From Flavisolibacter nicotianae (GTDB lineage Bacteria; Bacteroidota; Bacteroidia; Chitinophagales; Chitinophagaceae), in NCBI RefSeq assembly GCF_003628535.1, contig NZ_RBCI01000004.1, positions 186,001-250,000 of the forward strand: a stretch of DNA of 64,000 nt, read 5' to 3'. The stretch's first letter is position 1. Each line of letters begins with the position of its first letter. The translations under genes and the position numbers were made by a program. The notes below the pieces were generated by a model. It worked only from the letters and a program-made list of their open reading frames with translations, searched no databases and had not been told where the DNA came from. This document shows, piece after piece, positions 1 to 64,000 of this stretch.

Positions 1-2636
1 ATGATCATGTTGTGGCTCTTGTTATGGATTTGCTCCAGGTAGTCTTTGGCCTTTTGCGGTTCCCGTTCCGATTTGAGCCGGGCAATTTCGCTGAGAATAT
101 TAATGTTGTTTAGGGCGGTATTCACTTCCTGGTGCAGTCCGCCGGCGATATCGGTTCGCACTTTTTCCAGGGCTTGTTTTTTCATGGAGCGCTGGCGGTC
201 GAGCCAGAAGAGAAGCAGGGCCACAGCCACTGCTAATAAGGTATAGAACCACCAGGTCTGGTAAAATGGTGCATTGATGTAAATGGGCAGCGCTGTCACG
301 GGTGACGTTTCGCCTTCAGCCGTAATGGTGCGCAGCAGCAGTGTGTACCTGCCGGGAGGCAAGAACGGAAAGCTGGCGTTGTTGTCTTTTTCCGCTGTGC
401 GCCATTCCTGGTCGAGTCCTTCCAGCTTGTATTGAATCAGGCCAGAAGCCGTGTAGGTCAACGAAGAGAAATCGACGATCAGCGAGTTTTCGGTAGCACC
501 AAGCCGCAGCCTGTCCAGCTTCAGCACCGAATCAACCGGCAACTCCCGGCGTCCTACCTGCACACTGGTAAGAACCACTTTTTGCGGGTGAGTTGAGAAT
601 TTTACTTCGGTCGGGTTGAAGTGGATAAACGAATTGTCTGTACCGAAAAGCATGCGTCCGTTTCTCATCCGGTAAGACGCCGCCATGATAAACCGGTCGT
701 TGGCGATACCGTCTTCCCGGTTGAAAAAAACCATCGTATTCCGGGAAGGTAGGAAGCGGAAGATCCCGTTGTCGGTGCTGATCCACAGAAAGCCATCGCC
801 GTCTTTCGCGAGGGACGCAATCGATCCTAAAACGGCACCGGGAAGTTGTTGCTGGCGGATCTGGTTGGTGTAGCGGTTAAATACATAAAGCCGTGTCGCC
901 GTGCTGACATAAACCAGGCTGTCATCAAATGGTAAAACGCTGCTGAAACCCTCCACGATCTTTTCACTGTCGGCTTCGTTCCGGTTGTTCCATTGAAAGC
1001 GGACCTGTCCTGTTTCGGATTCAAACGCATAGACTCCTTTTTTTTCCGAGGTAACCCAAACATACCCTTTCGGATCTGTCACAACACGTGAGATATGCTC
1101 ATCGCCCAGTTGCGAAATTTTCACCAAAGAGTCGCGGCCGGTTTTGCGTGGCGCAATCCATTTGAACAAACCAAAGCGCTGCATGCCCAGCCAAAGATTG
1201 CCCTGTCTGTCTTCGGCAATCTGGCGCACCGTCTTGTTTTGCAAAATGGAAGGATTCCGATAGGTCATAACGCCTTTCGCCTGGTCGAGCTGGAAAATGC
1301 CCGGCTGGCAGGCCATCCAGATCGTATTGCTGTCGGATGACGCACACATGTTCCAGACAGAGGCCCAGCCATGCAAGGCATCGTCGCGAAAATTCAGCGG
1401 CACTTCCTTCCACTGTTTATTATACCGGAAAATGCCGTCGCCCCAACTGCCCGCCAGTACATCACCGTTGTTCAATTCCACGAACGACATGATGCTGCCC
1501 TGGCCCGGACCGCCGGTGTGTTTGTTCAGGTGAAACACATTGCGGAAATATTGCTGCGAGGGATTGCAGCGGTAAAGACCGTTGTTGCCCGTTGCGATCC
1601 AGACATTTTTTTCGCGGTCTTCATACAGCCCGGTAATACGGTCGTAAACAATCCCCAACCCGCTTTGGGAGTCGCTCCCGATCAGGTCAAATTTGTTATC
1701 GTTTTCATTGTATTGCGCAAAAACCACGGTACCGTAAACCCAGATCCGCCCGTCCTTCTGCTCCGCAAATCCATGCACTTCGTTGTAGGTTTTCAGCGTC
1801 GAAATAAATTCGAATAACCTGACTTTCCTGCCGGATTTCCCGGGCTCGAACAGAACGACGTGCGGAAAATAACCCTGGTCCCAGCTTTCGGCCCACAATC
1901 TTCCCTTGCTGTCGAACAGGAAATGACTCATGGACGGAAACCGTTGCAGGCTGTCGACGCCGGCTTCTTTTTCAACATTGTTGCCGGCATAACTGTTCCG
2001 GCCCGATTGACGGTTGACGACAACCACACCGCCGGAGGCCAAACCAAGCCAGTATTTCCTTGTGCCGGGTTGCTGTGCAAGGCCGGTAATTTTCCATTCG
2101 GGTTTGAGGTGAAAGAAATCAGTGGCAGGCACAAAGGCTTTTTGTGTTGTGTCGTAGCGCAACAATTCGTTTCCATGAAGCAGGTAAAACAGGTTGCCTT
2201 CGTTGTCTTTCACCAGCGCCTTGATGGCCCACAAAGAATTTGTACGCTGCACCTTCACCGGTACGGATGTATACGTAAAATGACGCTTGTCGAACAAGCC
2301 CACCTCGCCATTGGCTGTAAGCAGCCAAAGATTGTCCGCGTTGTCAATGACTACCTGGAGAATGAAATTGACGGGAAGAGAGAACGGGTCATTGTCGCGG
2401 TGTTGAAAATTCTTGTAATGAATACCGTCATAGCGTTGAAGGCCGTTGTTGGTGGCGATCCACAAATAACCGGTGCGGTCCTGCACAACACTCCGGACTT
2501 CGTTCGACAATAAGCCATTGCTCATTGCATAATGTGCAAAGGTGTACGGAGTCAATGGCTGCGCAAAGGCAGCACTCCAGATAAAGCAGGTCAGGAAGAA
2601 AAGGCGGCGGAACAAAGGGCAGACTTGTTTTCTCAA
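1..2636 (-). CDS. Sensor histidine kinase with Reg_prop beta-propeller and Y_Y_Y domains (3' end outside window)
   Basis: Reading the minus strand gives one open frame to the window edge. It starts with a signal peptide ending near SAAFAQ, then holds repeated Reg_prop-like blades (GYLWIATNNGLQRYDG, NVWIATGNNGLYR, GFLWISTDNGIFR), a Y_Y_Y-type segment (LIQYKLEGLDQEWR) and a membrane segment (LLAVAVALLLFW, about 181-240). A HisKA_3-like dimerisation helix follows, with the likely phospho-acceptor His in DIAGGLHQEVNTALNN. The ATPase domain and any receiver or DNA-binding domain lie outside the window. Such proteins sense periplasmic ligands, often glycans, in Bacteroidota. No ATG lies between the upstream in-frame stop and the signal peptide, so TTG at 2636 is chosen; TTG at 2615 is an alternative. 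The target genes are unknown. Confidence 0.85.
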   Translation of the reverse strand, partial: MRKQVCPLFRRLFFLTCFIWSAAFAQPLTPYTFAHYAMSNGLLSNEVRSVVQDRTGYLWIATNNGLQRYDGIHYKNFQHRDNDPFSLPVNFILQVVIDNADNLWLLTANGEVGLFDKRHFTYTSVPVKVQRTNSLWAIKALVKDNEGNLFYLLHGNELLRYDTTQKAFVPATDFFHLKPEWKITGLAQQPGTRKYWLGLASGGVVVVNRQSGRNSYAGNNVEKEAGVDSLQRFPSMSHFLFDSKGRLWAESWDQGYFPHVVLFEPGKSGRKVRLFEFISTLKTYNEVHGFAEQKDGRIWVYGTVVFAQYNENDNKFDLIGSDSQSGLGIVYDRITGLYEDREKNVWIATGNNGLYRCNPSQQYFRNVFHLNKHTGGPGQGSIMSFVELNNGDVLAGSWGDGIFRYNKQWKEVPLNFRDDALHGWASVWNMCASSDSNTIWMACQPGIFQLDQAKGVMTYRNPSILQNKTVRQIAEDRQGNLWLGMQRFGLFKWIAPRKTGRDSLVKISQLGDEHISRVVTDPKGYVWVTSEKKGVYAFESETGQVRFQWNNRNEADSEKIVEGFSSVLPFDDSLVYVSTATRLYVFNRYTNQIRQQQLPGAVLGSIASLAKDGDGFLWISTDNGIFRFLPSRNTMVFFNREDGIANDRFIMAASYRMRNGRMLFGTDNSFIHFNPTEVKFSTHPQKVVLTSVQVGRRELPVDSVLKLDRLRLGATENSLIVDFSSLTYTASGLIQYKLEGLDQEWRTAEKDNNASFPFLPPGRYTLLLRTITAEGETSPVTALPIYINAPFYQTWWFYTLLAVAVALLLFWLDRQRSMKKQALEKVRTDIAGGLHQEVNTALNNINILSEIARLKSEREPQKAKDYLEQIHNKSHNMI

Positions 2637-2910
2637 ATGTACAGGATTTGCCGTCTTCGATGGAGTTGTTCATCCATTGAAAAACGCAGTTCATTCAGGC
2701 AAATCAGCAATTGATACGGGGGTACAGGATGGCCTGCAACCCGGTCATCGCATTGCTACAGATGCAGCGTTTGCGCAAGCACGAGAAAGCCGATCAGATG
2801 ATTAAAACATTTCATGCTGCAAGAAACGCATTTCATGCACCATCACCTTTTACGCTGTCTGGCGCAAATCCATTTTTGCGTCTCAAAACCAAACCAAACG
2901 AACGTTTACA

Positions 2911-3690
2911 ATGAAAAAAATCTTCCTCTTCGCTGCCGTCGCACTTGTCGCTCTCAGCTCCTGTAAAAAAGATGCAGACAAAAAAGAAAAAATTTTTAAA
3001 GGTGAAGTCAAGCCCTTTCAAATGGGAAAAGCATGGACCTGGTATGAAGTTGATGAAAACGACAACCCGGTGCGTTTGGCCATTACCATCGATGACGCCG
3101 CGATGAACAGCCTGTCCGCAGCGACAAGCGACGGCGATGGCGACAGTCATCACATGGAGAACAGTCTTTCACTGGCCCTTCACCCCAAAGCGCTGGCCAC
3201 ACCGTTCAAACACGTGATGCTCGACTGGAATCCCGCCGGCCACGAACCTGTTTTTTACATGAAACCACATTTTGATTTTCATTTTTACGAAACAACAGAG
3301 GCCGAGCGGCTTGCCATTCCGTTGTACGAACAGGCACCAGACAAATTTGACAACGAGCCTGCCGCCGCCTACCTGCCGGCAAACTATATCAGCACACCGC
3401 AGGGCGTACCGCAGATGGGAAAACATTGGGTTGATGTGACCTCTTCAGAATTCACACCGGCCGGTTTCAACCAGACATTTATCTATGGAACCTACGATGG
3501 CAAAGTGACTTTCTACGAACCGATGATCACAGAAGAATTTCTGAAGGCCAACCCGTCGTTTGAACGGAGTATTCCACAACCGGCAAAATTCCAGTCGGCA
3601 GGTTGGTATCCCACCAAAATGCGGATCGCCAAACAAAACGGCACGACCAACATCATCCTGGAAAATTTTGTGAAGCGCCAGGCAAACTAA
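2911..3690 (+). CDS. Lipoprotein, DUF5602/TTHB210-like
   Basis: A 259-residue protein whose N-terminus is a lipoprotein signal (VALVALSSCKK, lipidated Cys at about residue 19), followed by a Lys-rich spacer. The body contains a His/Asp-rich stretch (KPHFDFHFYE), a PANYIS-PQGVPQMGKHWVD segment and an aromatic C-terminal part. This pattern resembles the TTHB210-like/DUF5602 family of secreted Bacteroidota proteins; the assignment is from memory of the motif, not from a search. No enzymatic role is known to me. The gene stands alone and is followed by a strong terminator, so it is probably monocistronic. The clustered His residues (PHFDFHFY) could bind metal; this is inference. Confidence 0.7.
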   Translation: MKKIFLFAAVALVALSSCKKDADKKEKIFKGEVKPFQMGKAWTWYEVDENDNPVRLAITIDDAAMNSLSAATSDGDGDSHHMENSLSLALHPKALATPFKHVMLDWNPAGHEPVFYMKPHFDFHFYETTEAERLAIPLYEQAPDKFDNEPAAAYLPANYISTPQGVPQMGKHWVDVTSSEFTPAGFNQTFIYGTYDGKVTFYEPMITEEFLKANPSFERSIPQPAKFQSAGWYPTKMRIAKQNGTTNIILENFVKRQAN

Positions 3691-3735
3691 ACGCAACCCT
3701 CGGCCACAAAGGCCGGACTATACCCAACCAACTGC

Positions 3736-3767
3736 AAAGGCAGCCCCGTAAGGCTGCCTTTTTTTGT
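3736..3767 (+). terminator. Intrinsic terminator after the lipoprotein gene
   Basis: A 10-bp perfect stem (AAAGGCAGCC / GGCTGCCTTT) with a 6-nt loop is followed by a run of T. It lies 45 nt after the stop of the lipoprotein gene and before thyA. Confidence 0.8.
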
Positions 3768-3855
3768 TCTTCCACCTGAAAACAGCAGGAAGGACTCACC
3801 ATTTGCTTTCTCTACACAAGTTTTCCAGAGCCCACCGGTCATTTTGTGTTTGCAT

Positions 3856-3886
3856 TTTGCCTGCTTGTCATCACGGTTTACTTTTA
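3856..3886 (+). promoter_or_regulatory. Bacteroidota-type promoter for thyA-folA
   Basis: TTTG at 3856-3859 is separated by exactly 19 nt from TACTTTTA at 3879-3886. This fits the Bacteroidota -33/-7 consensus (TTTG-N19-TAnnTTTG) with one mismatch. The thyA ATG begins 19 nt after the -7 box, so the leader would be short. Confidence 0.5.
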
Positions 3887-3904
3887 CCGCTGATAATTGT
3901 GCGT

Positions 3905-4699
3905 ATGCAGCAGTATTTACAGCTTCTTCAACATATCCTCGACAACGGCGTTGAAAAAAATGACCGCACCGGCACCGGCACCATCAGCACGTTTGGCTAC
4001 CAGATGCGCTTTAACCTGCAGGAAGGTTTTCCACTGGTCACAACAAAAAAGGTGCACCTGAAAAGCATCATATATGAATTGCTCTGGTTTTTGCGTGGCG
4101 AAACAAACATCGCCTATCTCAAGGAAAACGGTGTGAGCATCTGGGACGAGTGGGCCGATGAAAACGGGGAACTGGGACCTGTGTATGGAAGGCAATGGCG
4201 TAGCTGGCAGGGTCCGCAGGGCGAGGTCATCGACCAGATTTCGGATGTGATCGAACAGATCAGGAAAAATCCAGACAGCCGCCGGCTCATCGTCAGTGCC
4301 TGGAACGTTGCCGAATTGCCCAAAATGGCTTTGCTGCCCTGCCATTCACTCTTCCAGTTTTATGTGGCCGATAACAAACTCAGTTGCCAGTTGTACCAGC
4401 GAAGCGCCGATGTGTTTTTGGGCGTGCCTTTCAATATTGCTTCCTACGCCTTGCTCACGCTGATGATGGCGCAGGTCTGCGGCCTGGAACCCGGCGATTT
4501 CGTACACACGTTTGGCGATGTGCACATTTACAGCAATCACCTGGAACAGGTGAAGTTGCAGTTGAGCCGCACGCCGTTCCCGCTGCCGACGATGAAACTG
4601 AACCCCGCCGTCAAAAGCATTTTTGATTTCCGGTTTGAAGACTTTACGTTGGAAAATTATCAATCCCATCCAGCCATTAAAGCACCCGTTGCCGTATGA
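3905..4699 (+). CDS. thyA: Thymidylate synthase
   Basis: Converts dUMP to dTMP using methylene-tetrahydrofolate, which becomes dihydrofolate. The 264-residue length equals that of the E. coli enzyme. Diagnostic motifs are present: RTGTGT at 21-26, the catalytic Cys146 in [26 protein letters not shown] and the folate/dUMP-binding C-terminal region. The open frame extends 47 codons upstream, but conserved sequence begins only at this ATG ([12 protein letters not shown]), and the candidate promoter lies inside the upstream extension. The stop overlaps the folA start by four bases (ATGA), implying translational coupling with the enzyme that recycles its product. Confidence 0.97.
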
Positions 4700-5211
4700 T
4701 CGTGAGTTTATTGCTGGCGGCTTCCGAAAACAATGTCATTGGGAAAAACAACCAGCTTCCCTGGCACCTGCCGGACGACCTGAAATATTTCAAAAACATG
4801 ACCTGGGGATTGCCGATCCTCATGGGCCGCAAAACATTCGACTCCATTGGCAAGCCGCTTCCCGGCCGGAAAAGCATCGTTATCACCCGCGACAACAACT
4901 GGCAGCACGATGGGGTAGAGCCGGTCCATTCGCTGACGGAAGCAATCCAAAAAGGAACGGATCTCGGTGCAAAAGAAATTTTTGTGATCGGCGGCGCCGA
5001 AATTTTCAATACCTCGCTTCCCATCGCCAGCCGGATTTACCTCACCCGGATTCACCATGAATTTGACGGCGATGTTTTCTTCCCGGAAATCGATACACAG
5101 GAATGGGAATGTGTCGCCACCCGATTTTGTGCCGCGGATGAAAAAAACGCTTTTGATCATACCTACCAGGTTTGGGAACGAAAGCAGGAAACGTCGGTCG
5201 CGGCGAAATGA
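4696..5211 (+). CDS. folA: Dihydrofolate reductase
   Basis: Reduces dihydrofolate to tetrahydrofolate with NADPH, closing the thymidylate cycle with ThyA just upstream. The 171-residue protein has the normal DHFR layout: [19 protein letters not shown] near the N-terminus, the active-site acidic residue in [17 protein letters not shown] for cofactor binding, and FVIGGAEIF for the glycine-rich NADPH loop. It overlaps thyA by 4 nt and its TGA overlaps the ATG of the next methyltransferase by 4 nt, so the three genes form a tightly coupled operon. Confidence 0.97.
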
Positions 5212-6017
5212 AAAACACCATGTATTCTAACCTTCAACTGGCCGGTAAATATATCCGTTACATCCTGTCGTCGCTGAATGGCAAAGGACACGGCATGCAT
5301 TCGCCTTTTGTTTTCCAGTTTATTCTTCATGTGCTGAACAATCGGTCAGGGTATGAAGCGCCAGCGACCGTGGAAGCCTTGCGCACGGAACTGCAGCACG
5401 ATCAGCGACTGCTGGACATTGAAGATTTCGGTGCCGGCTCGCGAACCGCTGCACGGAAAAAAAGACACGTGGCCGAACTGGCCAAAACCGCATTGAAGCC
5501 AAAGCGCTATGCGCAACTCCTGTTTCGCCTGGTAAAACATTACCGGCCGCAAACGGTGCTCGAGTTGGGAACATCACTGGGAGTCACGACTGCCTACCTC
5601 GCTTCCGCCAACCCGGCTGCTTCAGTTACAACGATCGAAGGAAGCGAGGCCATCGCCGCCGTGGCCGGCGAAAATTTTGCAAAACTGGGGTTGAAAAACG
5701 TCCGGCAAAGAGTGGGCAATTTCGACAACGTTCTTCCATCCTTATTAGCGGAAACGCGATCGTTGGATTTGGTTTACATCGACGGCAATCACCGGTTCGA
5801 ACCGACCCTCGCTTATTTTCAGCAAGTGCTTCCGTTGGTTCACAACGATTCGATCCTTGTTTTCGACGACATTCACTGGAGTGCCGAAATGGAAAAGGCA
5901 TGGGCAGCCATTCGGCAACATCCCGCCGTGCACTGCACGGTTGACATTTTTTTTCTGGGATTTGTCTTCTTTCGCAACGAGTTTAAAGAAAAGCAGCATT
6001 TCACCATTCGTTTCTGA
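5208..6017 (+). CDS. Class I SAM-dependent methyltransferase (O-methyltransferase-like)
   Basis: A 269-residue methyltransferase. The SAM-binding motif I is VLELGTSLGVTTAYLA, motif II is VTTIEGS, and SLDLVYIDGNHRFEPT with VFDDIHWS is typical of Methyltransf_24/CmoM- or catechol-like O-methyltransferases. The N-terminal 90 residues are a helical extension carrying HGMHSPFVFQF, common in Bacteroidota members. The substrate is unknown. The ATG at 5208 overlaps the folA stop and is preferred over the in-frame GTG-region start at 5172, which lies inside folA; ATG at 5220 is also possible. Confidence 0.85.
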   Translation: MKNTMYSNLQLAGKYIRYILSSLNGKGHGMHSPFVFQFILHVLNNRSGYEAPATVEALRTELQHDQRLLDIEDFGAGSRTAARKKRHVAELAKTALKPKRYAQLLFRLVKHYRPQTVLELGTSLGVTTAYLASANPAASVTTIEGSEAIAAVAGENFAKLGLKNVRQRVGNFDNVLPSLLAETRSLDLVYIDGNHRFEPTLAYFQQVLPLVHNDSILVFDDIHWSAEMEKAWAAIRQHPAVHCTVDIFFLGFVFFRNEFKEKQHFTIRF

Positions 6018-6046
6018 CTATTCCAGTATTTGCCTAAATTGAGCAC

Positions 6047-7171
6047 ATGATAGTTGGCATACTCAAAGAACCAGCCGTTGAAACGCGAGTATCCTTTTTA
6101 CCGGAAGCCGTAGCCACGTTAACAAAAAAAGGAATGACGATCCTGGTGGAAACCGGCGCCGGCGAACGTTCAGCGGCAACCAACGCTGATTACGAAAAGG
6201 CAGGAGCCCGGATCTGCGAAAGGGAAGAGGTGCTGTCACAAAGTGAAATCCTTCTTTCCATCCATCCACCCGGCGACACGCTTTCCCCCGCAAAAATTTT
6301 AATTGGTCACTACCAGGCGTTGTACGAGCCCGCTTTGATGACCCGGTGGGCACAGCAAGGTCTAACCGTTTTTAGCATGGAACTGCTGCCCCGTACCACC
6401 CGTGCGCAAAGCATGGACATATTGAGCTCGCAGGCAAACATCGCAGGCTATAAAGCCGTACTGCTTGCGGCAAATTTGTACCCGCGTTATTTCCCCATGT
6501 TCATGACCGCCGCCGGCAGCATTGTGCCCGCGAAGGTTTTAATACTGGGTGCCGGTGTGGCCGGCCTGCAGGCTATCGCAACGGCACGCCGTCTCGGTGC
6601 CGTCGTGGAGGTTTTCGACACACGACCGGCTGTGAAGGAAGAAGTGCAAAGTCTCGGTGCAAAGTTCATTGAAGTGGAAGGTGCAGCCGATGCGTCCACT
6701 GCCGGCGGCTATGCCGTGGAGCAAACACAAGAGTACCAACAACGCCAGCAACAAAAAATAAAAGAAAGCCTTGCCAAGGCTGATATTGTGATCACCACGG
6801 CGCAAATTCCCGGGAAAAAAGCGCCGGTGCTGGTGACCGAAGAAATGCTGAACGGCATGCGCAACGGCTCGATCATTATCGACATTGCTGCGGCGACCGG
6901 TGGCAATACGCCGTTTACCAAAAACAACGAAACCGTCGTGTACAACGGCATCTCCATCGTGGGGGAAAGCAACCTGCCGGCCACCATGCCTTCCGATGCC
7001 AGTAAACTATACGGGAAAAACATTCTCAACTTTTTGCAACTGCTCACGACGAAGGAAGGCACGATTCAACTCAACTGGGACGACGACCTGGTAAAGGGAA
7101 CTTGCGTGACACACAACGGGGAGATCGTGAACGAGAGAGTCAGGAGCCTGGTTGCACAACCGCAAATTTAA
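6047..7171 (+). CDS. pntAA: NAD(P) transhydrogenase subunit alpha, part 1
   Basis: The 374-residue NAD(H)-binding domain I of proton-translocating transhydrogenase. It opens with the AlaDh/PNT N-terminal domain (IVGILKEPAVETRVSFLPE) and has the Rossmann glycine motif LILGAGVAGLQAIATARRLG and VVEVFDTRPAVKEEVQSLGA, which are characteristic of PntA. RPAVKEEVQSLGAKF contributes to the NAD site and the mobile loop. The membrane part is encoded separately in the next gene, as in many bacteria with split PntA. It starts a three-gene set with pntAB (4 nt gap) and pntB. Confidence 0.95.
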   Translation: MIVGILKEPAVETRVSFLPEAVATLTKKGMTILVETGAGERSAATNADYEKAGARICEREEVLSQSEILLSIHPPGDTLSPAKILIGHYQALYEPALMTRWAQQGLTVFSMELLPRTTRAQSMDILSSQANIAGYKAVLLAANLYPRYFPMFMTAAGSIVPAKVLILGAGVAGLQAIATARRLGAVVEVFDTRPAVKEEVQSLGAKFIEVEGAADASTAGGYAVEQTQEYQQRQQQKIKESLAKADIVITTAQIPGKKAPVLVTEEMLNGMRNGSIIIDIAAATGGNTPFTKNNETVVYNGISIVGESNLPATMPSDASKLYGKNILNFLQLLTTKEGTIQLNWDDDLVKGTCVTHNGEIVNERVRSLVAQPQI

Positions 7172-7175
7172 ACAC

Positions 7176-7484
7176 ATGGGAATCATCAACTGGATTGCAG
7201 CGAACGAACAAATCATTTATATCGTCATCCTGATGATCTTCGTTGGCATTGAAGTTATCGGCCGCGTACCGAGCGTCCTGCATACACCCCTCATGAGCGG
7301 CGCCAACGCCATTCACGGTGTCGTCATCATCGGCGCCATCATCGTGATGGGCAAGGCGGAAAGCGATAACTACCTGGCTTTGGGTCTCGGCTTCCTGGCC
7401 GTTATCCTCGGCACACTCAACGTAGTGGGCGGCTTCGTGGTGACGGACCGCATGCTGGAGATGTTTCGGAAAAAGAAAAAATAA
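7176..7484 (+). CDS. pntAB: NAD(P) transhydrogenase subunit alpha, part 2 (membrane)
   Basis: A 102-residue protein with three predicted membrane helices (IIYIVILMIFVGIEVIG; HGVVIIGAIIVMG; LALGLGFLAVILGTLNVVGGFVV) ending in a basic tail (FRKKKK). This matches the C-terminal membrane domain of PntA that forms part of the proton channel. The start is the ATG at 7176, four bases after the pntAA stop; an upstream TTG in the same frame lies inside pntAA. The gene continues the PNT operon into pntB after 37 nt. Confidence 0.95.
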   Translation: MGIINWIAANEQIIYIVILMIFVGIEVIGRVPSVLHTPLMSGANAIHGVVIIGAIIVMGKAESDNYLALGLGFLAVILGTLNVVGGFVVTDRMLEMFRKKKK

Positions 7485-7521
7485 ACCGGGCTGCAGAACT
7501 GCAAGGAATTAATCGGTATTT

Positions 7522-8991
7522 ATGGAAGTCAACATTCTTACGCTTTGTTACCTGATTGCCGCCGTTACGTTTATCGTCGGCCTGAAAATGCTTTCACACC
7601 CCGAAACGGCGCGCCGGGGAAATGGCGTGGCAGCGGCTGGCATGACTCTCGCCATTCTCGGGACCATTTTTCTTTACAAGGATAAAGACGCACCCGGCGG
7701 ACTGCACAACTACAGCTGGATCTTCGCCGGTATTTTGATTGGTGGCATCATCGGCACAATGGCGGCCAGGCGGGTAAAGATGACGGCTATGCCGGAATTG
7801 GTTAGCCTGTTCAATGGCATGGGCGGTGCCTGTGCGGCGCTGATCTCGCTGATTGAATTCGGTCACCTGGCCCACAACAATTTCGAGACAACAACAGTCA
7901 ATTCGGTTGTGACCGACGTCTACGTGTTGAACAATGTTTCCACGCAACCCGTTGCGACCGGCACCGTCCTTATAATTCTTCTGGGACTTATCATCGGCTC
8001 CATTTCGTTTGCGGGCTCTGTCATTGCCTGGGGAAAGCTCAATGGTAAAATCAAAGACTATTCTTTCCGCGGGCAGCACGTTATGAACCTGGTGCTCCTG
8101 GGACTTCTCGTTTTGCTGGCGGCATACATTATCGGCTGGTTACCGGTCCATGCCTCCCTGTATTTTTACCTGGTGTTTGCCATGGCGCTGATCTACGGTG
8201 TCTTTTTTGTTCTTCCCATCGGCGGCGCCGATATGCCGGTTGTGATCTCCCTTCTCAATTCATTTACCGGCGTGGCTGCGGCCTGCGGTGGTTTTCTTTA
8301 CAACAATAAAGTGATGCTCACCGGCGGTATTTTGGTGGGTGCGGCCGGAACGCTGCTCACGATCCTGATGTGTAAAGCCATGAACCGTTCGCTGGGCAAT
8401 GTGCTGATTGGTTCGTTCGGCAGCCCGAAGGGCGGCGCGACACAAAACAAGACACAGGGGTTGTATAAAGAAATCAGCCTGGCCGATGCGGCCGTAGTGA
8501 TGGCTTATTCCAACAAGATCATGATCGTACCGGGTTACGGCCTGGCGGTGGCACAGGCGCAACACGTTTGCCACGAACTGGAAAAACTGCTGACCGAAAA
8601 AGGCGTGGAAGTCAGATATGCCATCCATCCCGTGGCCGGCCGTATGCCGGGACATATGAATGTTTTGCTCGCCGAAGCAGATGTCAACTACGATAAATTG
8701 CTGGAGATGGAAGTGGCAAATGAAGAATTTCAAACAACCGATGTCGTGCTGGTGCTTGGCGCCAATGACGTGGTGAACCCGGCAGCCAAATCCGATTCGT
8801 CGTCGCCCATTTACGGCATGCCTATCCTGGATGTGGAACTGGCAAAGACCATCATCGTCAACAAGCGAAGCATGAAGCCAGGTTATGCAGGCATTGAGAA
8901 CGATCTTTTCTTCCGTCCCAAAACGTCCATGTTGTTCGGCGATGCCAAAAAAGTGCTGCAGGACCTGATCGCGGAGATCAAAAACGTATAA
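7522..8991 (+). CDS. pntB: NAD(P) transhydrogenase subunit beta
   Basis: A 489-residue subunit with about nine N-terminal membrane helices (domain II, proton channel) and a soluble C-terminal NADP(H)-binding domain III. The latter shows IMIVPGYGLAVAQAQH, HPVAGRMPGHMNVLLAEA, VVLVLGANDVVNPAA and KRSMKPGYAGIEN, all diagnostic for PntB. With pntAA and pntAB it completes the complex that uses the proton gradient to make NADPH from NADH. Its stop is only 2 nt from the convergent DUF3307 gene, and no hairpin terminator is evident between them. Confidence 0.97.
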   Translation: MEVNILTLCYLIAAVTFIVGLKMLSHPETARRGNGVAAAGMTLAILGTIFLYKDKDAPGGLHNYSWIFAGILIGGIIGTMAARRVKMTAMPELVSLFNGMGGACAALISLIEFGHLAHNNFETTTVNSVVTDVYVLNNVSTQPVATGTVLIILLGLIIGSISFAGSVIAWGKLNGKIKDYSFRGQHVMNLVLLGLLVLLAAYIIGWLPVHASLYFYLVFAMALIYGVFFVLPIGGADMPVVISLLNSFTGVAAACGGFLYNNKVMLTGGILVGAAGTLLTILMCKAMNRSLGNVLIGSFGSPKGGATQNKTQGLYKEISLADAAVVMAYSNKIMIVPGYGLAVAQAQHVCHELEKLLTEKGVEVRYAIHPVAGRMPGHMNVLLAEADVNYDKLLEMEVANEEFQTTDVVLVLGANDVVNPAAKSDSSSPIYGMPILDVELAKTIIVNKRSMKPGYAGIENDLFFRPKTSMLFGDAKKVLQDLIAEIKNV

Positions 8992-8993
8992 GC

Positions 8994-9704
8994 TTACAAT
9001 CCGGCAATACGGGCTGCCACAAAACCGGTCAGTACGGCCAGCCCGAAACTGATTAATGTCCCGATCAGGAGATATTCCGTTTTGACTTCCTGCCGGTTGG
9101 GTTCATTGAATCGCAGGAGGCTTTTGGCCGTCAGCAGAAGTCCGACCGATGCGTATTGGTGGTGAATGACCAGCGCCAAAATAAATACCCGCTCAATGAC
9201 GCCGATCCATTTCCCGGCATTGCCCAAGCTGTCGCCGTCCGGGATTTGAGCCCGCCATTTTCGCGTCAATTGCCCAATCAGGATCCCGGCCGGCTGTGTT
9301 ACAAAAACAAACGCTGTCACAAGCACCCAGTGGGGTTTGGTATTTGCCTGCAGCACCATTGTTTTGATGGCGGCGAGATCGAAAAACACGGCAAGCCAGC
9401 AGGCAAAAATAACTGTGAGATGCAGGGCCTGGTCGACCAGGAAATAGCTCACCGTTTCTTTTTGATATGATTTCCACCCATCGATCAGCAGGTGGGTGAC
9501 GAAGATCACCGCGACCACCGGCCAGGAGGAGAAGCCCGTCATCAGCCCGGCAACGGCTGCCGTCAGCAGGCAATGCAGGTAAAGGTGCACGGAAGCAAAA
9601 TGTTTGGCTTTCCGGCTTTCGATCCAGGAACCTGGCTGTAAAATAAAATCGGTGGCAAGATGTGCCAGCAGGAGTTTTGCCAGCCACATGATTTGATCGT
9701 CCAT
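8994..9704 (-). CDS. DUF3307 family membrane protein
   Basis: A 236-residue integral membrane protein with about six hydrophobic segments. The start MDDQIMWLAKLLLAHLATDF and the early HLATDFILQP and FVTHLLIDGWK motifs, with conserved His/Asp residues inside membrane helices, fit DUF3307. In Bacteroidota this family commonly sits beside a SatD-like protein, as here: its ATG is 1 nt after the satD-like stop. The biochemical role is unknown. Convergent with pntB. Confidence 0.8.
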   Translation of the reverse strand: MDDQIMWLAKLLLAHLATDFILQPGSWIESRKAKHFASVHLYLHCLLTAAVAGLMTGFSSWPVVAVIFVTHLLIDGWKSYQKETVSYFLVDQALHLTVIFACWLAVFFDLAAIKTMVLQANTKPHWVLVTAFVFVTQPAGILIGQLTRKWRAQIPDGDSLGNAGKWIGVIERVFILALVIHHQYASVGLLLTAKSLLRFNEPNRQEVKTEYLLIGTLISFGLAVLTGFVAARIAGL

Positions 9705-9705
9705 A

Positions 9706-10335
9706 CTACAAAATAATTGCCTGTGTCAATGTTTGATAATCGTTCGCGAGGCTTTCCAGGGCCGGCCATCCTGCCGCCTGCGCATGCTGGTGAATCGTGG
9801 CCTGCGATTTTTTCAGCGCCTTCGCCGTTTCCATCTGTGTTTTTTGGGAAAGCAGTTCGTTCACCACGGCTGCCTGCTTAAGCGTCATCCGCTCAAATAT
9901 AAAGTCGGTGAAGCTGGCAACGACATGCAGGCCCGTGTTGATGACAGCCTGTTTTTCCGGCGCCGCAATCAGCAGGCGGTGAGCGGTTTTGAGTTGCTCA
10001 AAAAGCCGGCCGGACAAGACAAAGGCTTCGTCGGTGGCGGTGCGGATGGCATGCACCGGTGCTTTTACATGGCCAATGCCAATGGCGGCGCGGATATCGC
10101 TGGCAGGAGAGGCGGATCCCGTTTCAAGTTTCAGGGCGGCAACCCGCAGCTTCAGCAGGAGTAGGTAGGCCTCCCCGGCCGATTTGAGGTAGACCTGGAA
10201 GCTGTCGCCCCGGAAGAACTCATGCGGGTAAGGGGCCATCACAGCCTCCAGCTTTTTCAGCAGCTTGTTCAGGATGGGTTTGGGAAGCCGGGTAGAAGCA
10301 ACAATGTCGCCGGTAATGACTGCACTGGTGGCCAT
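9706..10335 (-). CDS. SatD family protein with C-terminal helix-turn-helix
   Basis: The 209-residue protein opens with SAVITGDIVASTRL, the signature of the SatD family (named from the streptococcal acid-tolerance locus). The N-terminal domain has FRGDSFQVYL and RAAIGIGHV, reminiscent of a nucleotide-cyclase-like fold. The C-terminus (residues about 155-195, LLSQKTQMETAKALKKSQATIHQ) looks like a helix-turn-helix. It forms a pair with the DUF3307 gene. A 14-bp perfect palindrome upstream could be its own operator. Function is not established; a stress-linked regulatory role is inference. Confidence 0.8.
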   Translation of the reverse strand: MATSAVITGDIVASTRLPKPILNKLLKKLEAVMAPYPHEFFRGDSFQVYLKSAGEAYLLLLKLRVAALKLETGSASPASDIRAAIGIGHVKAPVHAIRTATDEAFVLSGRLFEQLKTAHRLLIAAPEKQAVINTGLHVVASFTDFIFERMTLKQAAVVNELLSQKTQMETAKALKKSQATIHQHAQAAGWPALESLANDYQTLTQAIIL

Positions 10336-10348
10336 GCACGTTTTTTTT

Positions 10349-10356
10349 CGAAATTA
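10349..10356 (-). promoter_or_regulatory. Candidate -7 box for the satD-like/DUF3307 pair
   Basis: Minus-strand TAATTTCG matches TAnnTTTG with one mismatch and lies 13 nt before the ATG. No clear -33 TTTG is visible; the palindrome at 10385-10398 covers that position instead. Confidence 0.3.
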
Positions 10357-10384
10357 GGCTTTATTACCGATAATTTAAAAATAA

Positions 10385-10398
10385 CGTATTTAAATACG
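10385..10398. promoter_or_regulatory. 14-bp perfect palindrome, candidate operator
   Basis: CGTATTTAAATACG is identical on both strands. It lies 50 nt upstream of the satD-like start, in the divergent gap shared with the M28 peptidase. The position suggests binding of a dimeric regulator, possibly the helix-turn-helix of the SatD-like protein itself; this is inference. Confidence 0.4.
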
Positions 10399-10524
10399 AT
10401 AAATGACAATAATTGGTTTAAAAGCCGAAATGTGCAAAAGCGACGGTGTGCGGACAACAAACCAAAAAATCGAACGGAGCACATTCAAATCTATCCCTAA
10501 ATTCGGCATTCACAAATCTTGTTC

Positions 10525-12762
10525 ATGAAAAAATGGCTTTTGTTTTCCTGTAGTTATGCTCTTGCCTTTACTGCTTCCGCACAAAAAACCCTGATCGGTT
10601 TCACCGCTTCCAACAGCGAAAAGCAGGTGGAATGGGAAAAGACCTTCGATGCACAGATCCAGGCCGAAGACCTGGATGCCTGGATGAAGTTCCTGACAGC
10701 GCATCCCCACCACGTGGGGTCGCCCCAGGGGAAAGCCAATGCGACCTACATGGTCAACCTCTTTCAGCAATGGGGATACCAGGCCGAACTGGCAACGTAC
10801 TCGGTTTTATTTCCCACGCCGAAAACAAGGGTGCTCGAGCTGTTGGGCGACAAACCGTATAAAGCAAAGCTGGAAGAACCAGCAATTCCCGGCGATCCCT
10901 ACACGGCACAAAAAAGCGAACAACTCCCTACGTACAATGCGTTTTCGGCGGATGGCGATGTTACCGCACCGCTGGTCTTTGTCAACCGGGGCGTTCCCGA
11001 TGACTATGACGAACTGGCGAAAAGAGGCATCGACGTCAAAGGCAAAATAGTCATTGCCAAGTACGGCGGTTCGTGGCGCGGCATCAAGCCCAAAGTGGCT
11101 TACGAACACGGTGCGATCGGTTGCATCATCTACAGCGATCCTGCCGACGATGGGTACGTGCAGGGCGATGTGTACCCGAAGGGTGCCTTTCGTCCAAAGG
11201 ACGGTGCGCAGCGTGGCTCAGTGATGGACATGCCGGTATACCCCGGCGACCCGCTGACGCCGGGTGTTGGTTCAACACCCACGGCAAAACGCCTGGACAG
11301 GAGCGAGGTAAAAACCATCATGAAAATCCCTGTGCTGCCCATTTCGTACGAAGACGCACTGCCACTCCTGCAATCCCTCGAAGGCGACGTGGTGCCCGCA
11401 GCCTGGCGCGGCGGATTGCCTCTCACATACCACCTGGGACCCAGCAAAGCGCCGGTACACCTGAAGCTGCAATTCAACTGGGACCTGAAACCACTATACA
11501 ACGTGGTGGCCAAACTACCCGGTACCGAGATGCCCAACGAATGGGTGATCCGCGGCAACCACCACGACGCATGGGTCAATGGTGCGGAAGACCCGGTTAG
11601 CGGACTGGTAGCCGAAATGGCGGAAGCAAAAGCGTTGGGTGAATTATACAAAAAAGGTTACCGTCCCAAACGCACCATCGTGTACTGCGCATGGGATGGC
11701 GAAGAGCCGGCGCTTCTCGGCTCTACCGAATGGGCCGAAGACCACCAGGCAGAACTCCAGCAAAAAGCAGTGGCTTACATCAATTCCGACGGCAACGGCA
11801 GGGGCTTTATCGGCGCCTCCGGCTCGCATACGCTGGAGCCTTTCTTCAACCAGGTGCTCGACGATGTTGTAGACCCGCAGACCGGTGTTTCGGTGAAGGA
11901 AAGACGCTATGCAAAAGATATCGTTGCTGCGAATAGGGACGCAAGGCAAAAAATGTTCGGTAACAAAACCATCAAACTCGGCGCACTGGGTGCCGGTTCG
12001 GACTATTCGCCGTTTATCCAGCACCTGGGTATTGCCTCGATGAACCTGGGTTTTGGTGGTGAAGACGAAGCCGGCGTTTACCATTCCATTTACGACAACT
12101 ACACGCACTATACCCGGTTTGGCGATCCGGGCTTTCAGTATGGCGTGGCGCTTGCCAAAACAGCCGGCCGCGTAACCCTTCGCCTGGCCAATGCCGATGT
12201 GCTGCCGTTTGATTTTTCGGCTTTTTACAAAACCGTTGCAGACTATACGGCGGAAGTGAAAAAACTGCTGGACGATAAACGAACCGACGTTCAATTGAAA
12301 AAAGACCTGGCAGAGAAAAAACTGTTTGTACTGGCAAGCGATCCGCAAAAAAAATATACCGAAACCGCCAACGATAGTTTGCCGCCTTACCTGAACTTCA
12401 GTCCTCTTGATAATTCGTTGTTGCAATTAAAAGAAAACACGGTTGCGTTTGCAGCGCTTTACGGCAATGCCACACAGCTCCCGGCCGAAACGCAAAAGAC
12501 CCTCAACGATCTTTTGTTCAAAGCCGAACGCAGCCTGACGACAACGAAAGGTTTGCCCCGCCGCCCGTGGTACAGGCACACGATCTACGCACCGGGTTTT
12601 TACACCGGCTATGGTGTGAAAACCCTGCCGCAAATCCGCGAGGGAATTGAGCAGGGCGCCTATGGCGAAGCACAGGACGGTATCGACACGGTAGCGAAAG
12701 CACTGGAGGCCTACAACGCGTATCTCACAAAGGCGATTTTGCTCTTGCGAAAAAGTTCTTAA
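10525..12762 (+). CDS. Secreted M28 family metallopeptidase (glutamate carboxypeptidase II-like)
   Basis: A protein of about 745 residues with a signal peptide ending near FTASA. The order of domains is that of PSMA-like peptidases: a PA insert (APLVFVNRGVPDDYDELAKRG, KGKIVIAKYGGSW), the M28 zinc domain, and a C-terminal helical dimerisation domain. Zinc and catalytic residues are visible in RGNHHDAWVNGAEDPVSG, WDGEEPALLGSTEW, INSDGNG and HSIYDNYTHY. It probably trims acidic or other peptides in the periplasm. The ATG at 10525 is preferred over the TTG six bases earlier. The gene is followed by its own terminator. Confidence 0.92.
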   Translation: MKKWLLFSCSYALAFTASAQKTLIGFTASNSEKQVEWEKTFDAQIQAEDLDAWMKFLTAHPHHVGSPQGKANATYMVNLFQQWGYQAELATYSVLFPTPKTRVLELLGDKPYKAKLEEPAIPGDPYTAQKSEQLPTYNAFSADGDVTAPLVFVNRGVPDDYDELAKRGIDVKGKIVIAKYGGSWRGIKPKVAYEHGAIGCIIYSDPADDGYVQGDVYPKGAFRPKDGAQRGSVMDMPVYPGDPLTPGVGSTPTAKRLDRSEVKTIMKIPVLPISYEDALPLLQSLEGDVVPAAWRGGLPLTYHLGPSKAPVHLKLQFNWDLKPLYNVVAKLPGTEMPNEWVIRGNHHDAWVNGAEDPVSGLVAEMAEAKALGELYKKGYRPKRTIVYCAWDGEEPALLGSTEWAEDHQAELQQKAVAYINSDGNGRGFIGASGSHTLEPFFNQVLDDVVDPQTGVSVKERRYAKDIVAANRDARQKMFGNKTIKLGALGAGSDYSPFIQHLGIASMNLGFGGEDEAGVYHSIYDNYTHYTRFGDPGFQYGVALAKTAGRVTLRLANADVLPFDFSAFYKTVADYTAEVKKLLDDKRTDVQLKKDLAEKKLFVLASDPQKKYTETANDSLPPYLNFSPLDNSLLQLKENTVAFAALYGNATQLPAETQKTLNDLLFKAERSLTTTKGLPRRPWYRHTIYAPGFYTGYGVKTLPQIREGIEQGAYGEAQDGIDTVAKALEAYNAYLTKAILLLRKSS

Positions 12763-12775
12763 CACCTTCGCACCT

Positions 12776-12801
12776 ACCTTTGGCCCGGCCAAAGGTTTTT
12801 T
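12776..12801 (+). terminator. Intrinsic terminator after the M28 peptidase
   Basis: A perfect 10-bp inverted repeat (ACCTTTGGCC / GGCCAAAGGT) is followed directly by six T. It lies 13 nt after the peptidase stop and just before the next ATG. Confidence 0.65.
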
Positions 12802-12805
12802 GTTT

Positions 12806-14218
12806 ATGAAACTACCGGAAGCGTTTTTAGAATCGTTGGAGGGTGTTGCCGGTTTCGAACGGGAGCCGTTTGTTGCGGTGCACGAAAAGGAAGAAGGTGT
12901 CACGTCCATCCGGATCAACCCGGCGAAATGGACAATGGGTGATACCGAGTCGACAGGCTCACCTTCACCATTCACCATTGACCATTCACGCCTGACTCCC
13001 GTGCCTTGGTCGCGTTACGGTTTTTACCTGGACAAACGTCCTTCCTTTACGTTCGACCCGCTTTTCCATGCGGGTTGTTATTACGTGCAGGAAGCGTCGA
13101 GCATGTTCCTGGAACAGGCGCTTACACAACTGGCTGACCTGTCGGAACCGTTAACTGTTTTGGACCTCTGTGCCGCACCGGGCGGCAAGTCGACCCACAT
13201 CCAGTCATTGCTCCACCCGGCAAGCCTGCTGGTGAGCAATGAAGTGATCAAATCGCGAAACCCTGTCCTGATCGATAACATCGTCAAATGGGGCAGCAGC
13301 AATGTTTTTGTTACCAACAACGACCCGAAAGCTTTTCAAAAACTACCGGGTTATTTTGACGTGATGGTCGTCGACGCCCCCTGCAGCGGCAGCGGGCTGT
13401 TTCGGAAAGACGAATCGGCTATTGCCGAATGGAGCCCGAATAACGTTGTGCTGTGCAGCCAGCGCCAGCAGCGAATCCTGGCCGACGCCCTTCCGGCGTT
13501 AAAAGAAGAGGGGCTGCTGGTTTATTCCACCTGTTCGTATTCGACAGAGGAAGACGAGGCCATCATGGACTGGCTGGTCCTGGAAATGGAGATGGAAAAC
13601 GTGGCGCTGGCCGGAAATCTTGCAGACGGTATCGTTGCGACAACATCACCAACAACGAAAGCAGCCGGCTACCGCTTTTATCCCGACAAGATCCGGGGTG
13701 AAGGTTTTTTTCTTTCCTGCTTCCGGAAAAAAATCGGCGGTCCACAGGCCCGGTTGAAAGTGAGCAAACCCGAACTGTTGCCTGCCCGGGAAAAAAAGAT
13801 CATCGGAGAGTGGGTGAACGAAACCGGGATGGAGTTCTTCCGTTTTCGTAACGGTATCATTGCGGTGCCGGCGCATCGCGTAAACGATTTTGCCCAATTG
13901 CTTCCCCTGTTGAATTTGCAGTATGCCGGTGTAGCCGTCGGCCAAATCCTGAAGGAAAAGCTGGTGCCGGAACATGCGCTGGCGCAAAGTCTTTTGCTGC
14001 CGGAAACGGTTGCCGCAACCGATTTGGATTACGCAGCTGCCATCCGTTACCTCCAACGGCAAGACCTACCTGTTGTACCGCAAACCCTTGGCTGGCAGGT
14101 GGTTCGGTACGAAACAAAAAACCTGGGCTGGATCAATGCGCTGAAAAACAGGGTGAATAATTACTACCCGAAAGAAATCAGGATTTTAAAACAGAATAAC
14201 ACGCCTTTTGCGAAATAA
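12806..14218 (+). CDS. RsmB/NOP family rRNA cytosine-C5 methyltransferase, RsmF-like
   Basis: A 470-residue protein. The SAM site LDLCAAPGGKSTHIQSLL and the two catalytic cysteines, in VDAPCSGSGLFRKDE and STCSYSTEEDEA, define an RNA m5C methyltransferase. The C-terminal part (GGPQARLKVSK onward) fits the RsmF accessory/PUA-like region. It probably modifies 16S rRNA. Near residue 50 the normally short link between RINPAKW and VPWSRYGFYL is lengthened by about 23 residues encoded by a TTCACCATTGACCATTCAC-type repeat, an odd in-frame insertion. The ATG at 12806 is chosen over the TTG six bases upstream. Confidence 0.9.
   Translation: MKLPEAFLESLEGVAGFEREPFVAVHEKEEGVTSIRINPAKWTMGDTESTGSPSPFTIDHSRLTPVPWSRYGFYLDKRPSFTFDPLFHAGCYYVQEASSMFLEQALTQLADLSEPLTVLDLCAAPGGKSTHIQSLLHPASLLVSNEVIKSRNPVLIDNIVKWGSSNVFVTNNDPKAFQKLPGYFDVMVVDAPCSGSGLFRKDESAIAEWSPNNVVLCSQRQQRILADALPALKEEGLLVYSTCSYSTEEDEAIMDWLVLEMEMENVALAGNLADGIVATTSPTTKAAGYRFYPDKIRGEGFFLSCFRKKIGGPQARLKVSKPELLPAREKKIIGEWVNETGMEFFRFRNGIIAVPAHRVNDFAQLLPLLNLQYAGVAVGQILKEKLVPEHALAQSLLLPETVAATDLDYAAAIRYLQRQDLPVVPQTLGWQVVRYETKNLGWINALKNRVNNYYPKEIRILKQNNTPFAK
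12962..12990 (+). repeat. Dispersed microrepeat inside the rsmF-like gene
   Basis: CCTTCACCATTCACCATTG and the continuing ACCATTCACG form tandem variants of a TTCACCAT/TGACCAT unit. The segment keeps the reading frame and encodes a Ser/Pro-rich stretch (SPSPFTIDHS) not expected in this enzyme family. The same sequence family occurs in fmt and between the permease genes. Confidence 0.55.
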
Positions 14219-14297
14219 TAGGCATATTTGTGAGCATGAATAAAAACCGGAACACCTTGCGGTACACCCGGTTGTGAAAAACCAAACTTTATCCACC

Positions 14298-15269
14298 ATG
14301 AAGAAGTTTATCTTGCTAACGTTTGTTCTGGCGCTTTGTAGCGGTGTTTTTGCGCAGGAGATGATTGCCCGTCACAACGAGAGAGGCATGTATGTTGTTC
14401 ACACCGTTGCCCCCAAAGAGAATTTTTATTCGCTGGGCCGCATGTACAATGTTTCCCCAAAAGAAATTGCCGCCTTTAATAACCTGACTATGGAAAAAGG
14501 TCTGAGCATCGGCCAGACCGTGAATGTGCCGCTGACCACTCAGAATTTTTCGCAGGAATCGGCAACAAGTCACCCGGTTTATTATGTCGTGGGTGAAAAA
14601 GAAGGTCTGTACCGTGTGAGTGTGCGGAACAATAAAGTGCTCATGGCCAACCTGCGGAAATGGAACAACCTGAGTGCCGATGCCATTTCAACGGGACAAA
14701 AGTTGATCGTTGGTTACCTGGTCTCGTCGGACAACAGCCTTGCCGCCGCAAAACCGGCACCGGAAAAACACGAAGCAGTTAAAGCCGCCGAAGAAAAACC
14801 GGCACAAAAGATCCAGGACGAAACAGTGGTGCAGAGAAAAGAGGAAGAGCGACCGCTGAAAGCAGAAACGTCCAAAGAAACAACGACGGTTCCCGAACGG
14901 AAAACGGAGCAGCCGAAGGCCACTACGGCAGCCGTGAACGACGGCAACGGCGGTTATTTCAAAACATCTTTCGAAGCACAGGTCAAATCACAACCTCTTC
15001 GCAAAGACGAGATGGCCGCAGCCGGAATTTTCAAAACCGCCAGCGGCTGGCAGGATGCAAAATATTATGCCTTGATCGATGGCGTGGAGCCTGGAACGAT
15101 TGTGCGTGTTGTCAACCCAAACAATAACAAAGCAGTTTATGCCAAGGTACTCGACAAAATGACGGGTATCCGTCAAAACCAGGGTTACGACATCCGCATT
15201 TCCAACGCGGCAGCCACAGCGCTCGACATCAGCGACACGGAGAAATTTTTTGTACGGGTCAATTATTAA
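14298..15269 (+). CDS. LysM-domain protein with C-terminal RlpA-like domain
   Basis: A secreted protein of about 323 residues. A signal peptide ends at GVFAQ. Two LysM-like modules follow (VVHTVAPKENFYSLGRMYNV with INVP-type end; YYVVGEKEGLYRVSVRNN), then a Lys/Glu/Thr-rich linker of about 75 residues. The C-terminal domain (ALIDGVEPGTIVRVVNPNN, KVLDKMTGIRQNQGYDIRIS) resembles a double-psi barrel of RlpA type. It probably binds peptidoglycan in the periplasm. The ATG at 14298 gives a proper signal peptide; the GTG at 14274 does not improve it. A strong terminator follows. Confidence 0.82.
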   Translation: MKKFILLTFVLALCSGVFAQEMIARHNERGMYVVHTVAPKENFYSLGRMYNVSPKEIAAFNNLTMEKGLSIGQTVNVPLTTQNFSQESATSHPVYYVVGEKEGLYRVSVRNNKVLMANLRKWNNLSADAISTGQKLIVGYLVSSDNSLAAAKPAPEKHEAVKAAEEKPAQKIQDETVVQRKEEERPLKAETSKETTTVPERKTEQPKATTAAVNDGNGGYFKTSFEAQVKSQPLRKDEMAAAGIFKTASGWQDAKYYALIDGVEPGTIVRVVNPNNNKAVYAKVLDKMTGIRQNQGYDIRISNAAATALDISDTEKFFVRVNY

Positions 15270-15285
15270 TTCGAAAATGTTTACT

Positions 15286-15318
15286 AAAAAAGGCGGAAGA
15301 AATCTTCCGCCTTTTTTT
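15286..15318. terminator. Bidirectional terminator between the LysM gene and fmt operon
   Basis: A 15-bp near-perfect stem (core GGCGGAAGA / TCTTCCGCC) with a 2-nt centre is flanked by A-runs and T-runs, so it can stop transcription from both sides. It serves the LysM gene and the minus-strand operon ending with fmt. Confidence 0.8.
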
Positions 15319-15452
15319 ATTCGGACCGGTGGTCCCTGAAATCGTTGCTCACGTTGGCGAGGCGCCGACGGCAGCGAATCCTGTTTTCTTTTTACAAACC
15401 TTACTAAAAATGAACCCTGCTTGACTCGGCGTGCAATCCAGACTATACCTAT

Positions 15453-16490
15453 TTATTCAAACCGGTAGCCCCGCAAAAATTCGTCAACACTCATTCGCTT
15501 CTTTCCTTCGAGCTGCATCTCCTTCACCTGAATAAAGCCATCGGAGCAGGCAAACTTCAGGTAGGTTTTGCGGTCGGTTTCATATTCACCCGGTGCAATT
15601 GCCGGTAGTTGTTGTTCTTTGCTGTCCCTGTAAATTTTCAACACCTTGCCGTTAAAAACCGTGAATGCACCCGGGTAGGGAGAAAGTCCCCGGACCAGGT
15701 TGTGCACATCGGCTACGGGACGGTTCCAGTCGATGCGGCAGGTCTCGGTAAAGATTTTGGGTGCGTGCTTCAGTTGGAAATTGACCGTGGTGGATGATGC
15801 ATAGGAGTCTGAGGTTTTGGAATCTCCTGCTGACCCTTCACTGTTCACCATTGACGACTGTGGTTTTTCCTTCAGGCTACCCTCTGCCAATCCCTTGACA
15901 GTTTTTACCAGGAGGGTAGCACCCACCTCTTTCATGCGATCATGGATCTCGCCTGCCGTTTCATCATCACCGATCGGGATGCGATCCTGCAAAAGAATGT
16001 CTCCGGTATCAATTTCGTGTTTCAATTTGAACGTGGTGACGCCGGTTTCCTTTTCTCCGTTGATAATAGCCCAGTTGATCGGGGCGGCACCGCGGTACTG
16101 CGGCAACAGGGAGCCGTGAACATTGATCGTGCCGAGTGGTGGCATATTCCACACCAGTTCGGGCAGCATACGAAACGCTACCACCACCTGCAGATCGGCT
16201 TGCAGGGACCGCAATTCTTCCAGAAACGCGGCGTTCTTTAATTTTTCCGGCTGCAAGATCCGCAGGCCGTTTTCGACCGCGTATTTTTTTACGGCACTTT
16301 CCTGCAGCTTCATTCCCCTCCCGGCAGGCTTGTCGGGTGCAGTAACAACACCAACCACGTCGTAACCGCCCTTCACCAGCGCATCCAGAGAAGCAACGGC
16401 AAATTCCGGGGTGCCCATGAAAACAATCCGGGGAGACGTATGCGTATCAGCTGTGGTCCTATCGGAATCAGAAGTAGAGGAATGATTCAT
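15453..16490 (-). CDS. fmt: Methionyl-tRNA formyltransferase
   Basis: Formylates initiator Met-tRNA using 10-formyl-tetrahydrofolate. About 345 residues, longer than the usual 310-320. Family signatures are VFMGTPEFAV near the N-terminus, TAPDKPAGRG, and the catalytic HGSLLPQYRGAAPINWAI. The excess comes from an 18-residue Ser/Thr-rich N-terminal extension and an insert of about 25 residues (around SSMVNSEGSAGDSKTSD) between the formyltransferase and C-terminal domains. Part of the insert is encoded by a dispersed microrepeat. The gene is the last of a seven-gene minus-strand operon. The ATG at 16490 is preferred over the upstream frame start inside gmhA. Confidence 0.93.
   Translation of the reverse strand: MNHSSTSDSDRTTADTHTSPRIVFMGTPEFAVASLDALVKGGYDVVGVVTAPDKPAGRGMKLQESAVKKYAVENGLRILQPEKLKNAAFLEELRSLQADLQVVVAFRMLPELVWNMPPLGTINVHGSLLPQYRGAAPINWAIINGEKETGVTTFKLKHEIDTGDILLQDRIPIGDDETAGEIHDRMKEVGATLLVKTVKGLAEGSLKEKPQSSMVNSEGSAGDSKTSDSYASSTTVNFQLKHAPKIFTETCRIDWNRPVADVHNLVRGLSPYPGAFTVFNGKVLKIYRDSKEQQLPAIAPGEYETDRKTYLKFACSDGFIQVKEMQLEGKKRMSVDEFLRGYRFE
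15832..15862 (-). repeat. Dispersed microrepeat inside fmt
   Basis: The minus strand reads GTCAATGGTGAACAGTGAAG, complementary to the TTCACTGTTCACCATTGAC type also found in the rsmF-like gene. It is in frame and encodes part of a Ser-rich insert at a domain junction. Confidence 0.55.
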
Positions 16491-16525
16491 TCTTTCGTTT
16501 AAAAAACGGCCTGACAAATCGGTTC

Positions 16526-17107
16526 CTAGTTTGAACCGGCAAAAATTGCTTCTTCCACCAACTGGCAAAAAATATGGCCGAGCAGGATGTGGCTTTCCTG
16601 TATGCGCGGCGTATCGGCAGACGGAATGTTGATCAGGTAATCACTCAGTCCTTTCATCACGCCACCCGTCATGCCGGTAAAGCCGACGGTGACAATTCCT
16701 TTCGCCCTGGCACTTTCAAACGCCTTGACGATATTGGCCGAATTGCCAGACGTGGATAGCCCGATGAGCACATCGCCCTTGTTGCAGATTCCATCTACCA
16801 AACGTGAGTACACGACATCGTAACTATAGTCGTTGGCCACGGCCGTGAGGTAAGAGGTATTGCAATGCAACGCTTCAGCCGGCAGCGCCCTGCGATCCGT
16901 ATAAAAACGGCCAGAGAACTCTGCCGCCAAGTGCTGTGCATCTGCCGCGCTGCCGCCGTTGCCACAGAAGTAAATCCGGTTACCGGCCTCCAGTGCCTTT
17001 ACCGTTGCATCTACAACCGACGAAAGGGTTTGCAACAACTCTTCGCTTTCCAGCACCTGCTTTTTGGTTTCTATCGATGCCTCAATGATTTTCTTGATCT
17101 TTTCCAT
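16526..17107 (-). CDS. gmhA: Sedoheptulose 7-phosphate isomerase
   Basis: A 193-residue single SIS-domain protein that converts sedoheptulose 7-phosphate to D-glycero-D-manno-heptose 7-phosphate. Key stretches are YFCGNGGSAADAQHLAAEFSG, VANDYSYDVVYSR, GLSTSGNSANIVKAF and ESHILLGHIFCQLVE, with the catalytic Glu in AAEFSGRF and His in ESHILLGH. It is 3 nt from the heptose-7-phosphate kinase gene, the next enzyme of the GDP-heptose route. The length is normal for GmhA. Confidence 0.93.
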   Translation of the reverse strand: MEKIKKIIEASIETKKQVLESEELLQTLSSVVDATVKALEAGNRIYFCGNGGSAADAQHLAAEFSGRFYTDRRALPAEALHCNTSYLTAVANDYSYDVVYSRLVDGICNKGDVLIGLSTSGNSANIVKAFESARAKGIVTVGFTGMTGGVMKGLSDYLINIPSADTPRIQESHILLGHIFCQLVEEAIFAGSN

Positions 17108-17110
17108 ATT

Positions 17111-18133
17111 TCAGATACACCATGTTTTTAAGCCGTGCTCCACAAACTGGTATGCTTTGTGGTGCCCGCCAAAGGATTTCAAACTTTCTATAACACTGTA
17201 TTTGGTTGTGCCGGGACAATAAAAGATCATGAACCCGCCACCGCCTGCACCGGAAATTTTTCCCCCGGTGGCACCGGATTTCTTCGCGGTTTCGTAAAGT
17301 TCTTCCATCAGGGGATTGGAGATGCCCCGGGCCATTTTCCGCTTTTGCTGGTAGCCATAATCGAGGATTTCGCCAAACTGGTGCAGCTTTCCTTTCAGCA
17401 AGGCTTCTTTCATCATCTGCGCCTGCTGCTTTAGCTGGTGCATGGCTTCCACCGATTGCTCGTTCTTATCCAACACGTTCTTCGACTGCTCTTCGATAAT
17501 TTTTGCTGATTCGCGGCTGGTGGACGTATAATAGAGCACCAGGTTGTTTTCCAGTTCAAAGAGGTATTCCTGCCGTATGCGAAGCGGGTTGACGATCACT
17601 TTGTCGTCTTCGTAAAACTCCATGAAGTTGACGCCACCGAAGGTTGCAGCATATTGGTCCTGTTTGCCGCCGGCCCATTTCAGGTAGGCCCGTTCGATCT
17701 GGTAGGCATAATGCGCAACATCGTACTCGCCCAGTGGCAGTCGAAGCATCTCGGCAAAGGCACCGATGATGGCCACCGCGAGGGTGGACGATGTTCCCAG
17801 GCCCGAGCCGGCCGGTGCATCCACAAACGTGGAAAGACGGAAACCTTTTTGCGGTATGCCGTAATCTTTCTGAATGCAGTTGTAAACGCCTTTCAACAGA
17901 TCCAGATGGCCGTTGAGAGGGAGTTGCGGCGCAAAATCAAATATGGCCTGCTCGTTCCTGTCGTTGGCCACCAAAATAATTTTTTGCTCGTCCAACGGTT
18001 CGATCGTCGCCTGGGCATAAAGCGAGATGGTGGCGTTCAGGATAGCGCCTCCATACATATCGCTGTAAGGGCTGACATCCGTGCCGCCACCGGCCAAACC
18101 TATTCGTAATGGTGCTTTGCTTCTGTAAATCAT
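17111..18133 (-). CDS. hddA: D-glycero-alpha-D-manno-heptose 7-phosphate kinase (GHMP kinase)
   Basis: A GHMP kinase of 340 residues. It has RSKAPLRIGLAGGGTDV at the N-terminus, the ATP-binding DAPAGSGLGTSSTLAVA, and the C-terminal GATGGKISGAGGGGFMIF motif. Adjacency to gmhA points to HddA, which makes heptose 1,7-bisphosphate for GDP-D-glycero-D-manno-heptose used in S-layer glycans or LPS. Fucokinase-like GHMP kinases are close relatives, but the gmhA neighbour favours heptose. The ATG at 18133 is used; the TTG six bases upstream is less likely. The later enzymes (GmhB, HddC) are not in this window. Confidence 0.85.
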   Translation of the reverse strand: MIYRSKAPLRIGLAGGGTDVSPYSDMYGGAILNATISLYAQATIEPLDEQKIILVANDRNEQAIFDFAPQLPLNGHLDLLKGVYNCIQKDYGIPQKGFRLSTFVDAPAGSGLGTSSTLAVAIIGAFAEMLRLPLGEYDVAHYAYQIERAYLKWAGGKQDQYAATFGGVNFMEFYEDDKVIVNPLRIRQEYLFELENNLVLYYTSTSRESAKIIEEQSKNVLDKNEQSVEAMHQLKQQAQMMKEALLKGKLHQFGEILDYGYQQKRKMARGISNPLMEELYETAKKSGATGGKISGAGGGGFMIFYCPGTTKYSVIESLKSFGGHHKAYQFVEHGLKTWCI

Positions 18134-18178
18134 CGTCAATAAACCGTGGCGTTGTACGCTGTTTTGATCGGCAAACGA

Positions 18179-19303
18179 TCAAAGTCCGGCCATCTCTACT
18201 ATCGCTTTTGTGAGATTGGCCCAGGCGTACTTTCGCTTTTCGCTGCGAAGATGCGGAATAAAATAATCTTCACCTACTGCATAAAAGTGAAGAATGGCGT
18301 CGGCAATGGACCGTGGGTCCGGCTCCGCAACCAGGCCTACTTTTTCGTGCGGCACCAGGGCCGGAAGTCCGCCGACATTGGAAACCACCATCGGTTTTTC
18401 AAAATGATAGGCGAGAGGTGTCACGCCGCTTTGCGTTGCGTTGCGGTAGGGCTGCACCACGCAATCGGCAGCCGATAAATACTGGCGCACTTCGCTGTCG
18501 GGGATAAAGGCTGTTTTCAGGATAACGCTGTCGTGCAGGTTGTATTCGCGAATAATATCGAGGTAAGGCTTTTCGTCTTCGTAGAACTCGCCGGCAACCA
18601 GCAGCTGGATGCCTTCTTTCCGGATGCGCTCATCGGCCATTGCTTTTAATAGAATATCCAGGCCTTTGTACTGCCGGATAAAACCAAAAAACAGGATGAT
18701 CTTTTCATCTGAAGCAAGACCAAGATTCTTTCGTGCTTCGATTTTCGGAAGAGCTGCGCCGAAGTTGTCGTACAAGGGGTGCGACACCAGTTGTGCGGGC
18801 TTCGTTGGCTCAAAGGTCCGAAGGTCGGCCAGCACTTTTTCACTCATGGTCACGAAGGCATCACAGGCCTTTAAAAAATAGCGGGTGAAAGGTTTGTCGC
18901 CGGGGCGGTGTTCGTGGGGGATCACGTTATCGGCAATGCACACAATTTTTGTGTGCCCGTTCTTTCTTACCTGGCGCAGGATGGTGCCAAGCGAAGGGCC
19001 CATGAAGGGCAGCCAAAAGCGAACGACGATCAGGTCGGCCTTTTCTTTCCGCAGTTTTCTGCCAACTGCCAGCCAGTTCAACGGGTTGATGGAATTGATC
19101 AGGGAACGGATGCGCAAACCCTGCGGAGCCGGCTCATCGGAAAACTGCGATTTTCCCGGGAAAAGAAGAGAAGGATATTGCAGCGAAAAGGAAACGAGGG
19201 AACAATCTGCGCCCTGCCGGTTGAACTCTTCGGCCAGCCGGTGGTTAAACGTCGCCAGACCGCCACGGAGAGGATGTGCCGGGCCAATGATGATCACCTT
19301 CAT
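18179..19303 (-). CDS. Family 4-type glycosyltransferase
   Basis: A 374-residue GT-B glycosyltransferase. The N-terminal domain begins VIIIGPAHPLRGGLATFNHRLA and contains LIVVRFWLPFMGPSLG; the C-terminal domain has ILFFGFIRQYKGLDILLKA, LLVAGEFYED and QSGVTPLAYHFEKPMVVSNVGGLP, typical of GT4 nucleotide-sugar binding. It probably acts at the cytoplasmic membrane on a lipid-linked glycan. Its ATG overlaps the stop of the GT2 gene by one base and it precedes hddA, so heptose or mannose transfer is plausible but unproven. Confidence 0.88.
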   Translation of the reverse strand: MKVIIIGPAHPLRGGLATFNHRLAEEFNRQGADCSLVSFSLQYPSLLFPGKSQFSDEPAPQGLRIRSLINSINPLNWLAVGRKLRKEKADLIVVRFWLPFMGPSLGTILRQVRKNGHTKIVCIADNVIPHEHRPGDKPFTRYFLKACDAFVTMSEKVLADLRTFEPTKPAQLVSHPLYDNFGAALPKIEARKNLGLASDEKIILFFGFIRQYKGLDILLKAMADERIRKEGIQLLVAGEFYEDEKPYLDIIREYNLHDSVILKTAFIPDSEVRQYLSAADCVVQPYRNATQSGVTPLAYHFEKPMVVSNVGGLPALVPHEKVGLVAEPDPRSIADAILHFYAVGEDYFIPHLRSEKRKYAWANLTKAIVEMAGL

Positions 19304-20244
19304 TACAAGCCGATTTTATCTTCTACAAGATAAGCGTTCCGGCCCGGCGCATTGCGTGCCACCAGTTCCGAAACAAAGCCGGCCAGGAACAACTGCATGC
19401 CGATGAGTATGGCCACCAGCGCCAGGTAAAACGGCGGACGGTTGGTTAGCGGGAAATCCGGGAGTACGATCTTGGCGATCACGAGGTAAATGGTCATTCC
19501 AAGACCCAGCAGGAAAAAAATGCTTCCCCATAAACCGAAAAAGTGCATCGGCCGCTTGGAAAATTTGCCAACGAATGAAATCGACAGCAGGTCGAGAAAA
19601 CCGTTGATGAAACGGCTCCAGCCAAACTTGGAGATCCCGTATTTGCGTTTGCGGTGCTCCACCACTTTTTCGCCGATCTTTTTGAAGCCCGCCCATTTGG
19701 CCAGCACCGGGATGTAGCGGTGCATTTCGCCATACACTTCGATACTTTTCACGACTTTTTTCCGGTAGGCTTTCAGGCCGCAGTTGAAGTCGTGCAGGTG
19801 AATATCCGATACCTTCCGGGTAACAGCGTTGAACAATTTCGATGGAAGGTTTTTTGTCAGCTTGTTGTCGTAGCGCACTTTTTTCCAGCCACTCACCAAA
19901 TCGTACCCTTCAACGCTGATCATTTGGTAGAGTTCGGGAATTTCGTCGGGACTGTCCTGCAGGTCGGCATCCATGGTAATCACCACGTCGCCCTGGGCGG
20001 CTTTGAATCCTTCGTTCAGTGCGGCAGACTTGCCATAGTTCCGCTGGAACTTAATTCCTTTAATGCGGTCGTCGGCGGCACGCAGGCTCTCGATCACGGT
20101 CCAGGAATCATCCGCACTGCCGTCATCGACCAGGATAATTTCAAAGGTCAGATTATTGGCGGTACAAACCCGCTTGATCCAGTCACACAATTCGGGAAGG
20201 GATTCAGCTTCATCCAGCAGCGGAACAACAAGCGAAAGATTCAT
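19303..20244 (-). CDS. Family 2 glycosyltransferase with C-terminal membrane helices (DPMS/ArnC-like)
   Basis: A 313-residue protein with a GT-A domain (LSLVVPLLDEAESLPELCDW, FEIILVDDGSADDSW, VITMDADLQDSPDEIPEL with the metal-binding DAD) and two C-terminal membrane helices (about 235-300). This layout is that of polyprenyl-phosphate sugar transferases such as dolichyl-phosphate mannose synthase, ArnC or GtrB. The QRNYGKSAALNEGF motif is also typical. It likely charges undecaprenyl phosphate with a sugar for surface glycan assembly, with the GT4 enzyme next to it. Confidence 0.9.
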   Translation of the reverse strand: MNLSLVVPLLDEAESLPELCDWIKRVCTANNLTFEIILVDDGSADDSWTVIESLRAADDRIKGIKFQRNYGKSAALNEGFKAAQGDVVITMDADLQDSPDEIPELYQMISVEGYDLVSGWKKVRYDNKLTKNLPSKLFNAVTRKVSDIHLHDFNCGLKAYRKKVVKSIEVYGEMHRYIPVLAKWAGFKKIGEKVVEHRKRKYGISKFGWSRFINGFLDLLSISFVGKFSKRPMHFFGLWGSIFFLLGLGMTIYLVIAKIVLPDFPLTNRPPFYLALVAILIGMQLFLAGFVSELVARNAPGRNAYLVEDKIGL

Positions 20245-20252
20245 ACGATGAT

Positions 20253-20819
20253 TTAGGATTGGAAAAAATTGTCCCTTTCAACAACAGGCGGCTGCCGTCT
20301 CAGGATGAAAGCAAAGATCAGGGCAAAAAGGCCGGTCACACCGACGGCATAGAGGTAGGATTTCAAAAAATCAAACACCGTAGCGTGAAGGATCTGTTCC
20401 TTCGACGCATCCATGGTCTGGATGAGTTGATCGATCTCTTTTTGCGGACGCTTGGCGGCGATCAGCAGGTTTTCCGAATTGGCACGGAACGTATCGAAAA
20501 AGCCGGGATTGCCATAACGGAGATAAACGAAATAGGTAACTGCAAAAAACGCTTCGAAGATCAGCACCGCGATAAACATGGTTTTGAACACTTCTTTCAT
20601 TTCGATCCAGCCGCCGTTTTGCTGCCGCAACTGGCGGCCGCAATAAAAAAGCATTCCCATTACAACCAGGTAACCTACGATGGCAAAAAGCGTGTAGTAA
20701 AACGGATTGGCTGCTCCGACGCTGTGACGCAGCACGACAAACAGCGCATACACCACACCAATGATCAGTCCCCATTTAACACCGTGGGAACCGCTGTTGA
20801 CGGTTTGTTCAGTATTCAT
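20253..20819 (-). CDS. DUF4199 family membrane protein
   Basis: A 188-residue protein with four predicted membrane helices (about 15-32, 42-60, 80-100, 155-175). The pattern HGVKWGLIIGVVYALF, then a long third loop with acidic/Gln residues (KEIDQLIQTMDASKEQI), is characteristic of DUF4199, a Bacteroidota family of unknown function often beside a GT2 dolichyl-phosphate-mannose synthase-like enzyme and a dihydroorotase-like gene. It overlaps the dihydroorotase stop by 4 nt (ATGA) and is 8 nt from the GT2 gene. Confidence 0.85.
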   Translation of the reverse strand: MNTEQTVNSGSHGVKWGLIIGVVYALFVVLRHSVGAANPFYYTLFAIVGYLVVMGMLFYCGRQLRQQNGGWIEMKEVFKTMFIAVLIFEAFFAVTYFVYLRYGNPGFFDTFRANSENLLIAAKRPQKEIDQLIQTMDASKEQILHATVFDFLKSYLYAVGVTGLFALIFAFILRRQPPVVERDNFFQS

Positions 20820-22075
20820 AAAGGCCCCAAAAATACTTTGTCTCCATTAATTATTCCAACTGCCTTTCCGGTGAGCTCTTTTCCGACAAAGGGAGAGTTG
20901 CGGGAGCGGGAAACAAAACGTTCCGGTCGCCACTTCTCATCAGGCTGGAAAAGAGAAAGTGTCGCCGGCGCCTGGAGAGAAACCGTTGCGGACGGCAGGC
21001 CGAAAATGCGGCGCGGTGCAAGTGAAAAAATCTCCGTCAGCCGCTCTGCAGAAAGCGAGGGCAAACTCGTTTTCACAACGCCCAGCGCCGTCTCCAACGC
21101 GATCATGCCATTCTTGGCATATTCAAATTCCACGACTTTGTGATCGGTATGATGAGGAAAATGGTGCGAAGCGATACAATCCACCGTGCCGTCGAGCACC
21201 GCCCGGCGCAATGCGTCTCTGTCTTCGGCTGTGCGCAGCGGTGGCGAGAGTTTCAGGTTGGTATCGTAGCCCACCAGGTCTTCGTCGCAAAAGTATAAGT
21301 GAGCGGGAGTCACAGAGCAGGTTACGCGAATTCCATCCGCTTTTGCTTTTTGAATGCAGGCAAGGCCTTTGGCTGTCGACACGCCGGTAAAATGAATTTT
21401 CGAACCCGTGTATTTCGCCAGTTCGATGTCGCGGCTGATCATGATCTCCTCGGCAATCGCCGGCCTCCCGGGCAGTCCCAATTGCGTAGACACAACCCCC
21501 TCGTTCATCAACCCGTTGGCGCTGACCGACTGGTCGTCCGGCACCTGCACCACAACCTTGTCGATCGCCTTTACGTACTGGAGGGCCTTGAGCAAAATTC
21601 CCGCCGATTGCACCGGGTGAATTCCATCGCTGAAGGCAACAGCACCGCTTTGCGCCATGTCGTACATTTCCGAGAGTTCTTTTCCCTCGGCTCCTTTGGT
21701 GATGGCACCCAGCGGGTGCAGGTTCACCGGGCTGCTCCGGCTGCTTTTCACCAGGTATTCGACGCCGGCTTTCTGCGAAACGACAGGGACGGTATTGGGC
21801 ACCAAAAGCACGTCGGTATAACCGCCGTGCGCTGCCGCAAAGGACCCGGTGTGCAGGGTTTCACGGTATTCCAGCCCGGGGTCGCAGAATTGCGAAAACG
21901 GGTCGGCAAATCCCGGCGACACATGTAGGCCGGGCAGTGAGACCGTTTGCGCTGCTTCGCGGTTGATCGTACCGATTTCTGAAATAATTCCGTCGTGGAT
22001 GAAAATAGAAACCCGTTGCAGATGAAAACTAGAGGAGGGGTCGCTGACAGTTACATCTTTTAAAAGAATGTCCAT
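20816..22075 (-). CDS. Dihydroorotase-like protein lacking metal ligands (PyrC' type)
   Basis: A 419-residue amidohydrolase-fold protein clearly related to class I dihydroorotase (DPGLEYRETLHTG, MNEGVVSTQLGLPGRPAIAEE, TNLKLSPPLRTAEDRDAL). Several residues that bind the zinc ions are replaced. The usual HxH of the first strand reads FSQF, the HCED position reads VPDD, the HxxHxST position reads HFTGVST, and the TDHAPH motif reads SHHFPHH. It is therefore probably inactive as a dihydroorotase by itself. Related inactive PyrC' proteins support aspartate transcarbamoylase structurally in other bacteria. It heads a seven-gene operon with DUF4199 and glycosyltransferase genes. A TATCTTCG -7-like box lies just upstream at 22083-22090. 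Confidence 0.85.
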   Translation of the reverse strand: MDILLKDVTVSDPSSSFHLQRVSIFIHDGIISEIGTINREAAQTVSLPGLHVSPGFADPFSQFCDPGLEYRETLHTGSFAAAHGGYTDVLLVPNTVPVVSQKAGVEYLVKSSRSSPVNLHPLGAITKGAEGKELSEMYDMAQSGAVAFSDGIHPVQSAGILLKALQYVKAIDKVVVQVPDDQSVSANGLMNEGVVSTQLGLPGRPAIAEEIMISRDIELAKYTGSKIHFTGVSTAKGLACIQKAKADGIRVTCSVTPAHLYFCDEDLVGYDTNLKLSPPLRTAEDRDALRRAVLDGTVDCIASHHFPHHTDHKVVEFEYAKNGMIALETALGVVKTSLPSLSAERLTEIFSLAPRRIFGLPSATVSLQAPATLSLFQPDEKWRPERFVSRSRNSPFVGKELTGKAVGIINGDKVFLGPL

Positions 22076-22082
22076 TAAGCAG

Positions 22083-22090
22083 CGAAGATA
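22083..22090 (-). promoter_or_regulatory. Candidate -7 box for the seven-gene operon
   Basis: Minus-strand TATCTTCG fits TAnnTTTG with one mismatch and is 7 nt before the ATG at 22075. A TGTATCGAAAAC sequence lies immediately upstream of it. No -33 TTTG was found. Confidence 0.3.
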
Positions 22091-22273
22091 AGTTTTCGAT
22101 ACATACGATTTTGAAGCTGCTTTTCATGGATAAAAAAGGAAGATTTCCCCGTGCGGCCAAAACAGGCTGAAACCCTTCACACCTATTTATTTTGGCCGAT
22201 TGCTGCGAAATACCAAAAAAGGAAGATATTTACGCCTTTCATTGAAAAACATCATTCACCCAAAATCGAACAA

Positions 22274-23395
22274 ATGAAGACTGCCCTGATTACGGGTATC
22301 ACAGGCCAGGACGGAGCCTATCTTGCCGAGTTGCTGTTGGAAAAAGGCTATATGGTGCACGGCATCAAGCGCCGTTCCTCGCTGATCAACACGGATCGGA
22401 TTGACCATCTTTACCAGGATCCACACGAAAAAAATGTCCGCCTGAAGCTGCATTACGGCGACCTGACGGACTCGACCAACCTTATCCGGATCATCCAGGA
22501 AACACAACCGGACGAGATCTATAACCTTGCTGCCATGTCGCATGTGAAGGTGAGTTTCGACACGCCGGAGTACACCGCCAATGCCGACGGCATCGGTACG
22601 CTCCGCATCCTGGAAGCCATTCGCATTCTCGGGCTGGAAAAGAAAACCAGGATCTACCAGGCGTCCACTTCAGAGCTCTATGGCCTTGTGCAGGAAGTGC
22701 CCCAAAGGGAAACAACGCCGTTTTATCCCCGCAGCCCCTATGGCGTAGCCAAACTTTATGCCTACTGGATCACGGTAAACTACCGCGAAGCCTATGGTAT
22801 GTTTGCCTGCAACGGTATTTTGTTTAACCACGAAAGCCCGCTGCGCGGAGAAACCTTCGTAACCAGGAAAATCACCAGGGGGGTGGCAGCGATTGCCAGT
22901 GGTCACCAGGACTGCCTCTACATGGGTAACCTAGACGCACGGCGCGACTGGGGTCATGCCAAAGACTACGTAGAGGCCATGTGGCGCATCTTGCAGCAGG
23001 ATACCCCCGAAGATTTTGTGATCGCTACCGGCGTCACCACCAAGGTGCGGGAGTTTATTTCCATGGCCTTTGCCGAAGCAGGCATCACGCTTGAATTTGA
23101 GGGTCACGGCCAGGATGAAAAAGGTGTGGTGGTGTCTTGTGATAACCCGGACTTCCAGTTGCCGGTCGGCAAAGTGGTGGTGGCGATCGACCCGGCTTAT
23201 TTCCGTCCTACGGAAGTGGAGCTGCTCATCGGCGACTCAACAAAGGCCCGTACAAAACTGGGTTGGGAGCCAAAGTACGACCTGCAAATGCTGGTACAGG
23301 AAATGATGGCTGCCGATCTGAAAAAAGTGTCTACTTATGCCCAGGCCGGCGCGGAGCAAATCTTCTCCTATATCAACCGCTTTGAAGAAAGATAA
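22274..23395 (+). CDS. gmd: GDP-mannose 4,6-dehydratase
   Basis: A 373-residue SDR enzyme that converts GDP-mannose to GDP-4-keto-6-deoxymannose, the first step to GDP-fucose, rhamnose or perosamine. It shows the NAD(P) motif [19 protein letters not shown], the [19 protein letters not shown] stretch, the catalytic STSELYG and YxxxK in [15 protein letters not shown], and the Gmd-specific [16 protein letters not shown]. The open frame extends 41 codons upstream, but homology starts at MKTALITG. It is divergent from the heptose/glycosyltransferase operon, supporting a shared surface-glycan role. Confidence 0.96.
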
Positions 23396-23417
23396 ACGCT
23401 TTTAAAAAACCAGACAC

Positions 23418-23447
23418 AAGCGGGGCCACAAGCGTCCCGCTTTTTTT
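23418..23447 (+). terminator. Intrinsic terminator after gmd
   Basis: A 7-bp stem (AAGCGGG / CCCGCTT) with an 11-nt loop is followed by seven T, 22 nt after the gmd stop. Confidence 0.7.
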
Positions 23448-23532
23448 ATGACCAAAAGGCAATCGCCTGCTGGAAAATTTTACGTGAAACCGGGCAAAAT
23501 TTTTCGTAAGAATTCAGCCAGTGATTTGAAAT

Positions 23533-23564
23533 AATTCGTGTAATTCGTGTCCAAAAATTCGTGT
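23533..23564 (+). repeat. Three copies of AATTCGTGT just before the aldo/keto reductase
   Basis: AATTCGTGT occurs at 23533-23541, 23542-23550 and 23556-23564. The last ends 4 nt before the start codon, so the repeat spans the expected promoter and leader. Whether it is a regulatory array or a dispersed repeat cannot be decided here. Confidence 0.6.
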
Positions 23565-23568
23565 TGAA

Positions 23569-24552
23569 ATGAAGTACAGAAATTTTCAGGGAACAGAAGT
23601 CTCGGAGATCGGCCTCGGCACCTGGCAACTGGGCAGCGCCGATTGGGGCACCGTAAACGACGATGAAGCATTTGCCATCCTGCAGGCTTTTGTTGATGCC
23701 GGTGGGAACTTTATCGACACGGCCGATGTCTATGGAATCGGAATGAGCGAACGGGTGATTGGATGGTTTTTAAAAACCACCGGCAAGAACCTGTACGTAG
23801 CGACCAAGCTGGGGCGGCGCGGAGACGGCACTTGTGGCTGGCCGCAAAACTTCACCCTGGAGTCGATGCGAAGCCACGTGGAAACGTCGTTAGCCAACCT
23901 GGGTGTTTCGCATTTGTTTCTGGAACAACTGCATTGCATTCCCACCGATGAATTACGTGCGGGGACTGTTTTCGACAACCTTCGCCAACTGCAAAAGGAA
24001 GGACTGATCCAACACTGGGGTGCCAGCGTGGAAACAAGCGAAGAGGCCCTTCTTTGCCTGGAGCAGGAAGGCCTGGCTTCCCTGCAAATCATCTTTAATT
24101 TATTTCGCCAGCATGTGGCAGACGAGGTGTTTGCCAAGGCCAAAGAAAAAGGCGTAGCGCTCATTATCCGTGTGCCGCTGGCAAGCGGCCTTCTCACCGG
24201 GAAGTTCTCAGAGACAACAGCATTCGCTACAACCGATCACCGCAACTACAATGCAAACGGCCAGGCCTTTAATGCCGGCGAAACCTTTTCGGGAATTGAA
24301 TTTTCGGAAGGAGTCAAACTTGCGCAGCAGATCAAGACCCACCTGCCTGACGGTCCGATGGCCCAATGGGCCCTGCGGTGGATACTGGATTTCCCCGAGG
24401 TCACTACCGTAATCCCGGGTGCCACCAGTGTGCAGCAGGTACAGAACAATGTAGCGGCATCGGAACTGCCATCCCTGCCAGCAGCACAGCATCAAACATT
24501 ACGTTCCCTCTACGACGATGAAATTCAACCCAAAATCAGGGGACATTATTAA
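23569..24552 (+). CDS. Aldo/keto reductase
   Basis: A 327-residue TIM-barrel oxidoreductase that uses NADPH. The catalytic tetrad is visible: Asp50 and Tyr55 in FIDTADVYG, Lys80 in YVATKLG, and His122 in LEQLHCIP. The N-terminus (FQGTEVSEIGLGTWQLG) and the C-terminal cofactor segment (VIPGATSVQQVQNNVAASE) are typical. The substrate is unknown. The gene is flanked by terminators and probably transcribed alone. Confidence 0.93.
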   Translation: MKYRNFQGTEVSEIGLGTWQLGSADWGTVNDDEAFAILQAFVDAGGNFIDTADVYGIGMSERVIGWFLKTTGKNLYVATKLGRRGDGTCGWPQNFTLESMRSHVETSLANLGVSHLFLEQLHCIPTDELRAGTVFDNLRQLQKEGLIQHWGASVETSEEALLCLEQEGLASLQIIFNLFRQHVADEVFAKAKEKGVALIIRVPLASGLLTGKFSETTAFATTDHRNYNANGQAFNAGETFSGIEFSEGVKLAQQIKTHLPDGPMAQWALRWILDFPEVTTVIPGATSVQQVQNNVAASELPSLPAAQHQTLRSLYDDEIQPKIRGHY

Positions 24553-24585
24553 GTGTCCATCATCAAAAAACGCAGCAAATAAAAT

Positions 24586-24619
24586 TGAAAGAGCCGCGTT
24601 CGTTTGTGCGGCTCTTTCA
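24586..24619 (+). terminator. Terminator after the aldo/keto reductase
   Basis: A 12-bp stem (TGAAAGAGCCGC / GCGGCTCTTTCA) with a 10-nt loop lies 34 nt after the stop. The T-tract after it is weak. Confidence 0.55.
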
Positions 24620-24683
24620 TTTGCGTGACAAGATTTGACTGTCTACCTATTCATTGACGATTCGACTTAAATCGGGATAACAA

Positions 24684-24712
24684 AAAAGCCGTTCTTTTCA
24701 GAACGGCTTTTT
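24684..24712. terminator. Terminator downstream of secDF
   Basis: A stem AAAGCCGTTC / GAACGGCTTT with a 6-nt loop is flanked by A-runs and T-runs. It lies 40 nt past the secDF stop (minus strand) and can act in both directions. Confidence 0.7.
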
Positions 24713-24750
24713 ATCGGGCAAAACTTTATGTTATTGCTATCCTTTTCGCC

Positions 24751-27700
24751 TTACACTTTTTGTGCTTTGGCTTTGGGCGCTGTTTTTCCGGCAGGCGTCG
24801 TATCGTTCGAAGCACCCAGTGGCTTTTTACCGCCCAGGTCAACCAGGATCGGCGCAGCCACAAAGATGGACGAATACGTACCGGTGATGACACCGATCAG
24901 CATGGCGAAGGCAAAACCTTTTGTCACTTCACCACCCACCAGGAACAGGATCAGGATCGTCAGGAACACGGTCAGCGACGTCATGATCGTACGGCTCAAC
25001 GTTTCGTTGATGGCGCGGTTGATCACGGTTTCTTTCGGTGCACCTACCAACTGACGGCTGTATTCACGGATCCGGTCGAACACGATCACGGTATCGTTCA
25101 TCGAGAAACCGATCACCGTCAACACCGCCGCAATGAAGTGCTGGTCCAGTTCGAGGGGGAAAGGCACGATGTTCTTCAGGAACGAGAACACGGCCAGCGT
25201 AACCAATACGTCGTGCAACAGGGCAACGATTGTACCCAGTGAATAACGCCAGTCACGGAAACGAATGAAGATGTAAAGGCAAATGATCATCAGGGAAAAG
25301 ATGGTCGCCTTGATCGCACCGTTTTTCAAATCATCTGAGATCGTCGGCAATACGGTGGTTGTACCGATGATGTTCTTGGATCTGAACTGTGCATAGGATG
25401 TTGCCGGGGCATATTTACGTAAACCCTCCATCAGCTTTGTGCCAACAATAGAGTCGGTCGCCGGCGATGAGTTGGAGATCTGGTAAGAGGTTGTGATATC
25501 CAACTGCTGGTTGTTACCAATGGTTTTGATCACTGGCGCTTCACCGAAGGCATGCTCCAGGTCTTTGCGTACGTCCTCCACCTTATCGGAGATCGGCTGA
25601 TCGAAGTGAACGATATAGCTGCGGCCACCTTTGAATTCCACGCCCTGGTGGAAACCGTTGAAGATAGAACCAACACCCAGGATCAATACGATCGCAGAGA
25701 TCACGTAGGCCACCTTGCGGTATTCGATGAACCTGTAAGTCGGGTGCTTCAGGATTTTGCGGGAAATCGGGGTAAAATATTCGAGGTGACGCTTTTTGTT
25801 CGTAAACCATTCTGTTACCCAACGGCTAACCAGGATACCACAAAACAGTGACAGGAGGATACCGATGATCTGCGTGGTTGCAAAACCTTTTACAGGTCCC
25901 AAACCAAACGAGAACAGGATGATCGCAGTCAGCAATGTTGTAACGTGGGCATCCAGTACCGGCGGCAGGGAGCGTTTGTAACCCTCGTTTACGGCCGGGA
26001 TATAACCTTTTCCTTTCGACAGTTCTTCTTTGATACGCTCATAGATGATCACGTTCGTATCCACGGCCATACCGATGGTCAGTACCAAACCGGCGATACC
26101 GGGAGCCGTTAACGTAGCACCCAAACCGGTCAATACACCAATGGTGAAGAGCAGGTTCAGGATCAGGGCGATGTTGGCAACCCAACCGCTGGTGTTATAA
26201 TAAACCAACATCAGCAGGAAGATGACGATAAAGGAGATCACAAAGGCCAGGATACCGCCTTTGATGGCGTGTTGACCAAGTGTAGGACCAACCACCTGCT
26301 CCTGAACAATCTTCGCAGGAGCGGGGAGTTTACCGGCCTTCAGGATGTTGGCCAGATCCTGTGCTTCTTCCAGCGTGAAGTCGCCGGAGATTTCCGTACG
26401 GCCACCGGTGATCTTGTCACGGGCAACCGGAGCGGAGTAAACAATGTCGTCCAGCGTAATGGCGATCGGACGCTGCTCTTTGTTCGATGTTTCCGTCAGG
26501 CGGCCCCACTTCTGATTACCGGCAGGACCGATGTCCATGGTAACCGTAGGCTTTCCACCCATCTGGTCGTAGCTCTGAGCGGCGGTTGTGATCACATCGC
26601 CTTCCATCGGCGCCTTTTCGCTGTTGGCGGTTTTCAGCACCCAGAACGGAACAACGTTCAACCGCTTGCCATTGGCATCGCGGCCCGGGATACCGAAAGA
26701 GAAACGAGCATCGGCAAGACCGGCTTCGGTAAACGCACGGCGCACAACATCGCTGTTCAGGTACGTCCGTACCAGGTCGGTATCTCTTGCCGCAACGACC
26801 AAACCATAACCTGCCTGCTGGAATAATTTCAGCAGCGGATTATTGCCGGCAAGCGCAGAAGTATCAGCCGCTTTGGCGGTCGTGTCGTTCAGAGTCGACA
26901 ATTTCTTTACACCAGATGTATCGGTCGTTGTTGTTTTTGCCGTATCAACGCGGGTTGGTTGCGGTGTAGCTGTCGTTGTATTTGTTGCCTTCTCGAGAGC
27001 GGCTACATTTTTATCAGCGTTGACAAGAGCCGTATAAAATTCTTCGGGCTTATACGTCAGCCAGAATTGCAGGTTGGCAGATGACTGCAAATATTTGCGC
27101 ACCCTTTCCTGGTCCTGCAAGCCGGGCAATTCAACCGTAATCACACCACGTTCCTTGTTTGGGTTGATGTTGGGCTGAGCCACGCCAAACTGGTCGATAC
27201 GAGTTTGCAAAACGCGGAAAGTCCGCTCAAAAGCGGCATTGGCTTCTTCGCGGATCACCCCGATCACTTTGTCGTCGGCGTCTTTTGGTGAAATCTTCCC
27301 GGCGCTGGCAGCGGCGAAAAGAGGAGCGAGGGGAGCATTGTTCGAAGCTTTTTTGTATTCCTCAACAAAAAGGGTAACAAAGTCGGCGCTGCTGTTGGCT
27401 TTGCGTGCATTGGCACCTTCCAGTGCTTTCTGGAAGTTTGCGTCTTTGCTGTTGTTGGCCATGGAGCGCAGGAGACCCGACAGTTCCACTTCCAGCGTTA
27501 CGTTGATACCGCCCTGGAGGTCAAGGCCTAGGTTCAGTTCTTCACCTTTGGCTTTTTGGTAAGAGATCGGTCCGGTAACGCCAAAGTAAATGTTTTCTTC
27601 TTTGGTACTGTCAAGCAAGCGTTTCAGACGGTCTTTGTACAGTTCGGCTTTGGTGTTTTCGTCAGCATTCGGGTAATTCTGACTCACAAATTGCTTTGCT

Positions 27701-27813
27701 TTTGCCTCCATTTTCCTCTCATGGCCGCGGACAACCCATGTAAAGGACAGCTCATAAATCGAGTAGACGATGAGCAGGATGGTGAAAAAGCGGATGAGGC
27801 CTTTCAATTGCAT
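24751..27813 (-). CDS. secDF: Fused protein translocase SecDF
   Basis: A 1020-residue fusion of SecD and SecF, the usual form in Bacteroidota. It helps pull exported proteins through SecYEG using the proton gradient. The SecD half has a first helix, a large periplasmic region (NLGLDLQGGINVTLEVE, DQFGVAQPNINPNK) and five helices carrying GMAVDTNVIIYERIKEE. The SecF half starts near residue 700 (GVEFKGGRSYIVHFDQP) and carries GFSMNDTVIVFDRIREYSR. A Thr/Ala/Asp-rich linker near residues 285-330 looks disordered. A TATCTTTG -7 box lies upstream. Confidence 0.97.
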   Translation of the reverse strand: MQLKGLIRFFTILLIVYSIYELSFTWVVRGHERKMEAKAKQFVSQNYPNADENTKAELYKDRLKRLLDSTKEENIYFGVTGPISYQKAKGEELNLGLDLQGGINVTLEVELSGLLRSMANNSKDANFQKALEGANARKANSSADFVTLFVEEYKKASNNAPLAPLFAAASAGKISPKDADDKVIGVIREEANAAFERTFRVLQTRIDQFGVAQPNINPNKERGVITVELPGLQDQERVRKYLQSSANLQFWLTYKPEEFYTALVNADKNVAALEKATNTTTATPQPTRVDTAKTTTTDTSGVKKLSTLNDTTAKAADTSALAGNNPLLKLFQQAGYGLVVAARDTDLVRTYLNSDVVRRAFTEAGLADARFSFGIPGRDANGKRLNVVPFWVLKTANSEKAPMEGDVITTAAQSYDQMGGKPTVTMDIGPAGNQKWGRLTETSNKEQRPIAITLDDIVYSAPVARDKITGGRTEISGDFTLEEAQDLANILKAGKLPAPAKIVQEQVVGPTLGQHAIKGGILAFVISFIVIFLLMLVYYNTSGWVANIALILNLLFTIGVLTGLGATLTAPGIAGLVLTIGMAVDTNVIIYERIKEELSKGKGYIPAVNEGYKRSLPPVLDAHVTTLLTAIILFSFGLGPVKGFATTQIIGILLSLFCGILVSRWVTEWFTNKKRHLEYFTPISRKILKHPTYRFIEYRKVAYVISAIVLILGVGSIFNGFHQGVEFKGGRSYIVHFDQPISDKVEDVRKDLEHAFGEAPVIKTIGNNQQLDITTSYQISNSSPATDSIVGTKLMEGLRKYAPATSYAQFRSKNIIGTTTVLPTISDDLKNGAIKATIFSLMIICLYIFIRFRDWRYSLGTIVALLHDVLVTLAVFSFLKNIVPFPLELDQHFIAAVLTVIGFSMNDTVIVFDRIREYSRQLVGAPKETVINRAINETLSRTIMTSLTVFLTILILFLVGGEVTKGFAFAMLIGVITGTYSSIFVAAPILVDLGGKKPLGASNDTTPAGKTAPKAKAQKV

Positions 27814-27863
27814 AAAACGAAATTTTAGGTTCCTCTCGTCGGAGGTGTTTTTTTTAGAGTGGG

Positions 27864-27871
27864 CAAAGATA
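27864..27871 (-). promoter_or_regulatory. -7 promoter box for secDF
   Basis: Minus-strand TATCTTTG is a perfect match to the Bacteroidota TAnnTTTG element, 51 nt before the secDF ATG. No clear -33 TTTG is seen at 19 nt. Confidence 0.45.
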
Positions 27872-27962
27872 TATTTTTCACCTTATATTCAGCCGTTTCC
27901 GAACGGTCTTTTCAACTACCAAATTACCCTGTTCAAAGGCGGTTTCGCTATATTTTAGCGGA

Positions 27963-29276
27963 ATGTTGACGTTTTCAAGGCTTCTTCTTTGCGCATCACT
28001 GCTGGTTTGGATCGCCTCCTGTTCATCGCTCAGGAACGCCACACCTACACAGGAACTGAAACAAAATCAATCCGCCTGGCCCAAAACGGATACCTTTCTC
28101 CTGCATTTGCTGCAGCAACATCCGAACGATTTCGACACGCTTCTCCGGCACAACGACCGGTGGAAGATCAGGATCATTTACACACAGATCGACCGGCAAA
28201 AACGAAATGCACCCCGGCTGAAACATTTTTATTTCAACCTCGATCCGCGGGATTATTTCTACCCGGCTTCCACGGTTAAACTGCCGGCAGCCCTGCTTGC
28301 GCTGCAAAAGCTGAACGAACGGAAAATGGCGGGCCTGGATAAAAACACGACCATGATCTCCGAATCCGGCGGCCCGGGGCTGCCGCCGCTCTTTAACGAT
28401 CCATCCTCCGGCGACGGCCGGCCAACGGTAGCGCAGTACATCAAAAAAATCTTTCTGGTAAGCGACAATGAAGCGTATAACCGCCTTTACGAATTCCTGG
28501 GACAGGAATACCTGAATAACACCCTTCACCACATGGGATACGACAGTGTGCAGCTCCTGCACCGCCTACAGGTAAGCCTTTCCGAAGAACAGAACCGCAC
28601 AACAAACCCGGTCCGTTTTTACGACACCGCCGCCAATGTCGTTTTCGAACAGCCGTTGCAACACAGTGCCCTGGTTTACCAAAAGCGGCAGGACCGCATG
28701 GGAACGGGATTTATCAGCGCGGGGCAACTGGTTCAAAAGCCGTTCGACTTTTCGCAGAAAAACCGCTTTCCCCTGGCCGACCTGCATTCCGTTTTGCAAA
28801 GCGTTCTGTTTCCCCGATCGGTGCCGGCCAAACAACGATTCCGGCTGACAGGCGACGATTACCGGTTTGTTTGGACCTGCATGTCGATGAAGCCAAAAGA
28901 ATCCCGTTTCCCGCAATACGATTCACGCTATTCCGATGCTTACGTCAAATTCCTGCTGTATGGCGGGCAGGGGCCGATCAGCAATCCTTCGATCCGCGTT
29001 TTCAACAAAGTTGGTGACGCCTATGGCTTTTTACAGGACGTGGCCTACGTGGTGGACTTTGATAAAGGAGTGGAGTTCATGCTCAGTGCTTCGATCTATT
29101 GCAACAGCGACGGCATCTTCAACGACGACAAATACGACTACGACACGGTAGGCTTTCCCTTCCTGAAGCATTTGGGCGAAGCCATCTACCAATACGAAGT
29201 ACAGCGAAAGAAAAAAAGGCTGCCGGACCTTTCGGGATTCAGAATGAACTACACCGATTCATCCGGCAGACAATGA
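27963..29276 (+). CDS. Serine hydrolase lipoprotein (beta-lactamase/PBP-like)
   Basis: A 437-residue protein with a lipoprotein signal (LLVWIASCSS, Cys20). It has the three active-site motifs of penicillin-recognising enzymes: SxxK at Ser103-Lys106 (YPASTVKLPAAL), SDN in FLVSDNEAYNRL, and KVG in FNKVGDAYGFLQD in place of KTG. This fits the class A beta-lactamase-related serine hydrolases of Bacteroidota. The length and the large insert between motifs differ from true beta-lactamases, so peptidoglycan or another periplasmic substrate is more likely; resistance should not be assumed. Divergent from secDF. Confidence 0.82.
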   Translation: MLTFSRLLLCASLLVWIASCSSLRNATPTQELKQNQSAWPKTDTFLLHLLQQHPNDFDTLLRHNDRWKIRIIYTQIDRQKRNAPRLKHFYFNLDPRDYFYPASTVKLPAALLALQKLNERKMAGLDKNTTMISESGGPGLPPLFNDPSSGDGRPTVAQYIKKIFLVSDNEAYNRLYEFLGQEYLNNTLHHMGYDSVQLLHRLQVSLSEEQNRTTNPVRFYDTAANVVFEQPLQHSALVYQKRQDRMGTGFISAGQLVQKPFDFSQKNRFPLADLHSVLQSVLFPRSVPAKQRFRLTGDDYRFVWTCMSMKPKESRFPQYDSRYSDAYVKFLLYGGQGPISNPSIRVFNKVGDAYGFLQDVAYVVDFDKGVEFMLSASIYCNSDGIFNDDKYDYDTVGFPFLKHLGEAIYQYEVQRKKKRLPDLSGFRMNYTDSSGRQ

Positions 29277-29390
29277 ACGTGAAACAACAATCGTTTTTTT
29301 GATAGGCTCAATTCTGTATCTTCCGAAAATTGCATGTGTTTCCGCCTGGCAATTGCTAAATGACAAGGGCCGCCGCACGGACACAAAGCT

Positions 29391-29398
29391 TATTTTTG
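29391..29398 (+). promoter_or_regulatory. -7 promoter box for the aminotransferase
   Basis: TATTTTTG matches TAnnTTTG perfectly, 22 nt before the ATG. A -33 TTTG at the standard distance was not found. Confidence 0.4.
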
Positions 29399-29420
29399 AC
29401 ACTTTACAAAACCGCATTGC

Positions 29421-30611
29421 ATGGAGTTATCATCAATCTTAACACGCTTCAGTGAACCCGAAACCCTGCGCATGGCAAAATTGGGACGTGAACTGCGTGC
29501 CAAAGGACTGGACATTACCGACTTAAGCCTGGGCGAACCGGATTTTGACACGCCGCAACACATTAAGGACGCGGCTAAGAAAGCCATAGACGAAAACTGG
29601 AGTCACTATACACCGGTCTCCGGCTACCTGGACCTCCGCGAAGCGGTTTGCCACAAACTCCAGCGGGATAACAACCTGTCTTACCAGCCGGAAAACATCG
29701 TTGTGTCGACCGGCGCCAAGCAAAGTCTTGCAAACGCCATTCTCAGTATTGTGGATGCCGGTGATGAAGTGATCATTCCCACACCGTTCTGGGTTTCGTA
29801 TGCAGCGCAGGTGCAACTGGCCGGCGGTTCGGTAAAGCTGATCCGCAGTCACCTGTCCAACAAATACAAGATCACGCCGGAAGAACTCGAGCGTGCCATT
29901 ACGCCGAAAACCAAGCTGTTTATTTTTTCTTCGCCCTGCAATCCCAGTGGCGCCGTATACAATGCAGAAGAACTGGCGGGACTCGCAGCGGTTTTCGAAC
30001 GCCATCCAAATATCTTTATCATCTCCGACGAGATCTACGAATACATCAATTATGGCGGCCGGCATTACAGCATCGCCGCCCATGAATCGCTGAAAGACCG
30101 CGTTGTGGTGATCAACGGGCTGAGTAAGGGTTTTGCCATGACGGGTTGGCGCCTTGGCTACATGGCAGCGCCGCTGCCGGTTGCCAAAGCCTGCGATAAA
30201 ATCCAGGGGCAGTTCACCTCTGGTACCAATGCCGTTACCCAGCGGGCCGCCATCACAGCACTAACATCACCACTTGACGCAACGAAAACAATGGTCGCCG
30301 AATTTGAAAAGCGGAGAGCCCGGGTAATGGACCTGATGAAAGAGATCGAAGGCTTTCGTTTTGCGGAACCCGATGGCGCATTTTATGCCTTCCCCTGCAT
30401 CGACGCGTATTTTGGTAAATCGAATGGAAGCGAAACAATCTCCAACGCCGATGATTTTGCCATGTACCTGCTCAACCAGGGACATGTTTCAACGGTGACC
30501 GGCACGGCCTTCGGCGACGAACAGTGCATCCGCATCTCCTTTGCCAACAGCATGGAAAATATTGAAAAGGGCTTCCACAGGATTAAAGAAGCCGTCAGCA
30601 AACTGAAATAA
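29421..30611 (+). CDS. Pyridoxal-phosphate-dependent aspartate aminotransferase family
   Basis: A 396-residue class I aminotransferase. Lys236 in INGLSKGFAMTGWRLGY binds PLP. Other marks are LSLGEPDFDTPQHI, STGAKQSLANA, FSSPCNPSGAVY and SDEIYEYINYGG with the Asp and Tyr that contact PLP. The RMAKLGRELRAKG start and overall length match AspC-type (subgroup Ib) enzymes that make aspartate, though arginine or prephenate-type specificity cannot be excluded. A terminator follows, so it is likely monocistronic. Confidence 0.93.
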   Translation: MELSSILTRFSEPETLRMAKLGRELRAKGLDITDLSLGEPDFDTPQHIKDAAKKAIDENWSHYTPVSGYLDLREAVCHKLQRDNNLSYQPENIVVSTGAKQSLANAILSIVDAGDEVIIPTPFWVSYAAQVQLAGGSVKLIRSHLSNKYKITPEELERAITPKTKLFIFSSPCNPSGAVYNAEELAGLAAVFERHPNIFIISDEIYEYINYGGRHYSIAAHESLKDRVVVINGLSKGFAMTGWRLGYMAAPLPVAKACDKIQGQFTSGTNAVTQRAAITALTSPLDATKTMVAEFEKRRARVMDLMKEIEGFRFAEPDGAFYAFPCIDAYFGKSNGSETISNADDFAMYLLNQGHVSTVTGTAFGDEQCIRISFANSMENIEKGFHRIKEAVSKLK

Positions 30612-30637
30612 AAAGGGAGCCGCCAAGGCTCCTTTTT
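30609..30637 (+). terminator. Terminator after the aminotransferase
   Basis: GGAGCC and GGCTCC pair around a short loop, flanked by A and T runs, and begin right at the end of the gene. One base is unpaired in the outer stem. Confidence 0.6.
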
Positions 30638-30791
30638 TCGTTGCACTTTTTCGCCTCTTCCTTCGAGGAGGTGATGCTGCATTTCAATATATTATAAACA
30701 ACGGGTACAGTTGATTCCCCTTCCGCCGTCGATTGCTCGCTGGCAATTGCACATTGACCGTTGGCAAAAGTTCTCTGCTAAACAACTTCAA

Positions 30792-31391
30792 TCAGTCGTT
30801 GTGCTTTGCTAGCCGAAGCAACACCTGGTGCAGGGCCAGTACCTGCGGAATGACCAGTTCCTGCTCGTTGTTGCTGATCACAAAATCGCAAAGCTTCATT
30901 TTGATGTTTTCATCGATTTGTTGATTCATGCGGCGCAGCACGTCGTCACGTGTACTTCCATCGCGTTCCATCACCCGTTTGATGCGGAGGTGAGGAGGAG
31001 CAAACACACCGACCACATAGTCGAGTCCGGCCGCCGAACCGCTTTCAAACAGCAGCGCCGCTTCTTTGATCACATAAGGTGCCTGTTGACGGGCACACCA
31101 TTCTTCCGCATCACGGATGGTCGGGGGGTGAACAAGGCTGTTAAGCAGGTCAAGCTTTGTTTTGTCGGCGAAAACGATCGACGCCAGTTTGTCCCGGTCC
31201 AGTTGGTCACCGGCATAAATGTCCTCACCGAACTGATGTTTCAAAGCCGCAATCAACACCTTGTCAGTATGGTACAATCGTTTGGACGCCGCGTCGGCGT
31301 AGTAGACCGGCACTTCCAGCAATTCAAAAATTTTCGCAACAGTTGATTTACCGGAACCAATACCGCCGGTGAGGCCAATCTTCAAAGGCAT
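30792..31391 (-). CDS. coaE: Dephospho-CoA kinase
   Basis: Last enzyme of coenzyme A synthesis. The 199-residue protein begins PLKIGLTGGIGSGKSTVAKIF with the P-loop, followed by VYYADAASKRLY (catalytic Asp) and a lid region (RIKRVMERDGSTRDDVLRRM). The ATG at 31391 puts the P-loop at the usual position; the longer frame from 31421 adds ten unrelated residues. A TATTTTTG box at 31396-31403 (minus) would imply a nearly leaderless message. Confidence 0.95.
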   Translation of the reverse strand: MPLKIGLTGGIGSGKSTVAKIFELLEVPVYYADAASKRLYHTDKVLIAALKHQFGEDIYAGDQLDRDKLASIVFADKTKLDLLNSLVHPPTIRDAEEWCARQQAPYVIKEAALLFESGSAAGLDYVVGVFAPPHLRIKRVMERDGSTRDDVLRRMNQQIDENIKMKLCDFVISNNEQELVIPQVLALHQVLLRLAKHND

Positions 31392-31495
31392 TGGGCAAAA
31401 ATAACACGGGGCGCTATTCAATGGCGAACGAATAAGAAGGGAAGTGCTGAAATTTATGCACTGTCACCGTTTGTTAAAGACGGTAACCAGGTGAA

Positions 31496-32104
31496 TCAGT
31501 CCACGGAAAACTTTGCCCGTTGTGCATAGCCCTCGTCCCGGAAGTCGCCGTTGTGATTTAACGTGATTACAAAACTTTTGATACTGACTGGTGCTTCAAA
31601 ACCGAAGGCCGTGGCGCGGTAGTAGCGACCCGGTTTAATTTTTCCTTTCATGGCCTTGTATTCCGTCTTCTGGTTTTGATCGGGATAGGCCATCTGATAG
31701 GCGGCAACCGCAAGTGGATTGGCCGGGTACACATTGCCTTTTTCATCGGTCACTTTTGCCGAAAGCAGGATACTGCCCATGTCAACCGATTCGTATTCGG
31801 AGGTATTTTGCACACCCAGGTCCAGCACGATGTATTGTTTGCCTTTTTCCGTGCCAACCAAACTGGATCCGTTATTTTCCGGTTGAAAGGCAAATGCGCC
31901 ATAGAGTGTCAACTCGTAGTCGGGGAATGTCAGTGTTCCTTGTTCGTTGACCTGGATAGCGGGAGGGGAGGGTTTCCATTTCCGCACCGGCGGAACTTTT
32001 TTGCCGGCTGCAGCAATGTCGTTCTTGTTGCTGCTGCAGGCGGTGAAAAAAAACAGGGTTACGATGGCTACACCACAACGTGCAATGTTCAGGCTTGATT
32101 TCAT
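31496..32104 (-). CDS. Lipoprotein with DUF4352-like domain
   Basis: About 202 residues. The signal LFFFTACSSN gives a lipidated Cys near residue 23. The mature part contains an immunoglobulin-like beta pattern (YIVLDLGVQNTSEYESVDM, LLSAKVTDEKGNVYP, GKIKPGRYYRATAFGF) that resembles DUF4352/extracellular Ig-like lipoproteins. Function is unknown. The start is the ATG at 32104. It precedes coaE by about 100 nt on the same strand. Confidence 0.7.
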   Translation of the reverse strand: MKSSLNIARCGVAIVTLFFFTACSSNKNDIAAAGKKVPPVRKWKPSPPAIQVNEQGTLTFPDYELTLYGAFAFQPENNGSSLVGTEKGKQYIVLDLGVQNTSEYESVDMGSILLSAKVTDEKGNVYPANPLAVAAYQMAYPDQNQKTEYKAMKGKIKPGRYYRATAFGFEAPVSIKSFVITLNHNGDFRDEGYAQRAKFSVD

Positions 32105-32211
32105 CAACAGGCTATTGTCGCGCTAAATATACGAATTTGCCTCCTTGCCGATACAGGACTGGCGGATGGTTTGCCCGGAAACGTTTGTTGTACGTTTTCC
32201 TGGGGACCATT

Positions 32212-32496
32212 TTAAACAAATGCCATCACCAGTTGTTCCCATTCGCCGTCGAGCGATGCTTGCGGACGTTGGCGGCCCGCCCGGTTATACCAATAATCAG
32301 CGTTCCAGCTATCGCCTTCTTTGCGATGCAGGTAAGCATGAATCCAGGCAGCGTTCCTGTCGGGAAGATCCTGGATTAACTGGTGGGCTTTTTCCCAATT
32401 GCCTTTGGCATCATACCACAAGGCCTGTGCATAAACCGTCAGCGCCGGTGGCGGTTCGTTAGCGGAAAGTGTTTCCCTGAAGGAAAGGAGATTCAT
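32212..32496 (-). CDS. Small conserved hypothetical protein (TPR-like)
   Basis: A 94-residue cytoplasmic protein. It shows a helical repeat-like pattern: LTVYAQALWYDAKGNWEKAH, then AAWIHAYLHRKEGDSWNADY and WYNRAGRQRP. I recall similar AWVHAYLHR-EGD-NA-YWY-RAG proteins across bacteria, without known function. The composition and codon use match neighbouring genes, which supports a real gene despite its size. Confidence 0.7.
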   Translation of the reverse strand: MNLLSFRETLSANEPPPALTVYAQALWYDAKGNWEKAHQLIQDLPDRNAAWIHAYLHRKEGDSWNADYWYNRAGRQRPQASLDGEWEQLVMAFV

Positions 32497-32712
32497 CGGA
32501 TAAAATTACGGCTCGCAGACATTTGCAAGCATGGAAGAATAAATCAGAAAATGAGGCCAGCACGCCATTTGCTGTTCCTGCTTTTCAGCTTGCGATAGAA
32601 AATAACAATGAATGGCGGCAATAAATCTGTTTTAACCTGTTGACGGGTTTTCAACCAATGCAGAAAAGGTTGTTGAAACAGTGATAGACGCCATTTGCTG
32701 AAAGAGAATAAA

Positions 32713-33528
32713 ATGAAAAGACGCAAATCAAAACGGCCGTTTGCACACTACCTCGCAGCCTGGGGCTGCATCAGCACGGGGCTTGTTTATGCAGGGATCG
32801 GCTCGGTTGCGATGCTGTCATTTTTGCGGATTAAACACGGCGGAGCCGACGAAGGGAGCCTGTTGGTTTTCCTGAACAAGTTCTCCGCCGGGAAAATTTT
32901 TGTCTGGCTCGTTCTTACGGGGATGGTCAGCTACATCGCCTGGCGGGTTTATGAAACGGCCCGGGACCCGTATGGCTATGGAAGCGATTGGACAGGAATC
33001 GCCAAACGGTCAGGAATTGCCCTCAGCAGTTTTGCCGACGCCCTGATCGCCTATACCGCTTTCCAGGTTATCGCGGGAAAAGCCGTCGCGGTTGAAACCG
33101 GCAAACCAATTGCCGAACGCGAAATGGTGAGACATGTGCTTGGTGAAAGCTGGGGCGTTTTGGCACTGGTCATAATGGGCGTTGTTGTTCTGCTTACCGC
33201 GGTCGTTCAAATGGGTTATGTTGTCAGCGGCACCTACAGGGAAAGACTCGATATCGATTTTCTCTCACGTTGGAAACAATCATTCATTCACGGGCTGGCG
33301 TGGGCGGGGCATTTTTCCCGCGGCATTATCCTCGGGATTATCGGTTTTTTTTATTTCAAAGCCGGCCTGACGAAAAACGAACAGGTTGTCGTTAACACCG
33401 ACAAAGCTTTTGACTTTATCGGCGACGACGTTGGACACGTGTATTTTATCGCTGTTGCACTCGGTACGATCTGTTATGGCATATTCATGGTGGCCCTGGG
33501 CTGTTTTTATGATTCGGATAAAGATTGA
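32713..33528 (+). CDS. DUF1206 family membrane protein
   Basis: About 271 residues with six hydrophobic segments arranged as three similar pairs, as expected for DUF1206. The repeating pattern is GLVYAGIGSVAM, ADALIAYTAFQVIAG and HFSRGIILGIIGFFYFKA. The N-terminus is basic (KRRKSKRPF). Function is unknown. The ATG at 32713 is preferred to a TTG 18 nt upstream. Confidence 0.8.
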   Translation: MKRRKSKRPFAHYLAAWGCISTGLVYAGIGSVAMLSFLRIKHGGADEGSLLVFLNKFSAGKIFVWLVLTGMVSYIAWRVYETARDPYGYGSDWTGIAKRSGIALSSFADALIAYTAFQVIAGKAVAVETGKPIAEREMVRHVLGESWGVLALVIMGVVVLLTAVVQMGYVVSGTYRERLDIDFLSRWKQSFIHGLAWAGHFSRGIILGIIGFFYFKAGLTKNEQVVVNTDKAFDFIGDDVGHVYFIAVALGTICYGIFMVALGCFYDSDKD

Positions 33529-33989
33529 AGCATCATTAGGGTAAGCCGCCCGGCTGATTACTATCAGCATAACAGGTCAGGACATTTCCGTTTTGCAAGG
33601 TCAAACAACCACCTCACGTGGTCCAGGCAGCAACCGGATCATTGCAAATGCCAAAACATGTTGTTCATGTCGTTCATTATCGTGACGATAAATTATCAGG
33701 TGAAAATACGTTGCAGGCTTGATTGATGAGTGAAATTTAGACGGTGCGTTCTTCGATTGGCCCTTTACCATCACGCTACATATTTAAATTGAAGATCGAT
33801 CTTCCCTAAGGAATCAGGAGTGGAACATGCATTGAATCAAAATAATGATTTATTATCATCTGAACACCTCACCTTCAAATGTTAATTCATATTTCAGATT
33901 CATAATGTGGCAGGGAATTTACAGATTAAAGCAGGCGCCAGTAAAATATAAACTGGCAACTCGCATTTCTTACCGATATTCAACCCTTT
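33529..33989. other. Gene-free stretch before the desaturase
   Basis: No convincing coding sequence here. It is more AT-rich than its surroundings. The one structure seen is the near-perfect dyad TTATCG-TGA-CGATAA at 33677-33691, resembling in shape an operator of CRP/FNR-type regulators. It lies about 300 nt upstream of the desaturase start. Confidence 0.5.
33677..33691. promoter_or_regulatory. Dyad TTATCG-TGA-CGATAA, candidate operator
   Basis: Two 6-bp arms around a 3-nt centre form a perfect inverted repeat in an otherwise gene-free region between the DUF1206 and desaturase genes. Assignment to a regulator family is a guess. Confidence 0.25.
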
Positions 33990-35102
33990 ATGGCTGGAAA
34001 CAAGTTCATCGACAATTTGCTTCATGTACCCTCGTATGGCTGGAAAAATGAAAACGGGACACTCATTGTTCCTTCATCCAAACAACTATGGCTGGAAGCG
34101 CTTTCGCGAATCAACATCATGAAAACAAAAAAGAATTGGATCTCGCTCACAAGTTGCGTTTTACTTGCGGTGATGTCTATCTTTTTTTATCAATTTTTAT
34201 TCAACTATTTTTCATGGTACCTCGTGCCGGTCGTGGTGCTCTATAGCATGATGGTGATGGGTACGCACGGCACTATCTGGTATCACCGTTATTGCACCCA
34301 CAAGGCCTATGCCTTTAGCCACCCGGTGTGGCGTTTTCTCACCCAAAACCTGGTGATCAAAACACTTCCCGAAGAGATTTATGTCGTGTCGCACCACGTG
34401 CATCATTCCAAATCGGATGAACCTGGTGACCCCTATAACCCGCAGGCCGGTTTCATGTATTGCATGCTGGCAGAGTTCAACCACCAGCGGATCTCACCGC
34501 ACCTGTCGGAAGATTCTTACAAAAAGGTCGTGCATTTTATGAAGCATACGGGGGTAGGTTTAAATTCCTATGCGGGTTATCAAAAATGGGGATCCGTGGC
34601 CAATCCGTTTTATACAATCGGCATCACTGCTCTTAACTGGACTTTCTGGTATTCGGTTTACTTTTTAATCGGCGGGCATTCGCTTGCCTGTGCCCTGTTC
34701 TCCGCTGCCATGCTGTGGTTTGTGCTGGTACGGGCCTTTAATTATTCGGGACACGGCGGTGGAAAGTCAAAACACAAAGATGGGATCGACTTCGATCGCA
34801 GCAATCTGTCCATCAATCAAACCAGGCCGGGCTTGCTGGCCGGCGAATGGCACAACAACCACCACTTGTACCCGGGCAGTGCCCGTGCAGGCTTTCTCCC
34901 GATGCAGTTTGATCTTGCCTGGGTGTATATTTATGTGTTATACAAACTAAAACTGGTCTCTTCCTACAAAGACTCGAAAAAAGAGTTTCTGAAAAAGTTT
35001 ATCGCGAAAGGACATTCAAGAGACATGAAACCACTTGCCGGTGAGGCCTACAATCGGGAGCATCTGGCGAAAATCCCGGAGGTGTTGAAGCAGGCTGAAT
35101 AG
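33990..35102 (+). CDS. Membrane fatty-acid (acyl-CoA type) desaturase
   Basis: A 370-residue di-iron membrane desaturase. Three histidine boxes are present: HRYCTH at 99-104, HHVHH at 135-139 and HNNHH at 288-292, plus GHGGGKSKH near 255. Hydrophobic spans lie near 50-90, 205-250 and 305-320. The family introduces double bonds in acyl chains using oxygen and an electron donor, adjusting membrane fluidity. The ATG at 33990 gives an N-terminal soluble segment of about 45 residues; ATG at 34119 (MKTKKNW) is an alternative start close to the first helix. Confidence 0.88.
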   Translation: MAGNKFIDNLLHVPSYGWKNENGTLIVPSSKQLWLEALSRINIMKTKKNWISLTSCVLLAVMSIFFYQFLFNYFSWYLVPVVVLYSMMVMGTHGTIWYHRYCTHKAYAFSHPVWRFLTQNLVIKTLPEEIYVVSHHVHHSKSDEPGDPYNPQAGFMYCMLAEFNHQRISPHLSEDSYKKVVHFMKHTGVGLNSYAGYQKWGSVANPFYTIGITALNWTFWYSVYFLIGGHSLACALFSAAMLWFVLVRAFNYSGHGGGKSKHKDGIDFDRSNLSINQTRPGLLAGEWHNNHHLYPGSARAGFLPMQFDLAWVYIYVLYKLKLVSSYKDSKKEFLKKFIAKGHSRDMKPLAGEAYNREHLAKIPEVLKQAE

Positions 35103-35340
35103 CACACTGAAGCTTACTCCCGTGTCCGGTAGAGTGAAAAGGAGACAGGCCTAGCCTTTTTTGAGCATGTCACCAGTTGTTTTTTTTGTCCTGCCGAAAA
35201 GTTTAAACAATGGGGAAGCCTGTTCCCAAAAAGGCAGCCGTTTCACTGGCCGTTTTCTGTTCGCTTGCTTCGTTAGAACGAGTAAAGTGGCTTTGCCGAC
35301 TGGCAATGATAGAGAAACCTGCTTCGGAAGTACACAGGAT

Positions 35341-35790
35341 TTAGGCATCCGGGATTTCCGGCTCAACCAGCTTCGCCAGTTTTTCCAATGATTCCTGCCA
35401 GCCCAGGTAACACATTTCTACAGGGATCATGGAAGGAATGCCTTCCTGCAAAATTTTGACTTCGGTGCCGACCGAAACTTTTTCCAGCCATACAGACGTG
35501 GTCATTTCACCCGGCAGGTTGGGATCGTCAAATTGATCGGTGTACTTTAAAAAAGCATTGGGCTTGATCTCGACATATTTCCCGCCAAACGAATGGCCAT
35601 TCCCCGTAGAAAAATTCTGAAACGACATTTTATAGGTGCCGCCAACCTGCATATTCATTTCGTGCACGGTGCAAAGGAAGCCGTATGGAGGCAACCAGGA
35701 TGCAAGCGCATTGGATTCGGTAAAGGCACGATAAACTTTTTCGGGAGAAGTTTTCAAAACACGGTGTAAGGAAACGCTGTTGTTAGCCAT
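35341..35790 (-). CDS. SRPBCC/AHSA1-like protein
   Basis: A 149-residue protein of the START-like superfamily. SVSLHRVLKTSPEKVYRAFT, WLPPYGFLCTVHEMN, GGTYKMSFQNFSTGN and the C-terminal amphipathic helix MCYLGWQESLEKLAKLVEPE are typical of the Aha1-type (AHSA1) group. Such proteins bind hydrophobic ligands in the cytoplasm; the specific role is unknown. Confidence 0.88.
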   Translation of the reverse strand: MANNSVSLHRVLKTSPEKVYRAFTESNALASWLPPYGFLCTVHEMNMQVGGTYKMSFQNFSTGNGHSFGGKYVEIKPNAFLKYTDQFDDPNLPGEMTTSVWLEKVSVGTEVKILQEGIPSMIPVEMCYLGWQESLEKLAKLVEPEIPDA

Positions 35791-35991
35791 AAAAAAGGTT
35801 TAAAAATTTCTTTAGCCCGTTTGTCGAAGCATTTTTTATTGCCATGAGACCAGGCAGGGGTTGCGATATGGAATAGATCAGGTTTGGGATGCGTGACGAT
35901 CGTTCCGTGTATCCGTAACCGGTTTTCAATTTAAACAAATTTGTTTATTTCTACGGCTCTTCTTCAGCGATCATCAAATGAAAGCAGCCTG

Positions 35992-36528
35992 TTAGTATTG
36001 TTGCCGTCTTGTTTTGATCTCTATGTAGTTTACCAGTTGCCGCTGGTAACCGATCATCAGCAGGCCGATAACAATTTCTCCAGCATGCACCAGGATCATA
36101 CTATAATCAAACGCCTCGAATCCGCTGTAGAGGCCCCTGGTCATTTGTTTGTATTGAAACCACTTAGTCAGTCCCCTGATCACTAGCGGGACGGCCTCCG
36201 TGATAATAAGAAGTGCAACGACCAGTATCGATATACTGATTACCGTAGACCGGTGAATATTAAAAGGGATGGGATCCTGCGGTAAGTTATCCAGTATCCT
36301 GAGCCTTTCCATAACCCATTCGGTTTTGAAAATAAACCCATACGCAACAACAAAATAAACAAGAAGGGTCAGGAATGATATTAAAAATGTAGAAATTGCG
36401 CCGGATACATCTCTGTCACCAAAGCTGTAAAAGACACTCAATAAAGTCGGTAGTGAAAGAACAATGTCTTTGACGAAATAAATCCCTAACACTTTAAGGA
36501 TAACGGTAAACAATGATTTTGCTGTCAT
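35992..36528 (-). CDS. Integral membrane protein of unknown function
   Basis: A 178-residue protein with four hydrophobic segments (residues about 8-30, 45-68, 95-118, 145-165). It contains FIFKTEWVMERLRILDN between helices and a basic C-terminal tail (IEIKTRRQQY). The same open frame continues upstream for 186 codons, but that part has no membrane or domain character, so the ATG at 36528 is used. I do not recognise the family. Confidence 0.6.
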   Translation of the reverse strand: MTAKSLFTVILKVLGIYFVKDIVLSLPTLLSVFYSFGDRDVSGAISTFLISFLTLLVYFVVAYGFIFKTEWVMERLRILDNLPQDPIPFNIHRSTVISISILVVALLIITEAVPLVIRGLTKWFQYKQMTRGLYSGFEAFDYSMILVHAGEIVIGLLMIGYQRQLVNYIEIKTRRQQY

Positions 36529-36749
36529 GTTAGTTATGGTTTGAAGAGGCAAAAGAATCCGAGTGGTTGGATATTTCCGCCGCGGCAGCTGGCCCGGTTT
36601 ACTGTTGAAAGTAAGAATTTTTGTTAATCCATTTCCGTCCGGCCACGACAACTGCCAATAATAGCACATAACCGATTGCCCGATGTCCGGTACCACGTGC
36701 AGCAATTCGCTTGTTGCCGGCCGTTTTCTTTCAAGGAAATGTACCTGGG

Positions 36750-39200
36750 CTATTCCGCCTTTAAGCTTTTCACCGGGTTTGCTTTGGCTGCTTTTATTGC
36801 CTGGAAACTTATCGTTGCAAGCGCGATGATGCCTGCAACCAGTCCGCCTGCTGCAAATATCCACCAACTGATGTCGATGCGGTAAACATAGGACTGCAGC
36901 CATTGGTGCATGTAATACCATGCGATGGGCGTGGCTATGACAAAAGCGATCGTGACCAGCAGGACGAATTCTTTTGAAAACTGGTAAACGATGTTTGCAG
37001 CAGATGCTCCCAATACTTTGCGAATGCCTACTTCTTTTACCCGCTGTACCGCCATGAAGGAGGCTAAGCCATATAACCCGAGACAACTGAGGAAGATCGC
37101 GATGGCGGCAAAAAGTTTATACAACTGTGCTAACTGGACCTCCTGTTTGTAAAAACCGGCAATTTTCTCATCCAAAAACCGGTATTCATAAACATAATTC
37201 GGAAATGTTTGCTCCCATATTTTTTTTATGGATTGCATGGTGGCAGCAATGTTTGTTGTTGCCAGCTTTATTGATGCCTGCCGGTACATCGTATTATTTG
37301 TGGCAATAAGCAATGGTGCAAGATGATTGCGCAACGACCTGTCGTTGAAATCTTTCAATACGCCAACAACAGGGCATTTGATCAGCCCACCCATCATGCT
37401 TACTTCTTTATTCAATATGTCTTCCGGCTTTTTAAGCCCTAAATTTTTTACGAATGATTCATTCACCAGGAATTCTTTTGTCCAACCGGAAGGTTGCAGA
37501 TTTCTTCCGGCTACCAGTTGTAATTTATACGTCGGAACAAATTCATTGTCGGCGAATTTGGTAATGGCCTGGAAATCTGCATCCTTTATCGCATTGTCAA
37601 ACTTGAAAGTGGTAAACTTATTATTATCATCTTCAGCCGGGGTGTTGGAACTGAAGCTTACGGCCTTCACACCGTTTATCGACAATAACTGCTGGCGCAA
37701 ATAGTCCTGCGTACTATCCGGGCGGTAAGGAATAGTGACAATGGCGTCTTTGTCGAATCCCAAGGGCTGATCCATAAAATAATCCATCTGCTGTACAATG
37801 ATGAATGTTCCGATGATGAGCACTTGTGCAACGATGAATTGAAACACCACCAATCCTCTTCGTAATGAAATTCCCTTTGCGGTGTTTACCGTGACTTTAC
37901 TCTTTAAAGCATTAATCGGGTTGAAACGTGACAAAACAACAGAAGGGTAGAAACCGGCAAGTGCGGTTACGACAACTGTGACCGCCAAGAGACATAAAAT
38001 AATTGGAGGATTGTGGAATAAGCTGAATGAAAGGGAAAGTTCTAAAAGTTGATTTACAAAAGGCAATGCAAGCGTTGTTAAAGCCGTTGCCAGCACGACA
38101 GCGCTTATCACGATCAAAAACGTTTCAGCGATGAACTGGATCTGTAATTGCGATTTATTACTTCCCAAAACCTTGCGCACACCTACTTCTTTTGCACGAT
38201 TAACTGCTTGTGCGGTGGAGAGGTTAACAAAATTTACACAGGCGATCAGGAGGATGAATGCGGCAATCAGCCACAGTACGTTCACCAGTTCATGACCGAT
38301 TGTTTTGTTACTGAAGTTACCTACCTCCGCATCGTAATGCACCGCTTGTAATGGCTGTACAACATAATTATCCTTGTTGGCAGCCGGTAGTACGGTTCGT
38401 GCATACGCACGTAATTGATGATTGAAATTGTCGACAGAATGACCCGGCGGCAACAAAACATAGCAACCTAAATCAGCCGAAGTTCCATTCCAATCCGGTT
38501 GTGCAAAACCGTATTGCTTATCCCCGGTAAAATCTGTCCCCCACGCAACCACCAATTTTAGCTGAAAGTCCGTATTTGCCGGTATAGTGGCAAGAATGCC
38601 TGAAACCTTCAGCGCTACCGGCGGGAATTGGAACAGTCCTGCCTGCATGCTATAAAATCCCGTTAGCTTAATGGTTTTACCCACTGCTGTTTTCCAGTTG
38701 CCAAAATAGGTTTCTGCAATCTCCTTTGTCAACAATACATTGTTCGGATCGTTTAATGACGCATACGAACCTGCCAGCAAGGGAAAATTAAAGATGCGGA
38801 AGAAGGAAGGACTTGTATAAAATACACCGCTTCCTTCTTTAAAATTCTTTACAGGCGTTCCATTATCATCCAGGACCTGCAACTCGTCGTTGTGGCTTGC
38901 ATAAACCGGCGCTACCTGCTCCAGTTGAGGAAAAGCCGCTTTCAAGCCCTGTGGCATGGGAAAAGGAACATTTTTGCCATAGGAAACGGTTCCTGCATTT
39001 GCATGGTGAGATTCAGTCAACACACGGCAGATGCGGTCTTTGTGCGTGTGAAAATTATCGAAGCTGGTTTGAAATTGTATGATCATAAAGATGACCATAC
39101 ATACGGCAATGCCGACAGCCAGGCCGGCGATATTGATTAGTGTGTAGTTCCTGTTGCGGGTCAAACTTCTGAACGCTGTTTTGAAATAGTTTTTGAACAT
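36750..39200 (-). CDS. Orphan ABC-type FtsX/MacB-like permease, 8 TM
   Basis: An 816-residue paralogue of the seven permeases at 48-64 kb, here without an adaptor or ATPase gene beside it. It has the duplicated layout: TM1 (about 20-42), MacB-type periplasmic domain, three TMs ending in ACVNFVNLSTAQAVNRAKE-type sequence with KEVGVRKVLGS, then TM5, a second periplasmic domain, and three TMs with KEVGIRKVLGA. It ends in NPVKSLKAE, the same tail as the others. The CTGTATCAAAAGCGTACA box lies 98 nt upstream, shared with the main locus. Confidence 0.9.
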   Translation of the reverse strand: MFKNYFKTAFRSLTRNRNYTLINIAGLAVGIAVCMVIFMIIQFQTSFDNFHTHKDRICRVLTESHHANAGTVSYGKNVPFPMPQGLKAAFPQLEQVAPVYASHNDELQVLDDNGTPVKNFKEGSGVFYTSPSFFRIFNFPLLAGSYASLNDPNNVLLTKEIAETYFGNWKTAVGKTIKLTGFYSMQAGLFQFPPVALKVSGILATIPANTDFQLKLVVAWGTDFTGDKQYGFAQPDWNGTSADLGCYVLLPPGHSVDNFNHQLRAYARTVLPAANKDNYVVQPLQAVHYDAEVGNFSNKTIGHELVNVLWLIAAFILLIACVNFVNLSTAQAVNRAKEVGVRKVLGSNKSQLQIQFIAETFLIVISAVVLATALTTLALPFVNQLLELSLSFSLFHNPPIILCLLAVTVVVTALAGFYPSVVLSRFNPINALKSKVTVNTAKGISLRRGLVVFQFIVAQVLIIGTFIIVQQMDYFMDQPLGFDKDAIVTIPYRPDSTQDYLRQQLLSINGVKAVSFSSNTPAEDDNNKFTTFKFDNAIKDADFQAITKFADNEFVPTYKLQLVAGRNLQPSGWTKEFLVNESFVKNLGLKKPEDILNKEVSMMGGLIKCPVVGVLKDFNDRSLRNHLAPLLIATNNTMYRQASIKLATTNIAATMQSIKKIWEQTFPNYVYEYRFLDEKIAGFYKQEVQLAQLYKLFAAIAIFLSCLGLYGLASFMAVQRVKEVGIRKVLGASAANIVYQFSKEFVLLVTIAFVIATPIAWYYMHQWLQSYVYRIDISWWIFAAGGLVAGIIALATISFQAIKAAKANPVKSLKAE

Positions 39201-39516
39201 AAACTGGCTGTATTGGGTTTCAAAGGCACGATTGAAATACCGTTTTACTATCTAGTTGAACATCAATTTATTGGCTTCACCCGAAGCAAGCAATGTGTAC
39301 GCTTTTGATACAGTGTTGTTCGTTTTTGTTACAAGCAACAGGAATCCTTGGCAACCTGGCGGGCAACTAGTGTGGGTCCAACGTGATTGCTGTCAATCAT
39401 AAAACCTTGCATTTACATGTAGCCTTTCGGCAATTCAGTTGAGAATAAATAAACTGGCGCCGTATTCGTTAAGCTGAATAGAATGACGTCCGGTTAGGTT
39501 TGCAGCAAGGGACTGT
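39201..39516. other. Gene-free upstream region of the orphan permease
   Basis: No coding sequence supported. It contains the minus-strand box at 39296-39315 shared with the permease locus. The remainder shows no feature I can name. Confidence 0.6.
39296..39315 (-). promoter_or_regulatory. Permease-associated upstream box, copy 3
   Basis: On the minus strand this reads CACTGTATCAAAAGCGTACA, 18 of 20 identical to the copy at 45891-45910, and in the same orientation relative to its gene. The start codon is 96 nt downstream. Confidence 0.55.
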
Positions 39517-39780
39517 TTAGCGACCAGCAGCTAATGTTTTGATCTCAACGCTTATGATATGGATAGCAGATTCGCCGATATTTTCTACTGCATGGGTCTT
39601 TAACCCATCAGACCAGATAGCAAGCGATGGAGATGCCACCAAAGTGTCAAGTTATTCCGGCCATTCTTTGCTGTTTGCAAGGTTGCCTGTCTTAATTTGG
39701 AAGCTTTGAATAATTTGGAGGTTGCCGGCTGCGCTCAACGGTAACCACTTGCCAATGTACTTGTTGTGCGTGGCTTCTAA
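39517..39780 (-). pseudogene. Possible remnant of a cupin gene (C-terminal part)
   Basis: The minus frame from 39651 to the stop at 39517 encodes LAIWSDGLKTHAVENIGES and continues AIHIISVEIK, much like the last beta-strands of small cupins (THAVENIG-HVISVEIK). An in-frame stop at 39652-39654 interrupts the frame, and the upstream part (LEATHNKYIGKW, SFQIKTGNLANSKEWPE) lacks the first cupin histidine motif. It therefore looks like a decayed, truncated gene. Chance resemblance cannot be excluded. Confidence 0.35.
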
Positions 39781-39799
39781 TGAGAGGACAATTAAATCA

Positions 39800-40249
39800 T
39801 CAGTTAATTGACACGATTGTCGCTTGCCGTGCAGTTAATTTCCAGCTGCCTTCTTCTTTTGTCCAAATGTTGGTGAAGCGTCTTTTCACGGCTTTTCCGG
39901 CATCTTGTGTAGTCCCTTGGGGAATGAGTGTTTCCAATCCCATCACCACGGCAATGCCATTTATAAAAGCCACGTGTTCGATTTGTCTTTCAAACATCGA
40001 ATAATTGATTTTTCCACCCTTGACCCTGTCGATTACCTGTCGAAATCCAACAATTGCATTTTCCGGATTTAGTACAACAATCTTTCTTGACATCAACCGG
40101 GATAGCTCCGCCGTGTCACTTTTCAAGATCGCCTCCCTTTCCATGTCCTCATGCTTTCTGATCATAGACTCTTCTGATTGCTGAGAAAAAGAAAGGTTTG
40201 CCAGGAATAAATTAAAGGCAACTACCAGCGACAATTTTGCAATTTTCAT
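39800..40249 (-). CDS. Secreted NTF2-like (SnoaL/DUF4440) protein
   Basis: A 149-residue protein with a signal peptide ending near ANLSFSQ. The mature part follows the NTF2-like fold of DUF4440: an N-terminal helix (MIRKHEDMEREAILKSDTAEL), RKIVVLNPENAIVG, HVAFINGIAVVMGLETLIP and RRFTNIWTKEEGSWKLTARQATIV. No catalytic residues are evident; proteins of this class bind small ligands or are of unknown function. Confidence 0.85.
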   Translation of the reverse strand: MKIAKLSLVVAFNLFLANLSFSQQSEESMIRKHEDMEREAILKSDTAELSRLMSRKIVVLNPENAIVGFRQVIDRVKGGKINYSMFERQIEHVAFINGIAVVMGLETLIPQGTTQDAGKAVKRRFTNIWTKEEGSWKLTARQATIVSIN

Positions 40250-40420
40250 GGTTGATATTTATGGGTCATCAATAACGCACAACAATTAACGGCTTTAGGA
40301 TAGGGTGGCAGTCCGTGACGCGTTAGCCTAAATTTAATTCATGAGGTGAATTGAGGTATTCTGTACGGCATTTATTCGTCGGCCGCCATATCGCAAACTC
40401 GCTCTTGCCGCCTGCGGTTC

Positions 40421-40918
40421 TTAATCCCGGCGATTGATTTGGCGTAAAAACTCGGCCAACTCGTTTGCCTTTTGTGTTCCTAGTACAACCTTATTTCCTG
40501 ACTTCAGGTGAAGCTGTAGCCCTTTGTCACCGGCAACATTGTAGATGGTCCCATACGACGTCAGTCGCCATCCGTATCCTATGAAACCAAATCTGATGAT
40601 TTCCGCTTTGACAATTTCGCTCCAGGCGAACTTTCGGTAGGTCTTCTGAAATGGTTTCCACTTATAATACACACCATCATCAGTCATCAGGGTCTCTAGC
40701 TTTACCTGGTATAAGAGAACCAACAGAACAAGTATGAAGAGAGTAATAACTAGTAAAGCAGCGTTCGAAGCCGGTTTGTCGCCGAACGGTCTGCCGAAGA
40801 TGATTTGCTGGATATCAGCATAGACAAACAGCCCCAGCAGCGCAAAGAAAAGAATGTAAATAAAATACGTCCATCTTTGTCGAAACTGTTGTTGTTCTTC
40901 AAATCTGATGCTGCTCAT
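40421..40918 (-). CDS. Membrane protein with PH-like cytoplasmic domain
   Basis: A 165-residue protein with two close membrane helices (about 18-36 and 52-70) followed by a beta-rich C-terminal domain (MTDDGVYYKWKPFQKTYRKF, WSEIVKAEII, LQLHLKSGNKVVLGTQKANEL). This is the layout of bacterial PH-domain/DUF6141-like membrane proteins. Function unknown. Confidence 0.65.
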   Translation of the reverse strand: MSSIRFEEQQQFRQRWTYFIYILFFALLGLFVYADIQQIIFGRPFGDKPASNAALLVITLFILVLLVLLYQVKLETLMTDDGVYYKWKPFQKTYRKFAWSEIVKAEIIRFGFIGYGWRLTSYGTIYNVAGDKGLQLHLKSGNKVVLGTQKANELAEFLRQINRRD

Positions 40919-41125
40919 AACTTGGCTATTATACTTTTAGAACTGCGATTTCACCATTGCAGGCAACGAAAATGGACTTGACGTTTCCGCAATATTCCGA
41001 GGTTCGTCAGTCCTGAACTGTTGAGAATAAATGTACAAAAGTTGTTGATCGTTTCTTTTGTTCGCCTGCGCTCGGCCTGGTGGAACTGAAGATGGACGAC
41101 AAGCCTGCGGCCGGTGGCTTGCTCT

Positions 41126-41476
41126 TCATCGCGGCAGATACAGCAAGTCTTGTTTGACCGAACGAATGATTTGTGCTTCCCTGTCAGCGTCGGTTTTGAA
41201 CGATTTTGCAGGAAAGTTCAATAGGCTTGTGTTTTCCTCCAGCTTATACTCTTCATCCGTCACCGGTTTCAGCCAGTTAACCACTCCTTTTTCAGTCTTT
41301 ACATTAATAGCAATATGGCCAAAGCTAGTTTTAGGCGAGGCACCGTGCCGGTGTTCTACACCTGGCGGTATTTTCACAACATCACCTGCATGAAGGGTTT
41401 GAAGCCGCTTTCTCCTTTCCCGGCAATATCCTACACCTTCGGTGCAAACCAGGATTTGACCCGCAGAATGCGTATG
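41126..41476 (-). pseudogene. N-terminally truncated cupin gene
   Basis: The frame reads HTHSAGQILVCTEGVGYC, then LHAGDVVKIPPGVEHRHGAS, FGHIAINVKTEKGVVNW and KPVTDEEY, a convincing cupin of the (R)-mandelonitrile-lyase/carboxymuconolactone-associated type. The frame begins with a TAG directly before the first His box, so the N-terminal strands are missing. The break falls at CTAGCTAG, next to the stop of the neighbouring lipoprotein gene. A short product from the internal ATG (41377) could still be made but would lack half the metal site. Confidence 0.65.
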
Positions 41477-41480
41477 CTAG

Positions 41481-42386
41481 CTAGCGGTTGCCGCTTTTGT
41501 CTAAGTTATCTGTAAACCAGTCATAGCCCTCAATTTTCCTATATTCAGCAGGCATATAACTTAATCGTTTCAAAACTTTATGGCGGTCGCTGAATGGAAG
41601 GTTATTCGATACAATCAGTTTTCCTGTCTTCTCACCTTTGTCATTCTTCTCATAATAGATATACTCTACTGTATCAACTGCTTCTTTATTCCACTTATAC
41701 TTGTACATTTCTGTTTCATCGGGATGACCGTAACAAACACCTCGAACAATTTGCTCTTTTGGAGAAAAAGTCGGATTGATAAATTCTATGCTACTGGAAT
41801 ACGATTTTTTGTCCGCTCGTAGCAAGAAAACATTGCTAAAAGCCTTCAGGCAGCAGCCGTTGCTACCGTACCAGTTTACGACAAAGTCTTTCAAGCCATC
41901 GCCGTTAATGTCACGAATTGTATCTCCAGTGTATTCCAACTTACCTTGTTCATAGAAGAGAACTTTTTGAACCTGTTTATTTGTCGTTGAGAAAATGTCA
42001 ATGTAAACAGAACTTGGCGTTGTTCTTCTAACAATCAAATGCGGAAACTGATGTGAAAAATAAAACCCACTGCTTATATCAACTTTGACCTGATATGAAC
42101 TATCAGGTATTGTTGCAACGTAACTCTTTTTAAATCTATCTCGTGCCTTGCGTTGCTCAGCAATTTTAATTGCTTCGCTTAAAACTTTGTCGTCGTATAG
42201 ACTGTCAAAGTTCTCTTGTTCTTCAATCATTTCACTTTTTTGCAATCGTTCCTGCTTGCCAGTGTCAACAGATGTTTTTGTCGTGTCGGTGTGATTAGTA
42301 GCAATTGTTTTATTCTCGTCTACTTGTTCGCACGAAATGAACAGTAAAATTATTGTATTTGCAAAAAGTTGGGTTATTGTCTTCAT
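41481..42386 (-). CDS. Lipoprotein with FG-GAP/VCBS-like motif
   Basis: A 301-residue protein with a lipoprotein signal (IILLFISCEQ, Cys near 19), a Thr/Lys/Glu-rich spacer, then a beta-rich body. DTIRDINGDGLKDFVVNWYG matches the calcium-binding DxNxDGxxD pattern of FG-GAP/VCBS repeats. Several Cys residues (GSNGCCLK) occur. It resembles XAC2610-type secreted proteins. Codon use and AT content are higher than in surrounding core genes, suggesting acquisition. Confidence 0.65.
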   Translation of the reverse strand: MKTITQLFANTIILLFISCEQVDENKTIATNHTDTTKTSVDTGKQERLQKSEMIEEQENFDSLYDDKVLSEAIKIAEQRKARDRFKKSYVATIPDSSYQVKVDISSGFYFSHQFPHLIVRRTTPSSVYIDIFSTTNKQVQKVLFYEQGKLEYTGDTIRDINGDGLKDFVVNWYGSNGCCLKAFSNVFLLRADKKSYSSSIEFINPTFSPKEQIVRGVCYGHPDETEMYKYKWNKEAVDTVEYIYYEKNDKGEKTGKLIVSNNLPFSDRHKVLKRLSYMPAEYRKIEGYDWFTDNLDKSGNR

Positions 42387-43010
42387 ACTGCTATTGCTAA
42401 CGGAGAGGACTTGCCGAAGTACCGAATTTCACTACCCTGTCGCTTGGACAAAGGTATACTGCATAATAGACGTTCAAAAGCCAGGCCCTTATTCTATAGC
42501 CAGCCCTTTGCCAGGCAATGTAGGAGGCATACTAACGACATACAATCAAAATCGTAACCATAATCAATGCAAATAACAACCATTGAGCCGCACATAAACT
42601 ATTCGAAAATCGAATAAGATTGTTAACCTTATTCGATTTTGCTATTTTCTAAAAGCGGTAATATTCCAGCTGTAGCATACCCTCCAAGCACATATCGACG
42701 AGCAATCGAATTCACACCTCTTATTTTGTCGATTTTAATTCTTAGATATATTCTTATAAATAAGATAATTAAAAAACAGACAGGCAAAATATTTGTAAGT
42801 GTCATGCTTTCTGTTAATTGATTTGCGTGATCGCAACATCAGGTTATAAACTGCTAGATAATCCTTGCAAAAAGGACAGTTTGTTTAAGTTGCGGGCAAG
42901 AGTCTCATTAACAAATTACCCGAAACCAACCACCTTTTCTACAAGCTTTATTTGCACTACAATGCTGTTTCGATTTATGTCTCGAATCATTTCGTTAATT
43001 CGCACGCCGC
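42387..43010. other. AT-rich gene-poor stretch
   Basis: No convincing gene. The sequence from about 42540 to 42830 is markedly AT-rich. It contains a strong hairpin (42605-42641) but no recognisable transposase or integrase remnant. It separates the accessory lipoprotein from the histidine kinase gene. Confidence 0.6.
42606..42640. terminator. 13-bp perfect inverted repeat (hairpin)
   Basis: AAAATCGAATAAG and CTTATTCGATTTT flank a 9-nt loop. A-runs and T-runs at the ends allow terminator activity in either direction, but it could also be a protein-binding dyad or element end. Confidence 0.45.
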
Positions 43011-44351
43011 TTACGAAAACTGCATCACGAAAACGGTTCCCTGGCCTTCCTTCGATTGCACCTGGATGGTTCCCTTGTGCAACATCACGATCTGCTTGCA
43101 GAGGCTCAGGCCAATGCCGCTGCCGCTTTTCTTGGTGCTGAAAAAGGGGATGAAAATCTTGTCCATCACTTCTTCGGGCATGCCCTGCCCGTTGTCGGCT
43201 ACTTTGAGGATGATCTTGCGTTCGAGTGTCTGGTCGGCAGAAAGGATAATTTTGGGATGCGTTGTTTCTTTGACGGCCTCCAGCGCATTGACAATAAGAT
43301 TGATAAAAACCTGTTCCAGCAAGTTGATATCCGCCTGCATCTGGAGGTCGGGGTTTTTGAGGATGATTTCCAGTTCCGTTCCTTTTTGCTCAAACGTGGG
43401 CTGCATCAACTGGTGCAGGTTGGCAAACAGTTCCCGCACATAAATTTTCTTCAGGTTCAGCTTTGTGATCTTGTTCAGGCTGCGATAAGTTTCGGCAAAT
43501 TTCAACAGCCCTTCGCTGCGCCGCTTGATGGTGTCGATGCCCAGCTCGAGGTCTTCCACGGCGTCATCCTCGATCTGCGCACTGGCCAGCTGTAGCCGGT
43601 TTTTCAGCGTTTCGGCCAGCGAGGAAATCGGCGCTACCGAATTCATGATCTCGTGGGTCATCACGCTGAGCAGCTTTTGCCAGGCCTTCGATTCGGTTTC
43701 GTCCAGCGCTTCGTTGACATTTTGAAAGGCGATCAGTTTCGACTTTTTGTTGTTGATCTGGAAAGCAGAGGCGGAGAGGAGCGCCTTGAAGGTTGTTTTC
43801 TCCAGGTGAATGGTGACGATCTTTGTTTCGGCTGGACTGATGGTTTGCAGTTCTTCAAACAGCACATTGTTTCGCCGGCTCAGCGACTGGATCGTCTTCA
43901 GGTACGGGACTTCAAGCATCCGCTTCAGCGTTTCATTCATCCAGATCACTTCACCGCTTTCCACTTCGTACGACAGGATGCCCGTATCCACCAGTTCAAG
44001 GATTTTCTGGAGGTATTGGTACTGGGTTTCTTTTTCCTTGCTGATCACCTTGAAAGTGGTGTTGATTTCGTTGAAACCCTGGCGCAGCGGCTGGATATCG
44101 GCCGAGGCATGCTTCACGTCGAAATAGCGGGAAAAATCGCGGTAGTGCACTGCCTCCAAAAACTGGTTGACCTCTTCGTGCGTCTTTCGCTGAAAACGGA
44201 AAAATTCCACCATCTGGTAAATCAGGAAGGGCGTCAAAAGCGCCGCCCAGAGGTACCATCCTTTAACCAGGAAAAATGAGGTCAGTGCCAGGGAAGCAAA
44301 AAGCAGGATGGTGCGAAGTAAAATGCGGTTGTATGAAAGATTTGCTGTCAT
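43011..44351 (-). CDS. Sensor histidine kinase (NtrB/NtrY-like)
   Basis: A 446-residue membrane kinase. Two helices (about 10-45) anchor it with almost no periplasmic loop, then a HAMP-like/PAS region (ILELVDTGILSYEVESGEVIWMNE). HisKA has His233 in LLSVMTHEIMNSVAPISSLAETL. HATPase_c shows the N box (FINLIVNALEA), G1 (KVADNGQGMPEE), F (IFIPFFS) and G2 (SGSGIGLSLCKQI). It lies 87 nt downstream of the NtrC-type regulator gene and is surely its partner. The lack of a sensory domain outside suggests it senses in the membrane or cytoplasm. Confidence 0.92.
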   Translation of the reverse strand: MTANLSYNRILLRTILLFASLALTSFFLVKGWYLWAALLTPFLIYQMVEFFRFQRKTHEEVNQFLEAVHYRDFSRYFDVKHASADIQPLRQGFNEINTTFKVISKEKETQYQYLQKILELVDTGILSYEVESGEVIWMNETLKRMLEVPYLKTIQSLSRRNNVLFEELQTISPAETKIVTIHLEKTTFKALLSASAFQINNKKSKLIAFQNVNEALDETESKAWQKLLSVMTHEIMNSVAPISSLAETLKNRLQLASAQIEDDAVEDLELGIDTIKRRSEGLLKFAETYRSLNKITKLNLKKIYVRELFANLHQLMQPTFEQKGTELEIILKNPDLQMQADINLLEQVFINLIVNALEAVKETTHPKIILSADQTLERKIILKVADNGQGMPEEVMDKIFIPFFSTKKSGSGIGLSLCKQIVMLHKGTIQVQSKEGQGTVFVMQFS

Positions 44352-44438
44352 AGTTGATCGGTGTGTCTGTCATCCGGTTTCACTAAAGGAATCTGTTTAT
44401 TCTAGATACAAGAACACAGGGCACAAAGTCTCGTGATG

Positions 44439-45794
44439 CTAAAGATCATATTTGCTCAGCCGCCGGTAAAGGGCTGTCCGTGTAATGCCCAATTCCTTTG
44501 CCGCTTTGGATATATTGCCGTTGTTTTTTTCGATGACTTTGAGGATGGTGTTTTTTTCAATCGCACTCAGGTTCGACTGCTCCACTTCATCCACTTCCAC
44601 CAGCGCCGACTCGATTGGAGAGAAAAGGATATCTCTCGCCGTCAGCTCGTTGCCATCAGCCATGATCACGGCCCTTTCGATGGCATATTGCAGCTCGCGA
44701 ACGTTGCCGGGATAGTGGTACCCCAACAGCTTTTCTTTGGCCGATTTGTCAAGCTCCATTTCCGGCTTCAGGTATTTGGCCCGGTAGATCTTGATAAAAT
44801 GGTTGGCAAGCAGTAAAATGTCGCTGCCCCGTTTCCGCAACGGCGGCACCACGATCTCCACGGTGTTGATCCGGTAGATCAGGTCCTTGCGAAACCGGCT
44901 CTCGTTGGCCAGCTCTGAGAGTGGCAGGTTGGTGGCGCAGATCAGGCGGATGTCGATGGGAACTGGCTCGTTGCTTCCCAACCGGGTCACCTGACGGTTT
45001 TGCAGAACGCTTAACAATTTCGCCTGCTGGTGAAGGGAAATATTGCCGATTTCGTCAAGGAACAGGGTGCCGGTATTGGCCGACTCAAACCGGCCGGCGC
45101 GGTCTTCCCGGGCATCGGTAAAGGCGCCTTTTTTGTGGCCGAACAATTCGCTCTCGAAAAGCGAATCGGTCAGCGCACCCACGTCGACTTTGATGAACGG
45201 TTTTGTCACCCGCAACGAAAACTGGTGAATGGCCTTTGCGATCAGTTCCTTGCCGGTGCCGTTTTCGCCCAGGATCAAAATATTGGCATCCGTCGGTGCG
45301 ATCTTCTGGATCTTGTAAAAAATATCCTGCATGACCTCCGACTCACCCAACAGCTCTTTTTCAAAAATCGACGTACCCGAAGGTGGCGCTACGCTGCCCT
45401 TGCTTTCTTTCTGGCGCACAGCTTCCTTGATGGTGGCAATCAGCTTTTCATTATGCCAGGGCTTGACGATAAAATCAAACGCACCTTCTTTCAGCGAGCG
45501 GATGGCGAGGTCGATATCGCCATAAGCCGTGATCATGATGACATTGGCAGACGAACGGAACTCCTTGATTTTTTTCAGCCAGAAGATGCCTTCATTGCCC
45601 GTATTGATCGAGCTGTTGAAGTTCATATCGAGCAGGATCACGTCAAAATCCTGTTTGGCCAGGATGGAACGGATGTTCTCCGGGTTTTTTTCGGTCACGA
45701 TTTGTTTGACCTCGGGTTTAAGGAGCAGGCGAACGGCGGTCAGCACATCAACATCGTCGTCAATTACCAGGATCGAAGCAGTTTTTAAAGACAT
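44439..45794 (-). CDS. NtrC-type sigma-54-dependent response regulator
   Basis: A 451-residue regulator with receiver (phospho-acceptor Asp56 in VILLDMNFN, Lys111 in VKPW), AAA+ domain and Fis-type HTH. Walker A is GENGTGKE (176-183), Walker B LFLDEIG (244-250), and the sigma-54 contact loop reads GAFTDA (223-228) instead of GAFTGA. The C-terminal HTH is GNISKAAKELGITRTALYRR. It is divergent from the adaptor/ATPase/permease locus, with a half-site array in the gap, which makes that locus the likely target. The GAFTDA form occurs in other family members. Confidence 0.94.
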   Translation of the reverse strand: MSLKTASILVIDDDVDVLTAVRLLLKPEVKQIVTEKNPENIRSILAKQDFDVILLDMNFNSSINTGNEGIFWLKKIKEFRSSANVIMITAYGDIDLAIRSLKEGAFDFIVKPWHNEKLIATIKEAVRQKESKGSVAPPSGTSIFEKELLGESEVMQDIFYKIQKIAPTDANILILGENGTGKELIAKAIHQFSLRVTKPFIKVDVGALTDSLFESELFGHKKGAFTDAREDRAGRFESANTGTLFLDEIGNISLHQQAKLLSVLQNRQVTRLGSNEPVPIDIRLICATNLPLSELANESRFRKDLIYRINTVEIVVPPLRKRGSDILLLANHFIKIYRAKYLKPEMELDKSAKEKLLGYHYPGNVRELQYAIERAVIMADGNELTARDILFSPIESALVEVDEVEQSNLSAIEKNTILKVIEKNNGNISKAAKELGITRTALYRRLSKYDL

Positions 45795-45890
45795 GGTGTA
45801 AAGAAAAGAATTGTGGCGAAAGACGAAACTAACAATATGCCATCATATAAGAATCTGAAAATGAACACCTCTTTTTTGGCCGTTCAAATC

Positions 45891-45939
45891 CACTGTATCG
45901 AAAGCGGACAGTTTTTGTCCGCATGCGAACACTTTCGTA
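45891..45939 (+). promoter_or_regulatory. Permease-associated upstream box and half-site array, copy 1
   Basis: CACTGTATCGAAAGCGGACA (45891-45910) continues into TGTCCG (45916-45921) and CGAACA (45926-45931), then TCGTA. The hexamers CGGACA, TGTCCG and CGAACA alternate in orientation at 11 and 10 bp spacing, i.e. on one helix face. GCGGACA-GTTTT-TGTCCGC is a perfect 7-bp inverted repeat. The array lies between the NtrC-type gene and the adaptor gene and is a good candidate activator site. Confidence 0.65.
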
Positions 45940-45983
45940 GATCGTGGTTTTTCTAACCCGTTGAAAACCATGCCTTCCCTGTT

Positions 45984-46000
45984 TTGGCATCCTATTTCTT
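45984..46000 (+). promoter_or_regulatory. Weak sigma-54-like promoter before the adaptor gene
   Basis: TTGGCA at 45984-45989 matches the -24 element, but the -12 position reads TTTCTT rather than TTGCA/T. It lies about 60 nt after the half-site array and 30 nt before the GTG start, a sensible position, yet the -12 mismatch leaves it doubtful. Confidence 0.25.
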
Positions 46001-46029
46001 TTATCCTGTTCGGTTAAAAAAAAACGACA

Positions 46030-47283
46030 GTGGACAGAGTTATCGAAAAAAAACGCTGGAACAGCAAAAAAACATTCACCCTTGTTGGCGTAACGGCGCT
46101 GGTGCTGCTGATTGGCGGCAGCATTTACTACACCTCGGGCAAATCAAAATTGAACGTCGAGTCCGAACGCATCACAATCAGTGAAGTGAAAAAGGGCGCC
46201 TTCCAGGAATTTATTCCTGTCAACGGCGTTGTTCTGCCACAAACCACCATCTACCTCGATGCGGTGGAAGGAGGCCGGGTAGAAGAAAAATACGTGGAGG
46301 ATGGAGCAATGGTGAGCAAAGGCCAGCCCATTCTCCGGTTGTCCAACACCGATCTCGAACTAAGCCTCGTGAACCAGCAGACGGCCGTGTATAACCTGCT
46401 CACGCAAATGCAGATTGCGAAAAACGCTGCCCAGCAAAACACCACGCAAAAGCTCAACCAGAAAACCGATGTGGAAAACGCCTACAAAGAAGCCAAGCGG
46501 GTGTATGACCTGAACAAATACCTGTACGAACAAAAAGCCATTGGCCTGCAGGAATTCAAACAGGCGGAGAACACATTCAATTACCAGGTGGCGCGGATGA
46601 AGCTGACCGACGAGATCCTGAAACAGGATGCGACGTCGAATGTGCAACAGGTATCGCAGGCTGCGCAGTCGGCGAAGGGTTCGCAAAACGCCCTGAACGT
46701 GATGCGGAAAAAAGTGGGCGACCTCATTGTCCGGGCACCGGTTGCGGGCCAGTTAACCTCGCTGGATGTGGAGATCGGCCAGAGCAAAAACAAAGGCGAA
46801 CGCCTCGGCCAGATCGATATCATCAGTGGCTACAAGGTGCGGGTGGACATTGACGAGCACTATATCTCCCGTGTGTTCATTGGCCTGATGGGCGAAGCCA
46901 CAGTAGCCAACCAGAATTACAAATTGAAGATCACGAAGGTTTATACACAGGTGACCAATGGCCGTTTCCAGGTGGACATGCTGTTTGACGGAAAAGTGCC
47001 GGATGGGATCCGCCGCGGGCAAACCCTCCAGATCCGCCTGGCGCTGAGCGACGAAACACAAGCCCTGCTTCTGAACAAAGGCGGCTTTTTCCAGCAAACC
47101 GGCGGCAACTGGGTCTACAAAGTGAGTTCGGACGGCAATACGGCTTACAAAGTCGACGTTCAATTGGGACGGCAGAACCCCGACTACTACGAAGTGCTGA
47201 GTGGTTTGCAGCCAGGGGATAAGGTCGTTACATCCAGTTATGAGAATTACGGTAACATGCAGGAATTGGTGATCAAGAAATAG
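46030..47283 (+). CDS. HlyD/MacA-type periplasmic adaptor
   Basis: A 417-residue membrane-fusion protein. One N-terminal helix (about 17-35) is followed by a beta segment, a lipoyl half-motif (VEEKYVEDGAMVSKGQPILRL style), a coiled-coil hairpin of about 115-230 (LVNQQTAVYNLLTQMQ, LKQDATSNVQQVSQAAQSAK), the second lipoyl half (LIVRAPVAGQLTSLDVEIGQ), then beta-barrel and membrane-proximal domains (GGNWVYKVSSDGN). It bridges a MacB-type pump to an outer-membrane channel. The start is GTG at 46030. It is the first gene of the export locus; no TolC-like gene is in view. Confidence 0.9.
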   Translation: MDRVIEKKRWNSKKTFTLVGVTALVLLIGGSIYYTSGKSKLNVESERITISEVKKGAFQEFIPVNGVVLPQTTIYLDAVEGGRVEEKYVEDGAMVSKGQPILRLSNTDLELSLVNQQTAVYNLLTQMQIAKNAAQQNTTQKLNQKTDVENAYKEAKRVYDLNKYLYEQKAIGLQEFKQAENTFNYQVARMKLTDEILKQDATSNVQQVSQAAQSAKGSQNALNVMRKKVGDLIVRAPVAGQLTSLDVEIGQSKNKGERLGQIDIISGYKVRVDIDEHYISRVFIGLMGEATVANQNYKLKITKVYTQVTNGRFQVDMLFDGKVPDGIRRGQTLQIRLALSDETQALLLNKGGFFQQTGGNWVYKVSSDGNTAYKVDVQLGRQNPDYYEVLSGLQPGDKVVTSSYENYGNMQELVIKK

Positions 47284-47284
47284 A

Positions 47285-47314
47285 AGTCGGCTATCAGCTA
47301 TCAGCCTTCAGCTT
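47285..47314 (+). repeat. Microrepeat GGCTATCAGCTATCAGC
   Basis: Tandem CTATCAG units directly after the adaptor stop. Similar short repeats occur between several permease genes. Confidence 0.45.
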
Positions 47315-47428
47315 TTGTGCATAGCGATGTAACATTTTTCGGTTCAGTATCGTCTCTTCTAACAGTTTTATAAAAAAAGTTCGTTCAATAGCTAAGTCAG
47401 ACAACCGTTCATCACAAAATCAACAGTT

Positions 47429-47575
47429 ATGAAACTCTTACTTCTGATGTTTGTTTTTCTTTGCCTGCATACAACTACGCCGGTGAAAGGAACCAAAAAA
47501 GCAGGACCTGCTCTCAGGAAAGAAGCAAAAGCGTCGTTCCATCTTGCGCCATCAATTTTGATTGTCAACTTTTAA
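47429..47575 (+). CDS. Possible 48-residue secreted peptide
   Basis: An ATG-initiated frame sits between adaptor and ATPase. It starts with a basic residue and a strongly hydrophobic core (KLLLLMFVFLCLH), like a signal peptide, followed by a basic segment (GTKKAGPALRKEAKA) and a hydrophobic end (PSILIVNF). The position inside the operon gives it some support. It is short and unrecognised, so it may be fortuitous. Confidence 0.35.
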   Translation: MKLLLLMFVFLCLHTTTPVKGTKKAGPALRKEAKASFHLAPSILIVNF

Positions 47576-47625
47576 CGCTGAAAGTGACAGTCGATAATCA
47601 ACCAATCAGCCATCAATCAACACTT

Positions 47626-48303
47626 ATGATAAAGATTCGAAACATGGAAAAAATCTACCGTACCGAAGAAGTGGAAACGGTAGCCCTCAACAAACTGAAT
47701 CTCGATGTAAAGGAAGGAGAGTTCGTCGCCGTGATGGGCCCTTCGGGCTGCGGCAAATCCACGCTGCTCAACATCCTGGGTTTACTCGACGAACCCGATA
47801 GCGGAAGCTTTCTTTTCAACGGGATTGAAGTGGCCAAATACAACGAACGCAAACGGGCCGATTTGCGCAAACGCAACATCGGGTTCGTTTTCCAGAGTTT
47901 CAACCTGATTGATGAACTGACCGTCTTTGAAAATGTGGAACTGCCCCTGATCTACCTGGGCGTAACGGCCGCAGACCGCAAAACCAGGGTAGAAGACGTG
48001 TTGGACAAAATGCAGATCATGCACCGCCGCAATCACTACCCGCAACAGCTTTCGGGTGGCCAGCAACAGCGTGTGGCGGTTGCCAGGGCGGTGGTCAACA
48101 AACCCAAACTGATCCTCGCAGATGAACCGACCGGTAACCTCGATTCTTCCAACGGCAACGAGGTAATGCAACTCCTGACGGACCTGAACGAACAAGGAAC
48201 CACGATCATAATGGTGACACACTCCGAGCACGATGCCCGCTACAGTCATCGCATCGTACGCATGCTCGACGGACAAACGGTCCTGGAAAATATCATGGTG
48301 TAA
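47626..48303 (+). CDS. MacB/LolD-type ABC transporter ATPase
   Basis: A 225-residue ATPase. Walker [10 protein letters not shown] (38-46), Q-loop Gln90 ([12 protein letters not shown]), signature [14 protein letters not shown] (142-155), Walker B LILADEP (162-168) and the H-loop His in [11 protein letters not shown] are all intact. The [19 protein letters not shown] start is typical of MacB/LolD-type ATPases that act with FtsX-fold permeases. The ATG at 47626 is used; the longer frame from 47461 includes non-family sequence. It is the only ATPase gene seen for at least seven permeases. Confidence 0.95.
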
Positions 48304-48372
48304 ACTTGTTTGAAAAGGGAAGACTGCACAAGAAACAACCGAGAAGAATTTCTTTCCGCTCAAACACAATTT

Positions 48373-50796
48373 ATGTTCCGCAACTATTTGAAAATTGCCT
48401 TGCGCAATTTGAGGAAGTACAAGGCGATTTCCTTTATTAACCTTTTTGGCCTGACGGTAGGGCTCACCTGCTGCCTGTTGATCCTGGCGTATATTTTAAA
48501 TGAGCTGAGTTACGACCGTTATAAAAATGCGAAAAACATTTATCGCGTTGAGCGCACCTTCCTGAACCCGCAGGACAAGACAGTGAACCTTCGCCTGGCG
48601 GCCATCGCGCCTCCTTTTGGATCCCTGTTGCAAACTGATTTCAAAGAAATCAAAAAGCTGACACAGGTTTTGTCGAATGGACCAACGCCGTTCCGGTTCG
48701 AGGAAAAAATGTTCAGCGAATCCAACTCGTATTTCAGCGACGGAAATCTGCTCGACCTATTTGATGTCAAGGTTCTAAAAGGCAACCCGGCCAGGGCGCT
48801 GGAAGAGCCCAATTCGGTCATGCTCACGGAAGAAACGGCCCAAAAATATTTTGGCAACGACGACCCTGTGAACAAAGTAATCCGGATGAACAACCAGTTT
48901 GATCTAAAGGTGACTGGCGTGTACAAGGCTTTCCCGTCCAATTCGCACCTTCACCCCGAGTTGCTGATTTCGTTCCCGACCTTGATGGACAGTGCGGTTT
49001 ACGGCAAACAGAATTTCGTGGACAATTTCGGCAATAATGCCTTTTACACCTATATTCTCCTGCCGGAGCATTACGATCCCAGGCGCCTGGAGGCACAATT
49101 GCCGGCTTTCCAAAACAGGCACATTCCGCCGGACAACAACGGTTTGATCAAAGCTTCGGATTATTCCCTGCTCACACTGCGCAAGGTGACCGACATTCAC
49201 TTGCTGTCGCACAAAGACGATGAGGCCGAGGAAAACGGCGATATCAAACGGGTGTATATCTTCTCGGCGATTGCTCTTTTTATTTTGCTGATTGCCTGCA
49301 TCAATTACATGAATCTTTCCACGGCCCGCTCTGTCCTGCGTGCAAAGGAAATCGGAATCCGCAAAGTGGTTGGCGCACGAAAGGCCGAATTGATCGGGCA
49401 ATTTTTAAGCGAGTCGGTTTTACTCTGTTGGCTGGCCGCCATTCTTTCTTACGTCTGCACCTGGCTTGCACTGCCTTATTTAAACAAGCTGTCGGGACAG
49501 AACCTTTCCATCAACCAGCTTTTACATTGGTCGGTCTTGCTTCCGCTTGTCCTGGTCCCCTTTGTTGTTGGCATTTTCTCGGGCCTTTACCCGGCGCTTT
49601 TTCTTTCTTCTTTCCAGCCCATCAAAGTGTTGAAAGGCTTGTTGAAAGTTGGCGGTGGCAATGTGTCGTTTCGCAAAGTGCTGGTGGTGGTGCAGTTTGC
49701 CATTTCCATCATCCTGATCATCAGTACGGCAATCGTGTTTAAGCAGATGCGGTTCATGCAAAACAAATCGCTTGGCTTTAACCGCGATCACATTGTAACG
49801 CTGGCTTACAACGACGGCCTGACGGAGCAGTACAACGCTTTTAGGTTCGAACTGCTTTCCAATCCGAACATCAAAAACATATCCCGCTCCTCACGCATAC
49901 CCACAGGGCGCTTGCTGGATGCCATGGGGTCGCAGATCAATAAGGGCGATAGCCTTGCACCGACACAGGCCGATATCAAATTTGTTGTGGCAGATGAAGA
50001 TTACCTCGCGACCTACGGCGTAAAAATGATCGCCGGCAGAGGCCTTTCAAGAGACTACGGTACCGACACGTCTTCGTTCCTGGTCAACGAAGCGGCTGTG
50101 CGTGTTTTGGGATTGCAATCACCGCAGGATGCTGTGGGCAAACAATTTCTGTATGGCGGAAGAAAAGGCCAGTTGGTCGGGGTATTTAATGACTTCCATT
50201 TCGAATCCATGCATCAACGAATCCTGCCGCTGGTGATGTTCATCCCGAAAAATGCAAAAAACTACGGCAGCCTGACGGTAAAGCTATCCGGCAACACGCA
50301 GGGTGCTATGGCTCATCTGGAAAGCACCTGGAAAAAGTTTTTACCGCATATCCCGTTCGACTATACATTCCTCGATGACCGGTTTGCCAAATTGTATCAG
50401 TCCGAAGAGCGGCAGCGCTCCATCTTTACCACGTTTGCCGCTATTGCCATTTTCATCGCCTGCCTGGGTTTGTTTGGCTTGTCTGCATTCACCATCAGCC
50501 AGCGCTTCAAGGAAATCGGTATCCGCAAGGTACTTGGAGCCGACGTGAGCACCATCGTCACGCTGTTGTCGAAAGATTTTCTAAAACTTGTCGGCGTCTC
50601 CGCCCTGATTGCGTTTCCTGCCGCCTGGTATTTCATACACAAATGGCTGGATGATTTTGCCTACCGCATCAACATGCCCTGGTGGCTTTTCCTGGTGGCA
50701 GCGCTGCTTGCCGGTGTGATTGCCTTTGTGACCATCGCCTCGCAGGCGGTGAAAGCAGCAACGGCCAACCCGGTAAAAAGTCTGCGGACAGAATAG
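48373..50796 (+). CDS. FtsX/MacB-like permease 1 of the tandem array
   Basis: An 807-residue, 8-TM protein made of two MacB_PCD-FtsX halves. It opens MFRNYLKIALRNLRKYK. TM1 is near 20-42, the first periplasmic domain about 45-280, TM2-4 about 285-425, TM5 about 435-455, the second periplasmic domain to about 670, then TM6-8. The coupling-helix motif occurs twice: KEIGIRKVVGA near residue 325 and KEIGIRKVLGA near 713. The end is NPVKSLRTE. The ATG at 48373, not the frame start at 48310, gives the family N-terminus. It lies 69 nt after the ATPase gene. Confidence 0.93.
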   Translation: MFRNYLKIALRNLRKYKAISFINLFGLTVGLTCCLLILAYILNELSYDRYKNAKNIYRVERTFLNPQDKTVNLRLAAIAPPFGSLLQTDFKEIKKLTQVLSNGPTPFRFEEKMFSESNSYFSDGNLLDLFDVKVLKGNPARALEEPNSVMLTEETAQKYFGNDDPVNKVIRMNNQFDLKVTGVYKAFPSNSHLHPELLISFPTLMDSAVYGKQNFVDNFGNNAFYTYILLPEHYDPRRLEAQLPAFQNRHIPPDNNGLIKASDYSLLTLRKVTDIHLLSHKDDEAEENGDIKRVYIFSAIALFILLIACINYMNLSTARSVLRAKEIGIRKVVGARKAELIGQFLSESVLLCWLAAILSYVCTWLALPYLNKLSGQNLSINQLLHWSVLLPLVLVPFVVGIFSGLYPALFLSSFQPIKVLKGLLKVGGGNVSFRKVLVVVQFAISIILIISTAIVFKQMRFMQNKSLGFNRDHIVTLAYNDGLTEQYNAFRFELLSNPNIKNISRSSRIPTGRLLDAMGSQINKGDSLAPTQADIKFVVADEDYLATYGVKMIAGRGLSRDYGTDTSSFLVNEAAVRVLGLQSPQDAVGKQFLYGGRKGQLVGVFNDFHFESMHQRILPLVMFIPKNAKNYGSLTVKLSGNTQGAMAHLESTWKKFLPHIPFDYTFLDDRFAKLYQSEERQRSIFTTFAAIAIFIACLGLFGLSAFTISQRFKEIGIRKVLGADVSTIVTLLSKDFLKLVGVSALIAFPAAWYFIHKWLDDFAYRINMPWWLFLVAALLAGVIAFVTIASQAVKAATANPVKSLRTE

Positions 50797-50802
50797 ATAT
50801 TT

Positions 50803-50827
50803 TGAATGATCAATGATGAATAGTGTT
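50803..50827 (+). repeat. Microrepeat between permeases 1 and 2
   Basis: TGAATGATCAATGATGAATAGTG is a degenerate run of the GGTGAATAGTGAA-type repeat in the 81-nt gap. Confidence 0.4.
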
Positions 50828-50877
50828 TCCGGACCAATCAAAATTTTTCATTCCACATTCAGCATTAAAAAACAATC

Positions 50878-53301
50878 ATGTTTCGGAATTATCTAAAACT
50901 AGCCTGGCGGAATTTGGGAAAGCACAAAGTCGATACGGCCATTAACCTGGTTGGTTTGTGCGTGGCCTTTACAGCGGCCTTGCTGCTTTTTCTAAGCGTA
51001 TTTTTTGAATTTTCATACGACAACTTTCATGAGAATGGGAAGCAGCTTTATCATGTGTACACCAAAGTTTACCGCGTAAACGGTGTACAAAATTCCTCCA
51101 CGGTGCCGGTCCCGATGATACCCGCCTTGAAAGAAAGCTATCCGGAAATTCAGTACGCCAGCCGGTATGTTTCCAAGAACGGGAATGTGCGCTATATGGA
51201 AAAACAGCTCACGCAGAACCTGCGGATCACCGATCCTGATTTTTTCCGCATGTTCTCTTTTCCCTTCCTGAAAGGTTCGCCGCAAACAGCGCTCAACGAT
51301 TTGAACAGTCTTGTGCTGACAAGGAAATCGGCAGCAGCAATCTTCGGCAAGGAGGAAGATCCGATCGGAAAAATTGTGCAGATGCAGGTTGGCAGCCAGT
51401 GGAAGCCTTTTACCGTGACAGGGGTCACGGCCGACATTCCCGAAAACTCAAGTATCACGTTCGACATGGTTGGCCGTTTCGAGACCGACGAGAACTACAA
51501 CGCCAGGATAAATGACTGGGAAAGCTGGAATCACAATGCCTATGTGCAATTGAAACAAGGGGCTTCCCCGGATGCGCTGGTGAAAAAAACGGCCGCGTTT
51601 TTTGACCAATATTTTAAGGAAGACTACAATGGCCTGAAGCGGGACGGCGCCAAACCGGCTGCGGATGGCTCCTACATCCAGTTAGGGCTTTTACCGCTGA
51701 AGGATATGCATACCGAAACAGCGATGCTCGTAGAAGGCGGCAATGTTAGCCGGAGTTATTTATACCTTCTGCTGGCCATCGGTGTGCTGATCCTGCTCAT
51801 TGCATGCATTAATTTTATCAATCTTACCATCGGCCGTTCCTTTACCCGTTCACACGAAATCGGCCTGCGCAAAACCCTGGGCGCCTTGCGCGGACAGATC
51901 ATTGCGCAATTGTGGGTGGAGGCCTTGTTGATTTGCTTTTTTGCCCTGGTCGTGAGTGGTGTTCTTTCCTATATTTTGCTGCCGCCCTACAAACAGTTGT
52001 TTGCTTTGCACGTAGAGCGGGACGTACTTTTTTCACCGGTTGTTTGGGCCGGCGTGCTGGCCGGTTTTTTCCTGATTACCCTGGTAGCCGGTGGCTACCC
52101 GGCCTGGCTGATTTCAAGGGTCAACATCGTCAGCATTCTCAAAGGAAAATTTTCCATCGCACGGTCGCAAGGCATCCGGAACACACTGATTGTTGTGCAG
52201 TTTTCCATAGCCGTCCTGCTGCTGATCTGTACAATTATTTCCTGGCAGCAGATCGATTACCTCCGAAACAAGCCGCTTGGTTACAATCGGGCCCAGGTGA
52301 TCTCTGTTCCGGTCGAAGGCGACCAGGACCCGGCGCTGGTGCTGGAAAGGCTTCGAGAAAAATTATCCGGTTATCCAACCATCAAAAGCATCAGCGGCAT
52401 TTACAACAATCTTGGCCGCGGGTTGGATGGGTCCTCTCGTCATTCCACTGTTGGTTTTGATTACAAGAACCGCGGCATCTCTACGGGCTGGCTTGGTGTG
52501 AGCTATGATTTTGTAAAGACACTTGACCTGCAGTTGGTGGCCGGCCGTGATTTCTCCCGTGACTTTCCCACTGATAGCAACGCCATGGTCATCAACGAAG
52601 CCATGGCCAGACAACTGGAGGAAAAAAATGTGATAGGGTTGCAACTGCTGGCAAGAGACAGCGCCCATCCAGTAACCGTCATCGGCGTGGTGAAGGATTT
52701 CAACTACGAGTCATTACAAAAGAAAATCGAGCCAATGAGCTTTGTGCTGGAAAAGGATTTCCCGGCTCACTATGCACTGGTCAAAGTGGCTTCGGCCAAC
52801 CTGCCGGCCAGCATGGAGCTGGTAAAAAATACCTGGAAGCAAATTCTTCCCAACAGCGATTTCAAAGGCTCCTTCCTCGATGAGAACATTGATCGCCAAT
52901 ATAAAAAAGAAGAAAAGCTTTCCCAGATTTTTGTTTCCTGCGCCGTGATTGCCATCGTGCTTTCCTGTCTGGGATTACTGGCCATGGTGATCCTGATCGT
53001 GACACAAAAGATCAAGGAAATCGGTATCCGCAAAGTATTGGGTGCATCGGTCGGCAATATTGTGTTCCTCGTGTCGAAAGAGTTTTTCTGGCTGGTGGCC
53101 ATTGCCATCATCATCGCCTCGCCGCTGGCCTGGTTTGGCATGCAAAAATGGCTCGACAACTTCGCCTACCGCATCAGCATCGCCTGGTGGGTGTTTGTGC
53201 TGGCCGGTTTGCTGGCCTTCGTGGTGGCGCTTTGTACCATTAGTATCCAGGCCATTAAGGCGGCCACGGCCAACCCGGTGAAGAGCCTGCGAACGGAATA
53301 A
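50878..53301 (+). CDS. FtsX/MacB-like permease 2
   Basis: An 807-residue paralogue with the same duplicated 8-TM layout. N-terminus MFRNYLKLAWRNLGKHK. The first coupling motif is the divergent HEIGLRKTLGALRGQ (near 326), the second KEIGIRKVLGASVGN (near 714), and it ends NPVKSLRTE. The first half reads ACINFINLTIGRSF where most copies read NLSTARS, so the first half has drifted. It is separated from permeases 1 and 3 by repeat-bearing gaps of 81 and 68 nt. Confidence 0.93.
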   Translation: MFRNYLKLAWRNLGKHKVDTAINLVGLCVAFTAALLLFLSVFFEFSYDNFHENGKQLYHVYTKVYRVNGVQNSSTVPVPMIPALKESYPEIQYASRYVSKNGNVRYMEKQLTQNLRITDPDFFRMFSFPFLKGSPQTALNDLNSLVLTRKSAAAIFGKEEDPIGKIVQMQVGSQWKPFTVTGVTADIPENSSITFDMVGRFETDENYNARINDWESWNHNAYVQLKQGASPDALVKKTAAFFDQYFKEDYNGLKRDGAKPAADGSYIQLGLLPLKDMHTETAMLVEGGNVSRSYLYLLLAIGVLILLIACINFINLTIGRSFTRSHEIGLRKTLGALRGQIIAQLWVEALLICFFALVVSGVLSYILLPPYKQLFALHVERDVLFSPVVWAGVLAGFFLITLVAGGYPAWLISRVNIVSILKGKFSIARSQGIRNTLIVVQFSIAVLLLICTIISWQQIDYLRNKPLGYNRAQVISVPVEGDQDPALVLERLREKLSGYPTIKSISGIYNNLGRGLDGSSRHSTVGFDYKNRGISTGWLGVSYDFVKTLDLQLVAGRDFSRDFPTDSNAMVINEAMARQLEEKNVIGLQLLARDSAHPVTVIGVVKDFNYESLQKKIEPMSFVLEKDFPAHYALVKVASANLPASMELVKNTWKQILPNSDFKGSFLDENIDRQYKKEEKLSQIFVSCAVIAIVLSCLGLLAMVILIVTQKIKEIGIRKVLGASVGNIVFLVSKEFFWLVAIAIIIASPLAWFGMQKWLDNFAYRISIAWWVFVLAGLLAFVVALCTISIQAIKAATANPVKSLRTE

Positions 53302-53303
53302 AG

Positions 53304-53327
53304 TAGTGAATGGTGAATAGTGAATAA
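53304..53327 (+). repeat. Microrepeat between permeases 2 and 3
   Basis: TAGTGAATGGTGAATAGTGA and the next bases are tandem GTGAATG/ATAGTGAA units. It is the clearest copy of this repeat family in the window and begins right after the stop codon. Confidence 0.6.
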
Positions 53328-53369
53328 ACGACGTTTAATAATCAATCATCAGTAATTAATAACCGACAC

Positions 53370-55820
53370 ATGTTCCGTAATTACCTGAAAATCGCCTGGC
53401 GGAGTTTGAAAAAGAACAAGGTCTTTACCTTCATCAACGTCTTTGGCCTCTCAATCGGCCTGACCTGCTGCCTGCTGATTTCGTTGTACATCTACCACGA
53501 AACGAGTTACGACAGCTACCACAAAAATGCAAGCCGCCTGGTGCAGCTCGGCACCACGTTTATCCGTGATGGCAAAGCGGAGAGAACGCCCAACTGCCCG
53601 GCGCCAATGGCTGCAGCCATGCAGCAGGAGTTTCCGGAAATTGAAAAAACAACAAGGCTTATGAAGTTGTTCGCGGAAGACAAAACCTTGCTGCAATACA
53701 ATCCGCAAAACGGACCGGCCAAAACTTTTTATGAGACCAAGGGCTATATGGCCGACTCCACTTTTTTCCAGTTGTTCTCCTACCAGTTTATAGAAGGGAA
53801 CCCGGCCACGGCACTTGGAAGTCCCAACACGGTCGTACTAAGCGAGGAGATCGCAAAAAAACTGTTTGGCAACGAACCAGCCCTCAACAAAACCATCTCG
53901 ATCAGTAGCAATACCAATGGCGACACAACATTTACAGTCGCTGGCGTTTATAAACCGTTCAAAAAGCCTTCGCAGATCGATGCCCGCTTTTTTGTGTCGA
54001 TCCGGGGAGGCCGAATGGAGCCCTTTATCAACCAGCAAACAGACATGTTGAATAACAACATGTTTCACACGTTCTTTCTTTTAAAACCCGGAGCGACCGC
54101 TGCTTCGTTGCAAGCTAAATTTCCACTGTTCGTGGAGAAATACATGAAAAAGGACATGGAAGCAACAAAAAATTACAAATCACAGTTCCTGCTTCCTGTC
54201 ACAGATATGCATTTGCACTCAAACATGAAGGCCAACATCACGCCGGTTGGAAGTATGACCTCTTTGTATGTGCTTGGCTCCATTGCGTTATTTACCTTGC
54301 TCATCGCATGCATCAACTTCATGAACCTGTCCACTGCCCGGTCGTCGAAGCGTTCAGCAGAAGTGGGCGTACGCAAGGTGTTGGGTGCGGACCGGTCGTC
54401 GCTTATCAAACAATTTATGGGTGAATCAATCGTCATGAGTTTGATTGCTTTCTTGCTGGCTATCGTGTTTGCCCTGCTTTTGTTGCCAGGGTTCTCCTTT
54501 GTCTCTGGCAGAGAGCTGCAATTTTCGCTACCGGAACACGTTCCGCTGCTGGCCGGCTTTTTTTGCCTGGCACTTCTTACCGGCTTGTTTGCCGGCAGTT
54601 ACCCTGCCTTTTATCTTTCTTCCTTCAAGCCGATCAAGGTTCTGAAAAGCCGCTTTTCCAACTCTATGGCAACACTGGCCTTGCGAAAGGGGTTGGTGGT
54701 TTTCCAGTTTATGATTTCCGTTGTTCTCATTATTGCGGCCGTGGTGATCGGCAACCAGATGCGCTACATGCAAACAAAGGATCTTGGCTTCAGCAAAGAC
54801 CAGCAGATTGTGATTCCACTACGCAGCAACACGTCCAAAAATATTTACACCGCTTTAAAAAATGAGGTAAAACGCAACGACGGTGTGTTGCAGGTAGGCG
54901 CTAGTTTTTACTATCCCGGCATTATGAATCCCAGCGATATATTGATGCGAAAAGAAGGCCAAAGCCTGGATGACCAAAAAGATGTCTTCCTCAATACTAT
55001 CGATGAAAATTTTTTGCAGACACTCGATATCAAGCCGCTGGCCGGCCGCCTGTTCTCGGAACAATTTCCCGGCGATACAGCCGAACGGATTATCGTGAAC
55101 GCTGAAGCAATCAAACAACTTGGTTTTGCCTCTGCTGGTGACGCGGTAGGCAAGACCCTGCTCTTCGACTGGCGTGGTGAAACCCATCGTTTCCCTATCG
55201 TTGGCGTTGTAAAAGACTTTCATTTCCAGGACCTGCGGGTGCCCATTTTACCCTATGGCTTTTTCCTGAACAACCGGACTTCGTACAACTATCTTGTTGT
55301 ACATGCCAACACCGGCAATCTTTCTTCCTTGTTGAAAAACATTGGCGCAAGCTGGCACAAATTGAATCCCAACGAGCCGTTTGAATACAGTTTCATGGAT
55401 GAAGACTTCCAGAAAAACTATGATGGTGAAAACAAGTTGCAGGGAATGGTGGACAGCTTTACCATAATTGCTATCCTGATCTCCTGCCTGGGATTGTTTG
55501 GCCTGGCAACGTTCAGTGCCGAACAGCGGATCAAAGAGATCGGGATACGGAAAGTGCTGGGTGCCAGTGTTTCCAGCCTTGTGGGTTTGCTATCGAAAGA
55601 GTTTGTGCGGCTGGTGCTGATCGCTCTAGTCATTGCGTCGCCCATTGCCTGGTTTGTGATGAACAAATGGCTGGAAGATTTCGCTTATCGCACCTCAATC
55701 GGCTGGTGGGTATTTGCAACAACCGGTGTTACGGCACTTGTCATTGCGCTCATCACGGTCAGCTTCCAGGCGGTAAAGGCAGCACTGACAAATCCCGTAA
55801 AAAATCTACGCACAGAGTAA
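53370..55820 (+). CDS. FtsX/MacB-like permease 3
   Basis: An 816-residue paralogue of the array. It begins MFRNYLKIAWRSLKKNK. The first coupling motif is AEVGVRKVLGADRSSL (near 330), the second KEIGIRKVLGASVSSL (near 723); the tail is NPVKNLRTE. The second periplasmic domain contains FGLATFSAEQR before the last helices. The first periplasmic loop is somewhat longer than in permease 4. The start is preceded by the 68-nt repeat-bearing gap. Confidence 0.93.
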   Translation: MFRNYLKIAWRSLKKNKVFTFINVFGLSIGLTCCLLISLYIYHETSYDSYHKNASRLVQLGTTFIRDGKAERTPNCPAPMAAAMQQEFPEIEKTTRLMKLFAEDKTLLQYNPQNGPAKTFYETKGYMADSTFFQLFSYQFIEGNPATALGSPNTVVLSEEIAKKLFGNEPALNKTISISSNTNGDTTFTVAGVYKPFKKPSQIDARFFVSIRGGRMEPFINQQTDMLNNNMFHTFFLLKPGATAASLQAKFPLFVEKYMKKDMEATKNYKSQFLLPVTDMHLHSNMKANITPVGSMTSLYVLGSIALFTLLIACINFMNLSTARSSKRSAEVGVRKVLGADRSSLIKQFMGESIVMSLIAFLLAIVFALLLLPGFSFVSGRELQFSLPEHVPLLAGFFCLALLTGLFAGSYPAFYLSSFKPIKVLKSRFSNSMATLALRKGLVVFQFMISVVLIIAAVVIGNQMRYMQTKDLGFSKDQQIVIPLRSNTSKNIYTALKNEVKRNDGVLQVGASFYYPGIMNPSDILMRKEGQSLDDQKDVFLNTIDENFLQTLDIKPLAGRLFSEQFPGDTAERIIVNAEAIKQLGFASAGDAVGKTLLFDWRGETHRFPIVGVVKDFHFQDLRVPILPYGFFLNNRTSYNYLVVHANTGNLSSLLKNIGASWHKLNPNEPFEYSFMDEDFQKNYDGENKLQGMVDSFTIIAILISCLGLFGLATFSAEQRIKEIGIRKVLGASVSSLVGLLSKEFVRLVLIALVIASPIAWFVMNKWLEDFAYRTSIGWWVFATTGVTALVIALITVSFQAVKAALTNPVKNLRTE

Positions 55821-55825
55821 AGAGT

Positions 55826-55852
55826 TGATCGGTGAGTTGTGAACGGTGAGTG
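55826..55852 (+). repeat. Microrepeat between permeases 3 and 4
   Basis: TGATCGGTGAGTTGTGAACG continuing GTGAGTGG is a variant of the GGTGAATAGTGAA repeat, in the 72-nt gap. Confidence 0.45.
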
Positions 55853-55892
55853 GACGTAAACCAACAGTCATTACGAATTTAAACGCTTACAA

Positions 55893-58256
55893 ATGTTCCG
55901 CAACTATTTCAAAATTGCCGTTCGTAACCTGCTTCGGCATAAAGGGTTTTCCTTTATCAACATCTCCGGCCTGGCGGTGGGTATGGCCAGTGCTGTTCTC
56001 ATTATCCTGTGGATACTGAGCGAGGTGCACTACGACGACTTCCATGAAAAAAAAGCCCGCATTTACCAGGTATGGAACAAGGCAACCTTCAGCGGCAAGC
56101 TACAGTGCTGGAACACCACGCCCAAGGTGCTGGCCAAATACGTGCAGCAGGATGTGCCCGAAATAGAACAGGCTACCCGCGCCGAATGGCCCAACAACTA
56201 CCTGCTGACCTACCTTGAAAAACGATTGAAGTCACAGGGCAATATTGTTGATTCCAATTTCCTGCAGGTCTTTAGCTTTCCGCTGCTGCAGGGCAATCCC
56301 AAATCGGTGCTGATGGATATGCACTCGATGGTGGTAACGGAAACGCTGGCAAAAAAACTGTTTGGCGACGATAACCCCGTTGGAAAAATTGTCAAGCTTG
56401 ACAACAAGGAGAACTTTACCGTTACCGGTGTGTTGAAAGATATCCCAACCAACACACGCTTCAAGTTTGAATTCCTCCTGCCATGGTCTTACCTGCGTAG
56501 GAACGGCAACGATGATGAATACTGGGGCAACAACTCCGTGTCCAACTTTGTGCTCCTGAAAGAGAACGCGACCATTGATGCGGCCAATAATAAGATTAAA
56601 AAAATTAAGGTCCGTTACGACAAAACGGAAGACCCTTCCTGGGAAATGTTTCTTTACCCGATGAGCCGCTGGCGCCTCTATGGCAATTTCACCAATGGAG
56701 TAGAAGAGGGTGGTCGCATCACCTTCGTACAACTTTTTGGGATCATTGCGGCATTCATCCTGTTGATTGCCTGTATCAACTTTATGAACTTGAGTACGGC
56801 ACGCAGCGAAAAACGGGCAAGGGAAGTGGGCATCCGCAAAGTGGTGGGGGCCCGCAAAGGCGCACTAGTGGTTCAGTTCATTGGCGAGTCCATCTTGCTT
56901 TCGCTGATCGCCGGCGTCATTGCCCTTCTTCTTGTGCAGGTCAGCCTTCCGGGTTTCAACAGCCTGACCGATAAAAAGCTGTCCATCCCTTACGGTAGTT
57001 GGGAGTTCTGGCTGGCAAGCCTTGCCTTCGTGCTGCTCACCGGCTTGGTCGCCGGAAGTTACCCGGCCTTTTTTCTTTCGTCTTTCCGCCCCGTGAAAGT
57101 GCTGAAGGGGACCATCAAAACAACCAATGCATTCATCACGCCCCGAAAGGTATTGGTGGTGCTGCAGTTCACGTTTGCCATCATTCTGATCATCTGCACC
57201 ATAATCGTAAAACAACAGATTGATTATGCCAGGGACCGCGAAACAGGCTACAACAAAAACAACCTGGTTTATCACTTCCTCGACGGTGACCTGGACAAAA
57301 ACTACCAGCTGGTAAAAACCGAACTGCTGTCATCCGGCATTGCCACCTCTGTGACCAAAACCAGTGCGCCGCTGACGCAGGGCTGGAGCGATAGCTGGGG
57401 CTTCCAGTGGGAAGGCAAAGACCCGAACGATAAAACAGACTTTGACCGCTTTTGTTCCGACGAAGGACTGGCCAAAACAGCCGGCCTTCAGTTTGTTGCC
57501 GGTCGCGATTTTAACCTGCAGCAATTCCCAACCGATTCCACGGGTATTATCATCAACGAGTCGGCGGCCAAAGTGATGAATTTTAAAGACCCGCTGGGAC
57601 AGATCGTCAAAGACAACGGCATCGACTGGCACATCGTGGGGGTGATCAAAGACTTTATCCTCCAATCGCCGTTTTATCCCACCAAGCCCATGGTCATCGA
57701 AGGCAGCAAAGGGTTTTTCAATTGCATCCACATCAAGCTGAACGAGGCCCGTTCAACGGCCGATAACCTGGCAAAGGCCGAAGCGATTTTTAAAAAATAC
57801 AATCCCGAGTTCCCGTTCATTTACAAGTTTGTGGACGAGGAATACGCGAAGAAATTCGACAACGAAAAGCGGACAGCTACGCTGGCGGCACTTTTTGCCG
57901 CCCTCACAATCTTTATTTCCTGTTTGGGCCTGTTTGGCCTGGCGGCCTACATGGCGGAAAACCGGGTCAAGGAAATCGGCATCCGCAAGGTATTAGGCGC
58001 CTCGGTTGGCGGCATCACCACGCTGCCGTCCAAAGACTTTTTAAAGCTGGTGATTGTTTCCATCCTGATCGCCTCGCCAATTGCCTGGTGGGCCATGTAC
58101 AAATGGCTGCAGGATTATCCTTACCGTGTCGAGATCCGGTGGTGGGTGTTTGTGGCTGCTGGCCTCACGTCCATCCTTATTGCCATCGGCACCGTTAGCT
58201 ACCAGTCGGTCAGGGCAGCGATTGCCAACCCTGTGAAAAACCTGCGATCAGAATAA
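55893..58256 (+). CDS. FtsX/MacB-like permease 4
   Basis: The shortest complete copy, 787 residues, from a smaller first periplasmic domain. Its N-terminus (MFRNYFKIAVRNLLRHKGFS) is almost that of permease 5 (MFRNYFKTAIRNLLRYKGFS), suggesting a close duplication. Coupling motifs are REVGIRKVVGARKGA (near 311) and KEIGIRKVLGASVGG (near 693); it ends NPVKNLRSE. A Pro (TTLPSKDF) replaces the usual LLSKDF, an odd change inside the last helices. It runs into permease 5 after only 11 nt. Confidence 0.93.
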   Translation: MFRNYFKIAVRNLLRHKGFSFINISGLAVGMASAVLIILWILSEVHYDDFHEKKARIYQVWNKATFSGKLQCWNTTPKVLAKYVQQDVPEIEQATRAEWPNNYLLTYLEKRLKSQGNIVDSNFLQVFSFPLLQGNPKSVLMDMHSMVVTETLAKKLFGDDNPVGKIVKLDNKENFTVTGVLKDIPTNTRFKFEFLLPWSYLRRNGNDDEYWGNNSVSNFVLLKENATIDAANNKIKKIKVRYDKTEDPSWEMFLYPMSRWRLYGNFTNGVEEGGRITFVQLFGIIAAFILLIACINFMNLSTARSEKRAREVGIRKVVGARKGALVVQFIGESILLSLIAGVIALLLVQVSLPGFNSLTDKKLSIPYGSWEFWLASLAFVLLTGLVAGSYPAFFLSSFRPVKVLKGTIKTTNAFITPRKVLVVLQFTFAIILIICTIIVKQQIDYARDRETGYNKNNLVYHFLDGDLDKNYQLVKTELLSSGIATSVTKTSAPLTQGWSDSWGFQWEGKDPNDKTDFDRFCSDEGLAKTAGLQFVAGRDFNLQQFPTDSTGIIINESAAKVMNFKDPLGQIVKDNGIDWHIVGVIKDFILQSPFYPTKPMVIEGSKGFFNCIHIKLNEARSTADNLAKAEAIFKKYNPEFPFIYKFVDEEYAKKFDNEKRTATLAALFAALTIFISCLGLFGLAAYMAENRVKEIGIRKVLGASVGGITTLPSKDFLKLVIVSILIASPIAWWAMYKWLQDYPYRVEIRWWVFVAAGLTSILIAIGTVSYQSVRAAIANPVKNLRSE

Positions 58257-58267
58257 AAACACCAACC

Positions 58268-60685
58268 ATGTTCAGGAACTACTTTAAAACCGCTATCCGC
58301 AATCTGCTCCGCTACAAAGGCTTTAGCTTTATCAACATCCTGAGCCTGGCCATTGGCATCACGGGCTGCCTCGTGATAGCGCTTTTTGTATACGACGAAA
58401 AAAAGTTTGACAAGGGCATACCCGGCGGAGAAAATGTGTACCGTCTTTACGACGAATATGTCGACAATGGCAATCGTCGTTTGCAGGCACCGGTGCCGCC
58501 GGCTTATGCAACGTTTTTGCAGCAGCAATATCCGGAGGTAGACACAACCGTGCGGATTTTAATGTCCGGCGACAAGTTCCTCATGGAAGTGGGAGAGAAA
58601 AGCGGTTACGAAGAAAAAGGAATTTTCACGGAAGCCTCTTTTTTCAAAATTTTCCCGCTGAAATTTTTATTCGGCGATCCTGCCACAGCACTCACGGCTC
58701 CCGGCACGATCGTATTGACGGAAGACCTGGCCAAACGTTATTTCGGCAACCTGAACCCCGTTGGTAAAACGCTCAAGATCGACAAAGGCGACTTTGAAGT
58801 AAAAGGCGTACTGGCAAAACTTCCGGAACATTTTCACCTGGATTTTCATTACCTGATGTCGCTTTCTTCTGCCGGTATTCCCAAAGAAAGGATGGAGAAG
58901 TGGACCTGGAACCAGTTCTATACCTACGTCAAACTAAAACCCGGCGCCGATGCCAGGTTGGTACAGGACAAATTCCAGGCGCATGTGAAAAAGGAAATTT
59001 ACCCGACGCTGAAACAGGAAGGCAGCGTCTTTTTGCCTTTCTTTCAGCCACTGCACGACATTCACCTTAAGTCGGCGGATTTTGTGTTCGACAATGCCGT
59101 TAGGGGTAATGAAAGCTATGTGACCGGTCTGACCATCATTGCCCTCTTTGTGTTGGTAATTGCCTGTTTCAATTTCATCAACCTGGCAACGGCCCGTTCT
59201 TTCCGCAGAGCAAAGGAAATCGGCGTTCGTAAAGTGGTGGGTGCCGGCCGTAAACAGCTTGTGGTACAGTATATGGGCGAAACCGTTTTGCTTTCGGTGA
59301 TCGCCATGCTGATTGCCATTGTTGCCACGATACTGCTTTTACCAGCATTGAATGGCTTCACAGGAAAGCACATTTTATTTAACCCTGTCACCAATCCGCT
59401 GCTGGCTCTGCTGGTCCTTGGTGGCGGCGTGCTGATTGGCATTTTAGCAGGCATTTACCCGGCGCTGGTGCTCTCGGGTTTTCAGCCCATCAAAGTCTTG
59501 AAGAACATGAAGCTCGCGGGCAGCGATGTTGGCTGGCTGCGGCAGGCCCTGGTGGTCGTGCAGTTTGCACTTTCCGCCTTGCTGATTGTTTCTTCGCTGG
59601 TCGTGTACAAACAAATCCAGTATCTCAATACCAAAGACCTTGGCTTCAACAAGGACCAGGTGCTTTATTTCCAGATTCGCGGCGATGTGGAGAAAAACCT
59701 GGAGACGTTCAAGCAGGCGTTGAAGCAATCCTCCGGCGTCGTATCCGTAACATCGGGTTATGGCCTGCCCGGCGACCAGTTTGCCGGTGATGGTGTGACG
59801 GTCCCGGGAAAAGAAGGCGACAAAGAATACGCTGCCAATGTGTTTATCGGCGATCCCGATTACCTGAAAACCCTTGGCCTGAAACTGGTTGCAGGCCGTG
59901 ATTTCTCCAGCGAAATGAAGACCGATGAACGGGAGGCCTTTATCATCAATGAAACAGCCGTAAAAGAACTGGGCTTTGGCACACCGCAAAAAGCCCTGGG
60001 GCAAACGTTGAAGTGGGATGAATGGAATCCTGTCGACTCGCTTCATCCGCAGAAGATCGGCAAGGTGATTGGCGTGGTGCAGGACTTTCATTACAAAAAC
60101 CTGCACGAAAAGGTGACGACTTCGGTGATCCAGCTTTATCCTGCAGTTACCTACAAAGTGGCCGTAAAACTTAGGACGGCTGATATGAAAAATACCATTG
60201 CCTACATCAACGATACCTGGAACAAATTCAACCCGGGATTTCCGCTTGATTACAAGTTCATGGATGAAACCTATGGCGCCATGTACAAGTCCGAAGAAAA
60301 GCTGGGAAGCCTGATCTGGATCTTCACGCTCATGGCGATTGTTGTGGGTTGTTTAGGCCTGTTTGCACTGGCCGCTTTCAATGCCGAGCAACGAACAAAG
60401 GAGATTGGCATACGCAAAGTATTGGGTGCCGGAGTGCTCAGCATTTTTGGTTTGCTGTCGAAAAGCTTTGTTCGCCTGGTGCTGCTTTCGTCGTTGCTGG
60501 CTTTCCCCGTGGCCTGGTGGGCCATGAACAAATGGCTGGCCGATTTTTCGTACCGCATTGCCATTGGCTGGTGGGTGTTCGTGGTGGCAGGTGCGGCCGC
60601 ACTGACGGTTGCGCTGATCACGGTTAGTTTCCAGGCCATTCGGGCCGCGGTGGCCAACCCGGTGAAAAGTTTACGAACCGAATAA
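58268..60685 (+). CDS. FtsX/MacB-like permease 5
   Basis: An 805-residue copy. The first coupling motif is KEIGVRKVVGAGRKQ (near 317), the second KEIGIRKVLGAGVLS (near 712); the tail is NPVKSLRTE. TM1 contains INILSLAIGITGCLVIALFV. The periplasmic domains contain RIFTE-type early segments but are diverged from permease 4 apart from the N-terminus. It sits 11 nt after permease 4 and 10 nt before permease 6 with no repeats, so these three are tightly co-transcribed. Confidence 0.93.
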   Translation: MFRNYFKTAIRNLLRYKGFSFINILSLAIGITGCLVIALFVYDEKKFDKGIPGGENVYRLYDEYVDNGNRRLQAPVPPAYATFLQQQYPEVDTTVRILMSGDKFLMEVGEKSGYEEKGIFTEASFFKIFPLKFLFGDPATALTAPGTIVLTEDLAKRYFGNLNPVGKTLKIDKGDFEVKGVLAKLPEHFHLDFHYLMSLSSAGIPKERMEKWTWNQFYTYVKLKPGADARLVQDKFQAHVKKEIYPTLKQEGSVFLPFFQPLHDIHLKSADFVFDNAVRGNESYVTGLTIIALFVLVIACFNFINLATARSFRRAKEIGVRKVVGAGRKQLVVQYMGETVLLSVIAMLIAIVATILLLPALNGFTGKHILFNPVTNPLLALLVLGGGVLIGILAGIYPALVLSGFQPIKVLKNMKLAGSDVGWLRQALVVVQFALSALLIVSSLVVYKQIQYLNTKDLGFNKDQVLYFQIRGDVEKNLETFKQALKQSSGVVSVTSGYGLPGDQFAGDGVTVPGKEGDKEYAANVFIGDPDYLKTLGLKLVAGRDFSSEMKTDEREAFIINETAVKELGFGTPQKALGQTLKWDEWNPVDSLHPQKIGKVIGVVQDFHYKNLHEKVTTSVIQLYPAVTYKVAVKLRTADMKNTIAYINDTWNKFNPGFPLDYKFMDETYGAMYKSEEKLGSLIWIFTLMAIVVGCLGLFALAAFNAEQRTKEIGIRKVLGAGVLSIFGLLSKSFVRLVLLSSLLAFPVAWWAMNKWLADFSYRIAIGWWVFVVAGAAALTVALITVSFQAIRAAVANPVKSLRTE

Positions 60686-60695
60686 ACAAAACGAT

Positions 60696-63119
60696 ATGTT
60701 CAGAAACTACTTCAAAACAGCCTGGCGAAACATTACGCGGCAAAAAGGCTACTCGTTGATAAACGTCATCGGTTTGGCAATCGGTGTGGCTGCCTGTCTT
60801 TTGATCCTGCAATATGTGTCCTTCGAATTGAGCTATGAAAATTTCCAGGTGAACAAGGATCGTATTTACCGGGTAAAGCAGGACAGGTATGACAATGGCA
60901 AACTCAGTACCGAGTGGGCGGCGGGTGCCTACGCTGTTGGTAATTCGTTCAAGGAGGAAATACCGGAAATCGAGGACTATGTAAAACTGCTTTCTAAAAA
61001 CGCCGCGATTGCTGAAATCAACCATCAACCGGTGCAGATAAAGAAGGTGTTTTTTGCCAGCGGTTCTTTCTTTCGCGTCTTCACTTATCCTGTGATAGCC
61101 GGTGATGGCAACAAGGCATTGACCGAACCATTCACAGCGGCTCTGTCTGAAACAACAGCCCGGACACTGTATGGTACCACTGATGTAATTGGCAAACGCC
61201 TTAGCCTGAACCGCAACAGCGATTACACTGTGACAGCCGTGTACAAGGATGCTCCGGCCAATACGCAGGTCAAGCCTGACATCCTGCTTTCCTATGCCAC
61301 CTTTGTCAAGCGCACGACCGATTCCACCGGCAAGGGACCTGAAACAGCCTGGTTGTGGGATGGCTGCCTGACTTATCTTTTGTTACGGAAAGGTGCAGAT
61401 CCCCGTGCCGTTGAAAAAAAGTTTCAGCCGATTGTGGACAAGTTCACTGCAGCCGACATGAAGAAATACAATTCTGCCGTGACGTATTCTTTGCAGCCGC
61501 TCGCCGATATCCACCTGTACTCGCACTACATGGGAGAGCCGGAACCGAACGGTGATGGCAAGACGGTCTACCTGTTGTTGGGCATTGCGTTTTTTATCGT
61601 GGTGATCGCCTGGATCAATTACATCAATCTGGCCACCGCCCGTGCCATCAACCGGGCAAAGGAAGTGGGTATTCGGAAAACAGTCGGTTCGCAACGCAGC
61701 CAGTTAATTTTCCAGTTTCTTTCTGAATCGGCCTTGCTGAATGCGTTTGCATTGTTGCTGGCGTTCGTCATTGTCGTCGTTGCCATTCCCGGCTTCAACC
61801 AACTTTCGGGTCAGCATCTTTCTTTTTCATTCCTCGTGAAGTCTGATTTTTGGGTTGGCCTGATAGCTTTGTTTATTGTCGGTACGTTCTTTTCGGGATT
61901 GTATCCTGCCTTTGTTTTGTCCGGTTTCAAACCGATCGACGTGTTGAAAGGAAAAATGACCACCACATCCAAGGGTTCTGTGCTGAGGAAAGGGTTGGTA
62001 GTGTTTCAGTTTACGGCCTCCCTCTTTTTATTGATCGGCACACTGGCTGTTTATCAGCAAATCCAATACATGCGCAAGCAGTCGTTGGGTATAAACATCG
62101 ATCAAACCCTGGTGGTAAATCGTCCGGTGGTACTGACGGATTCCACCTATCTGCGAAACATGACGGCATTGAAGGAAGCGCTAAGCCAGCAGACATCCGT
62201 TAAAGGTGTCACCATCTCAACCAGTATTCCCGGCGAACCGGTGGATTGGAATGCTGGAGGGATAAAGCTGGTTGGTACCGACGAATCGACACAAAAGCAA
62301 TACCGCGTTATTGGCGTGGATTACGATTACCTGAAATTGTACGGCATAAAACTTATTGCCGGTCGTCCCTTTTCCAAAGATTACGGCAGTGATGACCATG
62401 CCGTTATTTTCACGAAAAAGGGGTTTGAGCAATTGGGTTTGGCGAAACCGGAAGATGCCGTGGGGAAAAAGATTGATTTTTGGGGCGAGCAGTTCACGAT
62501 CGTAGGTATCGCAGATAATTTCCACCAGCAATCCTTGCGGGAAGATTTCGAGCCGCTGATCTTTCGCTTGATCCCGGATGTGCAGGGTTTCCTGTCAATT
62601 AAAACACCGGCATCGAAAGCCAGCCAAACCATCGAAAACGTAAGAGCAGCCTGGAATCAATTTTTCCCCGGAAACACGTTTGAATATTTTTTTCTCGATG
62701 ATCATTTCGACGAGCAGTACAAGGCCGATCAAAAGTTCGGACAGGTATTCGGGCTGTTTACTTCACTTGCCATCCTCGTTGCTTGTTTGGGCTTGTTCGG
62801 TCTTGCCTCGTTCACCACGATTCAGCGCACAAAAGAGATCGGCATCCGCAAAGTACTGGGAGCTTCCGTTCCGCAGATCCTGAAATTGTTGTACCAGGAA
62901 TTTGCGTCGCTACTTGCCATTGCATTTGTTTTAGCAGTGCCATTGGCATGGTATGTCGTTTTGAGTTGGTTGCAAGGCTATGCCTTCCGAATTGATATCC
63001 ATTGGTCTTACTTCATGATCCCGTTTGTGGCCATCTTTATCATTGCGTTTCTAACTGTAAGTTATCAGTCGATGAAAGCGGCGTTATCAAATCCGGTCAA
63101 GAGTTTACGAACCGAGTAA
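60696..63119 (+). CDS. FtsX/MacB-like permease 6
   Basis: An 807-residue copy starting MFRNYFKTAWRNITRQKGYS. Coupling motifs are KEVGIRKTVGSQRSQ (near 322) and KEIGIRKVLGASVPQ (near 713). The first-half motif reads AWINYINLATARAINRA, with Trp where most copies have Cys (ACINF). It ends NPVKSLRTE. The gene is 10 nt after permease 5 and is followed by a 386-nt gap with another regulatory box. Confidence 0.93.
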   Translation: MFRNYFKTAWRNITRQKGYSLINVIGLAIGVAACLLILQYVSFELSYENFQVNKDRIYRVKQDRYDNGKLSTEWAAGAYAVGNSFKEEIPEIEDYVKLLSKNAAIAEINHQPVQIKKVFFASGSFFRVFTYPVIAGDGNKALTEPFTAALSETTARTLYGTTDVIGKRLSLNRNSDYTVTAVYKDAPANTQVKPDILLSYATFVKRTTDSTGKGPETAWLWDGCLTYLLLRKGADPRAVEKKFQPIVDKFTAADMKKYNSAVTYSLQPLADIHLYSHYMGEPEPNGDGKTVYLLLGIAFFIVVIAWINYINLATARAINRAKEVGIRKTVGSQRSQLIFQFLSESALLNAFALLLAFVIVVVAIPGFNQLSGQHLSFSFLVKSDFWVGLIALFIVGTFFSGLYPAFVLSGFKPIDVLKGKMTTTSKGSVLRKGLVVFQFTASLFLLIGTLAVYQQIQYMRKQSLGINIDQTLVVNRPVVLTDSTYLRNMTALKEALSQQTSVKGVTISTSIPGEPVDWNAGGIKLVGTDESTQKQYRVIGVDYDYLKLYGIKLIAGRPFSKDYGSDDHAVIFTKKGFEQLGLAKPEDAVGKKIDFWGEQFTIVGIADNFHQQSLREDFEPLIFRLIPDVQGFLSIKTPASKASQTIENVRAAWNQFFPGNTFEYFFLDDHFDEQYKADQKFGQVFGLFTSLAILVACLGLFGLASFTTIQRTKEIGIRKVLGASVPQILKLLYQEFASLLAIAFVLAVPLAWYVVLSWLQGYAFRIDIHWSYFMIPFVAIFIIAFLTVSYQSMKAALSNPVKSLRTE

Positions 63120-63505
63120 AGATGGCTCCTGGATCGAAAACCTGCAGCTAAAAAGCTGTATCGAAAACGGACAGTTTTGTGCGAATACGAACAGGGTCGT
63201 AAGCGAACAGGATAAGTAAGTATTTGCTTCCCAGTTTCTTGTGGAAGTGGTACAATTGTTCGGTTTCAAAACGGGTGTTTGCATAGACAGCAATATCGAT
63301 TGTGTCGCTGATCGCTGCAAAGCAACACGCATCAAACCGAAACATTTTTCATGCTGTTCAACTTCGTAAATACGGCCTCGTGTCAAAAGGTAAAAGCGCA
63401 CCATCATGCCGTTGTTGTTATGTTGAAAATTTCAAAGCCGTGCTTACATGGAAAAAATGCTGGAAACAGCAGGCAGAGGAAAAATGAAAACATAAAACCG
63501 TGTTT
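63120..63505. other. Long gap between permeases 6 and 7 with second regulatory box
   Basis: No gene is supported. The gap is much longer than those inside the array and contains the 63156-63201 box. Short minus-strand frames here carry no recognisable domain. Confidence 0.6.
63156..63201 (+). promoter_or_regulatory. Permease-associated upstream box and half-site array, copy 2
   Basis: CTGTATCGAAAACGGACA (63156-63173) differs by one base from copy 1 over 18 nt. It continues into TGTGCG (63178-63183) and CGAACA (63188-63193), both 10 bp apart, then NNN-TCGTA as in copy 1. It is 305 nt upstream of permease 7, which suggests a second promoter. Confidence 0.6.
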
Positions 63506-64000
63506 ATGTTGAAAAACTTTTTTACGGTCGCCTGGAGAAATCTGGCGAAGCACAAGATTTTCTCCTTCATCAATATCATCGGCCTTGCCTCCGGCCTGGC
63601 CTGCTTTATTTTGATCGCCATGTACGTGGCGGATGAACTCAGCTACGACCGCTTCAACGAAAAGGCCGACCGCATCTACCGGGTCAATTCCGACGTGTTG
63701 TTTGGTGGCAACAACCTGCGGCTTGCCGTCTGCTCCGATCCGATGGGTGCCACCTTGAAGAAAGACTATCCGCAGGTGGAAGAATTTGTCCGGTTTTACA
63801 ACTCCGACGGTTACCGGATGGTAAAGAAAGGAAATGAATACCTGCGGGAAAACAATGTTGCCCGTGCCGACTCAACGCTGTTCAATGTGTTTACCCTTCC
63901 GGCTATCGCCGGCAATACAAAGACCGCCTTGAATGAACCCAACACGGTTGTGCTGACAGAGTCAACGGCGAAGAAATACTTTGGAACAACAGACGTGGTG
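63506..64000 (+). CDS. FtsX/MacB-like permease 7 (3' end outside window)
   Basis: The first 165 codons of another array member. N-terminus MLKNFFTVAWRNLAKHKIFS, TM1 NIIGLASGLACFILIAMYVA, then DELSYDRFNEKADRIYRVNS, the family's usual periplasmic opening, and NEPNTVVLTESTAKKYFG. It is cut by the window edge. Its own upstream box and long leader suggest it may head a second transcription unit. Confidence 0.9.
   Translation, partial: MLKNFFTVAWRNLAKHKIFSFINIIGLASGLACFILIAMYVADELSYDRFNEKADRIYRVNSDVLFGGNNLRLAVCSDPMGATLKKDYPQVEEFVRFYNSDGYRMVKKGNEYLRENNVARADSTLFNVFTLPAIAGNTKTALNEPNTVVLTESTAKKYFGTTDVV

Follow-up and report, generated by a model that had tools for sequence, protein, structure and literature searches.

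The cassette described here probably encodes a modular type VII (MacB/FtsX-class) ABC exporter, in which a fixed and regulated core with common ATPases would serve interchangeable duplicated permeases coordinated by a 17-bp dyad. The layout of the cassette, its recurrence in other genomes, the dyad common to its parts, and the docking motifs kept by its permeases are read directly in the DNA, and the pseudo-dimeric fold of the permeases comes from a predicted model.

Gene Content and Layout of the Locus

The window, i.e., the whole stretch of 64,000 nucleotides that was analyzed, is C24:186001-250000 of a 6.09-Mb assembly whose nearest named relatives, as judged by the ATPase, are Flavisolibacter longurius and other Chitinophagaceae. 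The genes reported by an initial annotation of the window were all found at the positions listed in Table 1, including the kinase/NtrC pair on the minus strand and, on the plus strand, an adaptor, an ATPase (ATP1), and seven consecutive permease ORFs with the same starts, six of which are complete and the seventh cut by the window edge. The annotation also held that the array continues beyond this edge. When read past it, the locus indeed has twelve permeases in all (P1 to P12), after which come another ATPase gene (ATP2) and a gene for a TolC-type channel, all on the plus strand. Since extending the sequence reveals ATP2 after P12, the single ATPase proposed initially has to be corrected to two, which flank the array. 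The broader proposal, that a single regulated core goes with many duplicated permeases that have diversified, stands, except that the array is not the whole set: three more duplicated permeases, one in the window and two elsewhere in the genome (C5:126231-128630 and C55:160554-162959), carry the control motif described below.

P1 to P6, which are complete in the window, all have MacB_PCD and FtsX Pfam domains, together with ADOP and DarB NCBIfam matches that are below the curated cut-offs. The TolC-type gene scores above the cut-off of the OEP Pfam model and below that of the TolC model.

Several smaller features were seen as well. P9 (C24:254527-256862) has a frameshift near its 5' end that splits the ORF, and the Flavihumibacter permease that is its best relative is intact; the frameshift may mark a real pseudogene or an assembly error. 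The gaps between permeases at 50797-50877 and 53302-53369 contain short degenerate repeats of the form GTGAATAGTGAATA, which were spotted by eye and are under the threshold of a tandem repeat search that gave one row, outside the locus. The longest ORF in the first 43 kb of the window, on the minus strand at 24751-27813, has 1020 aa.

Table 1. Features of the locus (window positions unless preceded by C24)
Feature	Position	Strand	Remarks
Orphan duplicated permease outside the array	36750-39200	-	Identified by Pfam; nearest tree row is a Terrimonas cassette permease
Two tandem UAS copies before the orphan permease	39296-39333	-	21 bp apart; one exact, one with a mismatch
Sensor histidine kinase, 446 aa	43011-44351	-	HATPase_c; top NCBIfam matches AtoS/PnpS, under their cut-offs
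NtrC-type response regulator	44439-45794	-	REC, AAA+, Fis-type HTH; GAFTDA replacing GAFTGA
17-bp dyad (UAS) 5' of the adaptor	45894-45910	+	Also before the adaptor in 16/16 closed cassettes
TGGCAT, -24-like element	45985-45990	+	74 bases 3' of the UAS
HlyD/MacA-type periplasmic adaptor (MFP)	46030-47283	+	RND_mfp above cut-off, DarC below cut-off
ATPase 1 (ATP1)	47461-48303	+	ABC_tran; DarD/LolD/FtsE/MacB-type matches; ABC domain from about 47626
Duplicated permease P1	48310-50796	+	Likely start 48373
Duplicated permease P2	50878-53301	+	
Duplicated permease P3	53370-55820	+	
Duplicated permease P4	55893-58256	+	
Duplicated permease P5	58268-60685	+	Structure predicted
Duplicated permease P6	60696-63119	+	
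Internal UAS preceding P7	63157-63173	+	
Duplicated permease P7	63500-64000	+	Cut by the window edge
ATPase 2 (ATP2)	C24:264759-265490		Closes the array; outside the window
Outer-membrane efflux protein, TolC-type	C24:265487-266815		OEP/TolC matches; outside the window

Recurrence of the Cassette in Other Genomes

We searched a public genome set with ATP1 and counted neighboring genes over the best 80 loci (ATPases 74-94% identical; more loci exist). The adaptor precedes ATP1 in 78 of these 80 loci and a permease follows it in 76; the other four comprise two contig ends, one locus in which ATP1 is immediately followed by an ATP2-type gene, and one that lacks a permease within 10 kb. A regulator is found beside the adaptor in 67/80 loci, with a kinase beside it in 66 of the 67. 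The same layout thus recurs in Chitinophagaceae and beyond, in a gene-order comparison that the initial annotation had suggested, and its recurrence in the 80 fetched loci shows that the arrangement is not due to chance. One locus (L057), from a public record titled Williamsia (Actinomycetota), carries a typical Bacteroidota cassette, and the record is probably misnamed.

Cassettes were extended for 13 of the 80 loci. In 16 closed cassettes, a non-random set selected for closure by ATP2 (our own, ten of the 13 extended, and five closed within the fetched flank), the core is constant and the number of permeases variable: 12, 11, 10, 6 (four cassettes), 5 (three), 4, 3 (three), 2, and 1. L051, which reaches a contig end, and L065 and L091, in which ATP2 is absent beside the array, were dropped from the extended cassettes. 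L071, closed and with its permeases in pieces, and L037 and L070, with no permease after ATP1, were also excluded.

One relative presents a natural split, in which adaptor-ATP1 has no permease within 10 kb and ATP2-channel is at another place. The same genome has a 39-kb stretch (C1:318001-357000, L132-L133) of tandem permease ORFs, 11 of them full-length and two partial, where we found neither an ATPase of this type nor a dyad. With adaptor-ATP1, ATP2-channel, and the permease array all apart, this relative supports ATPase sharing.

Diversity and Predicted Fold of the Permeases

The 12 array copies of our genome are 31-44% identical to each other (mean 36%, 66 pairs). The 16 cassettes have 88 permeases, and for 85 of these the best match is in another genome's cassette, a figure inflated by close twins (two Flavisolibacter, three Niastella/Longitalea); for our own copies, it is 11/12. 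Judged by their sequences, the array members are old paralogs, and recent tandem duplication, which we had considered, is ruled out by these best matches outside the own array. In the half-domain tree that the initial annotation had proposed, run on the 12 own copies, N and C halves part with 100% SH-aLRT (the program gave a long-branch warning), and this clean separation indicates that the internal duplication predates the paralogs. The idea that the first permease pairs with ATP1 and the last with ATP2 was rejected, array position not being a clade in a FastTree tree: the first and last positions require 9 changes each, values as low being reached in 96 and 80 of 500 shuffles.

At the cytoplasmic loop of both halves, the permeases have a docking motif, E...RK..G. 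In aligned columns, its E and last G are each kept in 88/88 permeases, R in 87 and 88, and K in 88 and 86, for the two halves, whereas a strict pattern finds the motif in both halves of only 69/88. The stretches around the two motifs are the most conserved and the periplasmic stretches the least.

The structure of P5 was predicted by AlphaFold (pLDDT 88.3, pTM 0.82) from an alignment of 84 rows, i.e., 78 of 207 usable permease stretches and six from the window. The model has 4+4 membrane helices, two periplasmic domains, and short cytoplasmic coupling helices at 315-324 and 710-718, one per half. Its best structure match at full length is E. coli YbbP (Z 24.9, 663 residues, rmsd 8.7), with MacB and LolC/E matching half by half. 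As modeled, P5 has the features of type VII ABC permeases, an FtsX-type fold of four helices in which a large periplasmic domain lies between helices one and two. Each permease looks pseudo-dimeric in this predicted model, in line with the initial suggestion that a two-half permease could by itself partner an ATPase dimer.

Probable Sharing of Two ATPases by Many Permeases

Our genome has 15 duplicated permeases vs. six ATPases at least 39% identical to ATP1, one of which is ATP2 (50% identical). Two of the other four adjoin a permease of their own of ~410 aa, and two are without such a permease in the 5 kb fetched around them. An ATPase for each permease elsewhere, which the initial annotation had named as contrary evidence, was looked for in the genome and none was found.

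In 19 relatives, all of which were reached through the ATP1 search and have ATP1 by selection, there is exactly one ATP1-class gene per genome, 88-97% identical to our own, together with at least 9-34 ADOP matches per genome among the matches listed, partial and shorter proteins included. An FtsE-like ATPase is present in 17/19 relatives at 54-90% and a LolD-like one in 19/19 at 56-88%, these names being the best NCBIfam matches, under cut-offs. In the two relatives from other orders, the values are 92% for ATP1, 54% for the FtsE-like ATPase, and 56% for the LolD-like ATPase in Cesiribacter, and 88, 60, and 61% in Mucilaginibacter.

At fourfold-degenerate sites, our ATP1 is 26-50% identical to 15 others, where chance is near 27-34% (three pairs computed). 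Since these sites are largely randomized, strong constraint on ATP1 is likelier than recent transfer, which is mostly ruled out as the reason for its conservation. The exception is Cesiribacter, with 49% identity at these sites vs. 34% by chance, and recent transfer of ATP1 may have taken place between it and our own lineage. A motor obliged to fit many permeases would explain the high conservation of ATP1.

In pairwise comparison, ATP1 sequences are on average 88% identical and ATP2 sequences 77%. In the alignment, ATP2 retains what we take to be the Walker A, signature, Walker B, and H-loop motifs, and its presumed D-loop reads NLN (16 aligned copies and others checked) vs. NLD in 80/80 ATP1. 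We infer that ATP1 and ATP2 are common to the array and the scattered permeases.

A 17-bp Dyad Before Core and Permease Genes

A 17-bp dyad, TGTATCNNAANCGNACA, is located between regulator and adaptor and has a 6-5-6 layout, which we take to resemble NtrC sites. Its position and form suggest that it is bound by this NtrC-type regulator. The 6.1-Mb genome contains six exact dyads, all six at the system: four precede the adaptor, P7, P12, and ATP2, and the remaining two precede scattered permeases. The third of the scattered permeases is preceded by two one-mismatch copies, 21 bp apart, and eight further one-mismatch dyads elsewhere in the genome are at about the control level (9 at one mismatch or fewer). 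When the dyad is combined with the element TGGYAY, there are 6 matches in our genome, all at the system, vs. 0 in the control.

The 19 relatives contain 75 exact dyads vs. 3 for the reversed pattern, and 65 of the 75 precede a permease (38, within 500 bp), an adaptor (19), or ATP2 (8), which often has a dyad of its own. As many as 36 of the 38 permease dyads, in 13 genomes, are outside the cassette, either on another contig or >45 kb from ATP1, a count in which draft assemblies may shift a few. The remaining ten comprise four dyads before a toastrack (DUF4097) gene, one before a small gene and then a permease, and five before other genes, including an esterase and an M61 peptidase. The toastrack calls (L196, L208, L214, and L250) were made by Pfam in three cases and by likeness in the fourth. 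An array permease comes next at two of these four sites, and two Flavisolibacter cassettes have a toastrack gene inside the permease array; in our own array, the gap between P6 and P7 contains the dyad plus 326 bp in which there is no toastrack ORF. The toastrack domain is linked to envelope stress in the accessible text of PMC11237479.

Promoter tables were compiled for 80 sites, leaving out our own C55 and C5 dyads. A second dyad is near 30/80 sites, vs. 0.7 in shuffles, with 28 of 31 distances being 21 or 22 bp. TGGYAY follows the dyad in 57/80 sites, vs. 7 when the opposite strand is read and 9.6 in shuffled sequence. Most of the distances are close to 52 or 74 bases, and TGGYAY looks like a promoter element. 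Sigma-54 promoters have a -24/-12 element of the form GG-N10-GC, and sigma-54 is contacted by the GAFTGA loop of its activators. The element linked to TGGYAY is non-canonical, its TT being one base early and GC absent, and a scan of the adaptor promoter for a canonical sigma-54 element gave counts near shuffle level (at the lowest threshold, 10/68 forward and 9 reverse vs. 6.4). Regulators adjoining the adaptor in relatives (n = 67) have GAFTDA in 63 cases, GSFTGA in 2, GAFTGA in 1, and none in 1. The GAFTDA loop and the missing -12 GC may be departures that go together.

In a sample of 118 genomes of the phylum, eight (our own included) have an ATP1 at least 80% identical, and six of the eight have the exact dyad, which in the five besides our own is 1.4-2.1 kb before ATP1 on the same strand. 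Exact dyads are also scattered in genomes without a close ATP1 (16 dyads in 14 of 110 genomes, vs. 5 for the reversed control in the whole sample), so the dyad alone is no proof of membership outside close relatives. Moreover, in several relatives the ADOP matches greatly outnumber the exact dyads, which, together with the dyad-free 39-kb array, indicates that the regulon as defined leaves some permeases uncovered.

Proposed Mechanism and Alternatives

We infer stress sensing, binding of the dyad by the regulator, ATPase sharing, and export via the adaptor and channel in the following form. The kinase would sense envelope damage or an antimicrobial and activate the NtrC-type regulator, which, acting on phased 17-bp dyads, would switch on core, array, and scattered permeases together. 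A single permease would supply both membrane halves and dock the common ATPases, its own periplasmic domains would select the substrate, and the substrate would exit through the common adaptor and channel. The permease would then be an exchangeable cartridge and the ATPases the common motor.

We are more tentative about a narrower form of this model, which may hold although we lean against it, in which a fixed asymmetric ATP1:ATP2 pair, with adaptor and channel, accepts any permease of a genome-wide, single-chain, pseudo-dimeric pool co-induced via the dyad. If true, many "orphan" duplicated permeases of Bacteroidota would be cartridges of one machine. A serious competitor, to which we give somewhat less than an even chance, is that ATP1 and ATP2 are not partners in one dimer and act as independent homodimeric motors for different permeases. 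ATP2-channel pairs away from ATP1 in two relatives (G005 and G012) and the frequent presence of a separate dyad at ATP2 would fit such motors, whereas the presence of both ATPases even in a one-permease cassette argues against them, as does the D-loop Asn in all ATP2 checked, as opposed to Asp in 80/80 ATP1, which fits an asymmetric pair.

The modular exporter that we favor also has to be weighed against a force-transmitting envelope machine that is no exporter and acts in lipid or lipoprotein extraction or cell-wall control, like YbbAP, LolCDE, and FtsEX. YbbP being the best full-length structural match speaks for such a machine, and so do the toastrack genes after the dyad at four sites, through their tie to envelope stress (PMC11237479, accessible text). 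We nevertheless consider it unlikely because adaptor and TolC-type gene are constant in the 16 closed cassettes (a set picked by ATP2 closure), which suggests a conduit spanning the two membranes. It is quite improbable that the ATPases drive only the one or two permeases beside them, the rest being an ATPase-independent or mostly silent store of paralogs: docking motifs are kept across the 88 array permeases, permeases at the first array position do not form one clade, nor do those at the last, and dyads precede internal and scattered permeases. A store of this kind would nonetheless account for the wide divergence among permease sequences, the frameshift in P9, and cassette L071, an assembly from a metagenome with all permeases in pieces.

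Relation to Known Systems

Duplicated MacB-type permeases are present in dozens of copies in some Bacteroidota, where they are recorded as orphans. The common dyad and the highly conserved ATPase give these permeases a likely partner set and regulator, and the dyad provides a DNA signature with which other genomes can be searched for members. One motor with many cartridges is a testable claim that, if true, would mean that envelope export or stress defense can broaden its range of substrates in a distinct manner. The literature searched, in which few subscription journals and preprints were represented, yielded no account of a permease array of variable size combined with a fixed core that has two ATPases, of a control motif linking array and scattered permeases, or of a common use of these ATPases. 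The initial view of the system as undescribed is only partly borne out, since duplicated permeases whose ATPase is separate are already known (YbbAP and, by NCBIfam name, DarB/DarD) and the permease family has been named ADOP.

The permeases resemble ADOP (TIGR03434), with a full-length match of about 800 aa, two MacB_PCD/FtsX halves, and many copies per genome. However, P1 to P6 score 279-332 bits, below the cut-off of 622.3, which is passed neither in our genome nor in any relative (0/19), and the set described here includes ATPases, adaptor, and channel. To our knowledge, which is drawn from its name and description, the ADOP family is typically without a neighboring ATPase. Two Dyadobacter have 28 and 33 ADOP copies, their function being unknown according to the accessible part of PMC11573002.

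The darobactin exporter DarB/DarC/DarD (NF038008, NF038010, and NF038007) likewise combines, by model names, a duplicated permease, a separate ATPase, and an adaptor, but all three models match under their curated cut-offs here, and our cassettes have 1-12 permeases and two ATPases. In MsiK-type importers, one shared ATPase is considered to serve several transporters; these differ in being sugar importers with another permease type.

E. coli YbbAP-TesA has an internally duplicated type VII permease, YbbP, which binds two ATPase copies via two coupling helices, making a single-chain permease on an ATPase dimer an established arrangement (PMC12646458, accessible text). In the same text, YbbP has 10 membrane helices, in contrast to 4+4 in our model, YbbAP works with TesA, and a permease array is not mentioned. 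With MacAB-TolC, our system shares the adaptor (RND_mfp above cut-off), the MacB-type permease fold, and a gene for a TolC-type channel. In contrast to MacAB-TolC, the ATPase is separate, the permease is duplicated and multiplied, and there is a second ATPase.
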